Below, one piece after another: positions 1-64,000 of a stretch of DNA of 64,000 bases. The stretch's first letter is position 1, and each line of letters starts with the position of its first letter. A program made the position numbers and the translations under genes. This DNA is from Sphingobium sp. JS3065. GTDB taxonomy: Bacteria; Pseudomonadota; Alphaproteobacteria; Sphingomonadales; Sphingomonadaceae. The stretch is taken from assembly GCF_026427355.1 (NCBI RefSeq), contig NZ_CP102666.1, positions 1 to 64,000 of the forward strand. The letters are read 5' to 3'. The notes below the pieces were generated by a model. The model searched no databases, was not told where the DNA came from, and saw only the letters and a program-made list of their open reading frames with translations.

Positions 1-1020
1 GAATTTCTGGAAACGCTGGAAAGCCTGATCCTCAAACCCCGCCGCCTCGACTATCGCGCGATGTTCACCGGGCCGACCGGCACCAACGCGGTGGAAGCCG
101 CGATCAAGCTCGCGCGCAAGGTGACGGGCCGCGAACTGGTGATCGCCTTCACCAACGGCTTTCATGGCATGACGCTGGGCGCGCTTGCCTGCACCGGCAA
201 TGCGGCCAAGCGCGGCGGCGCGGGCGTACCGCTCGCTCATGTCGCGCATGAACCCTATGACGGCTATCACGGACCGGAGGTAGACACCGCCGAGTTGCTG
301 GAGCGGCGACTTTCCGATCCTTCGAGCGGCCTTGACGCCCCCGCCGCCATACTGGTGGAAACCGTGCAGGGTGAAGGCGGCCTCAACGCCGCATCGCCCG
401 AATGGCTGCGCAGGATCAATGCCATAGCCAAGCGGCACGGCGCATTGATGATCGTGGACGACATTCAGGCGGGTTGCGGCCGCACGGGGAGCTTTTTCAG
501 CTTCGAGGGCATGGGCTTCACCCCCGATATCGTCACCATGGCCAAGTCACTGTCGGGCATGGGCCTGCCCTTCGCGCTCACGCTGTTCCGGCCTGAACTG
601 GATCAATGGGCGCCGGGGGAACATAACGGCACTTTCCGCGGCAATAACCATGCCTTCGTCACCGCCAGCGCGGCGCTGCGCCATTTCTGGAGCGACCGGC
701 GATTTGAGCAGGACATCGCTCGTCGCGGCGCACTCGTTGCGCGACGGCTGGAGGCGATGGCGGCGCAGCATGGCCTGTCCACCCGCGGCCGGGGCATGAT
801 GCGCGGCATCGATGTTGGGTCGGGCGATATCGCCGCCGCCGTCACCACCGCCTGCTTCGAGCGGGGCCTTATCATCGAAACCAGCGGGGCGCATGACGAA
901 ATCGTCAAGATCCTTGCCCCCCTCGTCATAGACGACGCCCAGCTTTCGGCCGGCATCGACATATTGGAAACGTGCATAGCCGAAGCATTGGGCGCTCCCT
1001 ACGGCGTGGCGGCGGAATAA
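1..1020 (+). CDS. ectB: Diaminobutyrate-2-oxoglutarate aminotransferase EctB, 5' end outside window
   Basis: EctB is a PLP enzyme that converts aspartate-semialdehyde to L-2,4-diaminobutyrate, the first committed step of cytoplasmic ectoine synthesis. The reading frame is open from base 1, giving 339 visible residues of about 420 usual, so roughly 80 N-terminal residues lie upstream. Family hallmarks are [13 protein letters not shown] near the visible start, the [12 protein letters not shown] stretch, and the Schiff-base lysine in [11 protein letters not shown] (codon 544-546). ectC follows after 10 bases with a strong AGGAG, so the genes form an operon. ectA would be expected upstream but cannot be seen here. 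Confidence 0.95.
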
Positions 1021-1030
1021 AGGAGATATC

Positions 1031-1444
1031 ATGATCGTTCGCAAACTGCAGGACATCCGTAAATCGGACCGAAATGTGAAGTCGCAACAGTGGGAAAGCG
1101 CACGCTTGCTGCTGAAGGACGACAATATGGGCTTTTCCTTCCACATCACGACCATGTATGCGGGTGAGGAAATCCACATGCATTACCAGAACCATCTGGA
1201 AGCGGTGCTGGTGCTGAAGGGAAATGGCACCATCGAGGATCTGGGCACGGGCATCACGCACCAGCTTGCGTCGGGTGTCATGTATGCGCTCAACGCGCAT
1301 GACAGGCACATTGTGCGCCCCACGACCGACATCCTGTGCGCCTGCGTATTCAACCCGCCGGTCACCGGCAGGGAAGTACATGACGAGAACGGCACTTACC
1401 CGGCCGAAGCCGACATGATCCGCGCGTCTGCACTGAGTAATTGA
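1031..1444 (+). CDS. ectC: L-ectoine synthase EctC
   Basis: EctC is a cupin-fold metalloenzyme that cyclises N-gamma-acetyl-diaminobutyrate to ectoine. The protein is 137 residues, the usual family size. The three metal-binding residues known from the Sphingopyxis alaskensis enzyme, Glu57, Tyr85 and His93, are present at exactly those positions (Glu in YQNHLEAV, Tyr in GVMYAL, His in HDRHIV). An AGGAG lies five bases before the ATG. It sits between ectB and ectD in the standard ect order. Nothing looks damaged. Confidence 0.97.
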
Positions 1445-1468
1445 CCGAAGATGAAAGGGGGAAGTCCC

Positions 1469-2404
1469 TTGCAAGACATCTACCCATCCCGCCATGCCAA
1501 GATGGCGGAGTTTCTGCCGCGCCTCGATCCAGTCGTTCATAGCGCGTGGAGCAAGGACGCGCCAATCGGCAGGGACCAGGCCGCGCAGTTCGAGCGCGAC
1601 GGCTATCTGGTACTGGAAAATCTGTTTTCCAGCGAGGAGATCGCATTCCTCCAGAGCGAGGCGGGCCAGCTTTTGTCGGACCCGGACGCGCTGGAGGATG
1701 AAACGGTGATCAGCGAACCGGGCAGCCGCGAAATCCGTTCGATCTTCCGCATTCACGCGCAAAGCCCGGTCATCGCGAGACTGGCCGCCGACAACAGGCT
1801 GGCGAGCGTCGCACGGTTTCTGTTGGGTGACGAGGTCTACATCCACCAGTCGCGCCTCAACTACAAGCCCGGCTTCCAGGGCAAGGAGTTCTACTGGCAC
1901 AGCGATTTCGAGACCTGGCATGTCGAGGATGGGATGCCGCGCATGCGGGCCCTGTCCATGTCGGTATTGCTGGCGGAAAACATGGCCCATAACGGGCCGC
2001 TGATGCTGATCCCCGGATCGCATCGCAGCTTCCTGACCTGCGTCGGGCAAACGCCCGAGGATCATTACCGCATGTCGCTCAAACGGCAGGAATATGGCGT
2101 GCCGGACGAGGACAGCCTGGCCGAACTGGCGCACAGGCATGGCATCGTCGCGCCGACGGGCCAGCCAGGGTCGGTCGTGATTTTTGACTGCAACATCATG
2201 CACGGATCGAACGGCAATATCACTCCCTTCCCCCGGGCCAACGCCTTTCTGGTCTATAATGCCCTCAGCAACCGGCTCTGTGCACCTTTCGGGGTCGAAA
2301 AGCCGCGTCCGGAATTCATCGCAGCGCGAGGCGAGCTGCAGCCGATCGTGCCGGTATCAGGCTCTATGACCGAAAGGACGGGCATGCCAGGCCAGGCCGC
2401 TTAA
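1469..2404 (+). CDS. ectD: Ectoine 5-hydroxylase EctD
   Basis: EctD is a non-haem Fe(II)/2-oxoglutarate dioxygenase that turns ectoine into 5-hydroxyectoine. The signature FYWHSDFETWHVEDGMP is intact, as is IPGSHRSFL. I chose a TTG start preceded by AAAGGGGGA with six-base spacing, giving the N-terminus (M)QDIYPSR. With this start the iron ligands fall at His144, Asp146 and His245, the numbering reported for the S. alaskensis enzyme. An in-frame ATG at 1451 would add six residues but carries the ribosome-binding site inside the gene. It ends six bases before the next carrier gene. Confidence 0.95.
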   Translation: MQDIYPSRHAKMAEFLPRLDPVVHSAWSKDAPIGRDQAAQFERDGYLVLENLFSSEEIAFLQSEAGQLLSDPDALEDETVISEPGSREIRSIFRIHAQSPVIARLAADNRLASVARFLLGDEVYIHQSRLNYKPGFQGKEFYWHSDFETWHVEDGMPRMRALSMSVLLAENMAHNGPLMLIPGSHRSFLTCVGQTPEDHYRMSLKRQEYGVPDEDSLAELAHRHGIVAPTGQPGSVVIFDCNIMHGSNGNITPFPRANAFLVYNALSNRLCAPFGVEKPRPEFIAARGELQPIVPVSGSMTERTGMPGQAA

Positions 2405-2410
2405 GACATA

Positions 2411-3658
2411 ATGTTCTTGGCCATCAAACCCGTCCGCAGCATTTTGCTGTCCATCTTCATGCTGATGGCGGGCAGCGGCTTTCTGGCGACGCTGATCAGC
2501 CTGCGGCTGAATCGGGCCGGCAGCGGCACGATGACGATCGGCATCGTCGCCACCGCTTATTTCGGCGGGCTGATCATCGGGTCGCTGCGCGCGGGAGGCG
2601 TGGTCCGGAGGGTGGGACACATCCGCGCCTTCGCTGCCTTCGTCGCGCTGCTGTCGGCGAGTACCCTGTCCTATGTGCTGCTGTCGCATCCGCTGTTCTG
2701 GATGCTGCTGCGGCTGGTCGACGGGATGTGCGTCGCGGGCGTGTTCGTGTGCCTTGAAAGCTGGCTTAACGACCGGGCGGAGCCGCAAATGCGCGGCAGC
2801 GTGCTGGCCGCCTATATGGTGGCGCTCTACTCCGGCCAGGCTATCGGCCAATTGCTGCTGGGGGCAAGCGGCGCCCTGCCGGCCATTCCATTCCAGCTTG
2901 CCTCCATCCTCATTTCGCTGGCAATCATCCCGCTGTGCCTCACGCGCAGTGCCGCACCTGCGCCAGTGGAGGCCAGCGCCTTTTCGATCCGGTCGCTGCT
3001 GGCGGCCTCGCCGCTCGGCGCCTGGGGCGCTGTCGCGACGGGCCTGATGCTAGGCGCATTTTATGGGCTGGCGGCCGTGCATGTGAGACGGCTGGGTCTG
3101 GATCTGCCCGAAACCGCCAGGTTCATGATGTTCGTCATCCTGGGCGGCGTGGCGCTGCAATGGCCTTTGGGCCGGCTGTCGGATCGACATGACCGCAGGC
3201 AGGTGATCATCGGCAGCTTCGCGGCGGCGGCGCTGGTCAGCATGGCGCTGTCGCTCGGCCAGGATGGCCTGTGGCTGACGGGCCTCGGCGCGCTGTTCGG
3301 GGGATTGAGCTTCGCGCTCTATCCGCTGTGCGTGGCCCATTGCAACGACCGGCTGCTGGAGACCGAGCGCGTGGCGGCAAGCGGACGGCTGGTGCTTCTC
3401 TATTCCCTCGGCGCAGCGCTCGGGCCGCTGCTGGCAGCCGGCGCCATGACCGCTTTTGGAACCGGCGGGTTGTTTCTCTTCATCGCGCTGTGCGCCGGGC
3501 TCGCCATGACGGTCGGCTTGTGGCGCCAGCGCGCGTCCGAGCCGGTGCCGGTTAGATATCAGCAGGATTTCCAGGTCCTGCCCCGCACCACGCCCATGGC
3601 TTCGCTGCTCGATCCCAACAGCGCAGACGAGACGCTGACCCAAGGACAGACGACATGA
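2411..3658 (+). CDS. MFS transporter, YcaD-like
   Basis: This 415-residue inner-membrane protein has about twelve hydrophobic segments in two halves, as in the major facilitator superfamily. The conserved loop LESWLNDRAEPQMRGS in the first half resembles YcaD-type permeases; a second intracellular loop reads GRLSDRHDRRQ. The substrate cannot be told from sequence. It begins six bases after ectD and overlaps the next gene by ATGA, so it is probably transcribed with the ectoine genes. A role in compatible-solute or precursor movement is an inference from position only. Confidence 0.8.
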   Translation: MFLAIKPVRSILLSIFMLMAGSGFLATLISLRLNRAGSGTMTIGIVATAYFGGLIIGSLRAGGVVRRVGHIRAFAAFVALLSASTLSYVLLSHPLFWMLLRLVDGMCVAGVFVCLESWLNDRAEPQMRGSVLAAYMVALYSGQAIGQLLLGASGALPAIPFQLASILISLAIIPLCLTRSAAPAPVEASAFSIRSLLAASPLGAWGAVATGLMLGAFYGLAAVHVRRLGLDLPETARFMMFVILGGVALQWPLGRLSDRHDRRQVIIGSFAAAALVSMALSLGQDGLWLTGLGALFGGLSFALYPLCVAHCNDRLLETERVAASGRLVLLYSLGAALGPLLAAGAMTAFGTGGLFLFIALCAGLAMTVGLWRQRASEPVPVRYQQDFQVLPRTTPMASLLDPNSADETLTQGQTT

Positions 3659-5001
3659 CCGCGATTTCCAGTCACAGGACGGTAGCCGCCTCCCCCACGA
3701 CGGCGGGCGACGTCACGTTGCGCCGCGCCATCGCCGCGTCGGCCATGGGCAATGCGACCGAATGGTTCGACTATGGCATCTATGCCTATGGGGTCACCTA
3801 TATTTCCGCAGCGCTCTTCCCGGGCCCCACGGACGAGGCCGTGCTGTTTGCACTGGCGACCTTCGCGATTTCCTTCCTGGTCCGGCCGCTGGGCGGGCTG
3901 TTCTGGGGGCCGCTGGGCGACCGCCTCGGACGCAAGTCGGTCCTGGCGCTCACCATATTGCTGATGTCCGGGGCAACGCTGTGCGTGGGGCTGATCCCGG
4001 ATCATGCGAGCATCGGCTTATGGGCGCCGGCGCTGCTCATCGCGCTGCGCATGGTGCAGGGCTTTTCGACCGGCGGGGAGTATGGCGGCGCCGCGACCTT
4101 CATGGCGGAATATGCGCCCGACGACCGGCGCGGCTTCTACGGCAGCTTTCTGGAGTTCGGGACGCTGGCGGGCTTTTCGCTCGGCGCAGCGCTGATGCTG
4201 GGTTTCTCTCTGATGCTGGGAGATACGGCGATGCACGCCTGGGGTTGGCGAATTCCTTTCCTGGTGGCGGCCCCCATGGGACTGGTCGGCATGTATCTGC
4301 GCTCGAAGATGGAAGACACGCCGGTCTTCCGCGCGGCCGCGGCGCTGCATGATAGCGGCCCGCCCCCCTCACCCGGCCTGCCGTTGCTGGTGCGGCGGCA
4401 CTGGCGGCCCATGCTGGTCGTCGGCGGGCTGGTCGTGGCGCTCAACGTCGTCAACTATACGCTGCTCAGCTATATGCCGACCTATCTGCAAAGGCGGATC
4501 GGCCTCACAAGCGATCAGGCGCTGATCGTACCGATCATCGGCATGCTGCTGATGATGGCGGCCCTGCCCTTTGCCGGGGCTCTGTCCGACCGGGTTGGGC
4601 GGCGAACGATGTGGCGGATGTCGCTTGTCGGCCTGCTGGTCGCGGTCGTGCCGCTCTACATGCTGATGGCGACCGGCCTGATCGGCGCGATCACAGGATT
4701 CCTGTTGCTTGGCCTGCTTTATGTGCCGCAGCTTGCGACCATTTCGGCGACCTTCCCTGCATTGTTCCCGACACAGGTGCGCTTCGCGGGCTTCGCCATC
4801 GCCTACAATGTTTCCACGAGCATCTTCGGCGGGACCGCGCCGGCGATCGGCAGCGGCCTCATTGGCCTGACCGGCGACGAGCTGATGCCGGCCTATTATA
4901 TGATCCTGGCCTGCATCGTCGGCTTGCTCGCGCTGCGCTTCATGCCCGAGACGGCGGGCCACTCGCTGCAAGACGATCCTTTCCAGGAGAAGCAGGCTTG
5001 A
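3655..5001 (+). CDS. proP: ProP-like MFS osmolyte:H+ symporter
   Basis: This 448-residue carrier belongs to the metabolite:H+ symporter branch of the MFS that includes ProP, the proline/glycine betaine importer. Typical features are NATEWFDYGIYAYG in helix 1, RPLGGLFWGPLGDRLGRKS at the first cytoplasmic loop, and GFSTGGEYGGAATFMAEYAP after helix 4. The C-terminal coiled coil of long E. coli-type ProP is absent. It overlaps the preceding MFS gene (ATGA) and the following channel gene (TTGA). Its place after ectBCD supports osmolyte uptake, but exact specificity is not visible. Confidence 0.8.
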   Translation: MTAISSHRTVAASPTTAGDVTLRRAIAASAMGNATEWFDYGIYAYGVTYISAALFPGPTDEAVLFALATFAISFLVRPLGGLFWGPLGDRLGRKSVLALTILLMSGATLCVGLIPDHASIGLWAPALLIALRMVQGFSTGGEYGGAATFMAEYAPDDRRGFYGSFLEFGTLAGFSLGAALMLGFSLMLGDTAMHAWGWRIPFLVAAPMGLVGMYLRSKMEDTPVFRAAAALHDSGPPPSPGLPLLVRRHWRPMLVVGGLVVALNVVNYTLLSYMPTYLQRRIGLTSDQALIVPIIGMLLMMAALPFAGALSDRVGRRTMWRMSLVGLLVAVVPLYMLMATGLIGAITGFLLLGLLYVPQLATISATFPALFPTQVRFAGFAIAYNVSTSIFGGTAPAIGSGLIGLTGDELMPAYYMILACIVGLLALRFMPETAGHSLQDDPFQEKQA

Positions 5002-6245
5002 TCACCAATCTTCCGGTTTCCAACGACAGCATTTCGACGCTGACCCGCGGCTATGTCACCGAACCATGGATGCAGGGCGGCCTCGCATTCCTGCTGCTGA
5101 TCCTGTTCGCCTGGGGCGCGAACTGGGTCGCCAAGCGGATCGTGCTGCGGCTTTTGCTACGCCTCCTTGGACAGCTGCCCTTTCATGTCGAGGCCAAGCA
5201 TATCGGCGCGATCGTGGCACGGCTGTCGAACATCGTGCCCGCACTTATTATTCAAGGCGGCATCGGGGCAGTGCCGCACCTGCCCGTTGAGGCGGCAACA
5301 TTCGTGCGCAGCCTTTGCACGGCATTCATCGTCCTGACCATCGCCGTCGCCCTCAATGGCTTCCTCGCGCTGCTCAACGATCTCTATCAGCGCCGCCCGG
5401 ACGCCGCCCACCGGCCGATCAAGGGCTATGTGCAACTGGGCAAGCTGCTTGTCTACGCTGCGGCCGCGATCCTGATCATCGCAGCGCTCATGGACCAGTC
5501 GCCGCTCCTGTTGCTGTCTGGCCTTGGCGCCATGGCCGCAGTGCTGATGCTGGTATTCAAGGATACCATATTGTCGCTGGTCGCGTCGGTACAGATCGGG
5601 TCGAACGACATGATGCGCGTGGGCGACTGGATCGAGATGCCGCAGTTCAACGCCAATGGAGACGTCATCGACATCGCTCTGCACACGGTCAAGGTCCAGA
5701 ATTTCGACAAGACGATCACGACCATCCCCACGCACCGGCTGATTTCGGAGAGCTTCCGCAACTGGCGCGGCATGGCGGAGTCGGGTGGACGCCGCATCAT
5801 GCGTTCACTGATGATCGATCAGGGCAGTGTCCGTTTTCTGGACGAGGACGACATGGACAGCATGGGCCGCTTCTCCGTGCTGCGGCCCTATCTGCAGTCC
5901 AAGCAGCGCGAAATCGAGCAGTGGAACGCCGAGCATGGAGCGCACGGCACGATCAATGGCAGGCGGCTGACCAACATCGGCACCTTCCGCGCCTATGTCC
6001 TGGTCTATCTGCAATCGCGCCGCGACATCGCACAGGACAAGACCTTGCTCGTGCGCCAGCTCGCTCCGAGCGAAAACGGCCTTCCGCTTGAAATCTACGC
6101 CTTTGCAAACAGCACGATATGGGCAGAATATGAGGGAGCCCAGGCGGATATCTTCGATCATCTGCTCGCGATCCTCCCGGAATTCGGGCTGCGACTGTTC
6201 CAGCGCCCCGCTGGCGCTGACCTGGCGGCAATGACAGCCGCGTAA
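4998..6245 (+). CDS. Mechanosensitive channel, MscS family (YbdG-like)
   Basis: MscS-family channels open under membrane tension and release solutes when cells swell. The protein has several N-terminal membrane spans followed by the pore-helix and beta-domain region (GLGAMAAVLMLVFKD, then VGDWIEM). With a TTG start overlapping the ProP stop and preceded by AGGAGA, the length is 415 residues, the same as E. coli YbdG, with the long cytoplasmic tail of that subgroup. The next in-frame ATG (5068) would remove the first span region. A jettison valve beside ectoine synthesis and an osmolyte importer is functionally coherent. Confidence 0.88.
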   Translation: MITNLPVSNDSISTLTRGYVTEPWMQGGLAFLLLILFAWGANWVAKRIVLRLLLRLLGQLPFHVEAKHIGAIVARLSNIVPALIIQGGIGAVPHLPVEAATFVRSLCTAFIVLTIAVALNGFLALLNDLYQRRPDAAHRPIKGYVQLGKLLVYAAAAILIIAALMDQSPLLLLSGLGAMAAVLMLVFKDTILSLVASVQIGSNDMMRVGDWIEMPQFNANGDVIDIALHTVKVQNFDKTITTIPTHRLISESFRNWRGMAESGGRRIMRSLMIDQGSVRFLDEDDMDSMGRFSVLRPYLQSKQREIEQWNAEHGAHGTINGRRLTNIGTFRAYVLVYLQSRRDIAQDKTLLVRQLAPSENGLPLEIYAFANSTIWAEYEGAQADIFDHLLAILPEFGLRLFQRPAGADLAAMTAA

Positions 6246-6381
6246 CTGTCGGGCCCACTGGCGGGAACCTGCATCGCACAGCCGGACGGCTCGTTCGCTC
6301 AAGGGTGAAATCAGCCTCGAACGGAACAGTATGGGTCCGTTTTCCGTTAGCCCTTCACCTTCCACATCGATGGGGTGCACC

Positions 6382-8784
6382 ATGGCCGAGACTGTTCCGC
6401 CGACCAGAACCGGGTCGCGATGGGCGACAACGCTCATGGGAGGCCTGATCGGGATGATTGGCCTGGTCCTGACGATCGGCGGCGCATGGCTCCTCATCAT
6501 CGGCGGATCGCCTTATTATCTGATCGCCGGCATGGGCATGCTCGTCTCGGGCTGGCTCTTGTACCAGCGGCGAATGACGGGTGCGTGGCTTTACATGGCC
6601 ATCGTTGGCGCGACGATCATCTGGGCATTGTGGGAGGTGGGCACGAATGGCTGGGCCCTCGTCCCGCGCGTTATCGCACCCCTGGTGCTGCTGATCGGCG
6701 TGCTGCTCGTCATGCCGCTGCTCTCGGTCCGCCCCGACCGGTGGAAGCTGGCGGGCGGAGCGATCGCCGGGATTATTCTGCTCACTGCCCTCACCGGCTT
6801 TACGCTGGCGCAGGTCAACGAGCCCAGGGCGCGGCTTGCTCTTTCCGTGCCTTCCACCGCTATGGCGGACCCCGCGCTCCTACAGGCTGGCGCCGACTGG
6901 CCTGCCTATGGCGGATCATACAGTGCGCGGCGTTTCTCGCCTCTTGTCCAGATCACACCCGCCAATGTGTCAGCGCTCGAGCAGGTCTGGCTCACGCACA
7001 CCGGCGATCTTCCCTCGCAAGCCGCCAAGAACACCTATGGTGCGGAGAACACGCCGCTGAAGATCGGCGATACGCTTTATGTCTGCACTCCCAAGAGCAT
7101 CGTCATCGCGCTCGACCCGCGAACGGGGCGCCAACGCTGGCGCTTCGATCCGCGCGTGCCCGACACAGCCATCCCCTATACCGCCGCCTGCCGGGGCGTA
7201 AGCTATTATGCCGTTCCGCAGGCGCGGCCGGATCAGGATTGCGCCACGCGGATCATCTGGGGCACGCTGGATGCGCGCCTGTTTGCCATCGACGCGCGCA
7301 CCGGCAAGCCATGTCAGGATTTTGGGTCGAACGGGCAGGTAGACAGCAAGATCGGCATGGGCGAAACGCCTTCCGGCTATGTCTCGATCAATTCACCCCC
7401 CACGATCGTGCGGGGCGTGGTTGTGACTGGACATCAAGTGCTCGACGGACAGGACCGCTGGGCTCCTTCGGGCGTCATCCGGGGCTTCGATGCCATTACG
7501 GGCAAGCTGCGCTGGGCCTGGGACATGATGCATCCCGACTGGAACGGCTATCCTCCGCCTGGACAGACCTGGGCGCGCGGCACACCCAATATGTGGACGA
7601 TTGCCAGCGCCGATGAGACGCTTGGTCTTGTCTACCTTCCCATGGGCAATGCCGCAGCGGATTATTATAGTGGCCTGCGCCGAGCGCCTGAGAATTTCTA
7701 TGCCACCTCGCTGGTGGCGCTGGACGTGAACACGGGCAAGCCGCGCTGGCACTTCCAGGCGGTGCGCAAGGACGTGTGGGATTATGACTTTGGCGCACAG
7801 GCGACGCTGGTCGACTATCGCGGTACACCCGCGCTGGTACTGCCGAGCAAGCAGGGAGACATCTATATTCTCGACCGGCGCACGGGCAAGCCGCTGACGC
7901 CGGTCGGCGTGATGCGCGCGCCGGGCGGCGGCGTGGAGCCCGCCCAAAGGTCGCCTTTCCAAATCTATTCGCGTTGGCACACGCTGCGCAAACCCGACCT
8001 GACCGAACGCGACATGTGGGGCATGTCGCCTGTCGACCAGTTGATCTGCCGGATCCAATTCCGGCAGGCAAGCTACAAGGGCTTTTTCACGCCACCGGAA
8101 AGCAGGCGGCGTTCGATAGAATATCCTGGCTATAATGGCGGCACAGACTGGGGCGGGATCGCGGTGGATCCGCGGCGCGGCGTGATCGTGGCAAATTATA
8201 ACGACATGCCCAACTATGTCCGCCTAGTCCCGCGTGCAGAAGCCAACCGCAGGGGATGGGCGCCCCGTCAACAGGCGCGGGGCGATATCGGCGGGGCGGA
8301 AGGCGCGGGCGATCCGCAGGCGCATACCCCCTATGCGATTGACGTGAATGCCGGATGGCGCATGAAACTCACCGGCATGCTGTGCAAGCAGCCCCCTTAT
8401 GGCGGCATCCGCGCGATCGACATGGCGAGCGGCCGCACCATCTGGGATCGTCCTTTCGGCACGGCCCGCACCAACGGCCCGTTCGGCATCCCATCGATGC
8501 TGCCGATGACCATCGGCACGCCTAACAATGGCGGCGCCGTCGTCACCGCGAGTGGTCTCATCTTCATCGCGGCGGCCACCGATAATCTGATCCGCGCCAT
8601 CGACCTGTCGACCGGCAAGACGCTGTGGCAACGCAAGCTGCCAGCGGGCGGGCAGGCAACGCCGATGATCTATGAAGCGGCTGGGCGTGAATATGTCGTC
8701 ATCTACGCGGGCGGCCACCATTTCATGGAGACGCCAGTGGGTGACCAGGTGATCGCCTATTCTCTCCCCCAGCCGGGCAGGTAA
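6382..8784 (+). CDS. gcd: Membrane-bound PQQ-dependent glucose (or quinate/shikimate) dehydrogenase
   Basis: The enzyme oxidises periplasmic glucose, or quinate/shikimate in close relatives, with pyrroloquinoline quinone and passes electrons to ubiquinone. The 800-residue protein has about five membrane helices in the first ~140 residues and a PQQ beta-propeller after that. Propeller repeats end in tryptophan-docking motifs such as DPRTGRQRWRF, DVNTGKPRWHF and DLSTGKTLWQR. The conserved KDVWDYDFGAQ corresponds to the catalytic aspartate region. I preferred the ATG giving MAETVPP over one 51 bases upstream. No PQQ biosynthesis genes are in the window. Confidence 0.92.
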   Translation: MAETVPPTRTGSRWATTLMGGLIGMIGLVLTIGGAWLLIIGGSPYYLIAGMGMLVSGWLLYQRRMTGAWLYMAIVGATIIWALWEVGTNGWALVPRVIAPLVLLIGVLLVMPLLSVRPDRWKLAGGAIAGIILLTALTGFTLAQVNEPRARLALSVPSTAMADPALLQAGADWPAYGGSYSARRFSPLVQITPANVSALEQVWLTHTGDLPSQAAKNTYGAENTPLKIGDTLYVCTPKSIVIALDPRTGRQRWRFDPRVPDTAIPYTAACRGVSYYAVPQARPDQDCATRIIWGTLDARLFAIDARTGKPCQDFGSNGQVDSKIGMGETPSGYVSINSPPTIVRGVVVTGHQVLDGQDRWAPSGVIRGFDAITGKLRWAWDMMHPDWNGYPPPGQTWARGTPNMWTIASADETLGLVYLPMGNAAADYYSGLRRAPENFYATSLVALDVNTGKPRWHFQAVRKDVWDYDFGAQATLVDYRGTPALVLPSKQGDIYILDRRTGKPLTPVGVMRAPGGGVEPAQRSPFQIYSRWHTLRKPDLTERDMWGMSPVDQLICRIQFRQASYKGFFTPPESRRRSIEYPGYNGGTDWGGIAVDPRRGVIVANYNDMPNYVRLVPRAEANRRGWAPRQQARGDIGGAEGAGDPQAHTPYAIDVNAGWRMKLTGMLCKQPPYGGIRAIDMASGRTIWDRPFGTARTNGPFGIPSMLPMTIGTPNNGGAVVTASGLIFIAAATDNLIRAIDLSTGKTLWQRKLPAGGQATPMIYEAAGREYVVIYAGGHHFMETPVGDQVIAYSLPQPGR

Positions 8785-9287
8785 AGAGCACGGATGCCCG
8801 AGTGCGAATACGCGAATTTTCACTAGGCTCCAAAGGCCGGATCGATGCCATGTCGGCTATACAGGGGTCTGCTGACGCCGAACTTCATAGAGTCCTGGAC
8901 GATTGGGCCTGCTCCATCGGTGGACCGGATCCACGCCGGCAGGCGAGTCAGGGCAAAAGCCAATCGCCCTTTCTCGAATGTCAGCAATGGCGCGGCGGCT
9001 GGTTAAGGCCGGAATTGTCAAACGCCATGCCGCAATCGGCTTGAGCGACAGCCTCTCGGATGAAGGGCGCGCCGCGTTCATAACGAGCACGGACCTTTGC
9101 CTCCGGGACGATATGGCGCCCTCTTCGACCCTTGCTCCGACGCGGGCCACGCGGCGATGATCGATGAGGCGAAAAGTCGGAAGCAGCTCGTAACATGCAG
9201 GGACAGTCGTACCTTCCTATATGGTCGAGGCCCAAGCCGACATTTGTACTTTTCCGCCTCACTACAGTGAAGTGCGCAATGCCCGCC
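8785..9287. other. Intergenic stretch, no gene recognised
   Basis: Between the glucose dehydrogenase and the convergent permease gene there are only short overlapping open frames with no recognisable protein. I see no repeat, RNA gene or convincing terminator. It may be decayed coding sequence. Confidence 0.5.
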
Positions 9288-10613
9288 CTAAAAGGGGAAG
9301 AACCAGTGGATCGCGGCAACTGCGGCTATCCAGGTGATGAGGTTGAGCGGCAGGCCGACCTTGGTGAAGTCGAGATAGCTGTACCCCGCCATCTGATAGA
9401 CCAGCACATTGGTCTGATAGCCAAAAGGGGTGGCGAATGCCGCACTGCCAGCGATCATCACCGCCACGAGGAACGGGCGCGGGCTGACGCTCAGGCTCTC
9501 CGCCAGCGCCACCGCAATCGGCGTCACCAGGACTGCGACCGTCGCATTGGACAGCAGTTCGGTGAGTATGAGCGTCGCGCCATAGAGCAGGATGAGAGCG
9601 GCCAGCGGGCCGAACAGGCCTACCCGGCTGACGAGCGCATCGGTGGCCGAGGCGGCAAGTCCGGTCTGTTCAAGCGCGATGCCGATGACGACCATGCCCA
9701 CGATCAGCATCAGGATCTCGGGCCGCAGGCCGCCATAGGCTTCCTCCGGGCCGATCACGCGCAAGAGGATCAGCAGCACCGCACCCGCGAAGGCGGAGGC
9801 CGCAATGGGCGCAATGTTGAAGGCGGCGAGCGCAATGACACCAATGAAGATCGCCGTCGATACCAGCGCCCTGGTGGGCGACAGCGGCCTTTGCACGGCA
9901 AAATCCTCAACATCGCCGACCGCATCTCCGGCAATGTCCAGATGGCTGACATGGTGCGGGAGTACGGCTTCCACCCGTTCAAGCGGAGCGGGTAAAGGCC
10001 GTGCAAGCAACCGCCCGGAAAAGAGGAGGAGGTAAAGACCTCCGGTTGCGGCGACGATCAGCCCCACCGGGGTGATCTCGAAGATGGAAAAGGGCGGCTG
10101 CCCCGAAGACCGGGCCATGTCGTCGACAAGGAGATTGGTCGAGGTGCCGATCAGCGTGCAGCAGCCGCCCAGCACCGCGACATAGGAGAGCGGCATCAAA
10201 AATCGCTTGGGATCCAGCCTCAATGATTTCGCCACGTCCCGAACGACCGGCGCCGACAGCACGACGATGGGCGTGTTATTGAGAAATCCCGACGCGGCGC
10301 CACATAGCAGGATGAGGAGCCAGATGCCCAGCGCGCCGATGCGTCTGCATAACGCAACCGCCCTGGCGATCAGCAGGTCGAGCAACCCCGAGAGTTCCAT
10401 CGCATGGGCAATGACGAAGAGTGAGGCGAGCGCTATGATCGCGGGGCTGCCGAATGCGCCCTGGACTTCGCTCGGGCGCACCGCGCCGGTGAGCAGCAGC
10501 AGCGCTGCCCCGGCAAGCGCGACCACATCGGCCCGTACCTTGTCCCAGATCAACGCGGCGATCACGCCGCCGAGCACGACCAGGGTAACAATTTGCGCAA
10601 GGGTCATCCCCAT
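9288..10613 (-). CDS. SLC13/DASS-type anion permease
   Basis: This 441-residue inner-membrane protein has about eleven hydrophobic segments and the CitMHS/DASS layout. The SNT-type signatures are GFLNNTPIVVLSAPVV in the first half and LIGTSTNLL after it, with ELLSNATVAVLVTP and FATPFGYQTNVLVY in the second half. Such carriers move sulfate, dicarboxylates or citrate by sodium or proton coupling. Many long relatives carry two RCK_C domains between the halves; these are absent. It stands alone, convergent with the dehydrogenase. The substrate is unknown. Confidence 0.85.
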   Translation of the reverse strand: MGMTLAQIVTLVVLGGVIAALIWDKVRADVVALAGAALLLLTGAVRPSEVQGAFGSPAIIALASLFVIAHAMELSGLLDLLIARAVALCRRIGALGIWLLILLCGAASGFLNNTPIVVLSAPVVRDVAKSLRLDPKRFLMPLSYVAVLGGCCTLIGTSTNLLVDDMARSSGQPPFSIFEITPVGLIVAATGGLYLLLFSGRLLARPLPAPLERVEAVLPHHVSHLDIAGDAVGDVEDFAVQRPLSPTRALVSTAIFIGVIALAAFNIAPIAASAFAGAVLLILLRVIGPEEAYGGLRPEILMLIVGMVVIGIALEQTGLAASATDALVSRVGLFGPLAALILLYGATLILTELLSNATVAVLVTPIAVALAESLSVSPRPFLVAVMIAGSAAFATPFGYQTNVLVYQMAGYSYLDFTKVGLPLNLITWIAAVAAIHWFFPF

Positions 10614-10719
10614 CGGCTAGCATAATGAGGCGGTCAACACAGGAAAAATGCGAAAAAATCTCGAAAATCCGGAAGCATAGGGGTCAATTTGCCCGGCGCG
10701 ATCTGCTACGCCTGATCTC

Positions 10720-11577
10720 ATGGCAGAACAGAATTTCCGGTCGTCCGTCCTGGGCTGGCTGATCGCCGCCGCAGCGGGTTCCGCGCTCACCTTCCTCCTT
10801 GTCGCAAAAGAACCGGTGCGCGAGCCCGTCGAAAACAAGGCCGACGTCAAGGAAAGCAAGCCGGTCGCCCAAGCACCAAAAATCCCGGTCATTCCGACGC
10901 CGCCGCCACCGCTGGACCGGGCCGCCCTGCTCGCCGCTGCGGCCCGCGCGGCGGACGCGGTAGCGAGCGGCGCCCCCCTGCCGCCGCCCAACGCTGCGCT
11001 CATCGGGCGCTCCTTCGTCCTGCGCATCGCCTTTGGCTGCGGGGAAGAAGGGCAGGATGAGACAGAACCGCAATCCTGGGCCGGCTGGACCTTCAATCCG
11101 AAGAGCCGCGCGCTGCGGTTGACGGCGCGGTCGACTGATCTTGCCGACGCGCAGTGGGTAAAGCCGCTTGCGGCCGGAATAGCCTTCGATGCGGTGGAAG
11201 GCTTCTGGATACAGCGCCCCTGGACCCGCGCGGACCAGTGCAGAGCTGAGGACGGAGGGCTGCCTCTCGCCGTGCCGAATGGCCCCGCGCAACGACTGGC
11301 GATCGCGCAATTCTACTCGCCCGAGGGATCCCGGACATTACGGCGGGGTGGGCGCCCCTATTCCTCCACTGTCAGGCTGGAAGAAGGGCGCCTCCCCTCC
11401 CCCCAAGGCTATCAGCTTCAGCTCGAAGGCAGGCTGGCCGGCTTTCCCGATGGGCAGCCGGTTCATTGTCTTCAGCAGAACCCTGCGTTCGATCCGCGCT
11501 GCCTGATCGCGGTCGAGTTTGAACGCGTGGCGTTCGTGCAGCCGGGCGTGGACGATCCGATCGTCGAGTGGCGCTAG
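10720..11577 (+). CDS. Membrane-anchored hypothetical protein with proline-rich linker
   Basis: I do not recognise a family. The 285-residue protein starts with a short cytoplasmic tail and one hydrophobic segment (about residues 10-27), then a charged and proline-rich linker ending in PVIPTPPPPLD, then a globular domain with several cysteines and tryptophans (GCGEEGQ, SWAGWTF, FWIQRPW). This suggests an inner-membrane-anchored periplasmic protein. It is divergent from the permease gene and convergent with the next gene. Confidence 0.65.
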   Translation: MAEQNFRSSVLGWLIAAAAGSALTFLLVAKEPVREPVENKADVKESKPVAQAPKIPVIPTPPPPLDRAALLAAAARAADAVASGAPLPPPNAALIGRSFVLRIAFGCGEEGQDETEPQSWAGWTFNPKSRALRLTARSTDLADAQWVKPLAAGIAFDAVEGFWIQRPWTRADQCRAEDGGLPLAVPNGPAQRLAIAQFYSPEGSRTLRRGGRPYSSTVRLEEGRLPSPQGYQLQLEGRLAGFPDGQPVHCLQQNPAFDPRCLIAVEFERVAFVQPGVDDPIVEWR

Positions 11578-11629
11578 CCAGAGCAAAAGCGCCGCAGCCT
11601 CCCGGCCACGACGCTTTGACTGGCTGACG

Positions 11630-12376
11630 TCAACCCGCGCTCGCGGACTGGGCAAGGACCTGCGCGGACGGCTTGTTGGCTGCGTCCACGCTGCCGTCCG
11701 CGATCATCGCCTTCGACATGGACGCAGCTTCGGCCTTGATCGCGGCATCCTCGCTTGTCTGACTGGCACCGATCAGCGCGGCGAGAAGCAGGTTCCGGTT
11801 CACCGGATTGGCCTGTTCGGCGACAGCCTTGCGGGCGAGCGGAATGGCCTCGCCATAGAGCGGCGCGGCGCCCGCCTTGTCCTGCTTGCCAAGCTTGAAA
11901 TTGCCCACCTGGATGAGAATGCCCGTCAGCACGCCCCTGCTCTGCGCGTCAGTGGGCCTGGCGACCACGACCTTGCGCCAGTGGGGCAGACTTTCTTCAT
12001 AGAGCGGCGCCACCGCGTCCAGCTTTTGCAGAGCAGCGTTGGCAGCTGCGGTCGCATAGAGCGCGTTGGCCAGGAAATTCACGTTGTCGATCTTGTCCGG
12101 CTGGGTCTTGACCGCGTCGCGGATCGCCGGGAGAGCAGCATCATATTTGGCAAGGGCGGTAGCATTGTCGCCTTTTTGCTGCGCCTGCTGGCCAGCGGTG
12201 AAATCCGTGACCGCCTTGTTGAAGGCCATGATCTGCTCCTGGCTGAGCGCCGGCGCGGGAGAAGAAGCCGGCGCAGAAGCAGGCGGCTGCGCGGTTGCCG
12301 GAGCCGCAGCATTGTCCTGCGCCGCGGCGGGAACAGCCAGGCAAAGCGCAAACAGGGTGGGCAGGGCACGATACAT
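11630..12376 (-). CDS. Exported helical-repeat (TPR-like) protein
   Basis: The 248-residue protein has a clear signal peptide with cleavage likely after AVPAAAQ, an Ala/Pro-rich spacer, and a mostly helical body with repeats reminiscent of tetratricopeptides (FTAGQQAQQKGDNATALAKY and later KQDKAGAAPLYGEAIPLARK). A periplasmic scaffold or binding role is plausible but no specific function can be given. Confidence 0.65.
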   Translation of the reverse strand: MYRALPTLFALCLAVPAAAQDNAAAPATAQPPASAPASSPAPALSQEQIMAFNKAVTDFTAGQQAQQKGDNATALAKYDAALPAIRDAVKTQPDKIDNVNFLANALYATAAANAALQKLDAVAPLYEESLPHWRKVVVARPTDAQSRGVLTGILIQVGNFKLGKQDKAGAAPLYGEAIPLARKAVAEQANPVNRNLLLAALIGASQTSEDAAIKAEAASMSKAMIADGSVDAANKPSAQVLAQSASAG

Positions 12377-12450
12377 TGATTCCTCCAGATAAAGGCCGGA
12401 CCCCGGTTGGAATTGCCAGGATGCGGCGAGGGTTGCTTTGCAACTGAAAC

Positions 12451-12906
12451 TCAGGTGGCCAACAGCGTCATCGGTTCCGAAGGCGGAAATATGGCGTTGA
12501 CCATCTGCACGTCCAAGGCGCCCAGACTATAAGGCTTCATCAGCATGGGTCCGTATCGGCGCAGATCGGCTGGCAGGTCGCCCGGATCGCAGCCGCCCGA
12601 CGTGATCACTATCCGCATAGCGGGCCAACGAATGGAGACCTGCCGAACAAGATCAAAGCCGTTCAGTTCGCCCGGCATGTTCACGTCGGTAAACATCAGG
12701 TCGACCTTCCCGTCCAGCTGCTCAAGAAGGCCGAGCGCCTCTCCAGCGTCCTGTGCGGCAAAAACGGTAAATTCCTGTTCTACCAGAAACTCGCACACAT
12801 TCATGCTGACCAGCGCTTCATCCTCCACCACGAGAATGATGACGGGCCGGGGGAAACGGGGGCGCCCTGTCCTTTCTGCCACGGTGATCGGCATGTTCGC
12901 GTTCAT
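12451..12906 (-). CDS. Stand-alone CheY-like receiver protein
   Basis: A 151-residue protein consisting essentially of one receiver domain. The acidic pair is in VVEDEAL, the phosphoacceptor is Asp74 (MFTDVNMPG), the switch serine follows in ITSGG and the conserved lysine is Lys124 (LMKPYS). No output domain follows. I chose an ATG preceded by AAGGGCG; longer upstream extensions do not look like protein. It is divergently placed beside the KdpD-like kinase and could be a partner of an orphan kinase elsewhere. Confidence 0.85.
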   Translation of the reverse strand: MNANMPITVAERTGRPRFPRPVIILVVEDEALVSMNVCEFLVEQEFTVFAAQDAGEALGLLEQLDGKVDLMFTDVNMPGELNGFDLVRQVSIRWPAMRIVITSGGCDPGDLPADLRRYGPMLMKPYSLGALDVQMVNAIFPPSEPMTLLAT

Positions 12907-13174
12907 ACCGCCCTTGTGCAGCAGGGGCGGGCCATATCGCCCGGATCGCGCATGGATGAGGTGCGGACGCTCAACTCCGCAGATAATTCGCCGTGCATGT
13001 TTTCCACTCATGATCGCCCGATCTTCCTTGAGCCGGGCGTTTCCCAGGACATATTTAGACAGGCATGATGAAACGGCGTTATTATGACTTTTATATGCAT
13101 GGACCATTCAGCCCCTGCCGGCTAAGCTGGGAAATGCCTCCTTTTTGCAGTCTGTTGACGGCGGCAATTGCGTG

Positions 13175-14686
13175 ATGGCGGGCGAACCACGTAGCGGCCT
13201 GGCGCATATGGGAGTAGAAGCCCGCACGCCAGGCTGGAGAATGATCCTTCTCGCCGCGCTCGTTGTCCTGCCGTCCTGGTTCCTCGCCATTTACGGGCAA
13301 CCGGCGCTGGGCCGCGTGGCGGCGGCCTTGTTCTTTGTCCTGGGCGTGGTGATCTGCGGTGCACTGGGTGGACTGGGCGCAGCCCTCGCGGCGGCGACCG
13401 CCGCATTTCTGCTGTACAATTTCTATCTGGTCGAGCCAGTTTTCAGCTTCCGGATCTCGACCGGAAGGGACGTGATCCCACTGCTGCTGTTTACCCTGTG
13501 CGCTGTCGTGGCCGGTGTCCTGGCAGCCCGGCTCAAGGACCGGGCGAACGCCGCAGACCACAGTAACCGGCAATTGCGCAGCTTGCTCGAAATCAGCCAA
13601 TCGCTGCAATCGGCGCTCCGCGTCTCCGACATCGCCAGGGCGCTCGACGAGCACCTGTCCGGCGGCGCCGGCACGACAGCGACGCTATTCCTCATCCGCG
13701 ACGGATCTTTCGAAGAGGCCGAGCACGCGCGCGACGCCGACAGCCGGCTGCGGCTGGTCGGCGAGGCGAGGGAGACGCTGAGGAGTCCCCGCGAGACCGG
13801 TCCCTACACCCTATATCGACTGGACAGTACCGCAGGATTTGAAGGAGCCATTCTGTTCGAACATGGGTCCGCCCGGCGGCTCGACAGCGCCTTCATGTCC
13901 GCCCTTGCCAATCTGATTGCGCTGGCCGTTGAACGCGCCGCGCTCTCGGAGAGCAACAGCGAACGCCAGGCGCAGGCCCGAACCGAGGAACTCAAGACGG
14001 CCTTGCTCTCGTCGGTCAGTCATGATTTCCGAACGCCCCTGACCGCGATCAGCGCGTCCGCGTCCAGCCTGATCGAGTTTCGCGAACAGCTTGAGCCTGC
14101 CGCGGCCGCCCGCCTGCTGCGCGGCATCGTCAGCGAATGCGATCGCCTCAACCGCTACACCTCCAATCTTCTGGAAATGAGCCGTCTCGAGGCGGGCCAG
14201 TCGCTCGCGCACAGGCAGACATTGAGCGTGGCGGATACGGTCAGCGCCATTGTCCAGAGAATGCGGCTCCGCGCCGGTCAGCGCCGGATCGAACGTCACT
14301 TGTGCGAGGAGGATCTGCTCGTGACGGTCGATGCGGCCATGTTCGAGCTCGTGCTCGTCAATGTGCTCGACAATGCGATCACCTACAGCCAGGACGGGAC
14401 GCGCATCCGCATTCATGTCCGCCGCGACAGCGACTATTGCGCCATTGCCGTGACCGATGAGGGGCACGGCATCCCGCAGGAAGACCTGCGCAAGATATTC
14501 ACCCGTTTCTACCGGGTTTCCCGTCCCCGATCGTCGGCGCGCGGGAGCGGCCTTGGCCTTGCCATCGCGAAGGGTTTCGTAGAAGCGCTCGGCGGCCGGA
14601 TCGGCGCAGCCTCGCCGGGCCTGGACGGCCGCGGCACAACGATCACCATCATGCTCCCCCTAGTCACAGAAGCCTCGTCCCCATGA
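13175..14686 (+). CDS. KdpD-like sensor histidine kinase lacking the N-terminal KdpD domain
   Basis: The protein matches only the C-terminal half of KdpD: a DUF4118-type membrane domain with about four short helices, a GAF-like region, then HisKA and HATPase domains. The phosphoacceptor histidine is in SSVSHDFRTPLTA, the N box reads NVLDNAITYS, and the G boxes are DEGHGIP and GSGLGLAIAKG. The KdpD sensor and USP-like domains that read potassium are missing by design rather than by truncation. It overlaps the response regulator by ATGA. I favour the ATG giving MAGEPRSG; a TTG at 13145 is an alternative. Confidence 0.85.
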   Translation: MAGEPRSGLAHMGVEARTPGWRMILLAALVVLPSWFLAIYGQPALGRVAAALFFVLGVVICGALGGLGAALAAATAAFLLYNFYLVEPVFSFRISTGRDVIPLLLFTLCAVVAGVLAARLKDRANAADHSNRQLRSLLEISQSLQSALRVSDIARALDEHLSGGAGTTATLFLIRDGSFEEAEHARDADSRLRLVGEARETLRSPRETGPYTLYRLDSTAGFEGAILFEHGSARRLDSAFMSALANLIALAVERAALSESNSERQAQARTEELKTALLSSVSHDFRTPLTAISASASSLIEFREQLEPAAAARLLRGIVSECDRLNRYTSNLLEMSRLEAGQSLAHRQTLSVADTVSAIVQRMRLRAGQRRIERHLCEEDLLVTVDAAMFELVLVNVLDNAITYSQDGTRIRIHVRRDSDYCAIAVTDEGHGIPQEDLRKIFTRFYRVSRPRSSARGSGLGLAIAKGFVEALGGRIGAASPGLDGRGTTITIMLPLVTEASSP

Positions 14687-15369
14687 CCGCCCTGCACATC
14701 CTCGTCGTCGACGACGAACCTTCGCTCATCGACGTGCTTCAGCCCGTTCTCGAAGCCGCCGGCTACCGCATCACCGCCGCGCCGGACGGACGCAGCGCCA
14801 TGGCCGCTATCGAGGCTGTCGAGTTCGACCTCATATTGCTCGACCTGGGCTTGCCCGACATCGACGGCAAGTCGCTGCTTCAGCGCGTCCGCCTTGATCA
14901 GGAGGTTCCCATCATCGTAGTCTCGGCCCGCCATCAGGAGACCGAAAAGATCGCCGCCCTTGATGAGGGCGCCGACGATTATGTGAACAAGCCTTTCGAG
15001 ATCGGGGAATTGATGGCCCGCATCCGCGCGGCGGTTCGGCGCCATTCGCTATCCAGGGCGGACGCATCGACCTATTGCGCGGGCGGCCTGACGATCGACT
15101 TTCCGACACGCCGGGTGATGCTGTCAGGTGAGCCCGTCAAGCTGTCGCCCAAGGAATATGATCTGCTGCAGACCTTGGCGCGCAAGGCAGGACAGGTCGT
15201 CACCCACAAGCGGTTGCTGGCGGCAGGCTGGGGCGCCGAGACCACCGACACCCAATATCTGCGTGTCTATATCGGGCTTCTGCGCCAGAAGATCGAACAG
15301 GATCCTTCAGACCCCTGCCTTTTGCTGACCGAACCGGGCGTTGGGTATCGCTTGATCGCGACCAGCTGA
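14683..15369 (+). CDS. OmpR/KdpE-like response regulator
   Basis: A 228-residue two-domain regulator with a receiver (phosphoacceptor Asp54 in LILLDLGLPDIDG, Lys103 in VNKPFEIGEL) and an OmpR-type winged helix (LSPKEYDLLQTLARKAGQV, then the recognition region LRVYIGLLRQKIEQDP). KdpE-type proteins activate the kdpFABC potassium pump operon. No kdp structural gene is in the window, so its targets are elsewhere or it controls something else. It is translationally coupled to the kinase upstream. Confidence 0.9.
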   Translation: MTALHILVVDDEPSLIDVLQPVLEAAGYRITAAPDGRSAMAAIEAVEFDLILLDLGLPDIDGKSLLQRVRLDQEVPIIVVSARHQETEKIAALDEGADDYVNKPFEIGELMARIRAAVRRHSLSRADASTYCAGGLTIDFPTRRVMLSGEPVKLSPKEYDLLQTLARKAGQVVTHKRLLAAGWGAETTDTQYLRVYIGLLRQKIEQDPSDPCLLLTEPGVGYRLIATS

Positions 15370-15406
15370 GCCGGGGAGCCCATGGCAGGTGCGCCGTCCG
15401 ATCCTG

Positions 15407-15736
15407 TCAGATGAGGACGGGCGTCGGTGGGAGAACCTCTGGCTTGCCGGCCTCGACAAGTTCATCGAGAAACGGATTGTCAGGCAGCCGCTGCCGCGCC
15501 ATGCAGATCGCCTTGTCCACGAGCATCGCATAGAGTTGTTGCCGGACCCTGACGTCGGCGGTTTGACAATCGAGTTCAGCAAATCCTTCACGCAACTGAT
15601 TTTCAACCAGTGTTTGGGCAGCGCGTACAGCGCGTGTTTCACGCCAGCTATTCATGAAATGATTTTTCGCCCTTGCCAGGGTGTAGCGGACCGGAGTTTT
15701 TCCACATCTGTGCTCATTTCCTCGTCGGTCAGCCAT
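15407..15736 (-). CDS. Possible small hypothetical protein
   Basis: An open frame of 109 codons on the minus strand, perhaps starting at the internal ATG giving MNSWRETRAV (82 residues). The composition is protein-like, with helical stretches such as QTLVENQLREGFAELD and LYAMLVDKAI, but I recognise no family and the ribosome-binding site is weak. It occupies the otherwise empty stretch between the KdpE-like gene and the toxin-antitoxin operon. It could be spurious. Confidence 0.3.
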   Translation of the reverse strand: MADRRGNEHRCGKTPVRYTLARAKNHFMNSWRETRAVRAAQTLVENQLREGFAELDCQTADVRVRQQLYAMLVDKAICMARQRLPDNPFLDELVEAGKPEVLPPTPVLI

Positions 15737-15863
15737 TCCAGAAGAGTGGATAGCACAAACGTCCCGGGAGCGTTTTTATGCGATTTTTATTGTCGGGAAG
15801 GGATGGACTGTCTGGTTCAGAATGGATGAGACGCTTGGGCAGCCTCTTGATTGGCGCACAAAC

Positions 15864-15881
15864 TGACGCTATATAGCGTCA
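15864..15881. promoter_or_regulatory. Palindromic operator of the toxin-antitoxin operon
   Basis: TGACGCTATATAGCGTCA is a perfect 18-bp palindrome 25 bases before the antitoxin ATG, with a further half site (TTGCGTCA) at 15888-15895. The TATATA centre could overlap a -10 box. Xre-type antitoxins usually repress their own operon through such sites. The role is inferred from position and symmetry. Confidence 0.75.
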
Positions 15882-15905
15882 TTATAGTTGCGTCAGGATG
15901 GTGAA

Positions 15906-16256
15906 ATGGGCCTGCTCGAATATGCCGATCACGGAATGTTTGCGCCGAGCAAGATCGCGGCGGCATTCCGCACAACAAGCGAAGAGGTCGCTCGTTCGGC
16001 CGGCTTGGGGCGCGACGCTGTTCAGCGCAAAGAACGCTTGCGCTCAGATAAGACTCAGCGCCGCTTGAGGGAGATGATCGAGGTGATTAGCAAGACCAGC
16101 CCTCGCTTCGGATCCCCGCTCATCGCTTACGCCTGGTACAGGTCTGAACCCTTGCCCGGATTTTCGGGGCAGACTGCCATGCAGCTTGTGCAGGATGGCA
16201 GGGCAAGCGAGGTGCTGGAATATGTCGACGCTGTCGATGCTGGCGTGTTCGCCTGA
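15906..16256 (+). CDS. Xre/MbcA/ParS-type antitoxin
   Basis: A 116-residue protein with the layout of antitoxins paired with RES toxins: an N-terminal helix-turn-helix-like part (PSKIAAAFRTTSEEVARSAG) and a C-terminal region ending in LVQDGRASEVLEYVDAVDAG, the helix pair that occupies the toxin cleft in MbcA/ParS proteins. The start with AGGATGG spaced nine bases was chosen over an upstream TTG. The toxin gene follows after eight bases. A palindromic operator lies directly upstream. Confidence 0.85.
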   Translation: MGLLEYADHGMFAPSKIAAAFRTTSEEVARSAGLGRDAVQRKERLRSDKTQRRLREMIEVISKTSPRFGSPLIAYAWYRSEPLPGFSGQTAMQLVQDGRASEVLEYVDAVDAGVFA

Positions 16257-16264
16257 GTGTTTCC

Positions 16265-16765
16265 ATGCGCTACCAGGGCAAGCTCTACCGGGCGCTGAAC
16301 CCGGTATATGCGCGCGAGCCACTGTCAGGCCGGGGCGCCGAGCTATATGGCGGCCGTTTCAATCCCAAGGGAACTCCCGCTCTCTACGGCGCAACCTCAT
16401 TACAGACGGCCATTAGAGAAGCAAACCAGGTCGGCGATCTTCAACCGACGACGATTGTCTCCTATCATGCCGACCTCGAGAAGATCTTCGACGGGCGCGA
16501 TCCCGCCGAACTCAGCAGATTTGGCATGAGCCCGGCCGGTCTATGCGATCCGACCTGGCGCGATCAAATGAAGAAGGCCGGAAAAGCCCAAAGCCAAATC
16601 TTCGCCGAAACCCTCATCGCCGAGGGTTTCAATGGCTTGCTCGTGCGCAGCTTTGCTCGCGGGGCTACCGATGACGATATCAACCTCGTGCTTTGGAGGT
16701 GGGGCGACACCCCGCCCTCAAGAATCACGCTCATCGACGATGACGGACGTTTGGGCAAAAGCTGA
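16265..16765 (+). CDS. RES-domain toxin
   Basis: RES toxins are ADP-ribosyltransferase-like enzymes that degrade NAD+ or modify cellular targets to arrest growth. The 166-residue protein carries the expected residues: Arg9 (LYRALNP), Arg31 in GGRFNPKGTPALY, Tyr41, Glu52 (AIREA) and Ser128 (LVRSFAR). The length is typical. The partner antitoxin is immediately upstream and the pair is complete, so this is probably an active module; such pairs commonly help retain plasmids. Confidence 0.9.
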   Translation: MRYQGKLYRALNPVYAREPLSGRGAELYGGRFNPKGTPALYGATSLQTAIREANQVGDLQPTTIVSYHADLEKIFDGRDPAELSRFGMSPAGLCDPTWRDQMKKAGKAQSQIFAETLIAEGFNGLLVRSFARGATDDDINLVLWRWGDTPPSRITLIDDDGRLGKS

Positions 16766-16845
16766 ACTTTCGACCGAACGCGCCCTTGTCCGAGCTTTAT
16801 CAGTGCGCCGCGCGCTCAGGCAACCGATCAAGGCGAAGGGTCGCA

Positions 16846-17988
16846 TCAGTCCGTCCTGACGATGGCGCGCGTGACATTGCCCATGAGCCGCATGCGCGCC
16901 GGGATCGGCAAGCGCGTGCTCGCGATCATCACCGCAACCGCATAACGATGTCCGTCGGGCGAGACGAGAATGCCGACATCATTGTAGCCGGTCGCCAGAT
17001 TGCCAAGTTCCTGGCCCGTCCCTGTCTTGTGCGCCAGCGTCCATCCCTTGCGAAGGCCCGAGCGCAATCGCTGCGGACCGGTTCTGCTGGCGCGCATCAG
17101 ACCCAGGAGATGCCGGGTAGAGCGCCCGCTGAGCAACTTCCCCTGTTTCAAACGCATCAGACCAAATGTGACGCCATTGGCCGAAGCCCCGTCGTAGGGA
17201 TCCGCCAGATAGCGCTTGAGTGCGCGGTTGCGCGCGGCAAAGGGCATCGCCGCGCGGGCTTTGAGAAAGCCCCATCCCCCTGCCCATTCGGGCCGCCACG
17301 CAAGCCCCGCCGTCTTTGCCTGCAGCTTGCGCTCGCCGGGGCCAAAGCCGACATCGTCCAGCCCCTTGCGCTTGAGCATCGCGCGGATCGCCTGAGGTCC
17401 GCCGACCTTCCAGAGCAGAACGTCATTGCAACTGTTGGCGCTACGCGTCATCGCCAACTCCAGCAGCTTGCCGATCGTGGTCCGATAGCCCGCCTTGGTC
17501 ACCAGGGAGCGAATGGGCTGGTGAAAGACAGTCAAATCGGACTTCTTCACCATCACAGGATCGGACAAGGACAATGTGCCACGATCGACCGCATCCATGA
17601 CGGCGATGGCGACCCATAATTTGCTGACGCTCTGCTGGGGCAGCATCCGCTCGGCGTTGAAGGAAACGGTCCAGCCCTCGTCCAGGTCGCGCACCGAAAT
17701 GCCGACCTCTCCCTTGAACGATTGCCCCAGGCCTTCAACCGCGTTGAGAAGATCGGCGGGAGGCTGGGGGCGAGCCGCCTTCGTGGCATGTTTCACAGAA
17801 GCGGCATGGGCGGGAGCTGCAAGCAGGCCCGCCGGCGCGCAGCCGATGGACAACGACCATAGCAAGGAAGCCGCGAGAAAGCGGCGTGAACGGGCGACCG
17901 GCAATGTGAACCCCTTTGCGGTACAGTGGAAGGAGCAAGGCCAGGAAAGCCGAACGGTTCGAACGGATCGCCGCCGATGATGCTTCAT
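16846..17988 (-). CDS. Serine beta-lactamase-like protein (class A-related)
   Basis: The 380-residue protein has an N-terminal export signal and the beta-lactamase2/PF13354-type fold. Catalytic motifs are Ser120-Val-Ser-Lys123, Ser183-Ala-Asn185 in place of SDN, and Lys321-Thr-Gly (HKTGTGQ). I do not find a convincing Glu166 equivalent in an ExxLN omega-loop motif, so hydrolysis of beta-lactams is uncertain; a related serine hydrolase or penicillin-binding role is possible. It is larger than usual class A enzymes because of a long basic N-terminus. It is monocistronic and divergent from the DUF4168 gene. Confidence 0.78.
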   Translation of the reverse strand: MKHHRRRSVRTVRLSWPCSFHCTAKGFTLPVARSRRFLAASLLWSLSIGCAPAGLLAAPAHAASVKHATKAARPQPPADLLNAVEGLGQSFKGEVGISVRDLDEGWTVSFNAERMLPQQSVSKLWVAIAVMDAVDRGTLSLSDPVMVKKSDLTVFHQPIRSLVTKAGYRTTIGKLLELAMTRSANSCNDVLLWKVGGPQAIRAMLKRKGLDDVGFGPGERKLQAKTAGLAWRPEWAGGWGFLKARAAMPFAARNRALKRYLADPYDGASANGVTFGLMRLKQGKLLSGRSTRHLLGLMRASRTGPQRLRSGLRKGWTLAHKTGTGQELGNLATGYNDVGILVSPDGHRYAVAVMIASTRLPIPARMRLMGNVTRAIVRTD

Positions 17989-18122
17989 CTGGCCGCAGCG
18001 ACGCAGGAGACCTGATAAACCGGGACGCTGGCGTTTTTCAATGCCTTGGGGTAGGATATTTGCGACGAGGCCTGCGTCCGGTCATATCCGCCGAAATTCC
18101 ATTCTTTGTTCAAGGATAGCTT

Positions 18123-18503
18123 ATGCACGCCATATTCTTCGCAGCCGCACCCCTGGCTTTTCTGGTAGCTGCCCCGGTCTCTGCCTCGAACCGCGGGCAT
18201 AGCGCGCAAGAAGATCCAGCCGTCGGGCCCACACAATTCTCAGCTCGGCAAATTCATGCCTATGCCGCAGCCCTCCTGGACATTCAAAAGATGAGGCAAA
18301 GCCTGTCCGCCCAGGCCGCAAAGCTTGCACCTGAGCAGGCGGCGATCCTCAAGAACAAGGCGCAGTCCGAAATGATCACCATTGTGGAGCGGCATGGACT
18401 GGATCTGCCCAGCTTCAATGCGATCACGACAGAGGTCGAACGCCAACGGCGCCTCCGGCATGAGGTGAGGCAGCTCATGATGGAACAACTTCTGTCCACC
18501 TGA
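18123..18503 (+). CDS. DUF4168-like exported small protein
   Basis: A 126-residue protein with a signal peptide (cleavage near APVSAS) and a helical body matching the DUF4168 pattern: FSARQIHAYAAALLDIQKM, then a C-terminal VERHGLDLPSFNAITTEVE. Function is unknown; the family is periplasmic or loosely membrane-attached. AAGGA precedes the start. Confidence 0.7.
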   Translation: MHAIFFAAAPLAFLVAAPVSASNRGHSAQEDPAVGPTQFSARQIHAYAAALLDIQKMRQSLSAQAAKLAPEQAAILKNKAQSEMITIVERHGLDLPSFNAITTEVERQRRLRHEVRQLMMEQLLST

Positions 18504-18662
18504 TATGTGCGTCCGGCGTCTTGCCGCCAAGCAATCGGAAGGTTTCGATCGCTGCCGGCGAAACACAGGCCCTTTTCCAGCGATTTCCCGCGACCGGCTG
18601 CTCGTCACCCGCTGGAAGGCCGTCAGAGGGCGAGCCGTTGCCTTTTATCCAAGGAGAAAGTC

Positions 18663-19040
18663 ATGAACCGCGCAGTCCTTCTCCTGGTTCTGGCGCTGGC
18701 GTTTCGGGCTACGCCCGGCAATGCCGCGCAGGTCACGAGAGACATACCGGCATTTTTCTCGGGCAACCAGTTGTTCGAGATATGTTCGAACCCCAATTAC
18801 GGCCAATGCTCCATGTATGTGGCCGGCGTCATCGACGGCATTTTCTTTGCCGATGGGGAAGGTGGCCGACAATCGCTTTGCCGGGGCGAGATCACCAATC
18901 AGGCCGCGGCGGAACTGGTCCTGCACAGGCTGTCGGACGATGAAGCATTGCGGGCCTTATCGGCCGCAGCCGCTGTACGCGCGGCGATCGCCGACCGGTT
19001 GTCCTGTCAGGCCTCCCCTGCCCTTGCCGAACAGTCCTGA
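18663..19040 (+). CDS. Rap1a/Tai-type exported protein
   Basis: A 125-residue secreted protein with a signal peptide cut near GNAAQ and the Rap1a/Tai immunity-protein pattern: an N-terminal helix (FFSGNQLFEIC) and paired cysteines in CSNPNYGQCSMYVAGVIDG and the later SLCRGE and LSCQA. Rap1a and Tai proteins neutralise type VI amidase effectors. No type VI genes or amidase effector are visible here, so it may be an orphan immunity protein or have another role. AAGGAGAAAG lies before the ATG. Confidence 0.72.
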   Translation: MNRAVLLLVLALAFRATPGNAAQVTRDIPAFFSGNQLFEICSNPNYGQCSMYVAGVIDGIFFADGEGGRQSLCRGEITNQAAAELVLHRLSDDEALRALSAAAAVRAAIADRLSCQASPALAEQS

Positions 19041-19115
19041 GCGCAAGCGCTCGTCACCTGCAATTTCTGGAGAAAAACGGCATTCACGCACAATCAACAA
19101 GAGGAGGAGCTGCAA

Positions 19116-19574
19116 ATGCGCTTTTTCATGTTGCCTGGACTGGCCATGCTGGCGGCCTGCAATCCTGATGACGTCAAGCCGTCCGTGGCGAACAATGCCG
19201 CGGGGAACGAAGAGCCTTCAGCCCAGGCTGCGCGCGAGCGGGCGGTTCCCGCTTTGCCCGCGGCAACGGCGCCTCCCACCATCGCCATGCCTGCTTTCGC
19301 GCCGCAATATCCAGCGTCGGTGATAACAGCGGTGAACAGCTCCGCTTCGGGACGAAACGTGCATGAAGTGACATTGGAAACCCGGGATGACGCCTCGAGC
19401 ATCATGGCTTTCTATCGGGACAAATTTTCGGCCGGCGGCCTCAAGAAGACCTCGGATTTCCAGTCCGGCGGCACTGGCGTCCTGTCGGCGGCCGCCAAGG
19501 ACAGAAAGGCCGCGATCGCGATAACGACAAGCGGTATGAGGAATCGGGTGATCGTCACCTATTCCGGGGACTGA
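19116..19574 (+). CDS. Putative lipoprotein of unknown function
   Basis: A 152-residue protein whose N-terminus, MLAAC, is a lipobox with the lipidated cysteine at residue 15. An Ala/Pro-rich spacer is followed by a compact domain (VTLETRDDASSIMAFYRDKF, then KDRKAAIAITTSG) that resembles small periplasmic domains of unknown function. GAGGAGGAG lies upstream of the ATG. It is probably anchored in the envelope. Confidence 0.65.
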   Translation: MRFFMLPGLAMLAACNPDDVKPSVANNAAGNEEPSAQAARERAVPALPAATAPPTIAMPAFAPQYPASVITAVNSSASGRNVHEVTLETRDDASSIMAFYRDKFSAGGLKKTSDFQSGGTGVLSAAAKDRKAAIAITTSGMRNRVIVTYSGD

Positions 19575-19611
19575 CGAGAAGCCGGGCCGCAGACGGGGCC
19601 GCGCGGCCGCC

Positions 19612-21049
19612 TCATCCCGATGATGACTTACCCAGATATTCCGACAGCGGCGCCTTTGAGCCGTCAAACCGTGCATGGGCCGGGTTCATCGCCTCATAGA
19701 CCACTGCATTTTCCAGCACGCGCTGTACATAATTTCTCGTCTCGAAGAGCGGGATCTGTTCGATCCATCGCAAGATGTCGGATCCGGGCTTGCGGGGATC
19801 GCCATTGACCCTGATCCAGCGGTTAACATTGCCCGGGCCCGCATTATACGCCGCCACGGCAAGCGGGTAGCTGCCTTTGAAATAGCTCAGCATCCGCTGG
19901 AAATAGGACGAACCCAGAACGATATTGTAATCAGGCTCATCGAGTGAACTGGCCGCGTAGCGCATGCCCAGCTTCCCAGCCTGTTCACGGGCCGTACCAG
20001 GCATCAACTGCATGAGCCCCCGCGCCCCTGCGCGACTGACGATCTTCCGGTCGAACTGGCTCTCCTGGCGAGCGATGGCATGTATCATGGTCCAGCTCTG
20101 CTTTGCCCGAGGGGGCACCGTGATGCGCGGGAAAGCGCTGCCCGCATAGCCCGAAAGACCATTCGAGGCCGCACGACGGCTGGCCATCACGCCCATGTCG
20201 GGCCGGCCGATTGTTTTCGCCAGTTCAACGGCAAGATAATAGTCCGCCGCACTATCTGCATCATTGGCGATGGCGCGGGCGAATTTGCTCTGATCCGCCC
20301 AATAGCCCATCTCTCCCAGCGCCTTGACGGCGCGTACCACTGATCGGTTCGCAAATGCGGTGCGCTGGGCGGTGGAGATCTTGATGGCATGGCCGGCCGC
20401 AGAAGGAGCCGGGATCGCTCGTCCCCGCCGTTCGAGGGCGAGCTGACCGTAAAACTGCCTCGGAAAGGCAGAGGCTTGCTCGAAAAAGCCGTTCGCGCGC
20501 GCGCTCTTGCCGGCCTGGAGCGCAGCGCGGCCGGCCCAATAAAAGCCCTTGGATCTGGTCTGGGGAGACTTGGCCGCCGCCGCATAGCGATGAAACATCC
20601 TCATCGCGTCCTTCGGCTTGCCGAGATTGTAAAAGGCGGTCATGCCCGCGAGCCAGGCAAGGCTGGTATAATCGTCACGCTCGCCAATCGGCCGGCCGCT
20701 GACATCTGTGCCGGTCATATAGGCGTCGTCGAGCTTGCTGGCGATCGCATAGGCGAAACTCCACTGGGCGTCCCTGGCAGCGCCTCGCGCGTGCGCCAGC
20801 AATGTCTCGTACCATTTCTCGGCGTTCCCAGGCCGACTGATCAGCACTGGCCGATTGGCGAGATATTGCCGCGCGGCGATCGCGTTGCCGCTGCCAAGCA
20901 ACCAGTTCACCTTGTCGGCGATGTAACCGGCGTCCGCGACCCCCAGCCTTTCGGCTCGCTGCATGCGCGCGGCCGCATCTTTTCCCTTCCTGCGAAAAGC
21001 GATCCGCGCTTCGTAGACCGGCCGCCGGGTCGCCGTGACATAGGCCAGC
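19612..21049 (-). pseudogene. Soluble lytic murein transglycosylase, 5' end removed at the IS junction
   Basis: The C-terminal SLT domain is intact: catalytic glutamate in ARQESQFDRKI, RGLMQLMPGTA, and AYNAGPGNVNRWI. Ahead of it lies the helical superhelix typical of Slt enzymes, which cleave peptidoglycan strands to anhydromuropeptides. The frame runs open to the IS terminus with no start or signal peptide (reading upstream ...TVYAL then into the element), and about 479 codons remain where Slt proteins usually have around 600 or more. The gene therefore lost its promoter, signal sequence and N-terminal domain. It is probably a pseudogene unless an internal start yields a cytoplasmic fragment. 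Confidence 0.88.
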
Positions 21050-21134
21050 TGTCCGCCGTCAGCACCAATGGCACAGATTTGAGGTTGTGATTTAAGGAGG
21101 ATCTGGGCTTCGTCGTAGTGACGAAGGAACGAAG

Positions 21135-21521
21135 ATGAAGCCCAGATCCTCCAATGTAAAATCGCCCGCTAAGGCCCCAGCAGAGCGGGTAGTGAAGGAC
21201 ATCCGGCGACAGACCCGTCGCCACTTTTCGGCCGAGGACAAGATCCGCATCGTGCTGGATGGCCTGCGCGGGGAAGACAGCATCGCCGAGCTATGCCGCA
21301 AGGAAGGCATCGCCCAGAGCCTGTATTACACCTGGTCGAAGGAGTTCATGGAAGCTGGCAAGCGCCGCCTGGCCGGTGACACCGCCCGTGCCGCGACCAC
21401 CGGCGAGGTCCAGGACCTGCGCCGCGAAGCCCGGGCATTGAAGGAATGCGTCGCCGATCTGACGCTTGAGAACCGTCTGCTGAAAAAAAGCATGATCGCG
21501 GATGGGGGCGACGACGAATGA
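21135..21521 (+). CDS. IS3-family transposase OrfA
   Basis: A 128-residue DNA-binding subunit with a helix-turn-helix (FSAEDKIRIVLDGLRGED then ELCRKEGIAQSLYYTW) and a C-terminal leucine-zipper-like helix (EARALKECVADLTLENRLLKKS), the usual IS3 OrfA layout. It ends in TGA overlapping the OrfB ATG (ATGA), so OrfB may be made by coupling or by frameshifting to an OrfAB fusion. Confidence 0.92.
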   Translation: MKPRSSNVKSPAKAPAERVVKDIRRQTRRHFSAEDKIRIVLDGLRGEDSIAELCRKEGIAQSLYYTWSKEFMEAGKRRLAGDTARAATTGEVQDLRREARALKECVADLTLENRLLKKSMIADGGDDE

Positions 21522-22498
21522 GGTATCCCGCATCCGAAAAGCTCGAGATCATCCGCATCGTCGAGCAGTCGCACCTGCCCGCCAAGCGCACACTGGACAA
21601 GCTCGGTATCGCCCGCCGGACGTTCTATCGCTGGTATGACCGCTACCTCGAAGGCGGACCGGAGGCGTTGGAAGATCGGCCCTCGGCGCCGAGCCGGGTG
21701 TGGAACCGCATCCCGGCTGAGATCCACGACCAGATCATCGAGCTGGCGCTGGAACAGTCCGAGCTGAGCCCCCGGGAGCTGGCAGTGCGCTTCACCGACG
21801 AGCAGCGCTACTTCGTGTCGGAAGCCACGGTTTACCGGCTGCTCAAGGCCCACGACCTGATTACCAGCCCGGCCTATGTCGTGATCAAGGCGGCCGATCA
21901 GTTCCACACCAAGACCACCCGCCCGAACGAGATGTGGCAGACCGACTTCACCTACTTCAAGATCATCGGGTGGGGTTGGATGTATCTGTCGACTGTGCTC
22001 GACGACTTCTCGCGCTACATCGTCGCCTGGAAGCTGTGCACCAACATGCGGGCCGAGGACGTCACCGAGACGCTGGACCTCGCCCTCAAGGCCTCGGGCT
22101 GCGACAGCGCCACGGTGCTGCACAAGCCCAGACTGCTCAGCGATAACGGCCCCAGCTACATCGCCGGTGAGCTGGCAGAATATATCGAGGCCCGGAAGAT
22201 GAGCCATGTGCGCGGCGCCCCGATGCACCCCCAAACCCAGGGCAAGATCGAGCGCTGGCACCAGACCCTCAAGAACCGCATCCTGCTGGAAAACTACTTC
22301 CTGCCCGGCGACCTCGATATCCAGATCGAAGCCTTCGTCGAGCACTACAACCACCAGCGTTACCACGAGAGCCTGAACAACGTGACGCCCGCCGACGCCT
22401 ACTTCGGCAGGGCTTCGGCCATCATCCAACAGCGTGAAAGGATCAAGCGACAGACCATCGAACATCGGCGCTTGCAGCACCGCAAGCTCGCCGCCTAA
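21518..22498 (+). CDS. IS3-family transposase OrfB (DDE integrase core)
   Basis: A 326-residue transposase with an N-terminal helix-turn-helix (LGIARRTFYRWYDRY) and an rve-type catalytic core. The DDE residues are the Asp in WQTDFTYF, the Asp in LLSDNGPSY and the Glu in GKIERWHQTLK. The frame is unbroken and all motifs are present, so the element may still be active. Confidence 0.93.
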   Translation: MRYPASEKLEIIRIVEQSHLPAKRTLDKLGIARRTFYRWYDRYLEGGPEALEDRPSAPSRVWNRIPAEIHDQIIELALEQSELSPRELAVRFTDEQRYFVSEATVYRLLKAHDLITSPAYVVIKAADQFHTKTTRPNEMWQTDFTYFKIIGWGWMYLSTVLDDFSRYIVAWKLCTNMRAEDVTETLDLALKASGCDSATVLHKPRLLSDNGPSYIAGELAEYIEARKMSHVRGAPMHPQTQGKIERWHQTLKNRILLENYFLPGDLDIQIEAFVEHYNHQRYHESLNNVTPADAYFGRASAIIQQRERIKRQTIEHRRLQHRKLAA

Positions 22499-22572
22499 CA
22501 TCAACCCCCAGACGAGGCCCGCACTCCGCTAATTTACGCCGCGAGTTGCGCCAAATGTTCTGACGACGGACA

Positions 22573-23049
22573 GTCAACAATGCCGGCATCATGCGCCTCG
22601 CGAGCGTCGCGCAGAGTGATGACGCGCTGTTCGACGCGCAGGTCGCGATCAACCTCAAAGGCAGCTTCAACATGATGCGCGAAGCGGCAAGGCGTCTGCG
22701 CCAGGGGGGACGGATCATCAATCTCTCCTCGAGCGTGGTAGGTCTCTATCAAGCGCGCTATGCGGTCTACGCCGCCACCAAGGCCGGGGTCGAGGCGATG
22801 ACCCATGTGATGGCGAAGGAGCTTCGCGGTCGGAACATCACGGTCAATGCGGTCGCCCCCGGCCCTACGGCAACCGACCTGTTTCTCGATGGGAAGCCTC
22901 AGGATGCGATCGACGCCCTGGCCAGTCTCTCCCCGCTTGAACGGCTGGGCCAGCCTGAGGATATTGCGGCCTCGGTGGCGTTCCTTGCCGGACCCGATGG
23001 CGGCTGGATCAACGGTCAGGTGTTGCGGGCGAACGGCGGCATCGTCTGA
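22573..23049 (+). pseudogene. Short-chain dehydrogenase, N-terminal half removed at the IS junction
   Basis: The sequence starts at the last base of the IS with VNNAGIM, the mid-protein NNAG motif of SDR oxidoreductases, and continues through the catalytic serine (INLSSS), the YxxxK motif (YAATKAG) and the C-terminal PGPTATD and NGQVLRANGG. The first ~85 residues, including the Rossmann TGxxxGIG cofactor site, are gone. An ATG at 22591 could start a fragment that cannot bind NAD(P). A terminator hairpin follows. Confidence 0.9.
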
Positions 23050-23077
23050 ACGCGGTCATGCGGGCGGCGGCAGGAAG

Positions 23078-23109
23078 GCCGTGCACGGCAGATGCCGCGC
23101 ACGGCTTTT
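23078..23109 (+). terminator. Rho-independent terminator after the SDR remnant
   Basis: A 12-bp GC-rich stem with one mismatch (GCCGTGCACGGC and GCCGCGCACGGC), loop AGAT, followed by TTTT. It lies about 30 bases after the dehydrogenase stop codon. Confidence 0.8.
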
Positions 23110-23149
23110 GGACAGGATGGCGCCTTTCGCACCGTGGCCCTGTTGTTTA

Positions 23150-23177
23150 ACCTCCATGCCGCTGCCGACATGGAGGT
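23150..23177 (-). terminator. Hairpin after the catalase gene
   Basis: Perfect 9-bp arms (ACCTCCATG and CATGGAGGT) around a 10-base loop lie a few bases beyond the catalase stop on the minus strand. The trailing sequence has only short T runs, so this is a probable rather than certain terminator. Confidence 0.55.
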
Positions 23178-23181
23178 CAGT

Positions 23182-24645
23182 TCATCCCAGCGCTGCGGCC
23201 ACGCCCGCGCCGTAAGCGGGATCGCAACGCATGCAGTTGTCGACATGGCGCTGTTTGATGAACCCGGGCGCATCGCCCAGCGCTCGCGCGGTGTTGTCGA
23301 ATAGGTGCTGTTGCTGCGCTGGCGTCATCTGCCGGAACAGCTTGCGAGGTTGGGTGAAATAATCATCGTCATCCTCGCGATAATTCCAGTGAGCGGCATC
23401 GCCGGAGATACGGAGTGGCGGCTCGGCATAATCGGGCTGCTGCTGCCACTGGCCGAAGCTGTTCGGCTCATAGTGCGGCCGGCCGCCATAATTGCCGTCC
23501 ATCCGCCCCGCGCCATCGCGATGGTTGCTGAACACCGGACAGCGCGCGGCATTGACCGGGATCTGATGATAATTAACCCCCAGCCGGTAGCGCTGCGCAT
23601 CGGCATAGTTGAACAGACGCGCCTGAAGCATCCTGTCGGGCGAAACACCAATCCCGGGCACCAGATTTGACGGGGCGAAGGCCGACTGCTCGACATCGGC
23701 GAAGAAATTATCCGGGTTCCGGTTCAGTTCGAACTCTCCGACCTCGATCAGGGGATAATCCGCCTTGTACCATACCTTCGTCAGGTCAAACGGGTGGAAA
23801 CGGTAGGTCTCGGCCTCCGCCTCGGGCATGATCTGCACGAACATCTTCCACCTGGGAAACTCGCGACGCTCGATCGATTCATAAAGATCACGCTGATGTG
23901 ATTCACGATCACCGCCCACCAGAGCCGCCGCCTCCGCGTCAGTGAGATTTTCTATGCCCTGCTGGCTCTTGAAGTGGAACTTCACCCAGAAGCGCTCGCC
24001 CGTTTCGTTCCAGAAGCTGTAGGTGTGGCTGCCAAAGCCATGCATGTGCCGATAGCTTCTCGGGATGCCGCGCTCTGACATCACGATCGTCACCTGATGA
24101 AAGGCTTCGGGCAAGAGAGTCCAGAAATCCCAATTGTTGGTGGCGCTGCGCAGATTGGTGCGAGGATCGCGCTTCACCGCCTTGTTGAGATCGGGAAACT
24201 TGCGGGGATCGCGCAGGAAGAAGACGGGCGTGTTGTTGCCCACCATGTCCCAATTACCCTCCTCGGTGTAAAATTTCAGCGCAAAGCCACGAATGTCGCG
24301 CTCGGCATCGGCTGCGCCACGTTCGCCGGCAACAGTGGTGAAGCGGGCGAACATCTCGGTTTTCTTGCCGATTTCGCTGAAGATTTTCGCGCGCGTGTAG
24401 CGGGAGATGTCCTTGGTCACAGTGAAGGTGCCGAAAGCGCCCGATCCCTTGGCGTGCATGCGTCGTTCAGGGATGACTTCGCGCACGAAATTGGCAAGCT
24501 TCTCGTTCAGCCACACGTCCTGCGCCAGGAGAGGGCCGCGCGGACCGGCGGTCAGGCTGTCCTGATTGTCAGGCACAGGTGCGCCAAATGCCGTGGTCAG
24601 TTGCGTCACGGGGCATTGGCCGGCGCTCGGATGTGTTTTGGCCAC
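23182..24645 (-). CDS. katA: Monofunctional haem catalase
   Basis: Small-subunit catalase of 487 residues that disproportionates hydrogen peroxide in the cytoplasm. The distal histidine lies in [14 protein letters not shown], the distal asparagine in [13 protein letters not shown], and the proximal haem-ligand tyrosine in [14 protein letters not shown]. The start is GTG with AGGAGG nine bases upstream, giving VAKTHPSAG. The length fits clade 3 catalases. It is monocistronic, followed by a hairpin. No OxyR gene is adjacent. Confidence 0.95.
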
Positions 24646-25033
24646 TCTGCTCGTCCTCCTTTTGCAGGTTGAGGCCGATTATTACGGCAGCGTAATCCTT
24701 GTGTCCCCATCAAATAGCGCGTCATTGTAATCGGATCGGTCAATCTATTTCCGCTTGCCGGCAGAGACGGGCAACCAGCTGGTCGCTTCCATATTGCGCG
24801 CGATCCAGGCGGCTTGCGATTGGCGGGGTGGGTCAACAAGCCCGTTGTCATGAACGTCAGCGCGCCACCTCAGGATCATGAATCGCCCGGCCTCGAAATC
24901 GACTGCTGCAGTCCGGTCACTTTGCGAGATTTGTCGAAGGCCCGATTGTCCCGGACGGGCATTTGGTTACTGTTCAAGCCGGAGAATGATGAAAGGGCGG
25001 GCACCGCATATCGTGCGGCCCGAGGGGCGGGGC
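24646..25033. other. Divergent intergenic region (catalase / AraC-type gene)
   Basis: This 388-bp gap should hold the promoters of the catalase and regulator genes. I see no recognisable operator, repeat or gene. An open frame running into the regulator from 24878 adds 52 residues with no family resemblance, so I treat it as noncoding. Confidence 0.45.
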
Positions 25034-25872
25034 ATGCGGCTGGACTATTATATTCCTTCTCTCAAGCTACAGCATCGATTGACCGCCCATGCCATTGTAA
25101 CCGAGGTGGTCGCGCCTGCCCTGGAAATTCTGCCGGCGATGCTCCCAAATCTCCACATCCGGTTGGCTGGAGCCAGCAGCTATGCCTTTGGCGGCCCGGT
25201 CATCCCTGCGCCCAGAGTGACCCTGCTTGGGCCAACGAGCGCGGCTTATAAGATGCTCCTGGCGCCAGGGACCGAGATCGTGACAACGGGCCTGCTACCC
25301 CAGGGCTGGCTCACTTTTGTCGGAGCGCCCGCTGCGCAATTCAGCGATCGCATCGTCGATGCCGCCTCTATCTGGGGTGACTGCAAGACCCATCAGCTGT
25401 GTGACCGTTTGGTGAGTGCGGCCAGCGACACGGCCAGGGTCGCGGTACTTGAATCATTCCTGCTCCAGGAAACACGCGATCTGTCCGACGTCACTCTGGC
25501 CAGAACCGCGACGATCGATCAATGGCTGGAGCGAAGCGCCGCACTCTCGCTCGATCTGCTGCGTGCGGAACTGGGCGTCAGCAACCGTCAAACCGGCCGG
25601 TTGACGCTTGATCTTTATGGGGTCTCGCCAAAAACACTGGCGATGAAATATCGCGCCTTGCGCGCCGCCGCGATCATGACCGCCCATGGCGAGGCGGGAC
25701 TGAACCGGCCTTGGAGTCCTTTGCGGATCAGTCGCATCTGATCCGCGATTTTCGGCGGTTTGTCGGCTGGACGCCGACCGCCTTCGCGCGCGACCGGCGG
25801 AACATCGCCTATGCCACGCTGGAAGGGCGAAGCCGGGCTGGCGCCGTGCGGCCCCTGTCGCTGCTCAGTTGA
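25034..25872 (+). pseudogene. AraC-family regulator with a frameshift in the DNA-binding domain
   Basis: The N-terminal domain (from MRLDYYIPSLKLQHR) and first part of the AraC domain are in one frame, ending at a stop near 25739 with an unrelated tail. The rest of the AraC helix-turn-helix continues in another frame from about 25695: LESFADQSHLIRDFRRFVGW then TPTAFARDRRN, to a TGA at 25870-25872. ADQSHLIRDFRR with GWTPTAF is the classic second helix-turn-helix signature, so a one-base gain or two-base loss near 25680-25700 split the gene. Without it the protein lacks its second DNA-reading helix. A sequencing error is possible. Confidence 0.85.
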
Positions 25873-25969
25873 TGTCCGGTTCGTTCAATACCGGAGCGAT
25901 GACGAGCGGTATGGCGTGCCCTTCCGGGAGGGGGCATCATTCTCTTTCCCGATAGCAGGGGGCTGTTGG

Positions 25970-26416
25970 ATGAGAAGCGCGTTCCTGGCGATTGCAGGCG
26001 GTTTGATAATTCTGTCGCCTGGTTGCGGCTCCTCGCCAATCGCCGGCGAGAACCGGGCAGCCCAGCCCCAGGATATTTCGGGTGCAATCGCTCCCCTTCC
26101 GCGCGGCACGCATAGGTTGGAAGGCCGGATCGTTACCGTCCGCTTGCCCTATCGCGCCGCCGACAATCTGCTCTGGGCGTCAGCCACGGGCGTCATGGAA
26201 GCAGCTCCCTTCATGTTCCAGGATCTGGACATTCAACCCCGTGCCGGCCCTCAGGGCACGGATCTGGCGGTGTTCACCTACAAAGCCGACAAGCCCGGCA
26301 CGGCGACGCTCGAATTCGGTCTCGTGCCTGTTGGCAAGACGTTGCTGGGAAATGGGACAACCCGTTTCAGAGATGAACCGGCACGTCGCTACTCCGCGAC
26401 GGTGACGGCGCAATGA
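25970..26416 (+). CDS. Chagasin-like (inhibitor I42) lipoprotein
   Basis: A 148-residue protein with a lipobox (LSPGC, lipidated Cys19) and a domain resembling chagasin-type cysteine protease inhibitors: GRIVTVRLPYRAADNLLW at the start, and FTYKADKPGTATLEFGLVP, which matches the conserved KPGT strand of the family. The inhibitor loops NPTTG and RPW are not conserved, so inhibition is doubtful. It overlaps the next gene by ATGA, and that gene also looks like an inhibitor. Confidence 0.6.
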   Translation: MRSAFLAIAGGLIILSPGCGSSPIAGENRAAQPQDISGAIAPLPRGTHRLEGRIVTVRLPYRAADNLLWASATGVMEAAPFMFQDLDIQPRAGPQGTDLAVFTYKADKPGTATLEFGLVPVGKTLLGNGTTRFRDEPARRYSATVTAQ

Positions 26417-26964
26417 GGGGCTATCGTCCCTGCCCTGTCGCCTCCCTCGGAGCCCTGTTCCTGACCATGGCGTCAGCCACCGTCCCTGCATACTCGGCCG
26501 ACGACATGAACGCAGGGAACCATCCATCGTCTGCTGCGCGGAACGGCGATGGCTTGCCCGAAGCGCCAGACGCCAACGCGCGCCGGATAAAAGGCATCTA
26601 CCAACTGGCCGAAGATCGTGAGGGCGGCCGCGCCTGCAGGATCATTCTGACCGATGAGCGCACCATCGGAGGCTATGCGGCCCAGGCCAATCAAGCCTGC
26701 GTCGCCAAGTTCGCCCTGCCCTGGTATTGTGGCCATGGCGACGCGACCGACATGGATAAAAATTGCGCACCCAGGCCGACGGAGGACGTCTTTGCGTGGT
26801 TCGTCGCGCCAGATGGCCAGATCGTTCTGATCGATGGCGCCCGGCAGCCATTGTTTCACCTGTCTCCCTTATCGGATGGCGTTTATTACGAACGACGGGA
26901 TGGCAGCGTGGGACAGGAAAGCCTGAGCTTCTCCCGCGTCGATCCGGCTGACACCGACCGGTGA
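26413..26964 (+). CDS. Exported AprI/Inh-like protein
   Basis: A 183-residue protein with a signal peptide cut near VPAYSA and a C-terminal domain resembling AprI/Inh metalloprotease inhibitors: IKGIYQLAEDREGGRACRI, a cysteine later in NQACVAKF, and GQIVLIDGARQPLFHL. That beta-barrel pattern with a CxI strand and a G-x-hydrophobic-D-G-x-x-x-P-L-F strand is characteristic. It is translationally coupled to the chagasin-like lipoprotein. Together they could guard the periplasm against proteases, but this is inferred from weak similarity. Confidence 0.55.
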   Translation: MRGYRPCPVASLGALFLTMASATVPAYSADDMNAGNHPSSAARNGDGLPEAPDANARRIKGIYQLAEDREGGRACRIILTDERTIGGYAAQANQACVAKFALPWYCGHGDATDMDKNCAPRPTEDVFAWFVAPDGQIVLIDGARQPLFHLSPLSDGVYYERRDGSVGQESLSFSRVDPADTDR

Positions 26965-27636
26965 GCAAAGGGGCTTTGTGGGGCGGATTTGCGGCAAAGT
27001 CAGGCGGATCCCGGCTGCCGTTCAGGGCTGGCTGCGCGAACTCATGATGGGGCCACCTGGCTGGATGGCCATCAATTCGCCGCCCTCAGTCATCTTCCAG
27101 GGCTTTCCATCCCAACGGGCTCAACAAGCCTCGCACCTGTCCGATGAGAATGTCAGCCTGCCCATGAAAATGCCAGCGGCGCATAAGGGCGTTGCGATGG
27201 CCATGGTTCGACAAAGGATCAATGGTCGCATCCACCCGCGTGCGGCGACAGGATCATAACGGCTGATGCCCGCCAACAGGAGGTCGCATGCAAGCGCAAC
27301 TTCCCGGGCGATCTACGCGTCCTCACGCCCGCCGACGGATCGGTGCGCAGCAGCGCGCCGAAAAGCATGCCAAAACTCCAGGAACGATAGTTCCAATGTC
27401 CAATTCGGACCATTTCGCCTTCCAGATAATATGGGCGCTGACATCCATCTGCCCGACAAGAGCACAGCTGCTCTTTGGCCACACGGCGCAGAACGCCGAG
27501 ATCCTCGAACCGGCGCCGGACACCTTCGCAGCGTCCTGTCCGTAAAGAAGGCTCGATGACGCTGCCGCGGCGCCTTAAGACGTTCACAACCTCATCCGTT
27601 CATAGGAGGAATGACAACACGGAAGGGCTGGCAATC
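26965..27636. other. Intergenic stretch, no gene recognised
   Basis: About 670 bases between the AprI-like gene and the two-helix membrane protein contain only short, unconvincing frames. No repeat or RNA gene is evident. Confidence 0.45.
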
Positions 27637-28329
27637 ATGACGTTCTTGCAGAATTATATCGCGAACATCGCCCACAAGCGTTCGGCGTTAATGAACATCT
27701 ATGAAATCACCGACCTGTGGCCACGGCAAAATTCCGAACGGCATTGGATCGCCGGACAGGGTGCCTTCTACGGCGCAACCGCCGCATGCGCGGGGTTCAT
27801 TCTCATAGGATTTTTCATGATCTTTTCCACGCCGATCCACTCGATGTCCGACGAACTCGGCAGGGACCAGGTCATGGGGCTGGTCGTCGCGCTATTCTTT
27901 CTCTTCTGCTGGATCAGCATCTTCTGGCATCACCATTTTCTGAAAGCCAAGCTCGAAATCATCCGCTCGGCAAAAGCGCGCCTGGCACGCGATGCCGACC
28001 TGCACGACGAATATCTGGCGTGCGTTGAGCGAGCCGGGGCTGTCGCGATCGCTCATTCGCGCGCTGCAGCCGCAGCGCAGGAGGCCAGGAACGCCGTCCT
28101 CGAAGGACAGGCGATGCAGGCCCAGGTCCGCGCTGCAAATGCACAGGAAGCAGCCGTGCGCAAGGATGAGGCGTCGCGGCTGTCGATTGCGGAACGGCAT
28201 GCCCTCGCTGCCTCCATTCGCCACAACACGGAGACGGCCGAGCTCAATCGGCGCAAGGGTCTGAGCGGGGCGACGAACGCAGGTCGCGCAGCGGCGGATG
28301 CTGCCAAACTCGCGGGTGGACGTCGATAA
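27637..28329 (+). CDS. Membrane protein with two helices and Ala-rich coiled-coil tail
   Basis: I do not recognise a family. The 230-residue protein has two hydrophobic helices (about residues 36-60, FYGATAACAGFILIGFFMIF, and 75-98), then a long helical, alanine-rich cytoplasmic tail (ERAGAVAIAHSRAAAAAQEA onward) likely to form a coiled coil. GGAAGGG lies nine bases before the ATG. It stands upstream of the partition and replication genes in the same direction but separated by 430 bases, so a link to plasmid maintenance is unproven. Confidence 0.6.
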   Translation: MTFLQNYIANIAHKRSALMNIYEITDLWPRQNSERHWIAGQGAFYGATAACAGFILIGFFMIFSTPIHSMSDELGRDQVMGLVVALFFLFCWISIFWHHHFLKAKLEIIRSAKARLARDADLHDEYLACVERAGAVAIAHSRAAAAAQEARNAVLEGQAMQAQVRAANAQEAAVRKDEASRLSIAERHALAASIRHNTETAELNRRKGLSGATNAGRAAADAAKLAGGRR

Positions 28330-28759
28330 GACCGTTGAACAGCTCAAAAATTGCTGAGTGAGCGGAGAGCTTGACAGACGGAAGGAAGACCAGACCCAGC
28401 CAGGATACGGCTTGCGCTCACCATAATCTCGTGCCGTCCCTCGCGCACCGCTGTTGATGGGTGCGTGTGCGGCTTCGAGACCAACCGGCAGCAAGCGCGT
28501 CGCTCGCTTGCCGCTCACCTCTTTCGCCTGGTAAGCGGCAGGACGGAAACGCTGCGATCGGTACCAGACGATGGGCGAGGACCATGCCGCTGTTTGTCTG
28601 CGACAGATGTCGAGAATCGTGCGCTGTCCTGATTTCTTGGCGCATTGCGGGAGAATTTGACTAACCCTCCTGAATCGCCTTATATGTCCGGGCTTGCAGG
28701 CGAAATTCGGCCTTTTTTGACGAACCGACTATGGTAAACGAGAGCTTGGGGGGCGGGCC
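28330..28759. other. Upstream region of the par-rep operon
   Basis: A 430-bp gap that should contain the parA promoter. I found no clear -35/-10 pair, no copy of the GTAAAACATGTTTTAC palindrome and no iteron. ParA ATG is preceded by GGGGGGCGG. ParA carries a helix-turn-helix and probably represses here. Confidence 0.4.
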
Positions 28760-29956
28760 ATGTTGTCAGGCCAGATACTGGATACGATGATCAGCTCCTG
28801 CGAGAACGCGAAAACCGTTCTGCGCCGCGCCGCCATCGACCCATCAGACCGCAAGACCCTCAACATCACCATGGGCGCCACGGTCGCTGCGGAGTTTCTC
28901 GGGCGAACTCCGGAGGCTCTCGCCAAGGCTGAAGCTCGCGGGCGCCTTCCCGCTCCAAAGGTTTCCAATAATGGCCGCCGCTTCTACACCGTAGAAGATC
29001 TGATCGCCATTCGCGAGACGCTCGGCATCAAGATGGGCAAGCTGCCCGACGAACGGGCGGTGGTTATCGCGGTTCAGAACTTCAAGGGCGGCGTGAGCAA
29101 GTCCACCACTTCGAAACATCTCGCCGATTATCTGGCGTTACGCGGTTATCGCGTCCTCGTCGTCGACTGCGATCCCCAAGCCTCCATGAGCGTCATGTTC
29201 GACGTCGATCTGGAGGGACTGGTGGACGAGACGCATACACTCTCCAATTTCCTGTCTCCCCGTATCGATGAGGCGGAGTCGTTCCGCAAGACCATCAGGC
29301 CCACGGCCTGGCCCAATATCGATATTTGCCCGGCGAATCTGGGATTGCAGGACACGGAATGGGAACTGACGGCGACGATCGAGGAAGGCCCTCAAGCGAT
29401 CGCCGGGGCCTTCCGGATGCTGCGTATCGGATTGGAGGAAGTCCGCCGCGATTATGACGTGATCATTCTCGATCCGCCGCCCGCGATGGGCTTTCTAGGC
29501 GTCAATACCCTGAGCGCGGCGGACGGCCTCCTGATCCCCGTTCCTGCCCGCCAGCTTGATTATCTCTCCACCATTCATTTCATGCAGACCTGCCGGGAAG
29601 CGATGAGTCTGGTATCCAAGTTCGATGCGTCGATCGACTATGGATTCATCCGCGTGGTTTGCACCATGTTTCAGCCGAACCGCACGAACGAAGCGCAGAT
29701 GCTCCAGGTCATGGAAAAGACCTATGCGGGCCAGATGCTATCCACTCCGATCCTGCTCTCGGAGGAAATAAAGAACGCCGGCATTGCAATGTCGTCGGTC
29801 TACGAAATCAACAAGCCCTATGGTTCGCATCAGACTTATACGCGGTGCCGCAACAATCTCAATTCAGTCTTCCGCGAACTGGAAAAGGATATCTGCAAGC
29901 AGTGGCCGTCGCGTATCGTGCAGCTCGGCACTGATCGCCTGACGGAGGCAGCATGA
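28760..29956 (+). CDS. parA: Plasmid partition ATPase ParA with N-terminal DNA-binding domain
   Basis: A 398-residue ParA/RepA-type ATPase that positions plasmid copies on the nucleoid together with ParB. The N-terminus carries a MerR-like helix-turn-helix (GATVAAEFLGRTPEALAKAE, then NNGRRFYTVEDL), typical of self-repressing plasmid ParA. The deviant Walker A is KGGVSKSTT (residues 109-117), the A' motif is LVVDCDPQAS and the Walker B region is ILDPPPAMGFLG. It overlaps parB by ATGA. RepABC-type plasmids use a similar ATPase named RepA, but no repC is present. Confidence 0.93.
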   Translation: MLSGQILDTMISSCENAKTVLRRAAIDPSDRKTLNITMGATVAAEFLGRTPEALAKAEARGRLPAPKVSNNGRRFYTVEDLIAIRETLGIKMGKLPDERAVVIAVQNFKGGVSKSTTSKHLADYLALRGYRVLVVDCDPQASMSVMFDVDLEGLVDETHTLSNFLSPRIDEAESFRKTIRPTAWPNIDICPANLGLQDTEWELTATIEEGPQAIAGAFRMLRIGLEEVRRDYDVIILDPPPAMGFLGVNTLSAADGLLIPVPARQLDYLSTIHFMQTCREAMSLVSKFDASIDYGFIRVVCTMFQPNRTNEAQMLQVMEKTYAGQMLSTPILLSEEIKNAGIAMSSVYEINKPYGSHQTYTRCRNNLNSVFRELEKDICKQWPSRIVQLGTDRLTEAA

Positions 29957-31011
29957 GCAGCGGAGCGGGACGACGCCGCAGTCTTTTGACAACTGCCATC
30001 GACAGCCTCGGCTCGCCGCCGGCGGTTTCCGAACCAGAGGCGCCGCATGCGGCACCGGCTGAACCATCTCGTCGCGAGCCTGCCGCCCCCTCCTTCCTGG
30101 AGAGGCGCGGGGTGGCCTTTGACGAGATCGCGCGCACCGTAAAGCGGCTGACCATCCGTGTACGGCCGGACGAATGCAGCGTGTGGCCGGGCAATGCGCG
30201 TGATTATGCCGGGCTTAGCTATGAGCGTTGCGCTTCCCTTATCGACTCCATCAAGGAGGAGAATGGCAACCGGGAACCCGTGGTCGTCCGCCGGACGCCG
30301 GACGGTGAAAAGCCCTATGAACTGATCGTCGGGACCAGGCGCCATTTTTCGGTGTCATGGCTGCGCGAGAATAACCACGCCGAGATTGATCTCATCGCGC
30401 GCATTGAAACGCTTGACGATGAAGGCGCCTTCCGGCTCGCCGATATAGAGAACAGAGAGCGCGAGGACGTCACCGACCTTGAGCGAGCGCGCAATTATCT
30501 TCACGCGGTCGACGCCTATTATAACGGCATCCGCAGCCATATGGCCGATCGCCTCGCGATCGGGAAGCAGAACCTGCACAATCTGCTGCAGCTCGCCGAA
30601 TTGCCCGACGATGTGGTGCGGGCATTCGCAGATCCGGCCGATATCAAGGTTCGTCACGGCATGAAGCTGTCTCCCCTCCTCAAGCAACCAGGTTTGCGTG
30701 AAGCGATCCTGGAGGTCGCAAGAGAGATTACGCGCGAGCAAGGTGAACGGCGAACGGCGGGAGAGACTCCAATCGAAGGCCCGCAAGTCTTCCAGCGCCT
30801 TGCTTCGGCCAGTCCGGTAAGGCGGGAGCCCGCGCGCCGCGTGAAAGCCGCGGTCAATGCCCTGGACGGCGATCAGATCGGCATGATTGTCTCTGACACA
30901 CGGGCGCGCGGAATTACGATCAACATCAATCCGCGAAGGCCGATCAACGTAGACGAAATTCTCTCGGCCCTGCGCCCGGTCATCGAGGCCGCGAAGTTCA
31001 GCAAAAAATAG
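29953..31011 (+). CDS. parB: Plasmid partition protein ParB
   Basis: A 352-residue ParB that binds centromere sites and, in the family, acts as a CTP-dependent clamp. The nucleotide-binding region reads PYELIVGTRRHFSVSW (GxRR box) followed by LADIENREREDVTDLERA, and the helix-turn-helix region is ADRLAIGKQNLHNLLQLAEL. It is coupled to parA and followed by repA after 66 bases. Two identical palindromes flank repA and are likely targets. A clear paralogue lies at 46.0-47.1 kb. Confidence 0.93.
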   Translation: MSSGAGRRRSLLTTAIDSLGSPPAVSEPEAPHAAPAEPSRREPAAPSFLERRGVAFDEIARTVKRLTIRVRPDECSVWPGNARDYAGLSYERCASLIDSIKEENGNREPVVVRRTPDGEKPYELIVGTRRHFSVSWLRENNHAEIDLIARIETLDDEGAFRLADIENREREDVTDLERARNYLHAVDAYYNGIRSHMADRLAIGKQNLHNLLQLAELPDDVVRAFADPADIKVRHGMKLSPLLKQPGLREAILEVAREITREQGERRTAGETPIEGPQVFQRLASASPVRREPARRVKAAVNALDGDQIGMIVSDTRARGITININPRRPINVDEILSALRPVIEAAKFSKK

Positions 31012-31043
31012 TTTTTTCGCGCTAAAACAATACCTTACTAATC

Positions 31044-31061
31044 GGTAAAACATGTTTTACC
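31044..31061. promoter_or_regulatory. Palindrome upstream of repA, candidate parS or RepA operator (copy 1)
   Basis: GGTAAAACATGTTTTACC is a perfect 18-bp palindrome between parB and repA, 17 bases before the first repA ATG. The 16-bp core GTAAAACATGTTTTAC recurs at 33221-33236. parS sites of the ParB family are 16-bp palindromes of this kind, so it may be the centromere, or an autoregulatory site. Confidence 0.75.
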
Positions 31062-31077
31062 AGACGCTATCCGGGGA

Positions 31078-32208
31078 ATGGCAATGGTTTCCAAGAAGGT
31101 CGGTCGAGACGACAGTCAGGTAGACCTGTTCCTCCCGCAGCTCACCGCCCTGCCCTTGCGCGATCAGCGCGAGACGATGGAGCGTCCCTTTTTCTCGCTT
31201 TCAAAACGCAAGCGCCTCAAGCCGATCGATTATGTAAGTCCCGACGGAAAGGTGACGGTTCACGTCAGCGCCAACTCGGAATATGGCCTTGCGACCATCT
31301 ATGATCTGGACGTCCTGATTTATTGCGCCTCGGTCCTGATCGAACACAAGAGGCGGGGTGTGAACGACATCCCCCAAACCCTTCACGTCGTCCCCTATGA
31401 CATGCTTTCAACGCTCAAGCGTGATGTGGGCGGCAGGGCCTATGAATTGCTCGGCAATGCACTGGACCGCCTGCAGTCGACGACCGTCAAAACCAACATC
31501 CGCTCGGGCGATGCGGTGGAAACCACCTTTTCCTGGATCGACAGCCACAGCCAGCTCAAGGACCGCAATGGGCAAGTGCGCGGGATGCGGATTACGCTGG
31601 CCAAATGGTTCTATGATGGCGTTCTCATGGAAGGCGGCGTACTTGCCATCGATCCGGCCTATTTCTCGCTGACGGGTGGGCGAGAGCGCTGGCTTTATCG
31701 CGTAGCGCGCAAACATGCGGGCGGAGCCGGCCCTGACGGATTCTCGATTTCCATGCCGACATTGTACGAGAAATCGGGCGCGGAGGGGGATTATCGTCGC
31801 TTCAAATTCGAGATGACGAAAATCGCACGAGAGAACAGTCTTCCTGGATATTCGCTGGAACTTCTTCAGCGCGATGGCGGCGAGCCGTTCCTTCGGATGG
31901 CCAAACGTGCTCTGGATGAAGTCCCCTCCCCCTCCCCTTCAAGCGGCTTCGCGCCCGCCGTTGACGCCTCGAAGCCCGGGACCGCCGCTGCCGAGGAAGA
32001 GCCCGTGAGTTTCCCCTTGCAGGGATCGATCGCCTTTGGTGCTTTTGGAGCGATTGCCCGGGCTAATCTTCCCTCGCCGCAGCGCGATCACGAGGCTGTT
32101 GCAAATGATTTCAGGAACTTCCTGAGATCGCGCGACATCGCTTTCGACGCCAGTAACATCACCCAGATTTTCGCGACCTTCTGCACCAAACAACGTTCCG
32201 CGATCTGA
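31078..32208 (+). CDS. repA: Replication initiator RepA (RPA family)
   Basis: A 376-residue initiator of the alphaproteobacterial RPA type (PF10134). Characteristic stretches are RPFFSLSKRKRLKPIDYVSP, TIYDLDVLIYCASVLIEH, a winged-helix core with GGRAYELLGNALDRLQSTTV, and LTGGRERWLYRVARKHAG. It would bind iterons and load the replication machinery. An array of such repeats follows the gene. The ATG at 31084 (MVSKKVGRD) has the better-spaced GGGGAA. It continues the parA-parB transcription unit. Confidence 0.92.
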   Translation: MAMVSKKVGRDDSQVDLFLPQLTALPLRDQRETMERPFFSLSKRKRLKPIDYVSPDGKVTVHVSANSEYGLATIYDLDVLIYCASVLIEHKRRGVNDIPQTLHVVPYDMLSTLKRDVGGRAYELLGNALDRLQSTTVKTNIRSGDAVETTFSWIDSHSQLKDRNGQVRGMRITLAKWFYDGVLMEGGVLAIDPAYFSLTGGRERWLYRVARKHAGGAGPDGFSISMPTLYEKSGAEGDYRRFKFEMTKIARENSLPGYSLELLQRDGGEPFLRMAKRALDEVPSPSPSSGFAPAVDASKPGTAAAEEEPVSFPLQGSIAFGAFGAIARANLPSPQRDHEAVANDFRNFLRSRDIAFDASNITQIFATFCTKQRSAI

Positions 32209-32319
32209 CCTGTCCGTTCCGGGCAGGCCCCCTGCCCTGCCCTTCCGACTCTCCTTCATTCGATAGCCGCTTGGCCATCCTATTCCCGGGCAAGCTCCCA
32301 GGATGGCAGCGCACGGTGC

Positions 32320-33364
32320 GTTCCTGAAATACCGCGATCTGTCCACCGATCTCATGAAACCAAGTCCCGCTATGCTGGAACATCTGTTCAGCGTGGCATG
32401 GTCTCTCGCGGACACGCGTTGCCGCCTACGGCCGCACGCTCTCCTCCCTTCCCTATTCGAACGGCACGCTGCGGCTAAGGCTGCGACAGTTGATTCATGG
32501 AAAAGGCGATCATGGGTCGATCCCCGGTGCTCACGCGGTTCAGAATCCGAAGGCCAGTCACCCACATGGGCCTGCGACCGGCTTCACGGCGTCCCCCCAC
32601 GCCTGGAGGCGGGGCCGTTGGCTGCCAGGCCCGGTATTTCAGGAACAGCCAAGGCGACCCTCAGAAATGCGCACATTAGCGTGCTTGCTCCTGTCTGCGA
32701 TCACTCGATCAGCGGGAATGCAGTCCGCCCAACTCACAAGCCGACCCGACAGGCTATGATCGGAAATGCTCCTGACAGAGCGGGACGTTCCTGAAGTACC
32801 GTCGATGGCCGCAGGCAAGGCGAGAATACTGCCCATCGCCCGACGCAGTCCAGGGCTAGCTACCGCCAGACCATGGGAGCGCCTGCACGAGTGCTCCGGC
32901 TTAAGGCGCATTGCCGCACAGCATCCTCCTGAGCTCTGCAACCTGGCCGATCAACGCGGGATACGGTTACCCTGGCCCGCGTTCCTGAAATCCCGTGCTC
33001 AAGCGTGAGCTTCGCAGGGGGGCTGCCGCGCGCTGCCTATCGAATGACCACCGAATATGCTTGGCACCGACGTGTTCCCGATATCCCGTGGAAAGAGCAA
33101 AGCGACACTAGTGCGATTCTTGGACGAACCCCTTTTGTGTCCGGCGCAAGACACGGATATACCGCGACATGCCATGATCGCATATGCTCTAAACCCCGTT
33201 TTCCGGGCCTTTCCGGCAGAGTAAAACATGTTTTACTCATTGTGGACGCCTCGGTCCCGCACGGGATTTCGGGAACAGGCCACGGGACTTCAGGAACCGA
33301 ATCACGGTGCATTGGGAACGCGGACTTCGGGACATTGGGAACGAAGCGACGGGATTTTGGGAAC
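32320..33364. other. Replication origin with iteron array
   Basis: Downstream of repA the consensus CGGGATTTCGGGAAC (reverse GTTCCCGAAATCCCG) recurs ten times. Forward (GTTCC) copies start at 32320, 32787, 32981 and 33074; inverse copies occupy 32631-32646, 33261-33276, 33282-33297, 33304-33319, 33327-33342 and 33349-33364. The last five are direct repeats spaced 21-23 bp, about two helical turns, as in classical iteron origins. A parS-like palindrome lies at 33219-33238. No gene is recognisable in the stretch. An AT-richer segment follows at 33421-33455 and could be the opening region. Confidence 0.85.
33219..33238. promoter_or_regulatory. Palindrome in the origin, candidate parS (copy 2)
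   Basis: GAGTAAAACATGTTTTACTC is a perfect 20-bp palindrome whose 16-bp core is identical to the one before repA. It sits 22 bases before the tandem iterons, so the two copies bracket repA. Confidence 0.75.
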
Positions 33365-33844
33365 GGGCCAAATCCGCGACTCGTGGAGAGTCAACGATTC
33401 GCGCTAGGAGTGGGCAGGCGTAACTCTTTATGGATTCTTTTAACGGATCTAAACCGCGCCTCTGGCGCATCCTCTTTTTTGAGTGATTGAACGGAACGTG
33501 AGAGAATGAGAGGGAGGAAGGACCCGGCACCCGACGGAACGCACTATGTGGCGCCACAACCCGCCCCACCTGCATGAGAATCGGGAAAGCAGCAAGCTCT
33601 GCACGCCGCAAACGCAGTTCTCGCCAGGTGTCAGAAAAGGGATTCAGGCAGATGGCCTGACGATCATGGCCGCAACCGAGCGGCCATCGGCCTTCGAACT
33701 ATTTGCAGCTGATCGGCGCGGAAGAAGGGCAGGGCTGGGAAGGGGAGCGATTCTTCGCGATGGAGCGAGAACTAACGGCGCAATGCCCCTAAATCGCCGT
33801 TCAAGCCCTGCTGAGAAGGCGTGAGGTCCCGGGGGTAACTCGCC
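33365..33844. other. Origin-distal intergenic region, no gene
   Basis: The first 120 bases include an AT-rich run (33421-33455) and a short hairpin GCGCC-TCT-GGCGC at 33456-33468 followed by a T-rich tail. The remainder shows only weak open frames. Nothing else is recognised. Confidence 0.45.
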
Positions 33845-34903
33845 TCACTCCTCACCTCTTTTGCCGCTCACAGGGGCTGGTGCGCCCGTATCATCGCTCT
33901 CATCGTCCCAAATTGTGAGCTCAAAGATGTCAGCAGATGCCGGACGATGCGTTCTAGGCACAGCCTTCGGTCCGGACAAAGGCACCATGTAACTGCGGTA
34001 ACTCGCCTGACCCGTCCTTTCGACGAGCAAGCCTTCCAGCTCCGCAGTCAGCAGAAGCTTGATGGCGCCAGCTGACGTCAGGCCCAGATGCCGGGCAACC
34101 TCACCGCTCGTAATGGCGGGCCGTGCCATGGCAAAGGAGAGCAGGTCCTTCAGCCGTCCTGGACGCCGGCGAACGGCGAGATGCATTCTCGCGCGGCGGG
34201 CAAAGCCCCGCAGCTGAACCTCGATCTGAAGATGGGCGTTGGCGCCCGCCGCGATCGCGTCGAGCCAAAGCCGATCCAGTTCGGTGTCTCTGGCGACTTT
34301 CCACCGTCCTCCAGCCAGTTTGAGACCCAGTGCGGTCAACCCTCCCTGCGAGCCTTTCCATCGCCCGGGACCCCATCGATCGCCTACCAGAAGGCTGGCC
34401 ACCACATCGCCTCGGCCGAGCGGAGAGTGTTGCCGCCACAAAGCGGCGATCCGACCGGAATGGACGAGGGCAGGGGAGGGGGGTAAGGCCTTGCAGGCCT
34501 TGCTCCAGGCTTCGACCGCCGACGTCAGCTCCCATGCCTCACGGTGACCCAGGGCGTTCTGGCGCGGCTGCGTCATGTCCATGCCGAACCACTGCAGAAG
34601 GGCAGAAGCATCGGTGACGAGGGCATTGAGGGTGATCGGCATCCCGATCGCATGTTTCCAGTGCGTCAGGTCATACACGCTGGTCGTCAGTCGGCCTCGG
34701 CCGTCTATGACCACGGCTTCCTCGGGCAAGTCGGCCATGTCGATGGCGGCGAGAGCCTGTCGTTCGGATAGCGCGATGCGCGCTCTCAGGGGCTGGCGGA
34801 CAGGACTGAGGCGAAGACGCTCCTCGAGCCGCGCCAATGCGGCCTGTGCTTCCGCATAGCAGACCATGAGCGATGGGCTGGGGAGGGGAGGGGGGATCGT
34901 CAT
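33845..34903 (-). CDS. DUF1612/HTH_13-like DNA-binding protein
   Basis: The 352-residue protein resembles the RHE_PE00001-type family found on rhizobial and sphingomonad plasmids: an N-terminal region with LARLEERLRLSPVRQPLRAR and a motif DLTHWKHAIGMPITLNALV, and a C-terminal winged helix (ITSGEVARHLGLTSAGAIKL then LLVERTGQASYR). Its role is unknown. I chose the ATG giving MTIPPPLPS, with GCGAGG just upstream; an ATG 42 bases earlier is possible. It lies beside the replicon, convergent with it. Confidence 0.7.
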   Translation of the reverse strand: MTIPPPLPSPSLMVCYAEAQAALARLEERLRLSPVRQPLRARIALSERQALAAIDMADLPEEAVVIDGRGRLTTSVYDLTHWKHAIGMPITLNALVTDASALLQWFGMDMTQPRQNALGHREAWELTSAVEAWSKACKALPPSPALVHSGRIAALWRQHSPLGRGDVVASLLVGDRWGPGRWKGSQGGLTALGLKLAGGRWKVARDTELDRLWLDAIAAGANAHLQIEVQLRGFARRARMHLAVRRRPGRLKDLLSFAMARPAITSGEVARHLGLTSAGAIKLLLTAELEGLLVERTGQASYRSYMVPLSGPKAVPRTHRPASADIFELTIWDDESDDTGAPAPVSGKRGEE

Positions 34904-36652
34904 GAACCTCGCTAACAGGCGTTCGGTCGGCGCCAATGTGATCATTTTTCAGGGCAGCAAGAAGATGAGCATTTTTGAACCGCGGAAGGCTGAAATTCAA
35001 CTGAAAGCGGCCTTTAGAAAGTCCGTCACGATGCGGCTGGAGTCAGTCCCGCTGGCGCTTTGCTCGGACGATCGACGACCGCCGTCGCGATTATTTCCGT
35101 GGTGCCAACGAGCTGGGGTCTGTCGGCTTCGTGGTACTAAGGGCGCTCGGCCGTCCATAGTCGGCGCGGGTAGGCGCAGCGGAGGAGGCAGGGATGTGCC
35201 CCCTGGACGTGGTGCGGCGTCACTGTAGCGAAGCTGGCCGGACGCGCGCTGGTTACGCGAGAAGAGCGCGGCGCGACAGGCCCGGCACAACGGGAGCGTC
35301 GGGCTGCGCATCCCCAAACTGCGCACCGGCAGCTATTTTCCTTGCTTGCGGGACCTGCACCATCTGGCGGAGAAGGCGCTGGCCGCGGCGATCCATATGG
35401 AGCATCTAAACGCGGGCAGTCGATGATCTGGTCAAAGCGCTCGGCATGAGCGGGCGCCGGTGGCGCCAGGAGATTGTGAAGGTCTTCCTTGATCGCCCGA
35501 TCGAAGGCGGCTGACCCTATCTCTGGATCGATGTCACTTACCTCAAGGGACGTTTCCGGACTGAACGGACATCTTCCATCGCGAGCATCCGTCCCGCCTT
35601 TCCCCGGACTTGGGAACGTCGCCCATGCAAGATCCACGCTGGTGGGGCGCTGGAACACAGGAGTTTTCCCAATCGCGCGGCCTGATGTCTGCAGTTCACG
35701 TTCCCGCCCGGATCGCGGCCACGACCTGCCCTTTCCCTCCGCGTTATTCTCCGTTCCATCTTTCTATATCGTGTCCCCGCGGTGAGGGACGCACCAGCGC
35801 AGAACAATTGGCTTTCTATGATCCCTGGTTCAAGGCCAATGTTGCCGAAGCAACATGCCTCCCCATCTCGCTCGAACATTGGCAATCTCACGCGGGTCCA
35901 GCAGCACGGGATGTTCGTGGTTGATCGGCGGCTGACTTCACTGGCTACACAATCCCCCGGGCGTCAAAGCCGAACTGTCGAGCTCCCCGGCGTGCCGCGT
36001 AGTCGAGCAATGTACCATGCTGGTCGGAGACGGCGGTGAGCTTCAGTCATGTCGCCAGCTCAGCAGCGTTTCATGACCGCCAGCCTTGACCGACGCCTTC
36101 CTGCCAGATGCCCACGCAGCCAGGGACGGTGTCCCCCATTTTTACATCCTGTCGAGGTAACGCCGATCCGCATGCTACCTTTCCTCGGATTGGTTGGCCC
36201 AGTTCACGCGCGAGGGGGAGAAGGGAACAAATCATGAATTATCTCTAAAATCCCCTCAGAAGCCCGTGGAGCGCAATGAAGGGGTTGGATAGGGAAAGTA
36301 TCGACAACCACCAAAAGTCCTTCTGAGAGAGCTTCTGAGCGCCTCGAATTTTTCCGCCCCTCACCGCATTTTTGCCCAATTGCCAGCCGACAAGATTGAC
36401 TCACAAGGTCGTTCCAATCTCATCGGCCTGACACGAATCGCCATTGGCCCAATTTTGGGGTCTACTGCACATATTGGCAGGGACGATGGAATGCCGGCGC
36501 GAACATGGCGTCCCGCGCGGCAGGACATCCGCGTGACGGTCACCAGCCAGACGCGGGGGTAAGCTGCGCATGCGGACCCGATGCAATATCAACCAGGAAG
36601 GGGAGGGTGCCTCCGACGCAAGCGAACGGCATGCGCCATAGCTGTCGCACGG
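34904..36652. other. Decayed region between replicon and surface-gene block
   Basis: About 1.7 kb without an intact gene. It contains an IS256-family transposase remnant near 35.3-35.6 kb. The rest shows short frames on both strands without family resemblance, consistent with degraded mobile DNA. Confidence 0.6.
35254..35560 (+). pseudogene. IS256-family transposase remnant
   Basis: Three frames together read the middle of an IS256 (mutator-type) transposase: RAGYARR, then NGSVGLRIPKLRTGSYFP with AEKALAAAI, then VDDLVKALGMSG and FLDRPIEGG, a stop, and PYLWIDVTYLKG. Intact relatives read RVDDLVKAMGMSG and FLDRPIEGDWPYLWIDATYLK. At least one frameshift and the in-frame stop (TGA where TGG is expected) show it is dead. 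Ends and inverted repeats were not found. Confidence 0.8.
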
Positions 36653-36755
36653 GAGCATTTTCGAAACATGGGGTTGTCGCCTGCCGGCGTGGACCATGCG
36701 GAAGACAAGAGATAAGGAGAGCATGATCCCATTCAATCTGATCGGACCATGCTCT
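36653..36755 (+). repeat. Dispersed ~103-bp palindromic repeat, copy 1
   Basis: A composite element that begins GAGCATTTT and, 66 bases later, contains an imperfect hairpin from AGAGCATG (36718-36725) to CATGCTCT (36748-36755) with CTGATCGGACCATGCTCT at its end. A second copy with the same layout lies at 47083-47184. Confidence 0.75.
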
Positions 36756-36878
36756 GGCCGCACCCATGGGATCAAGATCGCCATTCAAGCAACCAGCGTC
36801 ATTGAATCATGCCAAAGCAACCGATTCGGTTCTTGTTACTGATGAAAGCTTTGGTAAATCAAGTAACCGTCTTTTCCA

Positions 36879-38630
36879 ATGGAAAGAAACAGGGCAATTT
36901 CGGTGCTCCCCGGCATCTCACGGGCAACTGGCCGCTTATCCGGGCAACAGAGGCCGGAAGGCGTAGTAAAACTCGTCTTGGTGATGATCCTTGCGATCGT
37001 CTTGCTGTTGCCCACCATCGCCCGCGCCCAGGGTGCACAGGCCGGCGTCAATGATTTGGGCAGCGCGCCCGTTATCGACCGCGACCGAACCGACCGGGTC
37101 GCGCCGCGTCTGGAGCAGGGGCCCGCCACTCCCGCGGCATCCGCGCCATCGCCTCAAGTGGCGCCTGCGTCGCCTTCTGCTGCCAGCGTCCAGCTCGCCC
37201 GTGTGCGTTATGAAGGCTCCTCGCTCCGCCAGTCCGTCCTGGATGAAGCAGTCGCGCCGTTTATCGGTCACCCCCTGACTAACGCCACCTTGCAGGGGGT
37301 CGCCAACGCAGTGACCGCCGCCTACGGTCGAAGCGATATTGCTTTTTATGCTGTCTCGATCCCCGCCCAGGCGCCCGTGGGCGGCGAGATCAAAGTCAGG
37401 GTCGTTGAAGGGCGAATAAAAAATTATACGTTGAGCGGCATCTCGCCTAGCGCCCCGGTGAAGTTGATCGGGGCCCATATGCAGCGTCTGATGCGCGAGG
37501 ATCCACTGCGTAAATCCACGCTGGAACGCACTTTGTCACTGCTGCGCGATATCCCGGGGCAGACGGTCAATGTAGCTGTTCGCCAGATGCCAACGGCCGG
37601 TGATCTGATCCTCGATGTGATCGTCAAGCGTAAGCAACTCGATATTGGACTTACGATAGACAATAGCGGGGTAAGCAATGTCGTGGAGGGCGTCCAGGCG
37701 CAACTTTCGGTAGCGGCGCATGGACTTGTTCGCGAAGGCGATAGTACAAGGGTTTCCGCTTATCTTCCCTTCTATCCGGATCGATATACATATTATTCGC
37801 TGAGCCACAGCACGCCATTGGGAAGCAATGGTCTGACTTTGTCCGCGAACTTCGCGCAGGTTAATACCAAGTCTCGGGGAACGCACATAAAAGGTGAGGC
37901 GACGCTCGCGGGGGTTTCCCTTACATATCCGATCATCCGATCGTACAAGAAAAATCTGTCCGCAAGCCTGTCGCTCGATGGAATCAACAGCACCAATTAT
38001 TATCTCGATACCGAGTTTGGTGATTATCGGTCCCGAGCGGTCCGAGCGGGGCTGTCATGGTCCGATGTGGGGCCCAAGAATGGCTATGCTGCATCTGCCG
38101 TGGTGAGCCAGGGGATCAACGCCATTGGCGCCAAAGCCTTTACCGGATTTTCGGAGATTAAATTTTCCAAGGTGAATATACAGGCAATAGCGGTTAAAAC
38201 GCTATTGAATAACTTGACAGCAAAAGTGACTGTTAAAGGGCAATATTCCAAGGATAAGCTTCCGGTAACCGAGAGATTTTCCTTGGGGGGAAGGGGTGCC
38301 GGCATGGCTTATCGGATCGGTACCATAACATCCGATCAGGCACTTGCATCCAACCTGGAATTGAGCTGGTCGCTTCCGGCGAAGTCTCCGGTTTTGAAGG
38401 CGACATCCTTGTTCGCTTATGTGGATGGTGCAGTAGCCCACGCTGTTGCGCGACCATATTATGGGATTGCTGCGCAGGATTATTCACTTGCATCGGCCGG
38501 CGGCGGCGTGCGCGTGGGCGTAGGGAAGGGCTGGCGCGCGAGCGCCGAAATTGCACTCCCGGTCAAGCGCCCTAACGACGCCTATAGCAGGAAGGCGCGC
38601 TTCTTCTTCGGGCTTGGTCGAGCGTTTTAG
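36879..38630 (+). CDS. Two-partner secretion transporter TpsB (ShlB/FhaC/HecB family)
   Basis: TpsB proteins are Omp85-related outer-membrane barrels that export a partner adhesin or toxin. The 583-residue protein has an export signal (LVLVMILAIVLLLPTIARAQG), a Pro/Ala-rich linker, POTRA domains (VRYEGSSLRQSVLDEAVAPF; FYAVSIPAQAPVGGEIKVRVVEG; GQTVNVAVRQMPTAGDL) and a C-terminal barrel with the lid motif RFSLGGRGAGMAYR, ending in a phenylalanine. The start is the upstream ATG; an internal ATG at 36984 would give a signal without basic residues. No TpsA partner is recognisable in the window. Confidence 0.88.
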   Translation: MERNRAISVLPGISRATGRLSGQQRPEGVVKLVLVMILAIVLLLPTIARAQGAQAGVNDLGSAPVIDRDRTDRVAPRLEQGPATPAASAPSPQVAPASPSAASVQLARVRYEGSSLRQSVLDEAVAPFIGHPLTNATLQGVANAVTAAYGRSDIAFYAVSIPAQAPVGGEIKVRVVEGRIKNYTLSGISPSAPVKLIGAHMQRLMREDPLRKSTLERTLSLLRDIPGQTVNVAVRQMPTAGDLILDVIVKRKQLDIGLTIDNSGVSNVVEGVQAQLSVAAHGLVREGDSTRVSAYLPFYPDRYTYYSLSHSTPLGSNGLTLSANFAQVNTKSRGTHIKGEATLAGVSLTYPIIRSYKKNLSASLSLDGINSTNYYLDTEFGDYRSRAVRAGLSWSDVGPKNGYAASAVVSQGINAIGAKAFTGFSEIKFSKVNIQAIAVKTLLNNLTAKVTVKGQYSKDKLPVTERFSLGGRGAGMAYRIGTITSDQALASNLELSWSLPAKSPVLKATSLFAYVDGAVAHAVARPYYGIAAQDYSLASAGGGVRVGVGKGWRASAEIALPVKRPNDAYSRKARFFFGLGRAF

Positions 38631-38632
38631 CG

Positions 38633-38652
38633 ATTTTGCGTATACGCAAAAT
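38633..38652. promoter_or_regulatory. Palindrome ATTTTGCGTATACGCAAAAT (site 1 of a recurring motif)
   Basis: A perfect 20-bp palindrome two bases after the TpsB stop and 66 bases before the 2-oxoglutarate oxygenase ATG. The same core recurs in the Tad region. It lacks the GC-rich stem and T tail of a terminator, so an operator upstream of the oxygenase gene is more likely. Confidence 0.65.
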
Positions 38653-38718
38653 TGGCCATTCACCAGATCCAAAGGTCCGGAACGGCGGGCGGTCTCTTCC
38701 AACGAAAGAAGTTTGGCT

Positions 38719-39279
38719 ATGAAGAATGTCTGGGAAGTGTGGCCGGCGATATTGTCACCTGCGGCCTGTGACGCTGTTATCGAGAAGGCGGAGCAATATC
38801 CTGTGCAGTCCGCGACCGTTGGCTTTGACGAAGCGCAACGTGATGACCATGCTTACCGCAGCTCTACGATCCGCTGGCTGGATCCCGACATTGAGGCCGA
38901 ACTCGTCAAGACATTGATGCGCTATGTTCATGCGTCGAACAGGACCAATTTCGGCGTGGACATCGTGGCGCCGTTCGACCTGCAATACACGGAATATCAC
39001 GGCACGGCGCACGGCAAATATGATTGGCATCATGACGTCTGGCTGGAATCCCCTCGGCCCTATGCACGTAAGCTGTCCTTCGTCGTCCAGCTCTCCGAAC
39101 CGGAGGATTATGAGGGTGGGGCTTTTGAGTTTTTCGGCCTTCAGCAGCCCGGCGCTACCTTCGCTCCGCGCGGCAGCATGTTGATCTTTCCATCATTCCT
39201 GCAGCATCGTGTTCTCCCGGTGACGAAGGGTATTCGGCGTAGCCTTGTAAGCTGGGTCGAGGGGCCGCGATGGAGATGA
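38719..39279 (+). CDS. 2-oxoglutarate/Fe(II) oxygenase (prolyl-4-hydroxylase-like fold)
   Basis: A 186-residue dioxygenase with the jelly-roll metal site: His104 and Asp106 in YDWHHDVW, distal His163 in LQHRVLPV, and the 2-oxoglutarate arginine in GIRRSLVSW. LSFVVQLSEPEDYEGGAFEF is typical of the P4H/PKHD 2OG-FeII_Oxy branch. Substrate is unknown; members hydroxylate prolyl residues, other protein side chains or small molecules. The start follows GAAAGAAG. It sits between a TpsB gene and a prepilin peptidase, with a collagen-like protein gene 1.7 kb downstream. Confidence 0.85.
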   Translation: MKNVWEVWPAILSPAACDAVIEKAEQYPVQSATVGFDEAQRDDHAYRSSTIRWLDPDIEAELVKTLMRYVHASNRTNFGVDIVAPFDLQYTEYHGTAHGKYDWHHDVWLESPRPYARKLSFVVQLSEPEDYEGGAFEFFGLQQPGATFAPRGSMLIFPSFLQHRVLPVTKGIRRSLVSWVEGPRWR

Positions 39280-39436
39280 GTGATCACGCGGTCCAAAACG
39301 ATTTTGGATGGCGGTTGCCTGGCGGATCGTTGCCCGATCTGTAAGGGACAATTCGCGCCCGATCGCCGCGATCCCGCGCTTCTGATCGGCTGACGGGATT
39401 CTCCTATCTTTCCCCAATTTGCAGGCAGTGCAGCCA

Positions 39437-39952
39437 ATGTCACCATCGGCTCTTCCGTCGATCCCCTTGCTGAGCGGGGGCAGCTTATTGTGCCTGTTCA
39501 TTCTGCTGGGCGCCGCAGTCTATTTCGACGTCTGTTTCCGGCGGATACCCAATGGTTTGTCCCTGCTGGCCGCCATTGCCGCGGTGCCCTATTGGATTGG
39601 GGTGTCGGGGGACGCTATGCCAGCCTCGATCGGACAACAATTTCTCGTTCTGCTGGTCGCCACAGGGCCGTTGCTGCTGCTCTTTGCTGTGGGCGCCGTG
39701 GGGGGCGGAGACATCAAACTGCTCGGCGCGCTGCTATTGTGGATCCGTGCCGGAGACGTTGTTGGAATGATCGCAGTCATCATTCTTGCAGGAGGGGCGG
39801 TTGCCGCAGGGGCAGTGGCGCATGCGCTGTGGAGGCGAAGGCAATGGCGCGAAGCGACGGTGCCCTTCGGCGTTGCGATTGCCGCGGGCGCCATGCCGGT
39901 TCTGGCCGATGACCTCGTCTTCACGTTAAAGGCCGCGGGGGTTCTGGGCTGA
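39437..39952 (+). CDS. cpaA: Prepilin peptidase CpaA/TadV, catalytically complete
   Basis: A small aspartic (A24) membrane peptidase that removes the leader from Flp-type prepilins and pseudopilins at the inner membrane. The 171-residue protein has about five to six helices. Both catalytic aspartates are present: one in AVYFDVCFRRIPNGL and the other in the GxGD motif VGGGDIKLLGA. The ATG giving MSPSALPS was preferred over a TTG 18 bases upstream. It lies outside the Tad operon, which carries an inactive-looking homologue, so this one probably serves the pilus. Confidence 0.9.
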   Translation: MSPSALPSIPLLSGGSLLCLFILLGAAVYFDVCFRRIPNGLSLLAAIAAVPYWIGVSGDAMPASIGQQFLVLLVATGPLLLLFAVGAVGGGDIKLLGALLLWIRAGDVVGMIAVIILAGGAVAAGAVAHALWRRRQWREATVPFGVAIAAGAMPVLADDLVFTLKAAGVLG

Positions 39953-40937
39953 AACAGCGACTTGGCGGTGGTTCGCCGCGGGAGCGCCCCCTTGGACCGG
40001 TCCCCGCGATCATTCTGCAGGTCGGGTTCCAAGAGTCCGGTGCACACCGGACCCAAATGCTTCCTCGCACCTGGCGACGTTCGGCTGAACATTGACCCGG
40101 TCATATACTCATATGGGCGCCACGGTCTGGCCTGCGCGCGGATGAGATGAAGGGGTGGGGGACCTCGTTTCAGCGACCTCAATGGGGCGGCCCGGAGCAA
40201 CCATGCATTCTGGTGTGGACGGTGCCGCTTGCCGAGCTGAAGATGCGCTAAAGGGGCTCCTCAGATCGCCTCCAAACCGCTCGTCAGGCAACGGCAATGA
40301 GACGGTGGTGGGCGCGGGGACAGGAAATGCCTGGCCGCCGACGGTGCGGGTGGGGCCATGTCCAGCGTTCAGGATGGCTCCAGTACCGAAGCCTTATGCC
40401 GCTGTCTTGGCAGATGCGCGTGTCGCTCGGCAGTCGATGGGGAAGGGGCGGCATGAGTGGCATTCATCCAGACGAGCCATGGCGTTGGGCAATGACCATA
40501 TATCGGGTTGGTCATGAAGGCGCAGATTCGTCAGCAGACGATGCAGCCTATACCCGGACAGATCTTCGTTCCTGTCGCACACCCCCAATGCGCAGAGCTC
40601 AGGATCCTCAGCACGGCGGCGTGGCGTCGGCGGCGGTATTTGGACAGAAACAACCGATCCGGTTGTTTGGAGAATTGAGATCGCGACTTGAGCGGAAAGC
40701 TGCATTTGCGTAGCATTGAGCGAGAAGGCGATTGGATTTGCTGAGGAATGGGTGAATTTCGGAATATCGGTTAGTCTGTTGCGGATATTCAAGGCATGAT
40801 ATTGTCCGTCCAGATACGAGATAATGGCGTCCTGTAAGGGTTATGACCGCTTCGGTTTCTTCTGCTCGCTGACCGTGCGCCGGTTCGGGCTATTCGTCCC
40901 TCGTCGCGAGAGTCTCGCAATAACAGGGAGTACCCCA
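39953..40937. other. Intergenic stretch upstream of the collagen-like gene
   Basis: About 985 bases with only weak frames on both strands. It should contain the promoter of the collagen-like gene. No repeat, palindrome of the TTTTGCGTATACGCAAAA type, or RNA gene was seen. Confidence 0.45.
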
Positions 40938-43115
40938 ATGGCATTTCATGGATCGCTCCGTTCAGGACGGCGCTATCTCCTGTGCGCCACGGCCATTCCG
41001 CTTCTTCTCCTGGGGGCATGTGCCGATGGCGTCGGTTTCGACATAGGCGCGGGCGGCGGACAAAATCCCTCCGGCCCCTCCGGCCCGGGTGGTCCAACCG
41101 GCCCCACTGACCCGAGTGGTCCTGGCGGTCCGACTGGTCCCGGTGGTCCGTCCGGCCCCACTGATCCGAGCGGCCCTGGGGGCCCGACTGGTCCTGGTGG
41201 TCCGACCGGCCCTGGGGGCCCGACCGGCCCTGGTGGCCCGACCGGCCCTGGGGGCCCGACCGGCCCTGGTGGCCCGACCGGCCCTGGTGGCCCGACCGGT
41301 CCTGGCGGCCCGACCGGCCCTGGTGGCCCGACCGGCCCTGGTGGCCCGACCGGCCCTGGTGGCCCGACCGGTCCTGGCGGCCCGACCGGTCCTGGTGGCC
41401 CGACCGGTCCTGGTGGCCCGACCGGTCCTGGTGGTCCGACTGGTCCTGGCGGCCCGACTGGCCCTGGTGGCCCGACTGGCCCCGGTGGTCCGACTGGCCC
41501 TGGTGGTCCGACTGGCCCCGGTGGCCCGACTGGCCCTGGTGGTCCAACCGGCCCGGGAGGACCTACTGGTCCATCCGCGCTTAACGGGCCGATCGTTGGT
41601 GGCAATGTCGGAAATGTCACGGTTGGTGGTCCCAGCGGCTCCAGCACGCTGGTCGGCGTGAATGTGTTGCCGGGTTCGTCTTCATCGACAGGCGTTCTGG
41701 CGACCGTCGATGTCCTGACCGACGAAGGCACCGTTGCGCAGGTCACACTGCCTACCACCACTGAGCAGGTCCAGCAGGGTCTCGCGCCGGTTGGCTCCTT
41801 GACGGGCGCACTGCTGGGGGATCAGGTGGGAGGTGCTGTAACACAGCTCACCAATGGTCTTTCACCTACCGTGGCGGCCGTCACATCGACCGTCGACCAG
41901 GTGACTGGGCCGCTCCTCGATACCGTGAACGGTGTCCTGGCGCCGGTGACCGGGCAATTGATTGGCGACAACGGCGCTCTCGCACCGGTGACGGGGCTCG
42001 TCGAGAACCTGGTCGGCGGACTGACTGGCACATTGCCGGGGAGCCCAACCGATCCGGCGGGCACGCTCAATGGTCCCTTGATTGGTGCCAATGCCGGCGG
42101 CAATTCGCTGACCGGGGCAAGCACCGCCGATACGCTGGCAGGAGTCAACCTGCTGAACCCGACGGGCGAAAATGCGGCCACGGGTCAGCTCGTCACGGTC
42201 GGCGTGCTCTCGCAGGGAACCATCGTCGATGTTGCGCTGCCAACCACCGCGGCAGGCGTTGAGGCGGGCCTTGCGCCCGTCGCCAACCTGACCGGAACAT
42301 TGCTCGGCTCCCAGGTCGGAGCAACGGTCGGTCAGGTCACAACCGGTCTCGCGCCGGTCGCCGCTGCTGTCACATCGACTGTGGACGGCGTGGTCTCGCC
42401 GGTCCTTGACGCCGTCAACACCCTGGCTCCTGTCCTGAACGGCGCTACCGGCGGATCGCCGCTTGCACCCGTGACGGGTATCGTGGGCTCCGTCCTTGGC
42501 GGCGAGGGTGCTGGAACGGGATCGGTGCTTGCACCTGTGACGGGTGTCGTCAGTTCAGTCCTCGGAGGAGTTACGTCCGGCGGCGCGACTGGCGGTGTGC
42601 TTGCGCCCGTGACTGGCGTTGTTGACTCTGTCCTGGGGGGCGGAACGGGCGCCGGTTCGGTGCTTGCTCCGGTCACTGGAGTTGTAAACTCGGTCCTGGG
42701 CGGTGACGCCACTGGCGGGGCGGGCTCGGTCCTGGCACCTGTAACGGGGGTCGTGAACTCCGTCCTTGGTGGAGATGCCACCGGCGGTGCGGGCTCGGTC
42801 CTCGCCCCGGTCACCGGAGTTGTGAACTCGGTGCTGGGCGGTGGCGCGACAGGTGGAGCGGGCACCATTCTCGCCCCGGTCACTGGTCTCGTCAATTCAG
42901 TCGTCGGTGGCGCCACTGATGGTTCGGCCGGAGGCGTTCTGGCTCCGGTGACCGGCGTTGTCGGCTCTGTGCTGGGAGGAGGCACGGGCTCAGGCTCGGT
43001 TCTCGCTCCCGTAACGGGCGTCGTGAGTTCGGTGCTTGCACCGGTCACGGGCGGCAGCGGCACGGCTGCGCCGGTCACGGGCCTTCTCGGAGGTCTCCTC
43101 AAGGGAGGAAACTGA
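40938..43115 (+). CDS. Collagen-like repeat lipoprotein
   Basis: A 725-residue surface protein candidate. The start (CAGGGAG upstream) gives a signal with lipobox LLGAC (Cys near residue 31). Then comes a collagen tract of uninterrupted Gly-Pro-Y triplets, 22 units of GPTGPG with a less regular start. After it two related ~100-residue domains begin LNGPIVGGN and LNGPLIGAN, and the C-terminal third has about nine repeats of the type [17 protein letters not shown]. Gly-Pro-Thr tracts occur in exosporium protein BclA, where they form triple helices with glycosylated threonines. Function here is unknown; an adhesin or biofilm protein is plausible. Confidence 0.85.
41181..41576 (+). repeat. 22-copy 18-bp tandem repeat encoding the collagen tract
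   Basis: Twenty-two consecutive 18-bp units of the form GGCCCGACCGGCCCTGGT, each coding GPTGPG (last unit GPTGPS). Units differ mainly at third codon positions. Such repeats can expand and contract, so tract length may vary between strains. Confidence 0.95.
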
Positions 43116-43210
43116 CATTGAGCGCCGTCCGGCCCTGCCCCAATTTTGGGCCGGACGATGCTCATGAGCCATCGCTGCTTCACGCAGACACAGCGGTGAT
43201 GGCCGGGGGG

Positions 43211-43242
43211 CGAGGGGACAGGCGGGTCGCACTGTCCCCTCG
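43211..43242 (+). terminator. Hairpin after the collagen-like gene
   Basis: Perfect 11-bp arms (CGAGGGGACAG and CTGTCCCCTCG) with a 10-base loop about 95 bases after the stop codon. The T tail is weak, so a terminator is probable but not certain. Confidence 0.5.
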
Positions 43243-43296
43243 GCCTTGAATTGGAAAGGCGATGATGATGTCGCAGTCTTGCATGAGGTGCGTAGT

Positions 43297-44601
43297 ATGA
43301 AAGCGGTCGAAAAGGAGAGCAGGCATTATCTCCTCACGGTTCGTCTGAATAATTATTCAGCACTCTGTGCAGCCTATGGCGACGAGTTGGCCAACAACGC
43401 TCTCAAGCATGTTCGAAGAAGTCTTGAGCGCCATCTCGGCAAGGTTCTGATCGCAGCGGTTGAGAGTGAGGCGCTGACAGTTCTGGCGGAAAACAGGCTC
43501 CTTGAGAGCTATTCCCCCGACGAATTGGTTGAAATACTCTGTTCCATCACAAGCGCCGAGCCCTTTCGCTGCGCCGATGTGGACGTCCTGCTTGACATAT
43601 GCGCGGCCTACAGACCTGTCGATGCCTCGACGACCCCTGAGGACTTCGAGCGCCTCCTGGCCGAGGCTACTGCCGAACTGGAATTTGCCCATCCGCGTTC
43701 CATTGCTACCTGGCGTAGTATGTCGGCCAAGGAAGAGGCGCGTTACCGTGCGGACATGGCTCGCTCTGTCGCTTTGCTGAAAGCCATCAGGCGCCGGACA
43801 GCATTTTTAGTATGGCGGCCGATCGCCGATCCCAACGACCGTGGCCGCATTCTCTATTATGACGGCAGATTGCGGCAGGCCAACGGAAGCGGTCAGCAGG
43901 TGGAATGCGACACTGCGGTCACAGCATTTGAACGTCTTGGCCTCTCTCATATCATCGATCTCCAGCTTGTTTCCGACGTGCTGGACGAGCTACAGGCCGA
44001 CCCTCTGGCGCGGTTGTCTATTCCGGTGTCCGCGAAGAGTCTGAGCGCCAGTCTCTTTGGCCGGGAAGCGGGATGGAATGAAATCTTCACGCGGTTGCAT
44101 CGCGATGCAGCGCTCGGTCCACGACTGATCCTGGAGGTCGCCGACACGAGTGACTTGCCTTCCGATATCGAGCTGGAGCCTTTTCTCGATCGGATTCGAG
44201 CCTTGGGCGTTCGCCTGGCCGTCGGCCGTTTCGGCGGTCTTGCATCGTCGATCGAGCAGCTTATCGGCATTGCGCCGGACATCATCAAGATCGACAGCGG
44301 CTTCCTCCATACCGCCCATCAGTCTGACAGAAGCCGTGCGCGTGTTGGCCCGTTGCTTGACCTCGCTCGGACTGTGGCGCGCATTGTCGTGCTTGATGGC
44401 GTTGCCTCGTCCTGGCACCTGTTGTTGGCGCTCGATGAAGCTGCTGAATGGGTGGCCGGATCCTATGTCGGCGGAACCAGTATTGGCCGCGACTGGGTCA
44501 AGGCCGATTATGGGGATGCAGTCGCAGGCCTGAGCAGCTTCAATCATGCCTTCGGCGATTATGGCAGCGGGCCGCGAAACGGGCATCACACGACACACTA
44601 G
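43297..44601 (+). CDS. Degenerate GGDEF/EAL-domain protein
   Basis: A 434-residue cytoplasmic protein. The N-terminus retains a GGDEF-like fold (VRLNNYSALCAAYGDELAN) without a GGDEF motif, and the C-terminal half has an EAL-like fold. Cyclic-di-GMP phosphodiesterase residues are replaced: LVWRPIAD at the start, LILEVADTSD for LEITE, VGRFGGL for DDFGTG, although IIKIDSGFL is recognisable. It is therefore probably an inactive binding or scaffold protein. GAGGTG precedes the ATG. It lies between the collagen-like and autotransporter genes. Confidence 0.8.
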   Translation: MKAVEKESRHYLLTVRLNNYSALCAAYGDELANNALKHVRRSLERHLGKVLIAAVESEALTVLAENRLLESYSPDELVEILCSITSAEPFRCADVDVLLDICAAYRPVDASTTPEDFERLLAEATAELEFAHPRSIATWRSMSAKEEARYRADMARSVALLKAIRRRTAFLVWRPIADPNDRGRILYYDGRLRQANGSGQQVECDTAVTAFERLGLSHIIDLQLVSDVLDELQADPLARLSIPVSAKSLSASLFGREAGWNEIFTRLHRDAALGPRLILEVADTSDLPSDIELEPFLDRIRALGVRLAVGRFGGLASSIEQLIGIAPDIIKIDSGFLHTAHQSDRSRARVGPLLDLARTVARIVVLDGVASSWHLLLALDEAAEWVAGSYVGGTSIGRDWVKADYGDAVAGLSSFNHAFGDYGSGPRNGHHTTH

Positions 44602-44607
44602 TTTTTT

Positions 44608-44641
44608 AGGGGCATTTTTGCGTTTACGCAAAAATGCCCCT
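44608..44641. promoter_or_regulatory. Long inverted repeat with TTTTGCG core (site 2)
   Basis: Two perfect 16-bp arms separated by TT, with outer sequence AGGGGCA and inner core TTTTTGCGTTTACGCAAAAA. It starts seven bases after the EAL-protein stop. No T tail follows on either strand; instead the T run precedes it. The core matches site 1, so I favour an operator for the autotransporter gene, though a terminator for the upstream gene is not excluded. Confidence 0.6.
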
Positions 44642-44713
44642 CCGACCGGCAGGATCGCCCGCGATGTGCAAGGCGATCAGCATAAAGAATAGAAGAAAAG
44701 GGGATCAGACCCA

Positions 44714-45943
44714 ATGTTCAAGGCAGAGACGACATTCAGGCGGTTCATGCAGAAGGGCCTGATGGCCGCCGCGTTGCTGGGTGCGGCGGGCATGACGGCA
44801 GCCCATGCCGCGCCCTATGGTCCTTATGCAAGCACGCCAGGGGAGGCCTCGCTGGGCTCTTCGCTTGATTCAGCAACTACCGCTCCGGTAGGCGATCGCG
44901 CGGCGATGCTGCAATCTCTCGACGCTCTTCCCACCGCTGCAGAGCGTGCAGATGCGCTGGGGCAGTTGTCGGCGCGTAGCTATTCCCTCTTACCCCGCCT
45001 TTCGATCCAGTCCATGGACTCGGCTGATCGCGAAATCCGCAGCTATCTTGTCGAGCGGCGCAATATCGCTTCGAGCGCGAGCGCGGATGTGCCGGTCCGC
45101 GGCGATCGCACCATCAACATGATGCTGGTGGGGGGGCTGAAGCAGGCGACCTACAAGGGCCGGGTCGACCGGCCGGAAGCGAAGAGTGATTCACGTTCGG
45201 TCCGCTTCGCCATCGATGTGAGCCCGATTGAGAATCTCATCGTCGGTGCGACCCTGGGGATCGACGGAATCGATGCGAAGCTGGACTCAGGACAGAAGCC
45301 CCGGATCACGGCGTTCAATACGAACATCGGACCCTATGCGAGCTTCAATAACGGCAAATTCTACATCGACGCGACGGCGGGCTATAATTTCTCCGAGTTC
45401 AAGCTGCGGCGCCAGGTCGGCTGGACGGGCTTTTCCGACAGGATGCGCGCCAATGTCGATGGCGATGGCTGGCATGCGACAACGGAAGTGGGCGCCATGC
45501 TCCGCGCCGCCAATATCAAGCTGCAGCCCTTTGTCGGCCTGCAATATCGCTATGCCGACATTGGCGGCTTCATGGAAGGTGGCGGGGCCGCATCGCTCGA
45601 AGTTGCCAGCTATCGCACCAAGTCCCTGCGGGCGAGCGTCGGTGCGCGCGCGTCGGCCACGATCGACACGGGCCGCTGGGCGATCCGGCCGTCAGTAGAG
45701 GCTCAGTATCAGCGGGAACTTCGCAGCCAGCCCGACAGCCGCATCGAAGCCCGCTTCGTGGCCCGCGACCTCGACATCTTCACGCTCAATCCGACACGGC
45801 TGGCGCGCAATGCGGCGTTGCTGAGCGCAGGAGCGTCGGCGACCTATAACAGCCGCACGACCTTCCGGCTGGGCTATACGGGAGAATTGAGCTCGGATCG
45901 CAATGTTCATGCGGCAGTTCTTTCGGTAAGCCGACGCTTCTGA
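44714..45943 (+). CDS. Outer-membrane autotransporter-type beta-barrel protein
   Basis: The 409-residue protein has a signal peptide (cleavage near AAHAAP), a short N-terminal helical segment, and a C-terminal region of about 280 residues with alternating hydrophobic strands ending in VSRRF, as in autotransporter barrels. Barrel-like segments include KFYIDATAGYNFSEFKL and IKLQPFVGLQYRYADIGGF. There is no long passenger domain, so it may be a barrel with a small surface domain. A strong AAAAGGGGA precedes the start. Confidence 0.82.
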   Translation: MFKAETTFRRFMQKGLMAAALLGAAGMTAAHAAPYGPYASTPGEASLGSSLDSATTAPVGDRAAMLQSLDALPTAAERADALGQLSARSYSLLPRLSIQSMDSADREIRSYLVERRNIASSASADVPVRGDRTINMMLVGGLKQATYKGRVDRPEAKSDSRSVRFAIDVSPIENLIVGATLGIDGIDAKLDSGQKPRITAFNTNIGPYASFNNGKFYIDATAGYNFSEFKLRRQVGWTGFSDRMRANVDGDGWHATTEVGAMLRAANIKLQPFVGLQYRYADIGGFMEGGGAASLEVASYRTKSLRASVGARASATIDTGRWAIRPSVEAQYQRELRSQPDSRIEARFVARDLDIFTLNPTRLARNAALLSAGASATYNSRTTFRLGYTGELSSDRNVHAAVLSVSRRF

Positions 45944-45976
45944 TGGGGTGAGCGGGGCAAAAACAACCGAAGCGAA

Positions 45977-46003
45977 CGCAATTGCGCGCGATGTATGCGC
46001 AAT
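45977..46003. promoter_or_regulatory. Overlapping inverted repeats before the orphan parB
   Basis: CGCAATTGCG (45977-45986) overlaps ATTGCGC...GCGCAAT (45981-45987 and 45997-46003), about 45 bases before the ParB-like ATG. The TTGCGC half sites recall the TTTTGCG motif but are not identical. An autoregulatory operator is possible. Confidence 0.4.
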
Positions 46004-46045
46004 GTGGCGCTATGAGGCGGGGAAAGGCGATAGCGGGAGCGTTCC

Positions 46046-47083
46046 ATGGCTGGATTCATGAAGGACATATTGGAAACGCTCTCCTATGATCCGGCCCCCA
46101 TGCGCCAGGTGGCAGCACGGGAGGACGCGCTGAGCCGTCTTGACCAGCGGCTTGCCAATGTCGCAGGGGCTGGATCCGATGGGCGTACTACCATCCGTAT
46201 CCAGCCGGGCGAATGTGTCGTCTGGGATGGAAATCCGCGGGACCAGCCGGGTCTGACGGCGGAAAGCTGCCAGTCGCTGATCGAGTCCATAGCGCAGGAA
46301 GGGGGAAACCGGATCCCCGTGCTCGTCCGCATGAACGGGGCGGACGTGGATCGGCCTTATGAGCTGATCGTAGGCAGCCGGCGCCGCTTCGCGATTGACT
46401 GGCTCAACCATAATGGCCGCCCCGAACTGCGCCTGACGGCGCTGGTTGTTGATCTGTCCGACGAGGAGGCGTTCCGGCTCGCCGATATCGAGAATCGAGA
46501 GCGGGCAGACATCACCGAGCTCGACCGCGCGCGCAGCTATCAGGCTGCGGTGGATCGCTTCTACGGGGGCGTTCAGTCCCGCATGGCCAATGCGCTTAAC
46601 CTTTCGAACAGTCAGTTGAGCCGTCTGCTCGCGCTTGCCCTGTTGCCCGAGGAAATCGTGGATGCGTTCGGTACGCGCGCGGAACTTCGGGTCAGGCATT
46701 CGGAAGTCCTGACACCGCTCCTCAAAAGGGTGGAGCAGCGCATGCGCATGCTGGCGGAGGCCCGGCGGATCTCCGCGGAGCAGCAGGAAAGGTCGGTCCA
46801 GGGGGATCGGCTGCTTGCACCGGCAACGGTTCTGGCGCGCCTGCGGGAATCGGTCGCCAGCCCTGGGCAGGATGAGCCGCGCGACATCGAGATCATTGCT
46901 GGAGGCGAACGGGTTGGACGCGCCAAGCCGGCAAGGGGCGGGGGCGTCCAGATCGATCTCAATGTGACCGAGGAGACGGATCTGGACGAACTGCTTTCCC
47001 GCCTTCGGGCCACGATCGTTGCCGCACGGGCTGGTGGAGGAGGAGAGGGAGAGCAGGTGGCCTCTGAAGAGGCGGCAGCCTAG
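46046..47083 (+). CDS. Orphan ParB paralogue
   Basis: A 345-residue protein clearly homologous to the parB of this window: IRIQPGECVVWDGNPRD, PYELIVGSRRRFAIDWL (GxRR nucleotide box), FRLADIENRERADITELDRA, and a helix-turn-helix ANALNLSNSQLSRLLALAL. No parA or repA adjoins it. GGGAG lies six bases before the ATG. Family members without ParA, such as VirB of Shigella, act as transcription regulators. Its location between an autotransporter and the Tad operon, within the zone of recurring palindromes, suggests it controls surface genes; this is inference. Confidence 0.88.
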   Translation: MAGFMKDILETLSYDPAPMRQVAAREDALSRLDQRLANVAGAGSDGRTTIRIQPGECVVWDGNPRDQPGLTAESCQSLIESIAQEGGNRIPVLVRMNGADVDRPYELIVGSRRRFAIDWLNHNGRPELRLTALVVDLSDEEAFRLADIENRERADITELDRARSYQAAVDRFYGGVQSRMANALNLSNSQLSRLLALALLPEEIVDAFGTRAELRVRHSEVLTPLLKRVEQRMRMLAEARRISAEQQERSVQGDRLLAPATVLARLRESVASPGQDEPRDIEIIAGGERVGRAKPARGGGVQIDLNVTEETDLDELLSRLRATIVAARAGGGGEGEQVASEEAAA

Positions 47084-47184
47084 AGCATTTTCCAGGCAGA
47101 TGGCATCATCTGCTGGCTCGCAAAATGCGGGAAACAGCAGGCAAATGGAGCATGGTCCGAGTCAGTCTGATCGGACGATGCTCT
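47083..47184 (+). repeat. Dispersed ~103-bp palindromic repeat, copy 2
   Basis: Begins GAGCATTTT at the ParB-like stop codon; contains an imperfect palindrome to AAAATGC (47128) and then GAGCATGGTCCG...CGGACGATGCTC (47148-47183), arms matching at 11 of 12. Layout and spacing equal copy 1 at 36653-36755. Being 3' of converging genes it might also stop transcription. Confidence 0.75.
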
Positions 47185-47207
47185 ACCTCCGCTCGATGGC
47201 GGCCCTA

Positions 47208-48143
47208 TCATTTCGTCTGCCCGCTGAGATGATCCAGGATGACCTGCTCGACATCGGGACTGATGAGCAGAAAATCGCGCCGGCCATCCTTGTCGTCGGG
47301 TATGCGGCAGAGGACCTCATTCTTGACCATTCGGTTGATCAACCGAAGGGCAGTCGTCGTTGGCATGCCCGATGCGATGCAGGCGCTTGAAACAGAGACG
47401 GTGCGTCCTTCGAACTTCGCGAGCAGAAGGTCGAGCAGCATGTGCCAGGCCGGGTCGCCGAAAATCTCGCCGCCGATCAGTTCCCGCCTTTTGAGTTCCG
47501 CGCGCAATTGCGCGCGGATATAGTCTGCGTCAATGGGCACCGCACGGCCGTGGGCCTGGACGGGATCGTCCATTTGTTGCGCGAGGCGTTGCAGTTCGGA
47601 ACTCAGTGAGGAGATCTTGTTGAGGAGCGTGGAGCGGCTGGCAGGGGTGTCGTGAAGGCCGCTGACGCGCAGGATGGATCGCCTGAGGTCGTCCCTGCTG
47701 ACCGGTTTCTGCAGGAAATCCGCGATAGAGGCGCGCATCGCGCCGACGGCGACATCGACTGTCGCATGGCCGGTGACCATGATGAAGCGCAGGCTCCGAT
47801 CCTCTTCCTCGGCCCGGGAAGTCAGTTCCTGAACCAGGGCAAGGCCGTCGCAGTCAGGCATGCTGTAGTCGACGATGACAAGTGAGATGTGTTCGTCGTG
47901 CATATGGACGAGGGCCTCTTCGGCCGAGCAGGCGCTGACCGATGGATAACCAAGCATATCGAGCATGAAGGCGCACTCGGAGGCCCACTCACGATCGTCA
48001 TCGACGATCATCACGGTGCCGATATGCGGAAGCTGCGCCTTGGCGCTATCAGGCAGGCCCAGATCCTCCAGCCGCGCACGTGGCACAGGCCTTTCTTTAG
48101 CCTCCCATCCATTCATCCGGATGTTCATTTCTGTAAGCCCCAT
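47208..48143 (-). CDS. Response regulator with winged-helix output, last gene of the Tad operon
   Basis: The 311-residue protein has an N-terminal extension, a receiver domain (acidic pair in VMIVDDDREW, phosphoacceptor Asp92 in VIVDYSMPDCDG, Lys146 in FLQKPVSRD), a linker with a helix LLNKISSLSSELQRLAQQ, and a MarR-like winged helix (DLLLAKFEGRTVSVSSACIA, TTALRLINRMVKNEVLCR, DGRRDFLLISP). It starts 12 bases after the inactive prepilin peptidase gene in the same direction, so it is probably made with the pilus. It may adjust pilus expression in response to one of the nearby kinases. Confidence 0.88.
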   Translation of the reverse strand: MGLTEMNIRMNGWEAKERPVPRARLEDLGLPDSAKAQLPHIGTVMIVDDDREWASECAFMLDMLGYPSVSACSAEEALVHMHDEHISLVIVDYSMPDCDGLALVQELTSRAEEEDRSLRFIMVTGHATVDVAVGAMRASIADFLQKPVSRDDLRRSILRVSGLHDTPASRSTLLNKISSLSSELQRLAQQMDDPVQAHGRAVPIDADYIRAQLRAELKRRELIGGEIFGDPAWHMLLDLLLAKFEGRTVSVSSACIASGMPTTTALRLINRMVKNEVLCRIPDDKDGRRDFLLISPDVEQVILDHLSGQTK

Positions 48144-48155
48144 ACAGAAAGGTTA

Positions 48156-48617
48156 TCAAGTCGCCAAACCTTGATGAACCTGAACAATCAGAATTGCAAT
48201 AGCTGCGATTGCTTCAGAATCGGGGCGCAATACTGCTTTTTTGCGTATACGCAAAAAAATGACCGAGATCACGAATAGTAGAATGGCCAACGAAAGCATG
48301 AGCACTGCTCCAACAGGGCCAAGCCATGCAGCGCCGGCTGCCATAAGCTTGATTTGGCCGCCAGAAAGGAGGCGCAGCTTGCAGGTCCTGCGCATATAGG
48401 CGATCGCGCCGGCAAGAAGGAGCAGAATGGCGATGCCTGCGGCAAGCGAGACGATCGCACCACCCAAGCCCCGAGAGGTCAAGGTGAAGGCGATGCCCGC
48501 CGCGCCGAGCAGGAGGTAGAGCCAGTTCGGAACATTACGCTGTTCCCACGCCAGGACGATGATGGGAAGCAGGATGAGAATGAGTGTGGAGATCGCGATA
48601 AGCTGCACGCCCGTCAT
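48156..48617 (-). CDS. CpaA/TadV-like protein lacking both catalytic aspartates
   Basis: A 153-residue membrane protein with the topology of a TadV/CpaA prepilin peptidase. Aligned with the complete CpaA of this window, the first aspartate (FDVCFRRIPN) becomes Ala23 in LAWEQRNVPN, and the GGGDIKL aspartate becomes Gln88 in SGGQIKLMAAG. The fold motifs around them persist, so the protein seems conserved but unable to cleave. It lies directly behind tadE with no gap. The palindrome at 48237-48258 is within its coding end. It could be a non-catalytic assembly partner. Confidence 0.8.
   Translation of the reverse strand: MTGVQLIAISTLILILLPIIVLAWEQRNVPNWLYLLLGAAGIAFTLTSRGLGGAIVSLAAGIAILLLLAGAIAYMRRTCKLRLLSGGQIKLMAAGAAWLGPVGAVLMLSLAILLFVISVIFLRIRKKAVLRPDSEAIAAIAILIVQVHQGLAT
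48237..48258. promoter_or_regulatory. 22-bp palindrome with TTTTGCGTATACGCAAAA core (site 3)
   Basis: A perfect palindrome with six T residues, GCGTATACGC and six A residues. It lies in the 3' part of the inactive cpaA coding sequence, coding LRIRKK, about 94-115 bases before the response regulator start. It could control that last gene separately. Confidence 0.6.
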
Positions 48618-49055
48618 TCAGTAGCTCCCGTTAGTAACGGTAGTCGTCGCACTGATGGGACTTGGTGGCATGGGTAGGAAGCTATAGTCGTAGAGGGCGC
48701 TTTCGCTGATGTTATAGGTAACTTTCACTTTGAAAGTTTCGACAGAATCTCCGGTCGTAGCCTCAACTTTTGCGCCTTCGCCTGCAGCCAGCAAAGGACC
48801 ATAGGCATTGATCACCGCATCGGCGCGATTTTTCGCCAATTCTTCCCGTTGGGAGATGGAAATGCCAGCAACGGCGGCACGGGCGCCTTCTGCTGCAGCC
48901 TGTCTCACGCCCATTACGGCCGCAAAATAGAAGGAGTAGAGGACAATGATGAAAATGAGTGCGAACAACGCTGGAGCTATGAGAATGAACTCCAGCGCTG
49001 CCATGCCCTTCTCGCAACGAAGAAGTCGTCCCGGAAGATGAGATTTTCTGCTCAC
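48618..49055 (-). CDS. tadE: TadE-like pilus minor pseudopilin
   Basis: A 145-residue protein with the TadE signature: a short basic start, CEKGMAALEFILIAPALFAL (processing near the Gly-Met-Ala with Glu at position +5), one long hydrophobic helix and a periplasmic domain. It is handled by the prepilin peptidase and initiates or stabilises Flp pili. The start is GTG with TAGGAG upstream. It follows flp after 14 bases and abuts the next gene. Confidence 0.88.
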   Translation of the reverse strand: MSRKSHLPGRLLRCEKGMAALEFILIAPALFALIFIIVLYSFYFAAVMGVRQAAAEGARAAVAGISISQREELAKNRADAVINAYGPLLAAGEGAKVEATTGDSVETFKVKVTYNISESALYDYSFLPMPPSPISATTTVTNGSY

Positions 49056-49069
49056 GAGAAGGCTCCTAC

Positions 49070-49264
49070 TTATCCGGCTGCCGGACCTGCCTGAATCTTG
49101 TCGAAGAGACCGCTCATCGTGTCTTGCAGGCCGGTCCGGAGGGTTGGCGTCAGCGCCAATATGGCGGCGACGAGAATGGCGCCCATAACGGCATATTCGA
49201 TGGCCGCGAGGCCGCGCTCATCCTTTTTGAACCGTGCGATGAACTGACGCGCTGACTGCATCAT
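49070..49264 (-). CDS. flp: Flp-type major pilin
   Basis: A 64-residue prepilin with a short leader (MMQSARQFIARFKKDERG), the Flp processing motif GLAAIEYAVMGAI with conserved Glu and Tyr, a hydrophobic helix and a short polar tail. Flp forms the adhesive Tad pilus filament. GGAAGG precedes the start. Placement inside the operon between tadG and tadE, rather than at its head, is unusual for a major pilin, which is often made in excess from its own promoter. The 79-bp gap upstream may hold one. Confidence 0.9.
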   Translation of the reverse strand: MMQSARQFIARFKKDERGLAAIEYAVMGAILVAAILALTPTLRTGLQDTMSGLFDKIQAGPAAG

Positions 49265-49343
49265 GATGGTTATCCTTCCAATAAGCCCCCTCATTGGATG
49301 GTCGATCGGATGGGGCGTTAATCCCGATCGCCAATAGCGAAAT

Positions 49344-51221
49344 TTAGACGAGGACCGGAACCCCGCAGCGGGCACCTGTCACCCAAACTCGCGCATTCCC
49401 TAGCTCGAGGCCGAGTGCGGCGAGCAGATTGTCCAGGACGGGGCCTACAAGCCCGTCGAGCAGGCCGGTTAAAAGCGGCCTCAATAGGTTTCCGGCGAGC
49501 TGGAGAAGTGGCGTCAATATATTGAGCGAAATGCCAGCGACGCTCGGTTGGATGTCGAGGTTGGTGACGAGCGTGCTAATTGTTTGGCCGAGTAGAACCT
49601 TATTGCTTTTTGCATAGGGAGTGCCGGTGATTTCTGCGCTTTGCGCTGAGCCAGGCGTTCCAATTTGTGGATTGCCGCTGCCGCGAGGGCCAAAGGTCAC
49701 CGTAGTGTCGCCGCCGGTAACTGGAAGAGCAACGGCTTTGGCCGTTATGCTGGTGAGGGGAATCCCCAGCAGCTTGGCATTGAGGATCGTTACGGGCGTG
49801 ACGGCAGCGGGATCGATATAGGGCATGGTGTTGTTCACGGCATCTGCTCGCACCTCGCCGACATAGGCTGAGATCAGCGCCGGAGAAACGGTGACGTCAA
49901 CCTGGGCGTCGCGGGCCTGTTCGCCTGTTTGCGCGCAGCGTATCTCCTTGATGGTCGCATTGCTATCTCCGATGCTGATGAGCACCGGGATGTCGTTTGC
50001 AAGGTCGATGCTGACGCCCAACAACCTGAGAATACCGAGGAGGCCGGAAGAAATGCCGGTATCGACAAGACGAACCTTCAACTGAAGGCGCGAGACGGAG
50101 GAGCTGACACTGGTTTCACCGGCAGGCCCAAAGGAGAAGCGGGGTCTGTTCGTCGGGGTGCTTCCTATGATGGTCAGTTTGACGGTGCTGTCGGGAAAGG
50201 CCGCGCCCGTTAAACTGGATAAGTCGAGGGAAGAAGCGCCCTTAACCTGCGCTGCATAGGTCAGGAGTTGATAGGCGTTCAGACCTGCGCGCAGCCCGGG
50301 TTGGGCGTTAGCCTCGCCAACAGGCATGTTCTTCCAGACACCAAGGCCAAACAGGCCATGCAGATCGATAACCCTATCGGCTGACACTGATCCTGCCAGG
50401 CTCGCGAGAGCCTGGGATGTTACGCCGTCGGAAGACGCTTGCGCCGCAGACAGGAGAAGATCCTTCATGCTGGCCTTTTCCTCCAGCACTCTCCCATAGG
50501 TGATGTCGGCCTTGGTTCTGCCAACCCCATTCACAAGGCCCAGATTGACCGCCAGGCGATCGAAGAAATTGCCAGCATCGACATTATGCTGCATCATCGC
50601 GATGACTTGCTCATCTGTGAGGGCAAGCGTTATGCCAAGAAGTTGGCCGAGCAGTTTGTTGACGCTCTGCAGGAGGCCCCCCACGAGCTTGGTGCCGTCT
50701 GTTCCAAGGATATTTCCCGTCGTGGCAATACCGGCTTCATCGAGACGGGCGGCCGTGGCAGTTGCGGCGAGCTTAGGAATGGGATTGAAGCTGCCAAGCA
50801 CGTTGGTCAGGAAGCGCGTACTGTCTTTCGTGGCTGTGACGCGGACAGCATTGGCCTGGGGATCCGTTGAAATGGAACCGGGACAATTGGCCGTGGGCCC
50901 GATGAATCGCGCTTTGGGATCTGCGATATTCTGGTCAGCACAATAGCGCCCGAGTTTGACATCATTCGGGTTGATAAGTCCGGGAAAGCCATTTTTGCCG
51001 AGATAGTTGTTGGCGCGATTATAGGCATCGTTCGGGTTGACTGCCGCGGCGAGCGCAGCGGCCTCCGTGGCGGTGCGGAGCTGTTGGTTCTGAACATAAT
51101 AGAGCCCGACATCGAGTGCGAAACCGGCAGCCCCAATCAAGGGAACTGCAAGCGCTGCCACCATCGGGGTGACAGCAGCTCGCTCGTCGCGCCAGAATGC
51201 GAGGAGCCGCCGCCCCATCAT
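49344..51221 (-). CDS. tadG: TadG-like pilus-associated protein
   Basis: The 625-residue protein has the TadG/Tad_N N-terminus: FWRDERAAVTPMVAALAVPL and GAAGFALDVGLYYVQNQQLR, a membrane helix followed by ATEAAALAAAVN, then a long extracytoplasmic region rich in beta strands and Gly/Asn/Thr. TadG anchors or modulates the pilus at the envelope. The ATG overlaps the stop of the upstream small gene (ATGA). No von Willebrand MIDAS motif is evident in the tail. Confidence 0.85.
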   Translation of the reverse strand: MMGRRLLAFWRDERAAVTPMVAALAVPLIGAAGFALDVGLYYVQNQQLRTATEAAALAAAVNPNDAYNRANNYLGKNGFPGLINPNDVKLGRYCADQNIADPKARFIGPTANCPGSISTDPQANAVRVTATKDSTRFLTNVLGSFNPIPKLAATATAARLDEAGIATTGNILGTDGTKLVGGLLQSVNKLLGQLLGITLALTDEQVIAMMQHNVDAGNFFDRLAVNLGLVNGVGRTKADITYGRVLEEKASMKDLLLSAAQASSDGVTSQALASLAGSVSADRVIDLHGLFGLGVWKNMPVGEANAQPGLRAGLNAYQLLTYAAQVKGASSLDLSSLTGAAFPDSTVKLTIIGSTPTNRPRFSFGPAGETSVSSSVSRLQLKVRLVDTGISSGLLGILRLLGVSIDLANDIPVLISIGDSNATIKEIRCAQTGEQARDAQVDVTVSPALISAYVGEVRADAVNNTMPYIDPAAVTPVTILNAKLLGIPLTSITAKAVALPVTGGDTTVTFGPRGSGNPQIGTPGSAQSAEITGTPYAKSNKVLLGQTISTLVTNLDIQPSVAGISLNILTPLLQLAGNLLRPLLTGLLDGLVGPVLDNLLAALGLELGNARVWVTGARCGVPVLV

Positions 51222-51457
51222 CGGGCGTTCGATCCACCACTGGAATCCGGCTTCTCGAGCATCTTGCCGATCGACCCAAGATATCGCCTGTAGATGGCCT
51301 CCGCTGCTGAAGCCTCGAGGCGGATATCCTCCTCGGACCGCGGCTGCGCGCGCAATTGCCATTCGACGACCGACCGCGCCTCGCTCTCGATGGGCAAGGG
51401 GGCTGGCGGGGCAGGGGTTGCGGCCGGAGCAGCGGCGAGAATGAAAAGTGCCAGCAT
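51218..51457 (-). CDS. Small exported protein of the Tad operon
   Basis: A 79-residue protein with a signal peptide (MLALFILAAAPAATPAPPAP) and a helical remainder (EEDIRLEASAAEAIYRRYLG). I recognise no family. It is coupled on both sides: three bases after tadD and ATGA overlap with tadG, so it is a real operon member, probably periplasmic. Confidence 0.7.
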   Translation of the reverse strand: MLALFILAAAPAATPAPPAPLPIESEARSVVEWQLRAQPRSEEDIRLEASAAEAIYRRYLGSIGKMLEKPDSSGGSNAR

Positions 51458-51460
51458 GGA

Positions 51461-52129
51461 TCAGCTTCCTTTGCCTTGTGCTCGCGGGAGAGACAGGTGA
51501 ATGCGTTCGACCTCGGCCAGGAGCGTCTTGCGCAGATTGGCACGGACGTCGGTATCGCGGATGCCCTGGAGGGCCCGGTTGGCCTCCGCGCGCTGACCGG
51601 CGGCGAGAAGGGCGAGAATGAGATTGTTGCGGATGACTTCGTCGCCAGGGGCCAGATCGGCAGCACCCTTCAGGGCATCGACCGCCTCGCTGTATCGTCC
51701 GACGCGTAGAAACGCATAGCCAAGGGCATTGCGAATGAAGGGATCTGCCGGGCGGGCTGTGCGTGCGGTCTGATAGTAAGCGGTTGCGCCGGTCCAATCA
51801 TTCCCGGCGGCCGCGACATGGCCACGGACGGCGCTAACTGTACCATTCCGGTCGTCCGGAAGGGCCTGCGCCAAGGTGCCGGCTTCCTCGACTCTGCCGA
51901 GGTCAAGAAGGCTGTTCACGCGAAGGATGCGTGCTTCAAGGTCGTGGGGATAGCGCCGTTCGAAGTCATCGAGATAGGCGAGGGCTGCCCGGGGTCGACC
52001 ATCGATCCGTGCCTGTTGGATGAGCTGAAGGTAGAGCGGGCGGGTCGAAGGCACATCGTCTGGCGCCCGCGCTGCCTGGAGCGGCGCGCTTAGGGCGAGC
52101 GCAAGGATAGGAAGAATAGCGCCTTTCAT
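51461..52129 (-). CDS. tadD: TadD-like tetratricopeptide protein
   Basis: A 222-residue exported protein: signal peptide (LPILALALSAPLQAA), then helical TPR-like repeats (AALAYLDDFERRYPHDLEAR; DPFIRNALGYAFLRVGRYSE; EVIRNNLILALLAAGQRAE). TadD is a pilotin-like assembly factor of Tad pili. A lipobox is not obvious, so it may be soluble in the periplasm. The start overlaps the tadC stop (ATGA). Confidence 0.85.
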   Translation of the reverse strand: MKGAILPILALALSAPLQAARAPDDVPSTRPLYLQLIQQARIDGRPRAALAYLDDFERRYPHDLEARILRVNSLLDLGRVEEAGTLAQALPDDRNGTVSAVRGHVAAAGNDWTGATAYYQTARTARPADPFIRNALGYAFLRVGRYSEAVDALKGAADLAPGDEVIRNNLILALLAAGQRAEANRALQGIRDTDVRANLRKTLLAEVERIHLSLPRAQGKGS

Positions 52130-53013
52130 TGGTTCATGCCCCGCAACGTATCGAAGATTGTCACGACTGGTGGCCCGGCGAGGACGATGAAAAGCCCCGG
52201 CATGAAAAAGACGATCATGAGGACCACCATCTTGACGGTGATCTTGCCCATTGCCTCGCGTGCCCGCGCGACGCGCTGCTGGGTAAATTCCCGAATGAAC
52301 TCCCGAAGGGCGGGGGCCAGTTCGATGCCCTGGAACAGGGCCTGGCGGAAGAGCGCGGCAAGCTCACGCGCTCCCTTGACCGCGACGCGTGAGGCCCAGC
52401 GGTCGAGCGCTGCCTCATAGGTCATCCCGCGATCGATATCGGCAACAAGGTTCGCGATGAGAACGGCATGGTTGGGAACCGCTACGATTTCATCGCGCGC
52501 GATCGAACGGAAGCATTGATCAAGCGACACGCCGCTTTCGAGCATCATCAGCATGAGGTCGAGGAGGAAGGGGAACTCGGCGGTGATTTTGTGGGCGCGG
52601 GCGACGGCAAAGATCTGCAGCACCTGCTTGGAGGCGATGAAGGCTAACCCGGCACCGATCAGTGGCAGGATGGGCCGCGCGAACAGGCTTCCCCAAAGGA
52701 CATGGCTCAGGAGCAGAAGGCAAAAGGCCGTGCCAAGCGTCGCGCCGAGGCGAATCCATACGAAATGTTCGACCGCGCGGGGGCCCTGGAAGCCTGCCAG
52801 CCGCAGCTTGTCCTCGATCTCCGTTCGATCGCGGCCCTTTGCGGAGATGAAAGCCGGCAGCCGGATGGCCCGCCGCGGCTCGCGGGTCTCACCGACACGG
52901 GCGGACAGGCGCGCTTCCAGACGCTGTTCCGCCAGAAGTGCTTTACCGCCGTGGAATGCCGCCACGAGGCCGGCGAGCGCCAGGGCCATGCAGAGGAGGG
53001 CGAGCGCGCTCAA
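52126..53013 (-). CDS. tadC: TadC inner-membrane platform protein
   Basis: A 295-residue T2SSF-type membrane protein that forms the assembly platform with TadB. The T2SSF domain contains FPFLLDLMLMMLESGVSLDQ, RELAALFRQALFQGIELAPA and LREFIREFTQQRVARAREAMG, and the last helices read VVLMIVFFMPGLFIVLAGPP. The start is a TTG overlapping the tadB stop (TTGA); an internal ATG eight codons later is possible. Overlaps on both sides show tight coupling. Confidence 0.9.
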   Translation of the reverse strand: MSALALLCMALALAGLVAAFHGGKALLAEQRLEARLSARVGETREPRRAIRLPAFISAKGRDRTEIEDKLRLAGFQGPRAVEHFVWIRLGATLGTAFCLLLLSHVLWGSLFARPILPLIGAGLAFIASKQVLQIFAVARAHKITAEFPFLLDLMLMMLESGVSLDQCFRSIARDEIVAVPNHAVLIANLVADIDRGMTYEAALDRWASRVAVKGARELAALFRQALFQGIELAPALREFIREFTQQRVARAREAMGKITVKMVVLMIVFFMPGLFIVLAGPPVVTIFDTLRGMNQ

Positions 53014-53912
53014 AAGGAGAGCCTCATCATGCGACGCATGACCATGACGCCCGAGCCTTGAAGAACTACAGCGGCAAGTGCGAGCGTATGTCCTCGCGGA
53101 TCATGAATGAAGAAAGCCGGATAGGTTGGATTGAGGGAGAATAATACGGCGACAGCAACAAAGGGTATGGCGATCAGCACACGTCCGCTGACCCGGGCTT
53201 CGGAGGTCGCTGCCAATAGATCGCGTTTGATGCGGATGCGTTCGCGCAGGATGTTCGACAGGTTCTGCAGGATCGTCGTGATCGAACCGCCAAAGCGGCT
53301 GTTGGTCCGGATCGCGGCGGCAAGCATGGAAATCTCGGCGATATGCAACCGGTCGGCCTGTTGCTGCATCGCTTCGGCAACCGGAGCGCCCAGTTCAAGC
53401 TTGCGCGCAACGGGGCCCAGGAAGGAACGGACAATCTCCGGCGCTTCGTGAAGCGCGCGCTCGATCGCCTGGCTAAGGGAGCTTCCGACCGTCTGCATCT
53501 GGCGAACGGCATCGATATAATGCGGGAGCGCCTCGATCAGCGCGGATGTCCGCTGATAGGCTCTGTGCCGGATCCAGAAGAGCAGGACGGCGGGAGGGGC
53601 CAGGAGGAGCAGGAGCGCGACGACAGGACCGGCGAGCAGAAGCGCGAACAGGGCCACGAGGAGGAGGACGCCAGCGGCGATGCCGAGCGCGCGCATCGTG
53701 AATTCGACCTGCGCCTGGGCGAGCAACGGCGCCAGCATCTCGGGCACCGTGACGGGCGCCAAAAGTGGCGAAGCCGTCGGCGCCCGCGCGGCAATGCCGT
53801 TGAGGCGCCGGTCCAGTCTCGCCTGGTTCCGGCGCTGCTCGGTCAGGACGAGATAGCCTATGCCCGCCAGGACCAGGAGCCCCAGGATCAGGAAGGCGAC
53901 GCCGCTCAGCAC
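53010..53912 (-). CDS. tadB: TadB inner-membrane platform protein
   Basis: A 300-residue T2SSF-type membrane protein, partner of TadC. An N-terminal helix, an internal hydrophobic pair, then the cytoplasmic domain ALPHYIDAVRQMQTVGSSLSQ, MQQQADRLHIAEISMLAAAI and GGSITTILQNLSNILRERI, and two closing helices. The start is GTG, overlapping the end of cpaF by seven bases. Size and position are normal. Confidence 0.9.
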   Translation of the reverse strand: MLSGVAFLILGLLVLAGIGYLVLTEQRRNQARLDRRLNGIAARAPTASPLLAPVTVPEMLAPLLAQAQVEFTMRALGIAAGVLLLVALFALLLAGPVVALLLLLAPPAVLLFWIRHRAYQRTSALIEALPHYIDAVRQMQTVGSSLSQAIERALHEAPEIVRSFLGPVARKLELGAPVAEAMQQQADRLHIAEISMLAAAIRTNSRFGGSITTILQNLSNILRERIRIKRDLLAATSEARVSGRVLIAIPFVAVAVLFSLNPTYPAFFIHDPRGHTLALAAVVLQGSGVMVMRRMMRLSF

Positions 53913-55252
53913 AGGCTTTCCCCAACGGAACCAGGAACATAGTCCTTGAGGCGATGGGCGAAGAAGGGACGGGGCGAGAGCGTGCGGAACTCCCCCTTGC
54001 CCGACATGGGAGGCTGCTCGTCGAAGCAGAACAGTTCGTTGAGCGAATAGGCTTCGCCTTCCAGGCCGGTTACCTCCACGATCGAGACGATGCGCCGGCT
54101 CCCATTGGCGAGGCGCTGGATCTGGACGATGATGTGAACGCTGTTGGCGATGAAACGGCGGATCGCGCGAACGTCGTTCTGGAGGCCCGCAAAGCCCAGA
54201 AGCATCTCCAGCCGGGCGAAGGCATCGCGCGGCGTATTGCCGTGCAGGGTCGCCATCGAGCCGTCATGACCCGTCGACATAGCCTGCAGCATCTCGACCG
54301 CTTCGACGCCCCGGACCTCTCCCAGGATGATGCGATCAGGACGCATGCGCAGCGCGTTGCGGACCAGTTCGCGCGCGCTCACCTCGCGGCTGCCGTCATG
54401 ATTGGGCGCCCGCGTTTCCAGGCGGACGACATGCTCCTGCCGCAGCTGCAGCTCGGCTGCGTCCTCGATCGTGATCAGCCGCTCATGATCGTCGATGAAG
54501 GTCGAGAGCATGTTGAGAAGCGTCGACTTGCCCGCGCCGGTGCCGCCGCAGATGAGAATGTTCAGCCGGGACCGCACCGCTGCTGCAAGATAGGCCGCCA
54601 TGTCGGCGCTCATGGCCTGCCGTTCGACGAAATCCTCGATCGTGCGCGCCTGCAGGCGGAACTTGCGGATCGACAGGAGCGGGCCGTCAAGCGCAATGGG
54701 GGGGATGACGATGTTGACACGCGAGCCATCGGGCAGCCGGGCATCGACATAGGGCGATGCCTCATCGACGCGTCGGCCAATAGGCCCGACGATTCGCTGG
54801 ATGATGTTCATGACATGGGCGTCATCGCGAAAGCGGGTTTCCACCTTTTCAAGAAGGCCTGCGCGTTCGGCGTAAATGGCGTTGGGTCCGTTGACGATAA
54901 TGTCATCGATGGTCGGATCGCGCAGCAGTGGCGCAAGCGGGCCAAGGCCCACGACCTCGTCTTCGACATCCTCGATCAGCAGCAGGCGCTCGGCTGAATT
55001 GAGCGCGAGCTGCCCGCGCCGGCTTCTGCTGGTGATGACGAGTTCGATTTCTTCGCGCAGGGCGCGGCGTTCGAGCGATTCGGCCGTATTGCCGCGCGCT
55101 TCGAGCTGCTCGATGACCTGTTGGCAGGTCTGGGCCTTGGCGGCCTGGTAGCTGTCGCTCATGCGCTGGGCGGCCGAGGGCGCGATGGTCGTGGGACGCG
55201 CGGTTCCCGGGGTTCCCGCGACGGGAGCGGTTTCTTCGGTGAGAAGGCTCAT
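53906..55252 (-). CDS. cpaF: Pilus assembly ATPase CpaF/TadA
   Basis: The 448-residue cytoplasmic secretion ATPase powers extension and retraction of the Flp pilus. Walker A is [13 protein letters not shown] (around residue 236), the Asp box reads [12 protein letters not shown], the Walker B region is [16 protein letters not shown], and the His box is [20 protein letters not shown]. The N-terminal domain has [20 protein letters not shown], typical of the family. ATGA overlap with cpaE confirms the start. All catalytic motifs are intact. Confidence 0.95.
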
Positions 55253-56418
55253 GGCCGGCGCTCCAGCTTCCGCAGGACGCCGCGGCGCAACTGCTGGATG
55301 GCGCCGAGCGCACCCTTTGCCTGATGAGGCCGAGCGCCACAGGCCCGGCGAAGGGCCTGCTGATAGGCGCCCCCGTCCGGGGCGATCCCGAGCGGCTGTC
55401 CCGCGTTGAGGGCATTGCGGCTTTGCGCGCGATCGACCGGCAGGGGCATCATGGATCCCGTGCCCAGCGCATCGGCCATGCGGCGCCCGTCGAGCAGCAC
55501 TGTTGGCTGATGATCCCAGACAAGCAGCCGCATCCGCTCGAGCGTGGCGTGATCGGGGCTGATGCGGTCGAGGAGACGACGCGCGGCCTCGAGTTCGCGG
55601 ATCGACTGGGCGCAGACGATGTCGACCTGGTCGGCAAGAAGCGCCAGTTCGCGCAGCAGGCCGCCGTGACGAAGGCTCCCCGCGCAAAAGACGACTTCGC
55701 TCGAGCAGGCCCGCAGCAGCCGGACGAGCGCCGCGATATCGGTAGGGGCGATGCCCGCGGGTTCCGCTCCGGTGCCGCCATCGAAGGTAAGCAGTCCAAG
55801 ACCGCTGGCCGCGTGGCGGGCGAGCGCGCTGGAAAGCAAGCTTGCATCGAGACGCTCGATGTCCGCGATGGCAGAAGCCAGGCCATAGGTCACGTCGAGG
55901 TCGAGATAGGCCGCAGCGGCGCTGGTCGGGAGCGAGCAGTCGATCAGCAGGCTGGGCTGGCGGTCCGCGCTCCGGATGAGCGCCATGTCGCTCGCCACCA
56001 TGGCGGTTGCTTCCTGATCGACCCCCAGGACCAGCGTGAGCCGTCCCCCGGTGCTTTGCTGGGCGATCGTCGCGTTGAGCAGGCGGGACAGAACATTGGC
56101 GATCTCCGCCCCTTCAGCGTCGCGCGCGATCACATCCTTGGCGCCCGCCCTGACGGCGTGCAGTATCTGTTCGCTGTCCTGTTCGTCGGTCGCAAGCACG
56201 ATCGAGCGGCCCGCCGCCTGATCCGCAACGGCGCTGATCGATGCGGCGAGGGACCGGTCGGACGGGAGCGCCGAGCGGTCCATCACGATGACGCCGGGGC
56301 GGGTGAGAGGCTCGGCGTCGAGCGACTGGACCATCCTGACATCAACGCGTTGCCCCATGGCATCGCCAATGCGCTGGGCCAGCATCCGATCGATGGAGAG
56401 CAGCAGGATTTCGGCCAT
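55249..56418 (-). CDS. cpaE: TadZ/CpaE-like pilus localisation protein with degenerate P loop
   Basis: A 389-residue protein with an N-terminal receiver-like domain (LLLSIDRMLAQR, VIVMDRSAL) and a MinD/ParA-like C-terminal domain. TadZ proteins place the Tad machine at the pole. The deviant Walker A KGGVGKTT is not present; the equivalent reads LVLGVDQEATAMVASDMALI, so ATP hydrolysis is unlikely, as in some TadZ subgroups. It starts one base after cpaC and overlaps cpaF. Confidence 0.85.
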   Translation of the reverse strand: MAEILLLSIDRMLAQRIGDAMGQRVDVRMVQSLDAEPLTRPGVIVMDRSALPSDRSLAASISAVADQAAGRSIVLATDEQDSEQILHAVRAGAKDVIARDAEGAEIANVLSRLLNATIAQQSTGGRLTLVLGVDQEATAMVASDMALIRSADRQPSLLIDCSLPTSAAAAYLDLDVTYGLASAIADIERLDASLLSSALARHAASGLGLLTFDGGTGAEPAGIAPTDIAALVRLLRACSSEVVFCAGSLRHGGLLRELALLADQVDIVCAQSIRELEAARRLLDRISPDHATLERMRLLVWDHQPTVLLDGRRMADALGTGSMMPLPVDRAQSRNALNAGQPLGIAPDGGAYQQALRRACGARPHQAKGALGAIQQLRRGVLRKLERRP

Positions 56419-56419
56419 G

Positions 56420-57637
56420 TCAGCGCCTCACCACGCCGAAGGGGGCGGCATGTTGTTCAACGCCATCTGCTCCAGTGACCATGTCGGCGAGGCCCGGATC
56501 GACCGACGCCGTGGCGCTTCCCGGCAGCGGCGGCGCATCCTTGGCATCGACAGGCCCAACCAGGCGCGGCGTGGCGACGATGATGAGTTCCTGCCGTTCC
56601 TTCTGGGTCTGCTGGCGCTTGAAGAAGGCGCCGAGTATCGGCAGGTCGCCGAGCAGCGGTGTTTTCTCCTTGGAGACGTTGCTGCTGCTGTAGCTCAGGC
56701 CTGCAATGACGAAGCTCTGGCCGCTGCCCAGTTCCACCGTGGTCTCGGCCGATCGCCGTCGGATGCCGGGAACGACATAGCCCTGAAGCTGGACCCCGTT
56801 ATTATAGTCGAGCTCGCTCACCTCTGGTGCGATCTTCAGGACGATGCGATCCTTGGAAAGCACAAAGGGGGCCACCGATAGACGAACGCCAAATTCCTTG
56901 TACTGGATGGAAATGGTGCTGCCGGCTCCGCCCGACGATTGCGGAACGGGAACCGGGAATTCGCCGCCCGCAAGGAAGCTTGCCTGTTCGCCCGAGCGCA
57001 CGAGCAGCGTGGGCTGCGCCAGAAGCTGGGAAAGGCCATTGGAGGAGAGCGCGCTCAATACGGCGCCAATGCCCCGATTGGGCGCGGAAAGGAAAAGATT
57101 GAACGCGTTCTGGATGGGCGCTGTGGATTCGAGCGACAGATTGGGCGACATGGAGTAGCTGCTCAACGTGCTGGGCGAGACGATCGCGCCCTGCAGATCG
57201 CCGCTCAGCTTGGAGAAGTTGAAACCAAGGGCCTTGAGGGTCGACGCGGAAATGGCCGCAAACTGGACGTCGACCGCGACCACCTGCTCGCCGCGGGTCG
57301 AGAAACTGGCAGGAAGAGCCTTGAGATCTCCGCCAGTCGAACCGGCAGCTGCGACCACGCTTACAGGCGTTTGGGCGATCAGGCGGCCGTTGATTCCATA
57401 GACATTGACCGTCACCTCGCCAGGACCAATGCCCGTGATGCGGAGCGACTTTGCGGACGGGGCGGCGACCGACACGACGCCTTCCTTCTCGATCGCGATG
57501 CGGCCGATCGGCGATGGATAGGAGAAGGTCCGCTGTTGCCGGACAGAGATCGTTTCCCCGTCTTGCGCCCAAGCGGAATTGCTGGCCAGCAGGGGAGCGG
57601 TAAGGGCCATCAGCCCGGCGATACGCCAGTTGTTCAT
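56420..57637 (-). CDS. cpaC: Outer-membrane secretin CpaC/RcpA
   Basis: A 405-residue secretin that forms the outer-membrane pore of the Tad pilus. It has a signal peptide (cleavage near NSAWAQ), an N0-like domain (GRIAIEKEGVVSVAAPSAKS), a short N1-like region and the secretin domain with GLSQLLAQPTLLVRSGEQAS, GGEFPVPVPQ, VRLSVAPFVLSKDRI and TPLLGDLPILGAFFKRQQ. It overlaps cpaB by four bases. Confidence 0.93.
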   Translation of the reverse strand: MNNWRIAGLMALTAPLLASNSAWAQDGETISVRQQRTFSYPSPIGRIAIEKEGVVSVAAPSAKSLRITGIGPGEVTVNVYGINGRLIAQTPVSVVAAAGSTGGDLKALPASFSTRGEQVVAVDVQFAAISASTLKALGFNFSKLSGDLQGAIVSPSTLSSYSMSPNLSLESTAPIQNAFNLFLSAPNRGIGAVLSALSSNGLSQLLAQPTLLVRSGEQASFLAGGEFPVPVPQSSGGAGSTISIQYKEFGVRLSVAPFVLSKDRIVLKIAPEVSELDYNNGVQLQGYVVPGIRRRSAETTVELGSGQSFVIAGLSYSSSNVSKEKTPLLGDLPILGAFFKRQQTQKERQELIIVATPRLVGPVDAKDAPPLPGSATASVDPGLADMVTGADGVEQHAAPFGVVRR

Positions 57638-58548
57638 CGCGCAGTGCTCCCGGAATAGATGACCTCGCGGCGGTCTCCCACGAGCAGTTCGATGGCGTGC
57701 GACGGCTGCCGCGCAGCGCGTTTGGGCTGCGCGGCAGCGCGCGGTGGCGGTGCTGTCGCGTCGCGCTCGCCCGGTGCGGCGAGCGAGGGCCTGGAGGTCA
57801 TCGCGGCCACGGCGACCTTCTGATCATCGATGGGATTGCGAAGCGAAAGATAGAGGCCTCCCGTGCTCTTGGCGAGCGACAGGGTCGAGACCTGTTCGGG
57901 CGTGAGGGCAAGGGTGACGGTGCGGGCGGGAGGCTGCGGCGTGCTCTGCTGGCCGTCGGGGCCGGTCTTCTGGTTTGTCCCGACCACAAGCTCGCCGACA
58001 GCGAGGACCTGAACCATCTGGAGGAGCGTTTCGGCGCGGCTTCGGCCCATCCCGCGTGCGCCGCTGATGGCGTCGGCGCCCGGATAGATCACCTGGACAT
58101 CGACGCGGTCTCCTGGCCTTACCAGCCCGGCCACCGCGATTTCGGCGGTGGTGTCGATGCTGACCGCGCGCATGCCGATGGGCACCCGGATAGCCAGCTT
58201 CGTCTCAGCGCCCACTGCGTCGCGCGCCACAAGCATGTTGGCTGCGATGTCACGCGTGGCGACCTTGCCGATCACTTCGGGGGCTGTCGCGGCATAGGGA
58301 TAGCGCTGCGGATCGCCTGGCCTGTTGCGGACCATGTCCGCGGTGATTGTCTCTCCGGTCCTGATGGGCCGCACGGCCGAGAGAAATACAGGCGACGGCG
58401 CCGTTGCCGCAGCTTGGCGGGACGGACTGGCAGCCTGTGCCGGAGACGGCGGTGTGCGCGTCAGCTCCCTGATGCCGAGGACCAGAAAACAGGCCGCAAC
58501 CATCAGCCCGACGAAAACCGTCACTCTAGCCCGCATTCCCAGGCGCAT
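57634..58548 (-). CDS. cpaB: CpaB/RcpC pilus assembly protein, first gene of the Tad operon
   Basis: A 304-residue periplasmic protein anchored by one N-terminal helix (VTVFVGLMVAACFLVLGI) with an SAF domain (SAVRPIRTGETITADMV, RDIAANMLVARDAV) and the RcpC region (IPIGMRAVSIDTTAEIAVAG-like sequence and LVRPGDRVDVQVIYP). It stabilises the CpaC secretin. I chose the ATG giving MRLGMRARV, preceded by AAGGGGGG with good spacing; longer forms would be coded across the palindrome just upstream. All genes down to 47.2 kb follow in the same direction with overlaps or short gaps. Confidence 0.9.
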   Translation of the reverse strand: MRLGMRARVTVFVGLMVAACFLVLGIRELTRTPPSPAQAASPSRQAAATAPSPVFLSAVRPIRTGETITADMVRNRPGDPQRYPYAATAPEVIGKVATRDIAANMLVARDAVGAETKLAIRVPIGMRAVSIDTTAEIAVAGLVRPGDRVDVQVIYPGADAISGARGMGRSRAETLLQMVQVLAVGELVVGTNQKTGPDGQQSTPQPPARTVTLALTPEQVSTLSLAKSTGGLYLSLRNPIDDQKVAVAAMTSRPSLAAPGERDATAPPPRAAAQPKRAARQPSHAIELLVGDRREVIYSGSTAR

Positions 58549-58891
58549 TCGGCCCCCCTTTGCGCATACGCAAAAATCCGCCCGACGGGCATGAATATTA
58601 CGAATCAATAGAACGGTCGCCGTTCAGCACGGTTAAGTAACCGTTCAGCGCAGAATCAGGGAATGGAGATGGAACCATTTTGATTGTAACGCCGGAATTG
58701 CGCAAAAATGACGGTCATTCCATGGGATTTGCGTATATAGAAAGCATGATTGCGTCCGGATGCTATATGACCGTTTCCCAATCCTTGACGTTCGGGACAT
58801 GAAAATGGGTATTGGGGAGCATTCATGCCGTTCCTGTTGCAAGCTGGGGCTTTTCAAGGTCACGGCTTGGACATCCCTCTAAACCTGAGCA
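58549..58891. other. Divergent promoter region of the Tad operon and EAL-like gene
   Basis: This 343-bp gap between cpaB and the divergent pseudo-EAL gene contains the site at 58559-58574, a TTGCGCAA palindrome at 58698-58705 and a half site TTTGCGTATAT at 58728-58738. It should hold both promoters. I could not assign -35/-10 boxes with confidence. Confidence 0.6.
58559..58574. promoter_or_regulatory. TTTGCGCATACGCAAA palindrome before cpaB (site 4)
   Basis: A near-perfect 16-bp palindrome (one mismatched pair next to the centre) ending ten bases before the cpaB ATG and adjoining its ribosome-binding site. It is the same motif as the sites near 38.6, 44.6 and 48.2 kb. A protein bound here would block initiation of the whole Tad operon. 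Confidence 0.7.
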
Positions 58892-59953
58892 TTGAAGGCC
58901 ATTTTTCTGAAAAGCGGGCTTGATATCCTCCTGATGATCGATGACGGGGCGGCGGCTGTCGAACTCGCGGAATTCCTGCGCCTTCTGGGCCATAGCGCAA
59001 CGGCGTGGGAAGCGTGGACCGAAGACCGTTGCTTTGATCTGGTCATGGTGGATACCGCTGACCAGGGAGATTGGGAGACGCATCTTGCGATCGCCGCTGC
59101 AAGAGGCGTGTCATGGGCCATCCTTCTGGTGGATGACGGAACCGATATCCCTGCCGTGAGGAACGTTGGCGGCCTTCGCGTCATCGGAACGCTGATGAAG
59201 CCGTTGACGCCGGTTCGCGTCGCTGCCTTTCTCCGGAATTACGGGAATGGGAGCGATGGTTCTGTGGGCCAGCGGGCCGGGGACGGCCCGGTTCGAATGC
59301 CCGGACGGTTCATATTCCGGACGAAGCATGCGCTGAGGGGGGATGCTGTTGTCGGCTATGAAGCAGTGGCATGGCAGGAGGGCGCAGGCGCCTCGCCGGA
59401 TCATGACAGCTTTGCAGGGACCATCTGGGCGGCAGAGGCGGCCCTTGGCCTTGCCGGTCGCCTTGCCAGGGCGCGAGCGAAGGTGCCGGTTGCCTTTTCC
59501 TGCTCGGCGGCCATTTTCGCCGACGCGCAATTTGTTCGCGAAATGCAGCTGCTCACGAGATATGCGCGGGTGGATCCCGGTGGCCTTCTTGTGGACGTCG
59601 CGCTCGCCACAAGCACGCTTCGTGCCTTGGACCTGAGCGAGGCGGCGGAGCGCTGCGCGGCAGCTGGATTCCATGTCGCGCTGGGCAGGCGCGGTGAAGC
59701 CGCTGAGAGTTGGGAGCCGTGGACCATGCTTTCGCTGAGCGAGATCAGGCTGGATGGCTGCGGCGCCGCCCTGCCGCCTGGGGAGGAACGCGCGCTACAG
59801 CGTGAAATCGTGGCGTTGTGCCAGCAGCGGGGCATCAGGACGACAATCGGACGGATCGATTCGGAGGCGGACCTGCGGGATGCTCGCGACACGGGCGCCG
59901 ATCAGGGATTGGGAGCCTATTGGGGCGCGCCGCTGCGCGATGTGATCTTGTGA
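58892..59953 (+). CDS. Pseudo-receiver plus degenerate EAL-domain protein
   Basis: A 353-residue protein starting with TTG. The N-terminal ~120 residues resemble a receiver (DILLMIDDGAAAVELAEFL, then LVMVDTADQGDWE) with only a partly conserved acidic pocket. The C-terminal part resembles an EAL domain in which key residues are lost: YEAVAWQEG, LLVDVALATS for LEITE, HVALGRRGEAA for DDFGTG. It is probably enzymatically inactive toward cyclic-di-GMP. It diverges from cpaB and overlaps the kinase gene downstream (GTGA), pairing it with that kinase. Confidence 0.75.
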   Translation: MKAIFLKSGLDILLMIDDGAAAVELAEFLRLLGHSATAWEAWTEDRCFDLVMVDTADQGDWETHLAIAAARGVSWAILLVDDGTDIPAVRNVGGLRVIGTLMKPLTPVRVAAFLRNYGNGSDGSVGQRAGDGPVRMPGRFIFRTKHALRGDAVVGYEAVAWQEGAGASPDHDSFAGTIWAAEAALGLAGRLARARAKVPVAFSCSAAIFADAQFVREMQLLTRYARVDPGGLLVDVALATSTLRALDLSEAAERCAAAGFHVALGRRGEAAESWEPWTMLSLSEIRLDGCGAALPPGEERALQREIVALCQQRGIRTTIGRIDSEADLRDARDTGADQGLGAYWGAPLRDVIL

Positions 59954-61122
59954 GGGATGAGCTGCGAACATGGGGCGCACCGCGCGGCGTCTATCTGCCC
60001 GTCCTGACCTTTTCCGTTGTTGGCATTGCGGGCACGGCGCAGTTCCTCCCTGCCCTGACGCCGCTCGGGGCGGCATGCGCGGGAGCCTTGATGGCGCTTC
60101 GCCGCCGGCTTTGGCCGCTGATCGGTATTGCGTGCCTTGGTTTACTCATGATCATGGGCCTGGTCGCTCGCGCGCCAGGCCATCACTGGTTCCTTGTGGC
60201 CATGCTCCTGATGGGGGCACTCCTGCCCTACAGGAGGATGCCTGCGGCCGTGTTCCTGCCGCGGCCCGTGTGGGCGATCTGCCTTGGGGGCGCCATGGCA
60301 TCCATTTGCCTGTCGGTCAGCGTGGGGCCGGACCATGCCGCAGCCCTGATCGCTCTGGGCAACGTCCTTGCTGGGGCCTTGGGCGCTGCATTGGTGAGAC
60401 AGCTTGCATTGTCCAATGGCGGCTTCCCCGTAGCCAGGGACATGAGCGTTCTTGACGTCTCGCGAGATCTCCTTCTGGGGCGGGTGACCAGCGGCATGCT
60501 TCATGACCTGGCGCAACCGCTCAACGTCATCTCCATGGCTAACGGCAATCTGGGCTATATCATGGAAAGTCTGGAGATGCCGCCTGCGCAGCGAGCGCAA
60601 CTTGACGAAAGATTGAACCGGATCGCCGCGCAAACGGAGCATGCGGCCTCCATTCTCAATCTGTTCCGCTGGTTTGGCCGCGACCGGGAAGGGGCGATGC
60701 TGAACGTCAAGAGCGCGCTGCAACAGGCGGTGGCCGCCACGCGCTCGAATGTTCGCCATGGCGGTGTCGGAGTGCGCCTGGGCGGCGATGCGCTCGATTA
60801 TCCCCTTGCCGGGCGGCATGGCCTGCTGGAGATGATGACGGTCGCGGCGCTGTTGAGTTCATTTGGAACATTCGTGCTGGCCGATGGAAGCAAGATCAAG
60901 GGTCTCGTCCATGTCCATGCCGAACTTAGCCCGTCATTCATCGTGATTGCTATCTGGTGCGAGGATGAGACCGCAAGGCCTTGCCCTGCCGGTCCGATCG
61001 ACCAGACAACCTTATGGCTGCTCGAGCAGATTGCGCGCGCGGGCGACGGCGATTTCCGCCGCGCGCCGGAAAAGCATGGCCTCGCTCAGTTCACGATCCG
61101 GCTGGCGCGCGACGACATCTGA
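59950..61122 (+). CDS. Membrane histidine kinase-like protein with degenerate ATPase domain
   Basis: The 390-residue protein has five or six hydrophobic helices (residues ~15-150) and then a HisKA-like segment with GMLHDLAQPLNVISMANGNL, histidine at residue 185. The following region aligns in position with a HATPase but lacks clear N, G1 and G2 boxes (GRHGLLEMMTVAALLSSFG in the N-box position). It may act as a phosphotransfer or regulatory partner rather than an autonomous kinase. The GTG start overlaps the stop of the pseudo-EAL gene. Its 3' end overlaps the convergent kinase by 37 bases. Confidence 0.7.
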   Translation: MRDELRTWGAPRGVYLPVLTFSVVGIAGTAQFLPALTPLGAACAGALMALRRRLWPLIGIACLGLLMIMGLVARAPGHHWFLVAMLLMGALLPYRRMPAAVFLPRPVWAICLGGAMASICLSVSVGPDHAAALIALGNVLAGALGAALVRQLALSNGGFPVARDMSVLDVSRDLLLGRVTSGMLHDLAQPLNVISMANGNLGYIMESLEMPPAQRAQLDERLNRIAAQTEHAASILNLFRWFGRDREGAMLNVKSALQQAVAATRSNVRHGGVGVRLGGDALDYPLAGRHGLLEMMTVAALLSSFGTFVLADGSKIKGLVHVHAELSPSFIVIAIWCEDETARPCPAGPIDQTTLWLLEQIARAGDGDFRRAPEKHGLAQFTIRLARDDI

Positions 61123-62963
61123 TCGGCATGGCCCGTTGCGGGTAGCTCGATCGCGAGCAGCGCGCCTTCGTGCAAGGAGGGGCGAAGGCTCACATTGCCG
61201 CCCGCGCGAAGAATGATCTCGCGCGTGATGAAGAGCCCGAGCCCTGTCCCTTCATCCGCTTTGGTGGAGAAGAAGGCGTTGAAGGCGGCCTCGGCATGGC
61301 GGGGGCTTACGCCCGCGCCATTGTCCGCTATGATACAGGAAACAAGGCCGTCGCAAGTCGCTACGGAACATGTGATGCGTCCTGTTCCGGTCCATCCTTC
61401 GCGCCGCCTGCTGACGATGCTGTCAGCGGCGTTTTGGAGAGCGTTGACGAAAACCTGCTCCAGCTCGACCGGCGACATGATGGTGCAGTGCCTTCCATCT
61501 TCTATCGAGAAATCGAGTTCGATCGCGCGCTCTTCCAGCAGGGGAGCCAGAAACGCGCAGGATCGGCGCAATGTTTCTGCCACGTCCAGTTCGGCTTCCG
61601 AGTTTGCGCTGGTGCGGCCATAACTGAGGATCTGCTCGATGATCGCCGTGGCGCGGATCACCTGCTCGGCGATGCGCTCCGCCCGCTCCGCGATCTGGCC
61701 TGTGCTTCTGTCGGACCTGTCCGCTCTGGCGAGCATGAGGCGCTGGCTCTCTGCCGCCACCGAGATTGTAAACAGCGGTTGGCGCAGTTCGTGGGCGATG
61801 GCCATGATGCGCGCGCCAAGGTCGGCATGGCGCGCCCGCTGCGCCAGCGCCATGGAATAGTGGCGCTGATCGCCGCGGTGGAGGAGGATGCCGGATTCCC
61901 ATCGCCATTTTCCCGTCCGGCAGCTCATGGCGAGTAGCATTGGCTCAAAATCCGGGCCTGTCCTGGCGCGGAATGTGAGGATCGTGTCGCCGCGGCCCAC
62001 GCTTTCGATCACTCGGCTCGCGTCGGCGGGATGAATCTGCAGGCTGCCTGGGTGTGAGGCAGCGTCTTCGCAAAAAACGAGCCTTCCCGCGTGCGCATCG
62101 AAGCAAATGCCCGAAATTGATCGGAAGGCGGGCGTCCCGGAGGCGTCCACCAAGGCGCCGCGATTTTCCTCATAAGCCACCGATCCGCTATCCTGTGCGA
62201 CCGCGTTCCCTGCGGCATTCTCTCCGGGCAGGAGCGAGGCGGGCGTAACCTCTGCTCTTGCCTCCAGCGCGCGCGCGAGCTGGCGGCTGTACAGCTGGAG
62301 CAAGAGGGCCAGGATCAAAAATGCCGGGAGGGTCAGACGCTCGCCGATGAAGGCGAAGGTGAGGGCAAGCTTGTCATCGACCGATCTCGCCAGGGCGCCG
62401 ACCATTATGTCGAGGATGACAATGGTGAGGATGTTGATGATGGCGGCAAGAGCAGCGATCGGCGCGAGATAGGCCGTCTCCCCGTCAGGCGAAATGCGCT
62501 TGTCTTGCAAGGCCGCAGCGACAGCCAGATCCGCCACGGCCGCTCCCAGTGCGAAACCAGCCGCCCAACGCAGCGCCTCTTCGAGTGGCGCCCAGCCTGC
62601 GACGAGGATGACTGGAAAAATCAGGCAGCACGCCAGGAGGGTCGCATCGGCGGATTGGCGAACCCATTTACGCAATCCGTGGGCCACCAGAAAAACGCAG
62701 GCCGCGGCCAGGGCCTGGAGGCCGCCTGCCCATTGCATGTGCGCGAGCGCAAAGGCCGCGAAGATCAGCAGCATCCGCGGCAGCGCCCAGTGGCGTTTGA
62801 GGAGCCAGGCCAGGAAAAACACCAGCGTAGCGGCGGGCGCCCGGCCGAATATGGGTGTCAGGCTCAGCGTTGCAATGAGAATGACTGCCAGACATATGGA
62901 CGCGCGGCGTCCAGGAAGAGCCGCGAGGTTGCCACCAGTTAAATGCTGAAACCGCTCAAGCAT
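61086..62963 (-). CDS. Membrane sensor histidine kinase
   Basis: A 625-residue kinase with an N-terminal membrane domain of about eight helices (MASE-like, residues 20-230), a PAS-like domain (about 275-375, with RGDTILTFRARTG), then HisKA with phosphoacceptor His391 in AIAHELRQPLFTIS, and a complete HATPase: NALQNAADS, IADNGAGVSP and FSTKADEGTGLGLFI. HELRQP-type kinases often pair with single receivers. It follows the receiver gene with an eight-base overlap and converges with the degenerate kinase. Confidence 0.88.
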   Translation of the reverse strand: MLERFQHLTGGNLAALPGRRASICLAVILIATLSLTPIFGRAPAATLVFFLAWLLKRHWALPRMLLIFAAFALAHMQWAGGLQALAAACVFLVAHGLRKWVRQSADATLLACCLIFPVILVAGWAPLEEALRWAAGFALGAAVADLAVAAALQDKRISPDGETAYLAPIAALAAIINILTIVILDIMVGALARSVDDKLALTFAFIGERLTLPAFLILALLLQLYSRQLARALEARAEVTPASLLPGENAAGNAVAQDSGSVAYEENRGALVDASGTPAFRSISGICFDAHAGRLVFCEDAASHPGSLQIHPADASRVIESVGRGDTILTFRARTGPDFEPMLLAMSCRTGKWRWESGILLHRGDQRHYSMALAQRARHADLGARIMAIAHELRQPLFTISVAAESQRLMLARADRSDRSTGQIAERAERIAEQVIRATAIIEQILSYGRTSANSEAELDVAETLRRSCAFLAPLLEERAIELDFSIEDGRHCTIMSPVELEQVFVNALQNAADSIVSRRREGWTGTGRITCSVATCDGLVSCIIADNGAGVSPRHAEAAFNAFFSTKADEGTGLGLFITREIILRAGGNVSLRPSLHEGALLAIELPATGHADQMSSRASRIVN

Positions 62964-63363
62964 TCGAAGCGTCCGGGGCAGCCAGCATTCGCTGCAAAAT
63001 CTCGATGAACGCGCGTGGTTGCACCGGCTTTGAGAGCAGATGATATTCTTTGTGCGCGAGGGTGACCTCCGGCCGCATGGAATCTCCGGTCATGAACACG
63101 AAACCGTAGGCACGGGTGGATAGGTGCGGATGTCGGGCAATAAGCTCGAGGATTTCCAATCCCGATTCTCTTGCAAGCCTGACATCGCAAGCAATCGCCC
63201 TGAGTAAGGGCGCGCTTTCGAGCGCCGCCATGGCGGCCGGCAAGGATCCGGCCCCAATGGCAGGGATATCAAGAAGCGAAAGCATGGTGACAAGCTCATC
63301 GACGATCTCCGGCACGTCATCGATGATGAGCACCAATGCTTCGTGCGGCAGGGTCTCATTCAT
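62956..63363 (-). CDS. Single-domain receiver protein coupled to the kinase
   Basis: A 135-residue receiver. The acidic pair is in LVLIIDDVPEIVD, the phosphoacceptor is Asp60 (AIACDVRLARESG), the switch threonine lies in FMTGDSM and the lysine is Lys112 (LLSKPVQPRAF). No output domain follows. The ATG giving MNETLPHE was chosen over an upstream in-frame ATG. It overlaps the kinase gene by eight bases, so the two are a cognate pair. Confidence 0.85.
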   Translation of the reverse strand: MNETLPHEALVLIIDDVPEIVDELVTMLSLLDIPAIGAGSLPAAMAALESAPLLRAIACDVRLARESGLEILELIARHPHLSTRAYGFVFMTGDSMRPEVTLAHKEYHLLSKPVQPRAFIEILQRMLAAPDASNA

Positions 63364-63930
63364 ATTCCGATCCTTTGCGAAGGCCGAACCCTCCGTGCCA
63401 TCGTCTAGGGCAAAGTGACGCGCGTTTACAATCACATCTCCCCGTCATTGCGGGTTGCCGTAGCGTCTCGACGCAATGGAAGAGGGCGGTCGCGCGCGCA
63501 GATTGCCGCGCCCGGGAAGGGAAAGCCTGGCAGACGAACCATGCTCTAAAAGTTATGGGATTCTCGATATGCTGAGCGAGAAGTCGGATCCGGAGCTGCG
63601 GCTGGCACGATGTGCATAAGATCGGCAAGGAACGGGCATAGTGCTGGCAATAATGGGCGAGCTGGGGTGAATCGGGTGTGCTGACCGGCCATCAGCTGCG
63701 GCTCGTTTATGCAAGGTTAAGGTTGACCATGGCTATCCTGGGTTAATTTCCTCTTGGGACCGTTTTCGCCTTGTCCTCTCGAGCCGGTTGGCGATAGGGG
63801 GCGGGAGGCTATCTCGAGCAAAGAATTTCTGTTGAAGATCAAGGCTGTCGGAATTGTATCGGGACCAGGACGACCTCTTAACCATGTGCCGGACACGTGC
63901 GGGTTGGACGCGACGAGGCCGGTTTGAAGG
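63364..63930. other. Intergenic stretch at the right end
   Basis: About 570 bases with weak frames only. A possible fragment of the dispersed repeat (CCATGCTCT) lies at 63540-63548. No gene, RNA or origin feature is recognised. Confidence 0.4.
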
Positions 63931-64000
63931 ATGAAGAAGCAATTGGAAGGCGGGCTATTCGAGCGGACGGTGCGCTGGTTCTTTTGCCTTCAAGACGAAC
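63931..64000 (+). CDS. Possible start of a gene running off the window
   Basis: An ATG opens a frame MKKQLEGGLFERTVRWFFCL that continues past the window edge. The ribosome-binding match GAAGG touches the start codon, which is a poor spacing. With 23 codons visible no family can be named. Confidence 0.25.
   Translation, partial: MKKQLEGGLFERTVRWFFCLQDE

Follow-up and report, generated by a model that had tools for sequence, protein, structure and literature searches.

A conserved parS-like palindrome before the Tad-pilus and adhesin genes of Sphingobium, probably the operator of an orphan ParB-family protein

The palindrome with the consensus TTTGCGTNNACGCAAA and the core TTTGCGTATACGCAAA is a real, conserved site located just before pilus and adhesin genes in Sphingobium, and our computations show that the conserved sites form a regulon co-inherited with the gene of an orphan ParB-family protein. 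We consider it quite probable that TTTGCGTNNACGCAAA is a parS-like operator of this orphan ParB (46046-47083), which would couple the expression of the Tad pilus to that of the adhesins.

The window analyzed here is a 64-kb stretch, bases 1-64000 of a 307,737-bp contig, in a genome of 5,112,546 bp and five contigs. The relatives of this genome are mostly Sphingobium, and the YBL2 plasmid (Sphingobium sp.) carries 99.8% identical DNA across 93% of a 5-kb query. Four matches to TTTTGCGTATACGCAAAA at up to three mismatches were found in the window, none of them in its first 36 kb, while 100 dinucleotide shuffles of the window gave a mean of 0.01 matches and at most one, none reaching four. The features concerned are the following.

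29953-31011, forward strand: ParB encoded by the parAB pair of the plasmid itself, with 46% identity to the orphan ParB
31045-31060, no strand: GTAAAACATGTTTTAC, putative parS for this plasmid ParB, 33 bp past parB, with a second copy at 33221-33236
36879-38630, forward strand: ShlB/FhaC-type outer-membrane transporter (Pfam)
38634-38651, no strand: palindrome A, no mismatch to TTTTGCGTATACGCAAAA, preceding the 2OG oxygenase
38719-39279, forward strand: 2OG-Fe(II) oxygenase, putative target of site A (Pfam 2.3e-14)
40824-43115, forward strand: collagen-like (GPTGPG)n secreted protein (from the translation; weak NCBIfam collagen-like adhesin match below the cut-off)
43246-44601, forward strand: EAL-domain protein (Pfam 6.9e-26)
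44616-44633, no strand: palindrome B, one mismatch to TTTTGCGTATACGCAAAA, preceding the autotransporter
44714-45943, forward strand: autotransporter beta-domain protein, putative target of site B (Pfam 1.8e-43)
46046-47083, forward strand: orphan member of the ParB family, putative reader of the palindromes (Pfam SopB_HTH 4.3e-11; NCBIfam parB_part 2.4e-28; PDB ParB/Spo0J/Noc)
47208-48143, reverse strand: winged-helix response regulator, which may be a further target of site C (Pfam Response_reg 2.4e-21, MarR_2 weak)
48156-48617, reverse strand: CpaA-like A24 peptidase, containing site C (Pfam Peptidase_A24 just below the cut-off)
48239-48256, no strand: palindrome C, no mismatch to TTTTGCGTATACGCAAAA, within the 3' end of cpaA
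57634-58548, reverse strand: CpaB/RcpC, first gene of the Tad operon, putative target of site D (Pfam RcpC 5.2e-28)
58558-58575, no strand: palindrome D, two mismatches to TTTTGCGTATACGCAAAA, immediately upstream of the cpaB ribosome-binding site

Site A lies right behind the ShlB stop codon and 68 bp ahead of the 2OG oxygenase ATG (38719), site B 81 bp ahead of the autotransporter ATG (44714), and site D 10 bp ahead of the likely cpaB ATG, adjoining the GGGGGG of this gene, whose likely start is 58548 and whose open frame reaches 58608. Site C lies beyond the orphan parB on its 3' side, 96 bp ahead of the response-regulator gene. Site B continues into a longer inverted repeat. A preliminary description of this DNA had reported four near-identical palindromes restricted to the half of the window with the surface genes, one adjoining the cpaB ribosome-binding site and others preceding the 2OG oxygenase and the autotransporter, all of which our search recovered, with positions within a few bases. 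It had also proposed half sites at 58698-58705 and 58728-58738, which our counts do not support: TTTGCGT occurs in 11 copies over both strands, seven of which are halves of the four palindromes and four of which, including that at 58728, are strays, and the EAL gene at 58892 has an upstream site in none of three loci.

Searching the whole genome for the core TTTGCGTATACGCAAA at up to two mismatches retrieved seven places, of which the window has four and a second replicon three, and the backwards control retrieved none. Rather than being evenly scattered, the distribution that would have spoken against a regulon, all seven fall in two paralogous Tad/adhesin loci. The three sites of the second locus, on a 1.018-Mb contig, pair with A to C.

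C2:796487, paralogous Tad locus, core at up to two mismatches: counterpart of A
C2:794041, paralogous Tad locus, core at up to two mismatches: counterpart of B
C2:791623, paralogous Tad locus, core at up to two mismatches: counterpart of C, 61 bp behind the paralogous parB

These pairs occupy equivalent spots of both loci (before the 2OG oxygenase, before the autotransporter and in the 3' end of cpaA, respectively). The proteins of the two loci share only 42-73% identity, so that these sites have been kept through drift that changed the sequence in general. For site D, the second locus offers no complete equivalent, only separated half sites before cpaB; separated half sites are also present before cpaB in G230.

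Across the genus, 17 of 94 genomes yielded 19 loci that encode an orthologue of the orphan ParB. In the 723 kb of these loci, TTTGCGTNNACGCAAA at up to two mismatches matched 62 sites, and 47 letter-shuffled palindromes had 0 to 8 matches in the same sequence (mean about 1.2). In a set of 52 sites, located from -9.5 to +13 kb of ParB and excluding the near-duplicate locus G055C3, TTGCG/CGCAA is nearly invariant and the information is at background a few bases outside; the mismatch filter inflates the information of the core, not the drop outside it. The usual order is ShlB-[site]-2OG oxygenase-collagen-like protein-EAL-[site]-autotransporter-ParB-[site], with the Tad operon either adjoining this ShlB-to-ParB module or sitting elsewhere.

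The association with particular genes was assessed in 23 loci (24 minus G055C3, the five additional ones being G154, G265, G310, G230 and L142), counting sites with up to three mismatches within 160 bp before a gene, for which the background is 0.012 per gene; four further reference genes were left out of this tabulation. A site precedes the 2OG oxygenase in 19 of 20 loci (14-68 bp from the start codon), the autotransporter in 11 of 14 (20-81 bp) and cpaB in 10 of 14 (10-54 bp). Sites were also found before the ParB gene itself (6/23), the response regulator (2/8) and TadE (1/17, a poor match). Within the same 160 bp, none was found before ShlB or the collagen-like protein (0/19 each), the first (0/13) or second EAL gene (0/3), CpaA (0/8), TadG (0/15), TadC, TadB and CpaF (0/13 each), CpaE and CpaC (0/14 each) or the two kinases (0/7 and 0/6).

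Tad operons apart from the module carry a one-mismatch site directly before cpaB in six of six cases. These operons are located at about 26 kb (G042), at 126, 283, 364 and 384 kb (G055, G006, G043 and G021, respectively) or on another contig (G002), and a seventh non-adjacent operon (G035), which begins at a contig edge, is not counted among the six. No palindrome was found before cpaB in the second locus of G000, in G016 or in G010. In an alignment of 13 cpaB leaders, five rows of which were anchored off the site and were recovered by the alignment, the palindrome is the longest invariant block, located 3' of a partly conserved -10-like block and 5' of a G-rich ribosome-binding site. In G265 and G310, the 2OG gene is flipped with respect to ParB, and the site has moved along with it. 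The proposal of one regulon under one DNA-binding protein is therefore supported, as the sites stay with the start codons of the same few genes in different genera and under altered gene orders, and also precede cpaB operons that lie on another contig or 26-384 kb away from the orphan parB.

An alternative, which we regard as scarcely credible, is that the palindrome acts at the RNA level, by forming a leader hairpin or an intrinsic terminator. Several sites do lie closely behind a stop codon and ahead of a ribosome-binding site, and site B has its longer inverted repeat; however, the arms run from T-rich to A-rich, the opposite of an intrinsic terminator, at least five T in the six following positions were observed for only one of 104 site-strands, and none of the seven terminator-like places between 38 and 49 kb overlaps A-C. 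A purely terminating role, which the preliminary description had itself set against its regulon, is thus not borne out by the T tracts or by the placement of A-C. A conserved hairpin is similarly disfavored by the variation among 32 distinct sites, with 29 pair-breaking, five one-sided wobble and no compensated changes, and the Rfam search gave no matches.

The distribution of the motif follows that of the orphan ParB. In the genus, the ParB orthologue (bits >400; next best 241) is present in 17 of 94 genomes and the exact motif in 16, with 15 having both (Fisher 2e-14). The exceptions are G089, with the motif only, and G035 and G088, with ParB only, although G088 has sites with one or two mismatches. 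In a family sample of 259 genomes from 96 genera, ParB and the exact motif were each found in five genomes, four of them shared (Fisher 1e-7), the exceptions being G230 (ParB only) and G089 (motif only). The ParB of G230 keeps the recognition helix, but this genome has no recognizable sites, and no shared palindrome was found before its 2OG, cpaB and parB genes. The looser pattern, TTTGCGTATACGCAAA at up to two mismatches, occurs in 32 of 94 genomes, 16 of which lack the ParB; the 21 loose matches of the latter are about at the level of the backwards control (24 in 22 genomes), and co-occurrence was therefore counted with the exact pattern. By hand count, 33 of the 38 exact sites in the genus either lie within 13 kb of an orphan parB or stand ahead of cpaB. 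Outside the module, exact sites occur in G006, G020 (three) and G089; those of G006 and G020 comprise three inside unrelated coding frames and one in or beside a short doubtful frame.

A check set of five of the 18 plasmid-collection records with this ParB, none of which has the length of a contig already analyzed, gave a similar picture, with exact sites within 9 kb of ParB in four and 10 sites in all at up to two mismatches (100 shuffled palindromes: mean 0.24, maximum 3); the fifth, PP1Y, has no site within 9 kb of ParB. In three of these records, exact sites lie some 14-20 bp before a gene at the place of the 2OG oxygenase, an assignment based solely on size and location.

The 17 genus genomes (of 94) with the orphan ParB are also exactly those that have CpaC, including cases in which the Tad operon lies elsewhere, and this links the orphan ParB with the Tad pilus; the 2OG gene is found in 15 of 94, all within these 17. 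Given the identical distribution of CpaC, presence and absence alone cannot separate ParB from another co-inherited factor. The sites could thus be the operator of a different regulator, either the response regulator at 47208-48143 or an unlinked co-inherited host factor, which we judge unlikely. The response regulator has site C upstream of it in the window and a site in two of eight loci, but its close orthologues (bits >300) are present in only 4 of 94 genomes versus 16 for the motif, and it was rejected as the general reader, a role for which the preliminary description had listed it. Against any other regulator, the layout and position of the sites match the palindromes behind plasmid parB genes. 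Among the candidates put forward earlier, the orphan ParB thus appears strongly favored by co-occurrence and parS-like layout.

The orphan ParB belongs to the ParB/RepB/Spo0J family, scoring 99.2 bits against TIGR00180 (cut-off 58.45) and 43.2 against SopB_HTH (cut-off 27), with ParB_N at 22.2, under its cut-off of 26.3. All 19 orphan ParBs of the genus have GSRR and ENRER, corresponding to GxRR and ENxxR, the CTP-pocket motifs of the family; in the ParB of G230, GSRR was not found as searched. In the 24 loci examined, two of which cover under 7 kb, no ParA homologue was found less than 13 kb away from the orphan ParB, while the positive control recovered 13 of 13 plasmid pairs; parB is therefore not accompanied by parA as in ParABS systems. 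Five loci have a ParA homologue 14-20 kb away, including that of the plasmid itself. In a midpoint-rooted tree, for which the program warns that long branches meet, the 19 orphan ParBs cluster as a single group separate from 12 plasmid ParBs.

The comparison with 14 plasmid ParB loci (ParBs 40-46% identical to the orphan; ParA adjoining in 13 of 13 tested) points to the origin of the motif. A perfect 7+2+7 palindrome was found 33-88 bp behind parB in 12 of the 14, against a background of 0.025 per 200 bp, with the arms GTAAAAC in eight, GTCCCAC in two and TTCCCCC in two, several being near-copies; L062 and L065 have no perfect palindrome there. Eight of the 19 orphan loci have the motif 19-78 bp downstream of parB. 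All 19 orphans share the recognition helix LSNSQLSRL[LI], and the GTAAAAC group has I[PG]KQNLHNLL. As layout and place match the plasmid palindromes while half-sites and helix differ, we read the motif as a parS turned operator, and parS ancestry is likely.

The orphan ParB could also read these sites to place or hold this DNA, as a second centromere or as a tether at the pole, where Tad pili form, without any role in transcription. The family of the reader, the occurrence of sites at a parS-like position past parB (8 of 19 loci) and the ParA/MinD-like Tad ATPase CpaE would fit this idea, which nevertheless seems distinctly improbable to us: the sites hug the start codons of three gene families, they precede non-adjacent cpaB operons, and no ParA gene was found within 13 kb in any of the 24 loci (two covering under 7 kb).

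The orphan ParB is a relative of plasmid-type ParBs that lacks an adjoining ParA gene and retains the helix-turn-helix and CTP-pocket motifs. We infer that it binds the 16-bp sites that immediately precede the start codons in three transcription units (the 2OG oxygenase onward, autotransporter-parB, and the Tad operon beginning with cpaB) and, at a good number of loci, also behind its own gene, where its plasmid relatives have parS, and that it would in this way couple Tad-pilus and adhesin expression, also in trans. CTP-dependent clamp loading as in VirB and KorB is plausible, because the CTP-pocket motifs are intact in all 19 genus orphans. More tentatively, the net effect might be repression, as suggested by the cpaB sites lying between the partly conserved -10-like block and the start codon. 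A more speculative extension, to which we give little credence, is that a ParB-type CTP switch runs a trans-acting surface-attachment regulon able to span replicons, in which the conserved N-terminal helix would also contact CpaE and polar pilus assembly would feed back on pilus and adhesin transcription.

To our knowledge, few ParB-derived transcription regulators are known (VirB, KorB, BisD). This orphan ParB, readable from sequence together with its putative operator, target genes and likely parS ancestry in free-living bacteria, would offer a tractable case of a partition protein turning into a gene regulator and, for sphingomonads, a candidate regulator of Tad pili and adhesins. The present gene names, "ParB/RepB/Spo0J family partition protein" or "hypothetical protein", would then need replacing. 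Our literature searches found no earlier description of a ParB-type Tad/adhesin operator system, and nothing on collagen-like proteins with hydroxylases.

The orphan ParBs surveyed in PMC12704722, including Noc and BisD, are likewise ParB homologues outside a parAB pair, and the main text of that survey has no occurrence of "sphingo", "adhesin" or "pilus". The sphingomonad plasmid ParABS systems (e.g., 28760-31060 in the window) share the related ParB and the palindrome behind parB, but differ in the adjoining ParA, the half-sites and the recognition helix. VirB of Shigella (PMC10770331) is a ParB-family protein that acts on the transcription of surface and virulence genes via parS-like palindromes (virS sites) and counteracts H-NS; its sequence match to the orphan ParB is marginal (E 0.8), and it differs in target genes, site sequence and host. 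KorB of plasmid RK2 (PMC11790492) is a ParB-family CTPase clamp with 16-bp OB operators before several transcription units, near promoters; it acts with KorA on plasmid replication and transfer genes, whereas the sites of the orphan ParB are located at Tad-pilus and adhesin genes. With both VirB and KorB, the orphan-ParB sites share the presence of parS-like palindromes before several target operons.

GTAAAACATGTTTTAC is probably the parS of the window's replicon, and the GTTCCTGAAATNCCG-type repeats are perhaps origin iterons:

31045-31060 and 33221-33236, two copies of GTAAAACATGTTTTAC
32314-33370, GTTCCTGAAATNCCG-type repeats, in both orientations

The copy at 31045-31060 lies 33 bp 3' of the plasmid's own parB (29953..31011, + strand), and a frame at 32303-32794 has GTTCCTGAAATNCCG-type repeats around it.

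Upstream of cpaB in L008, a locus of the source genome (G000:C2:785114), and in the comparison genome G230, facing half sites with tens of bases between them are found, with no palindrome (TTTTGCGT ... ACGCAAAA and ACGCAAA ... TTTGCGA, respectively). An exact copy of the 16-bp palindromic motif occurs at position 646 of L117, a locus of the comparison genome G020 (G020:C19:222446), 20 kb from the orphan ParB gene. This copy is apparently intergenic and lies about 60 bp upstream of a minus-strand gene, a possible additional target.

The adhesin module of the window also contains:

39419-39952, second A24-type prepilin peptidase gene

A predicted secreted, lipoprotein-like protein (40824-43115) carries about 25 perfect GPT-GPG collagen-type repeats, with LAPVTGVV repeats at its C-terminal end. 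Next to it, 38719-39279 encodes a 2OG-Fe(II) oxygenase, possibly a prolyl hydroxylase acting on this collagen-like protein.
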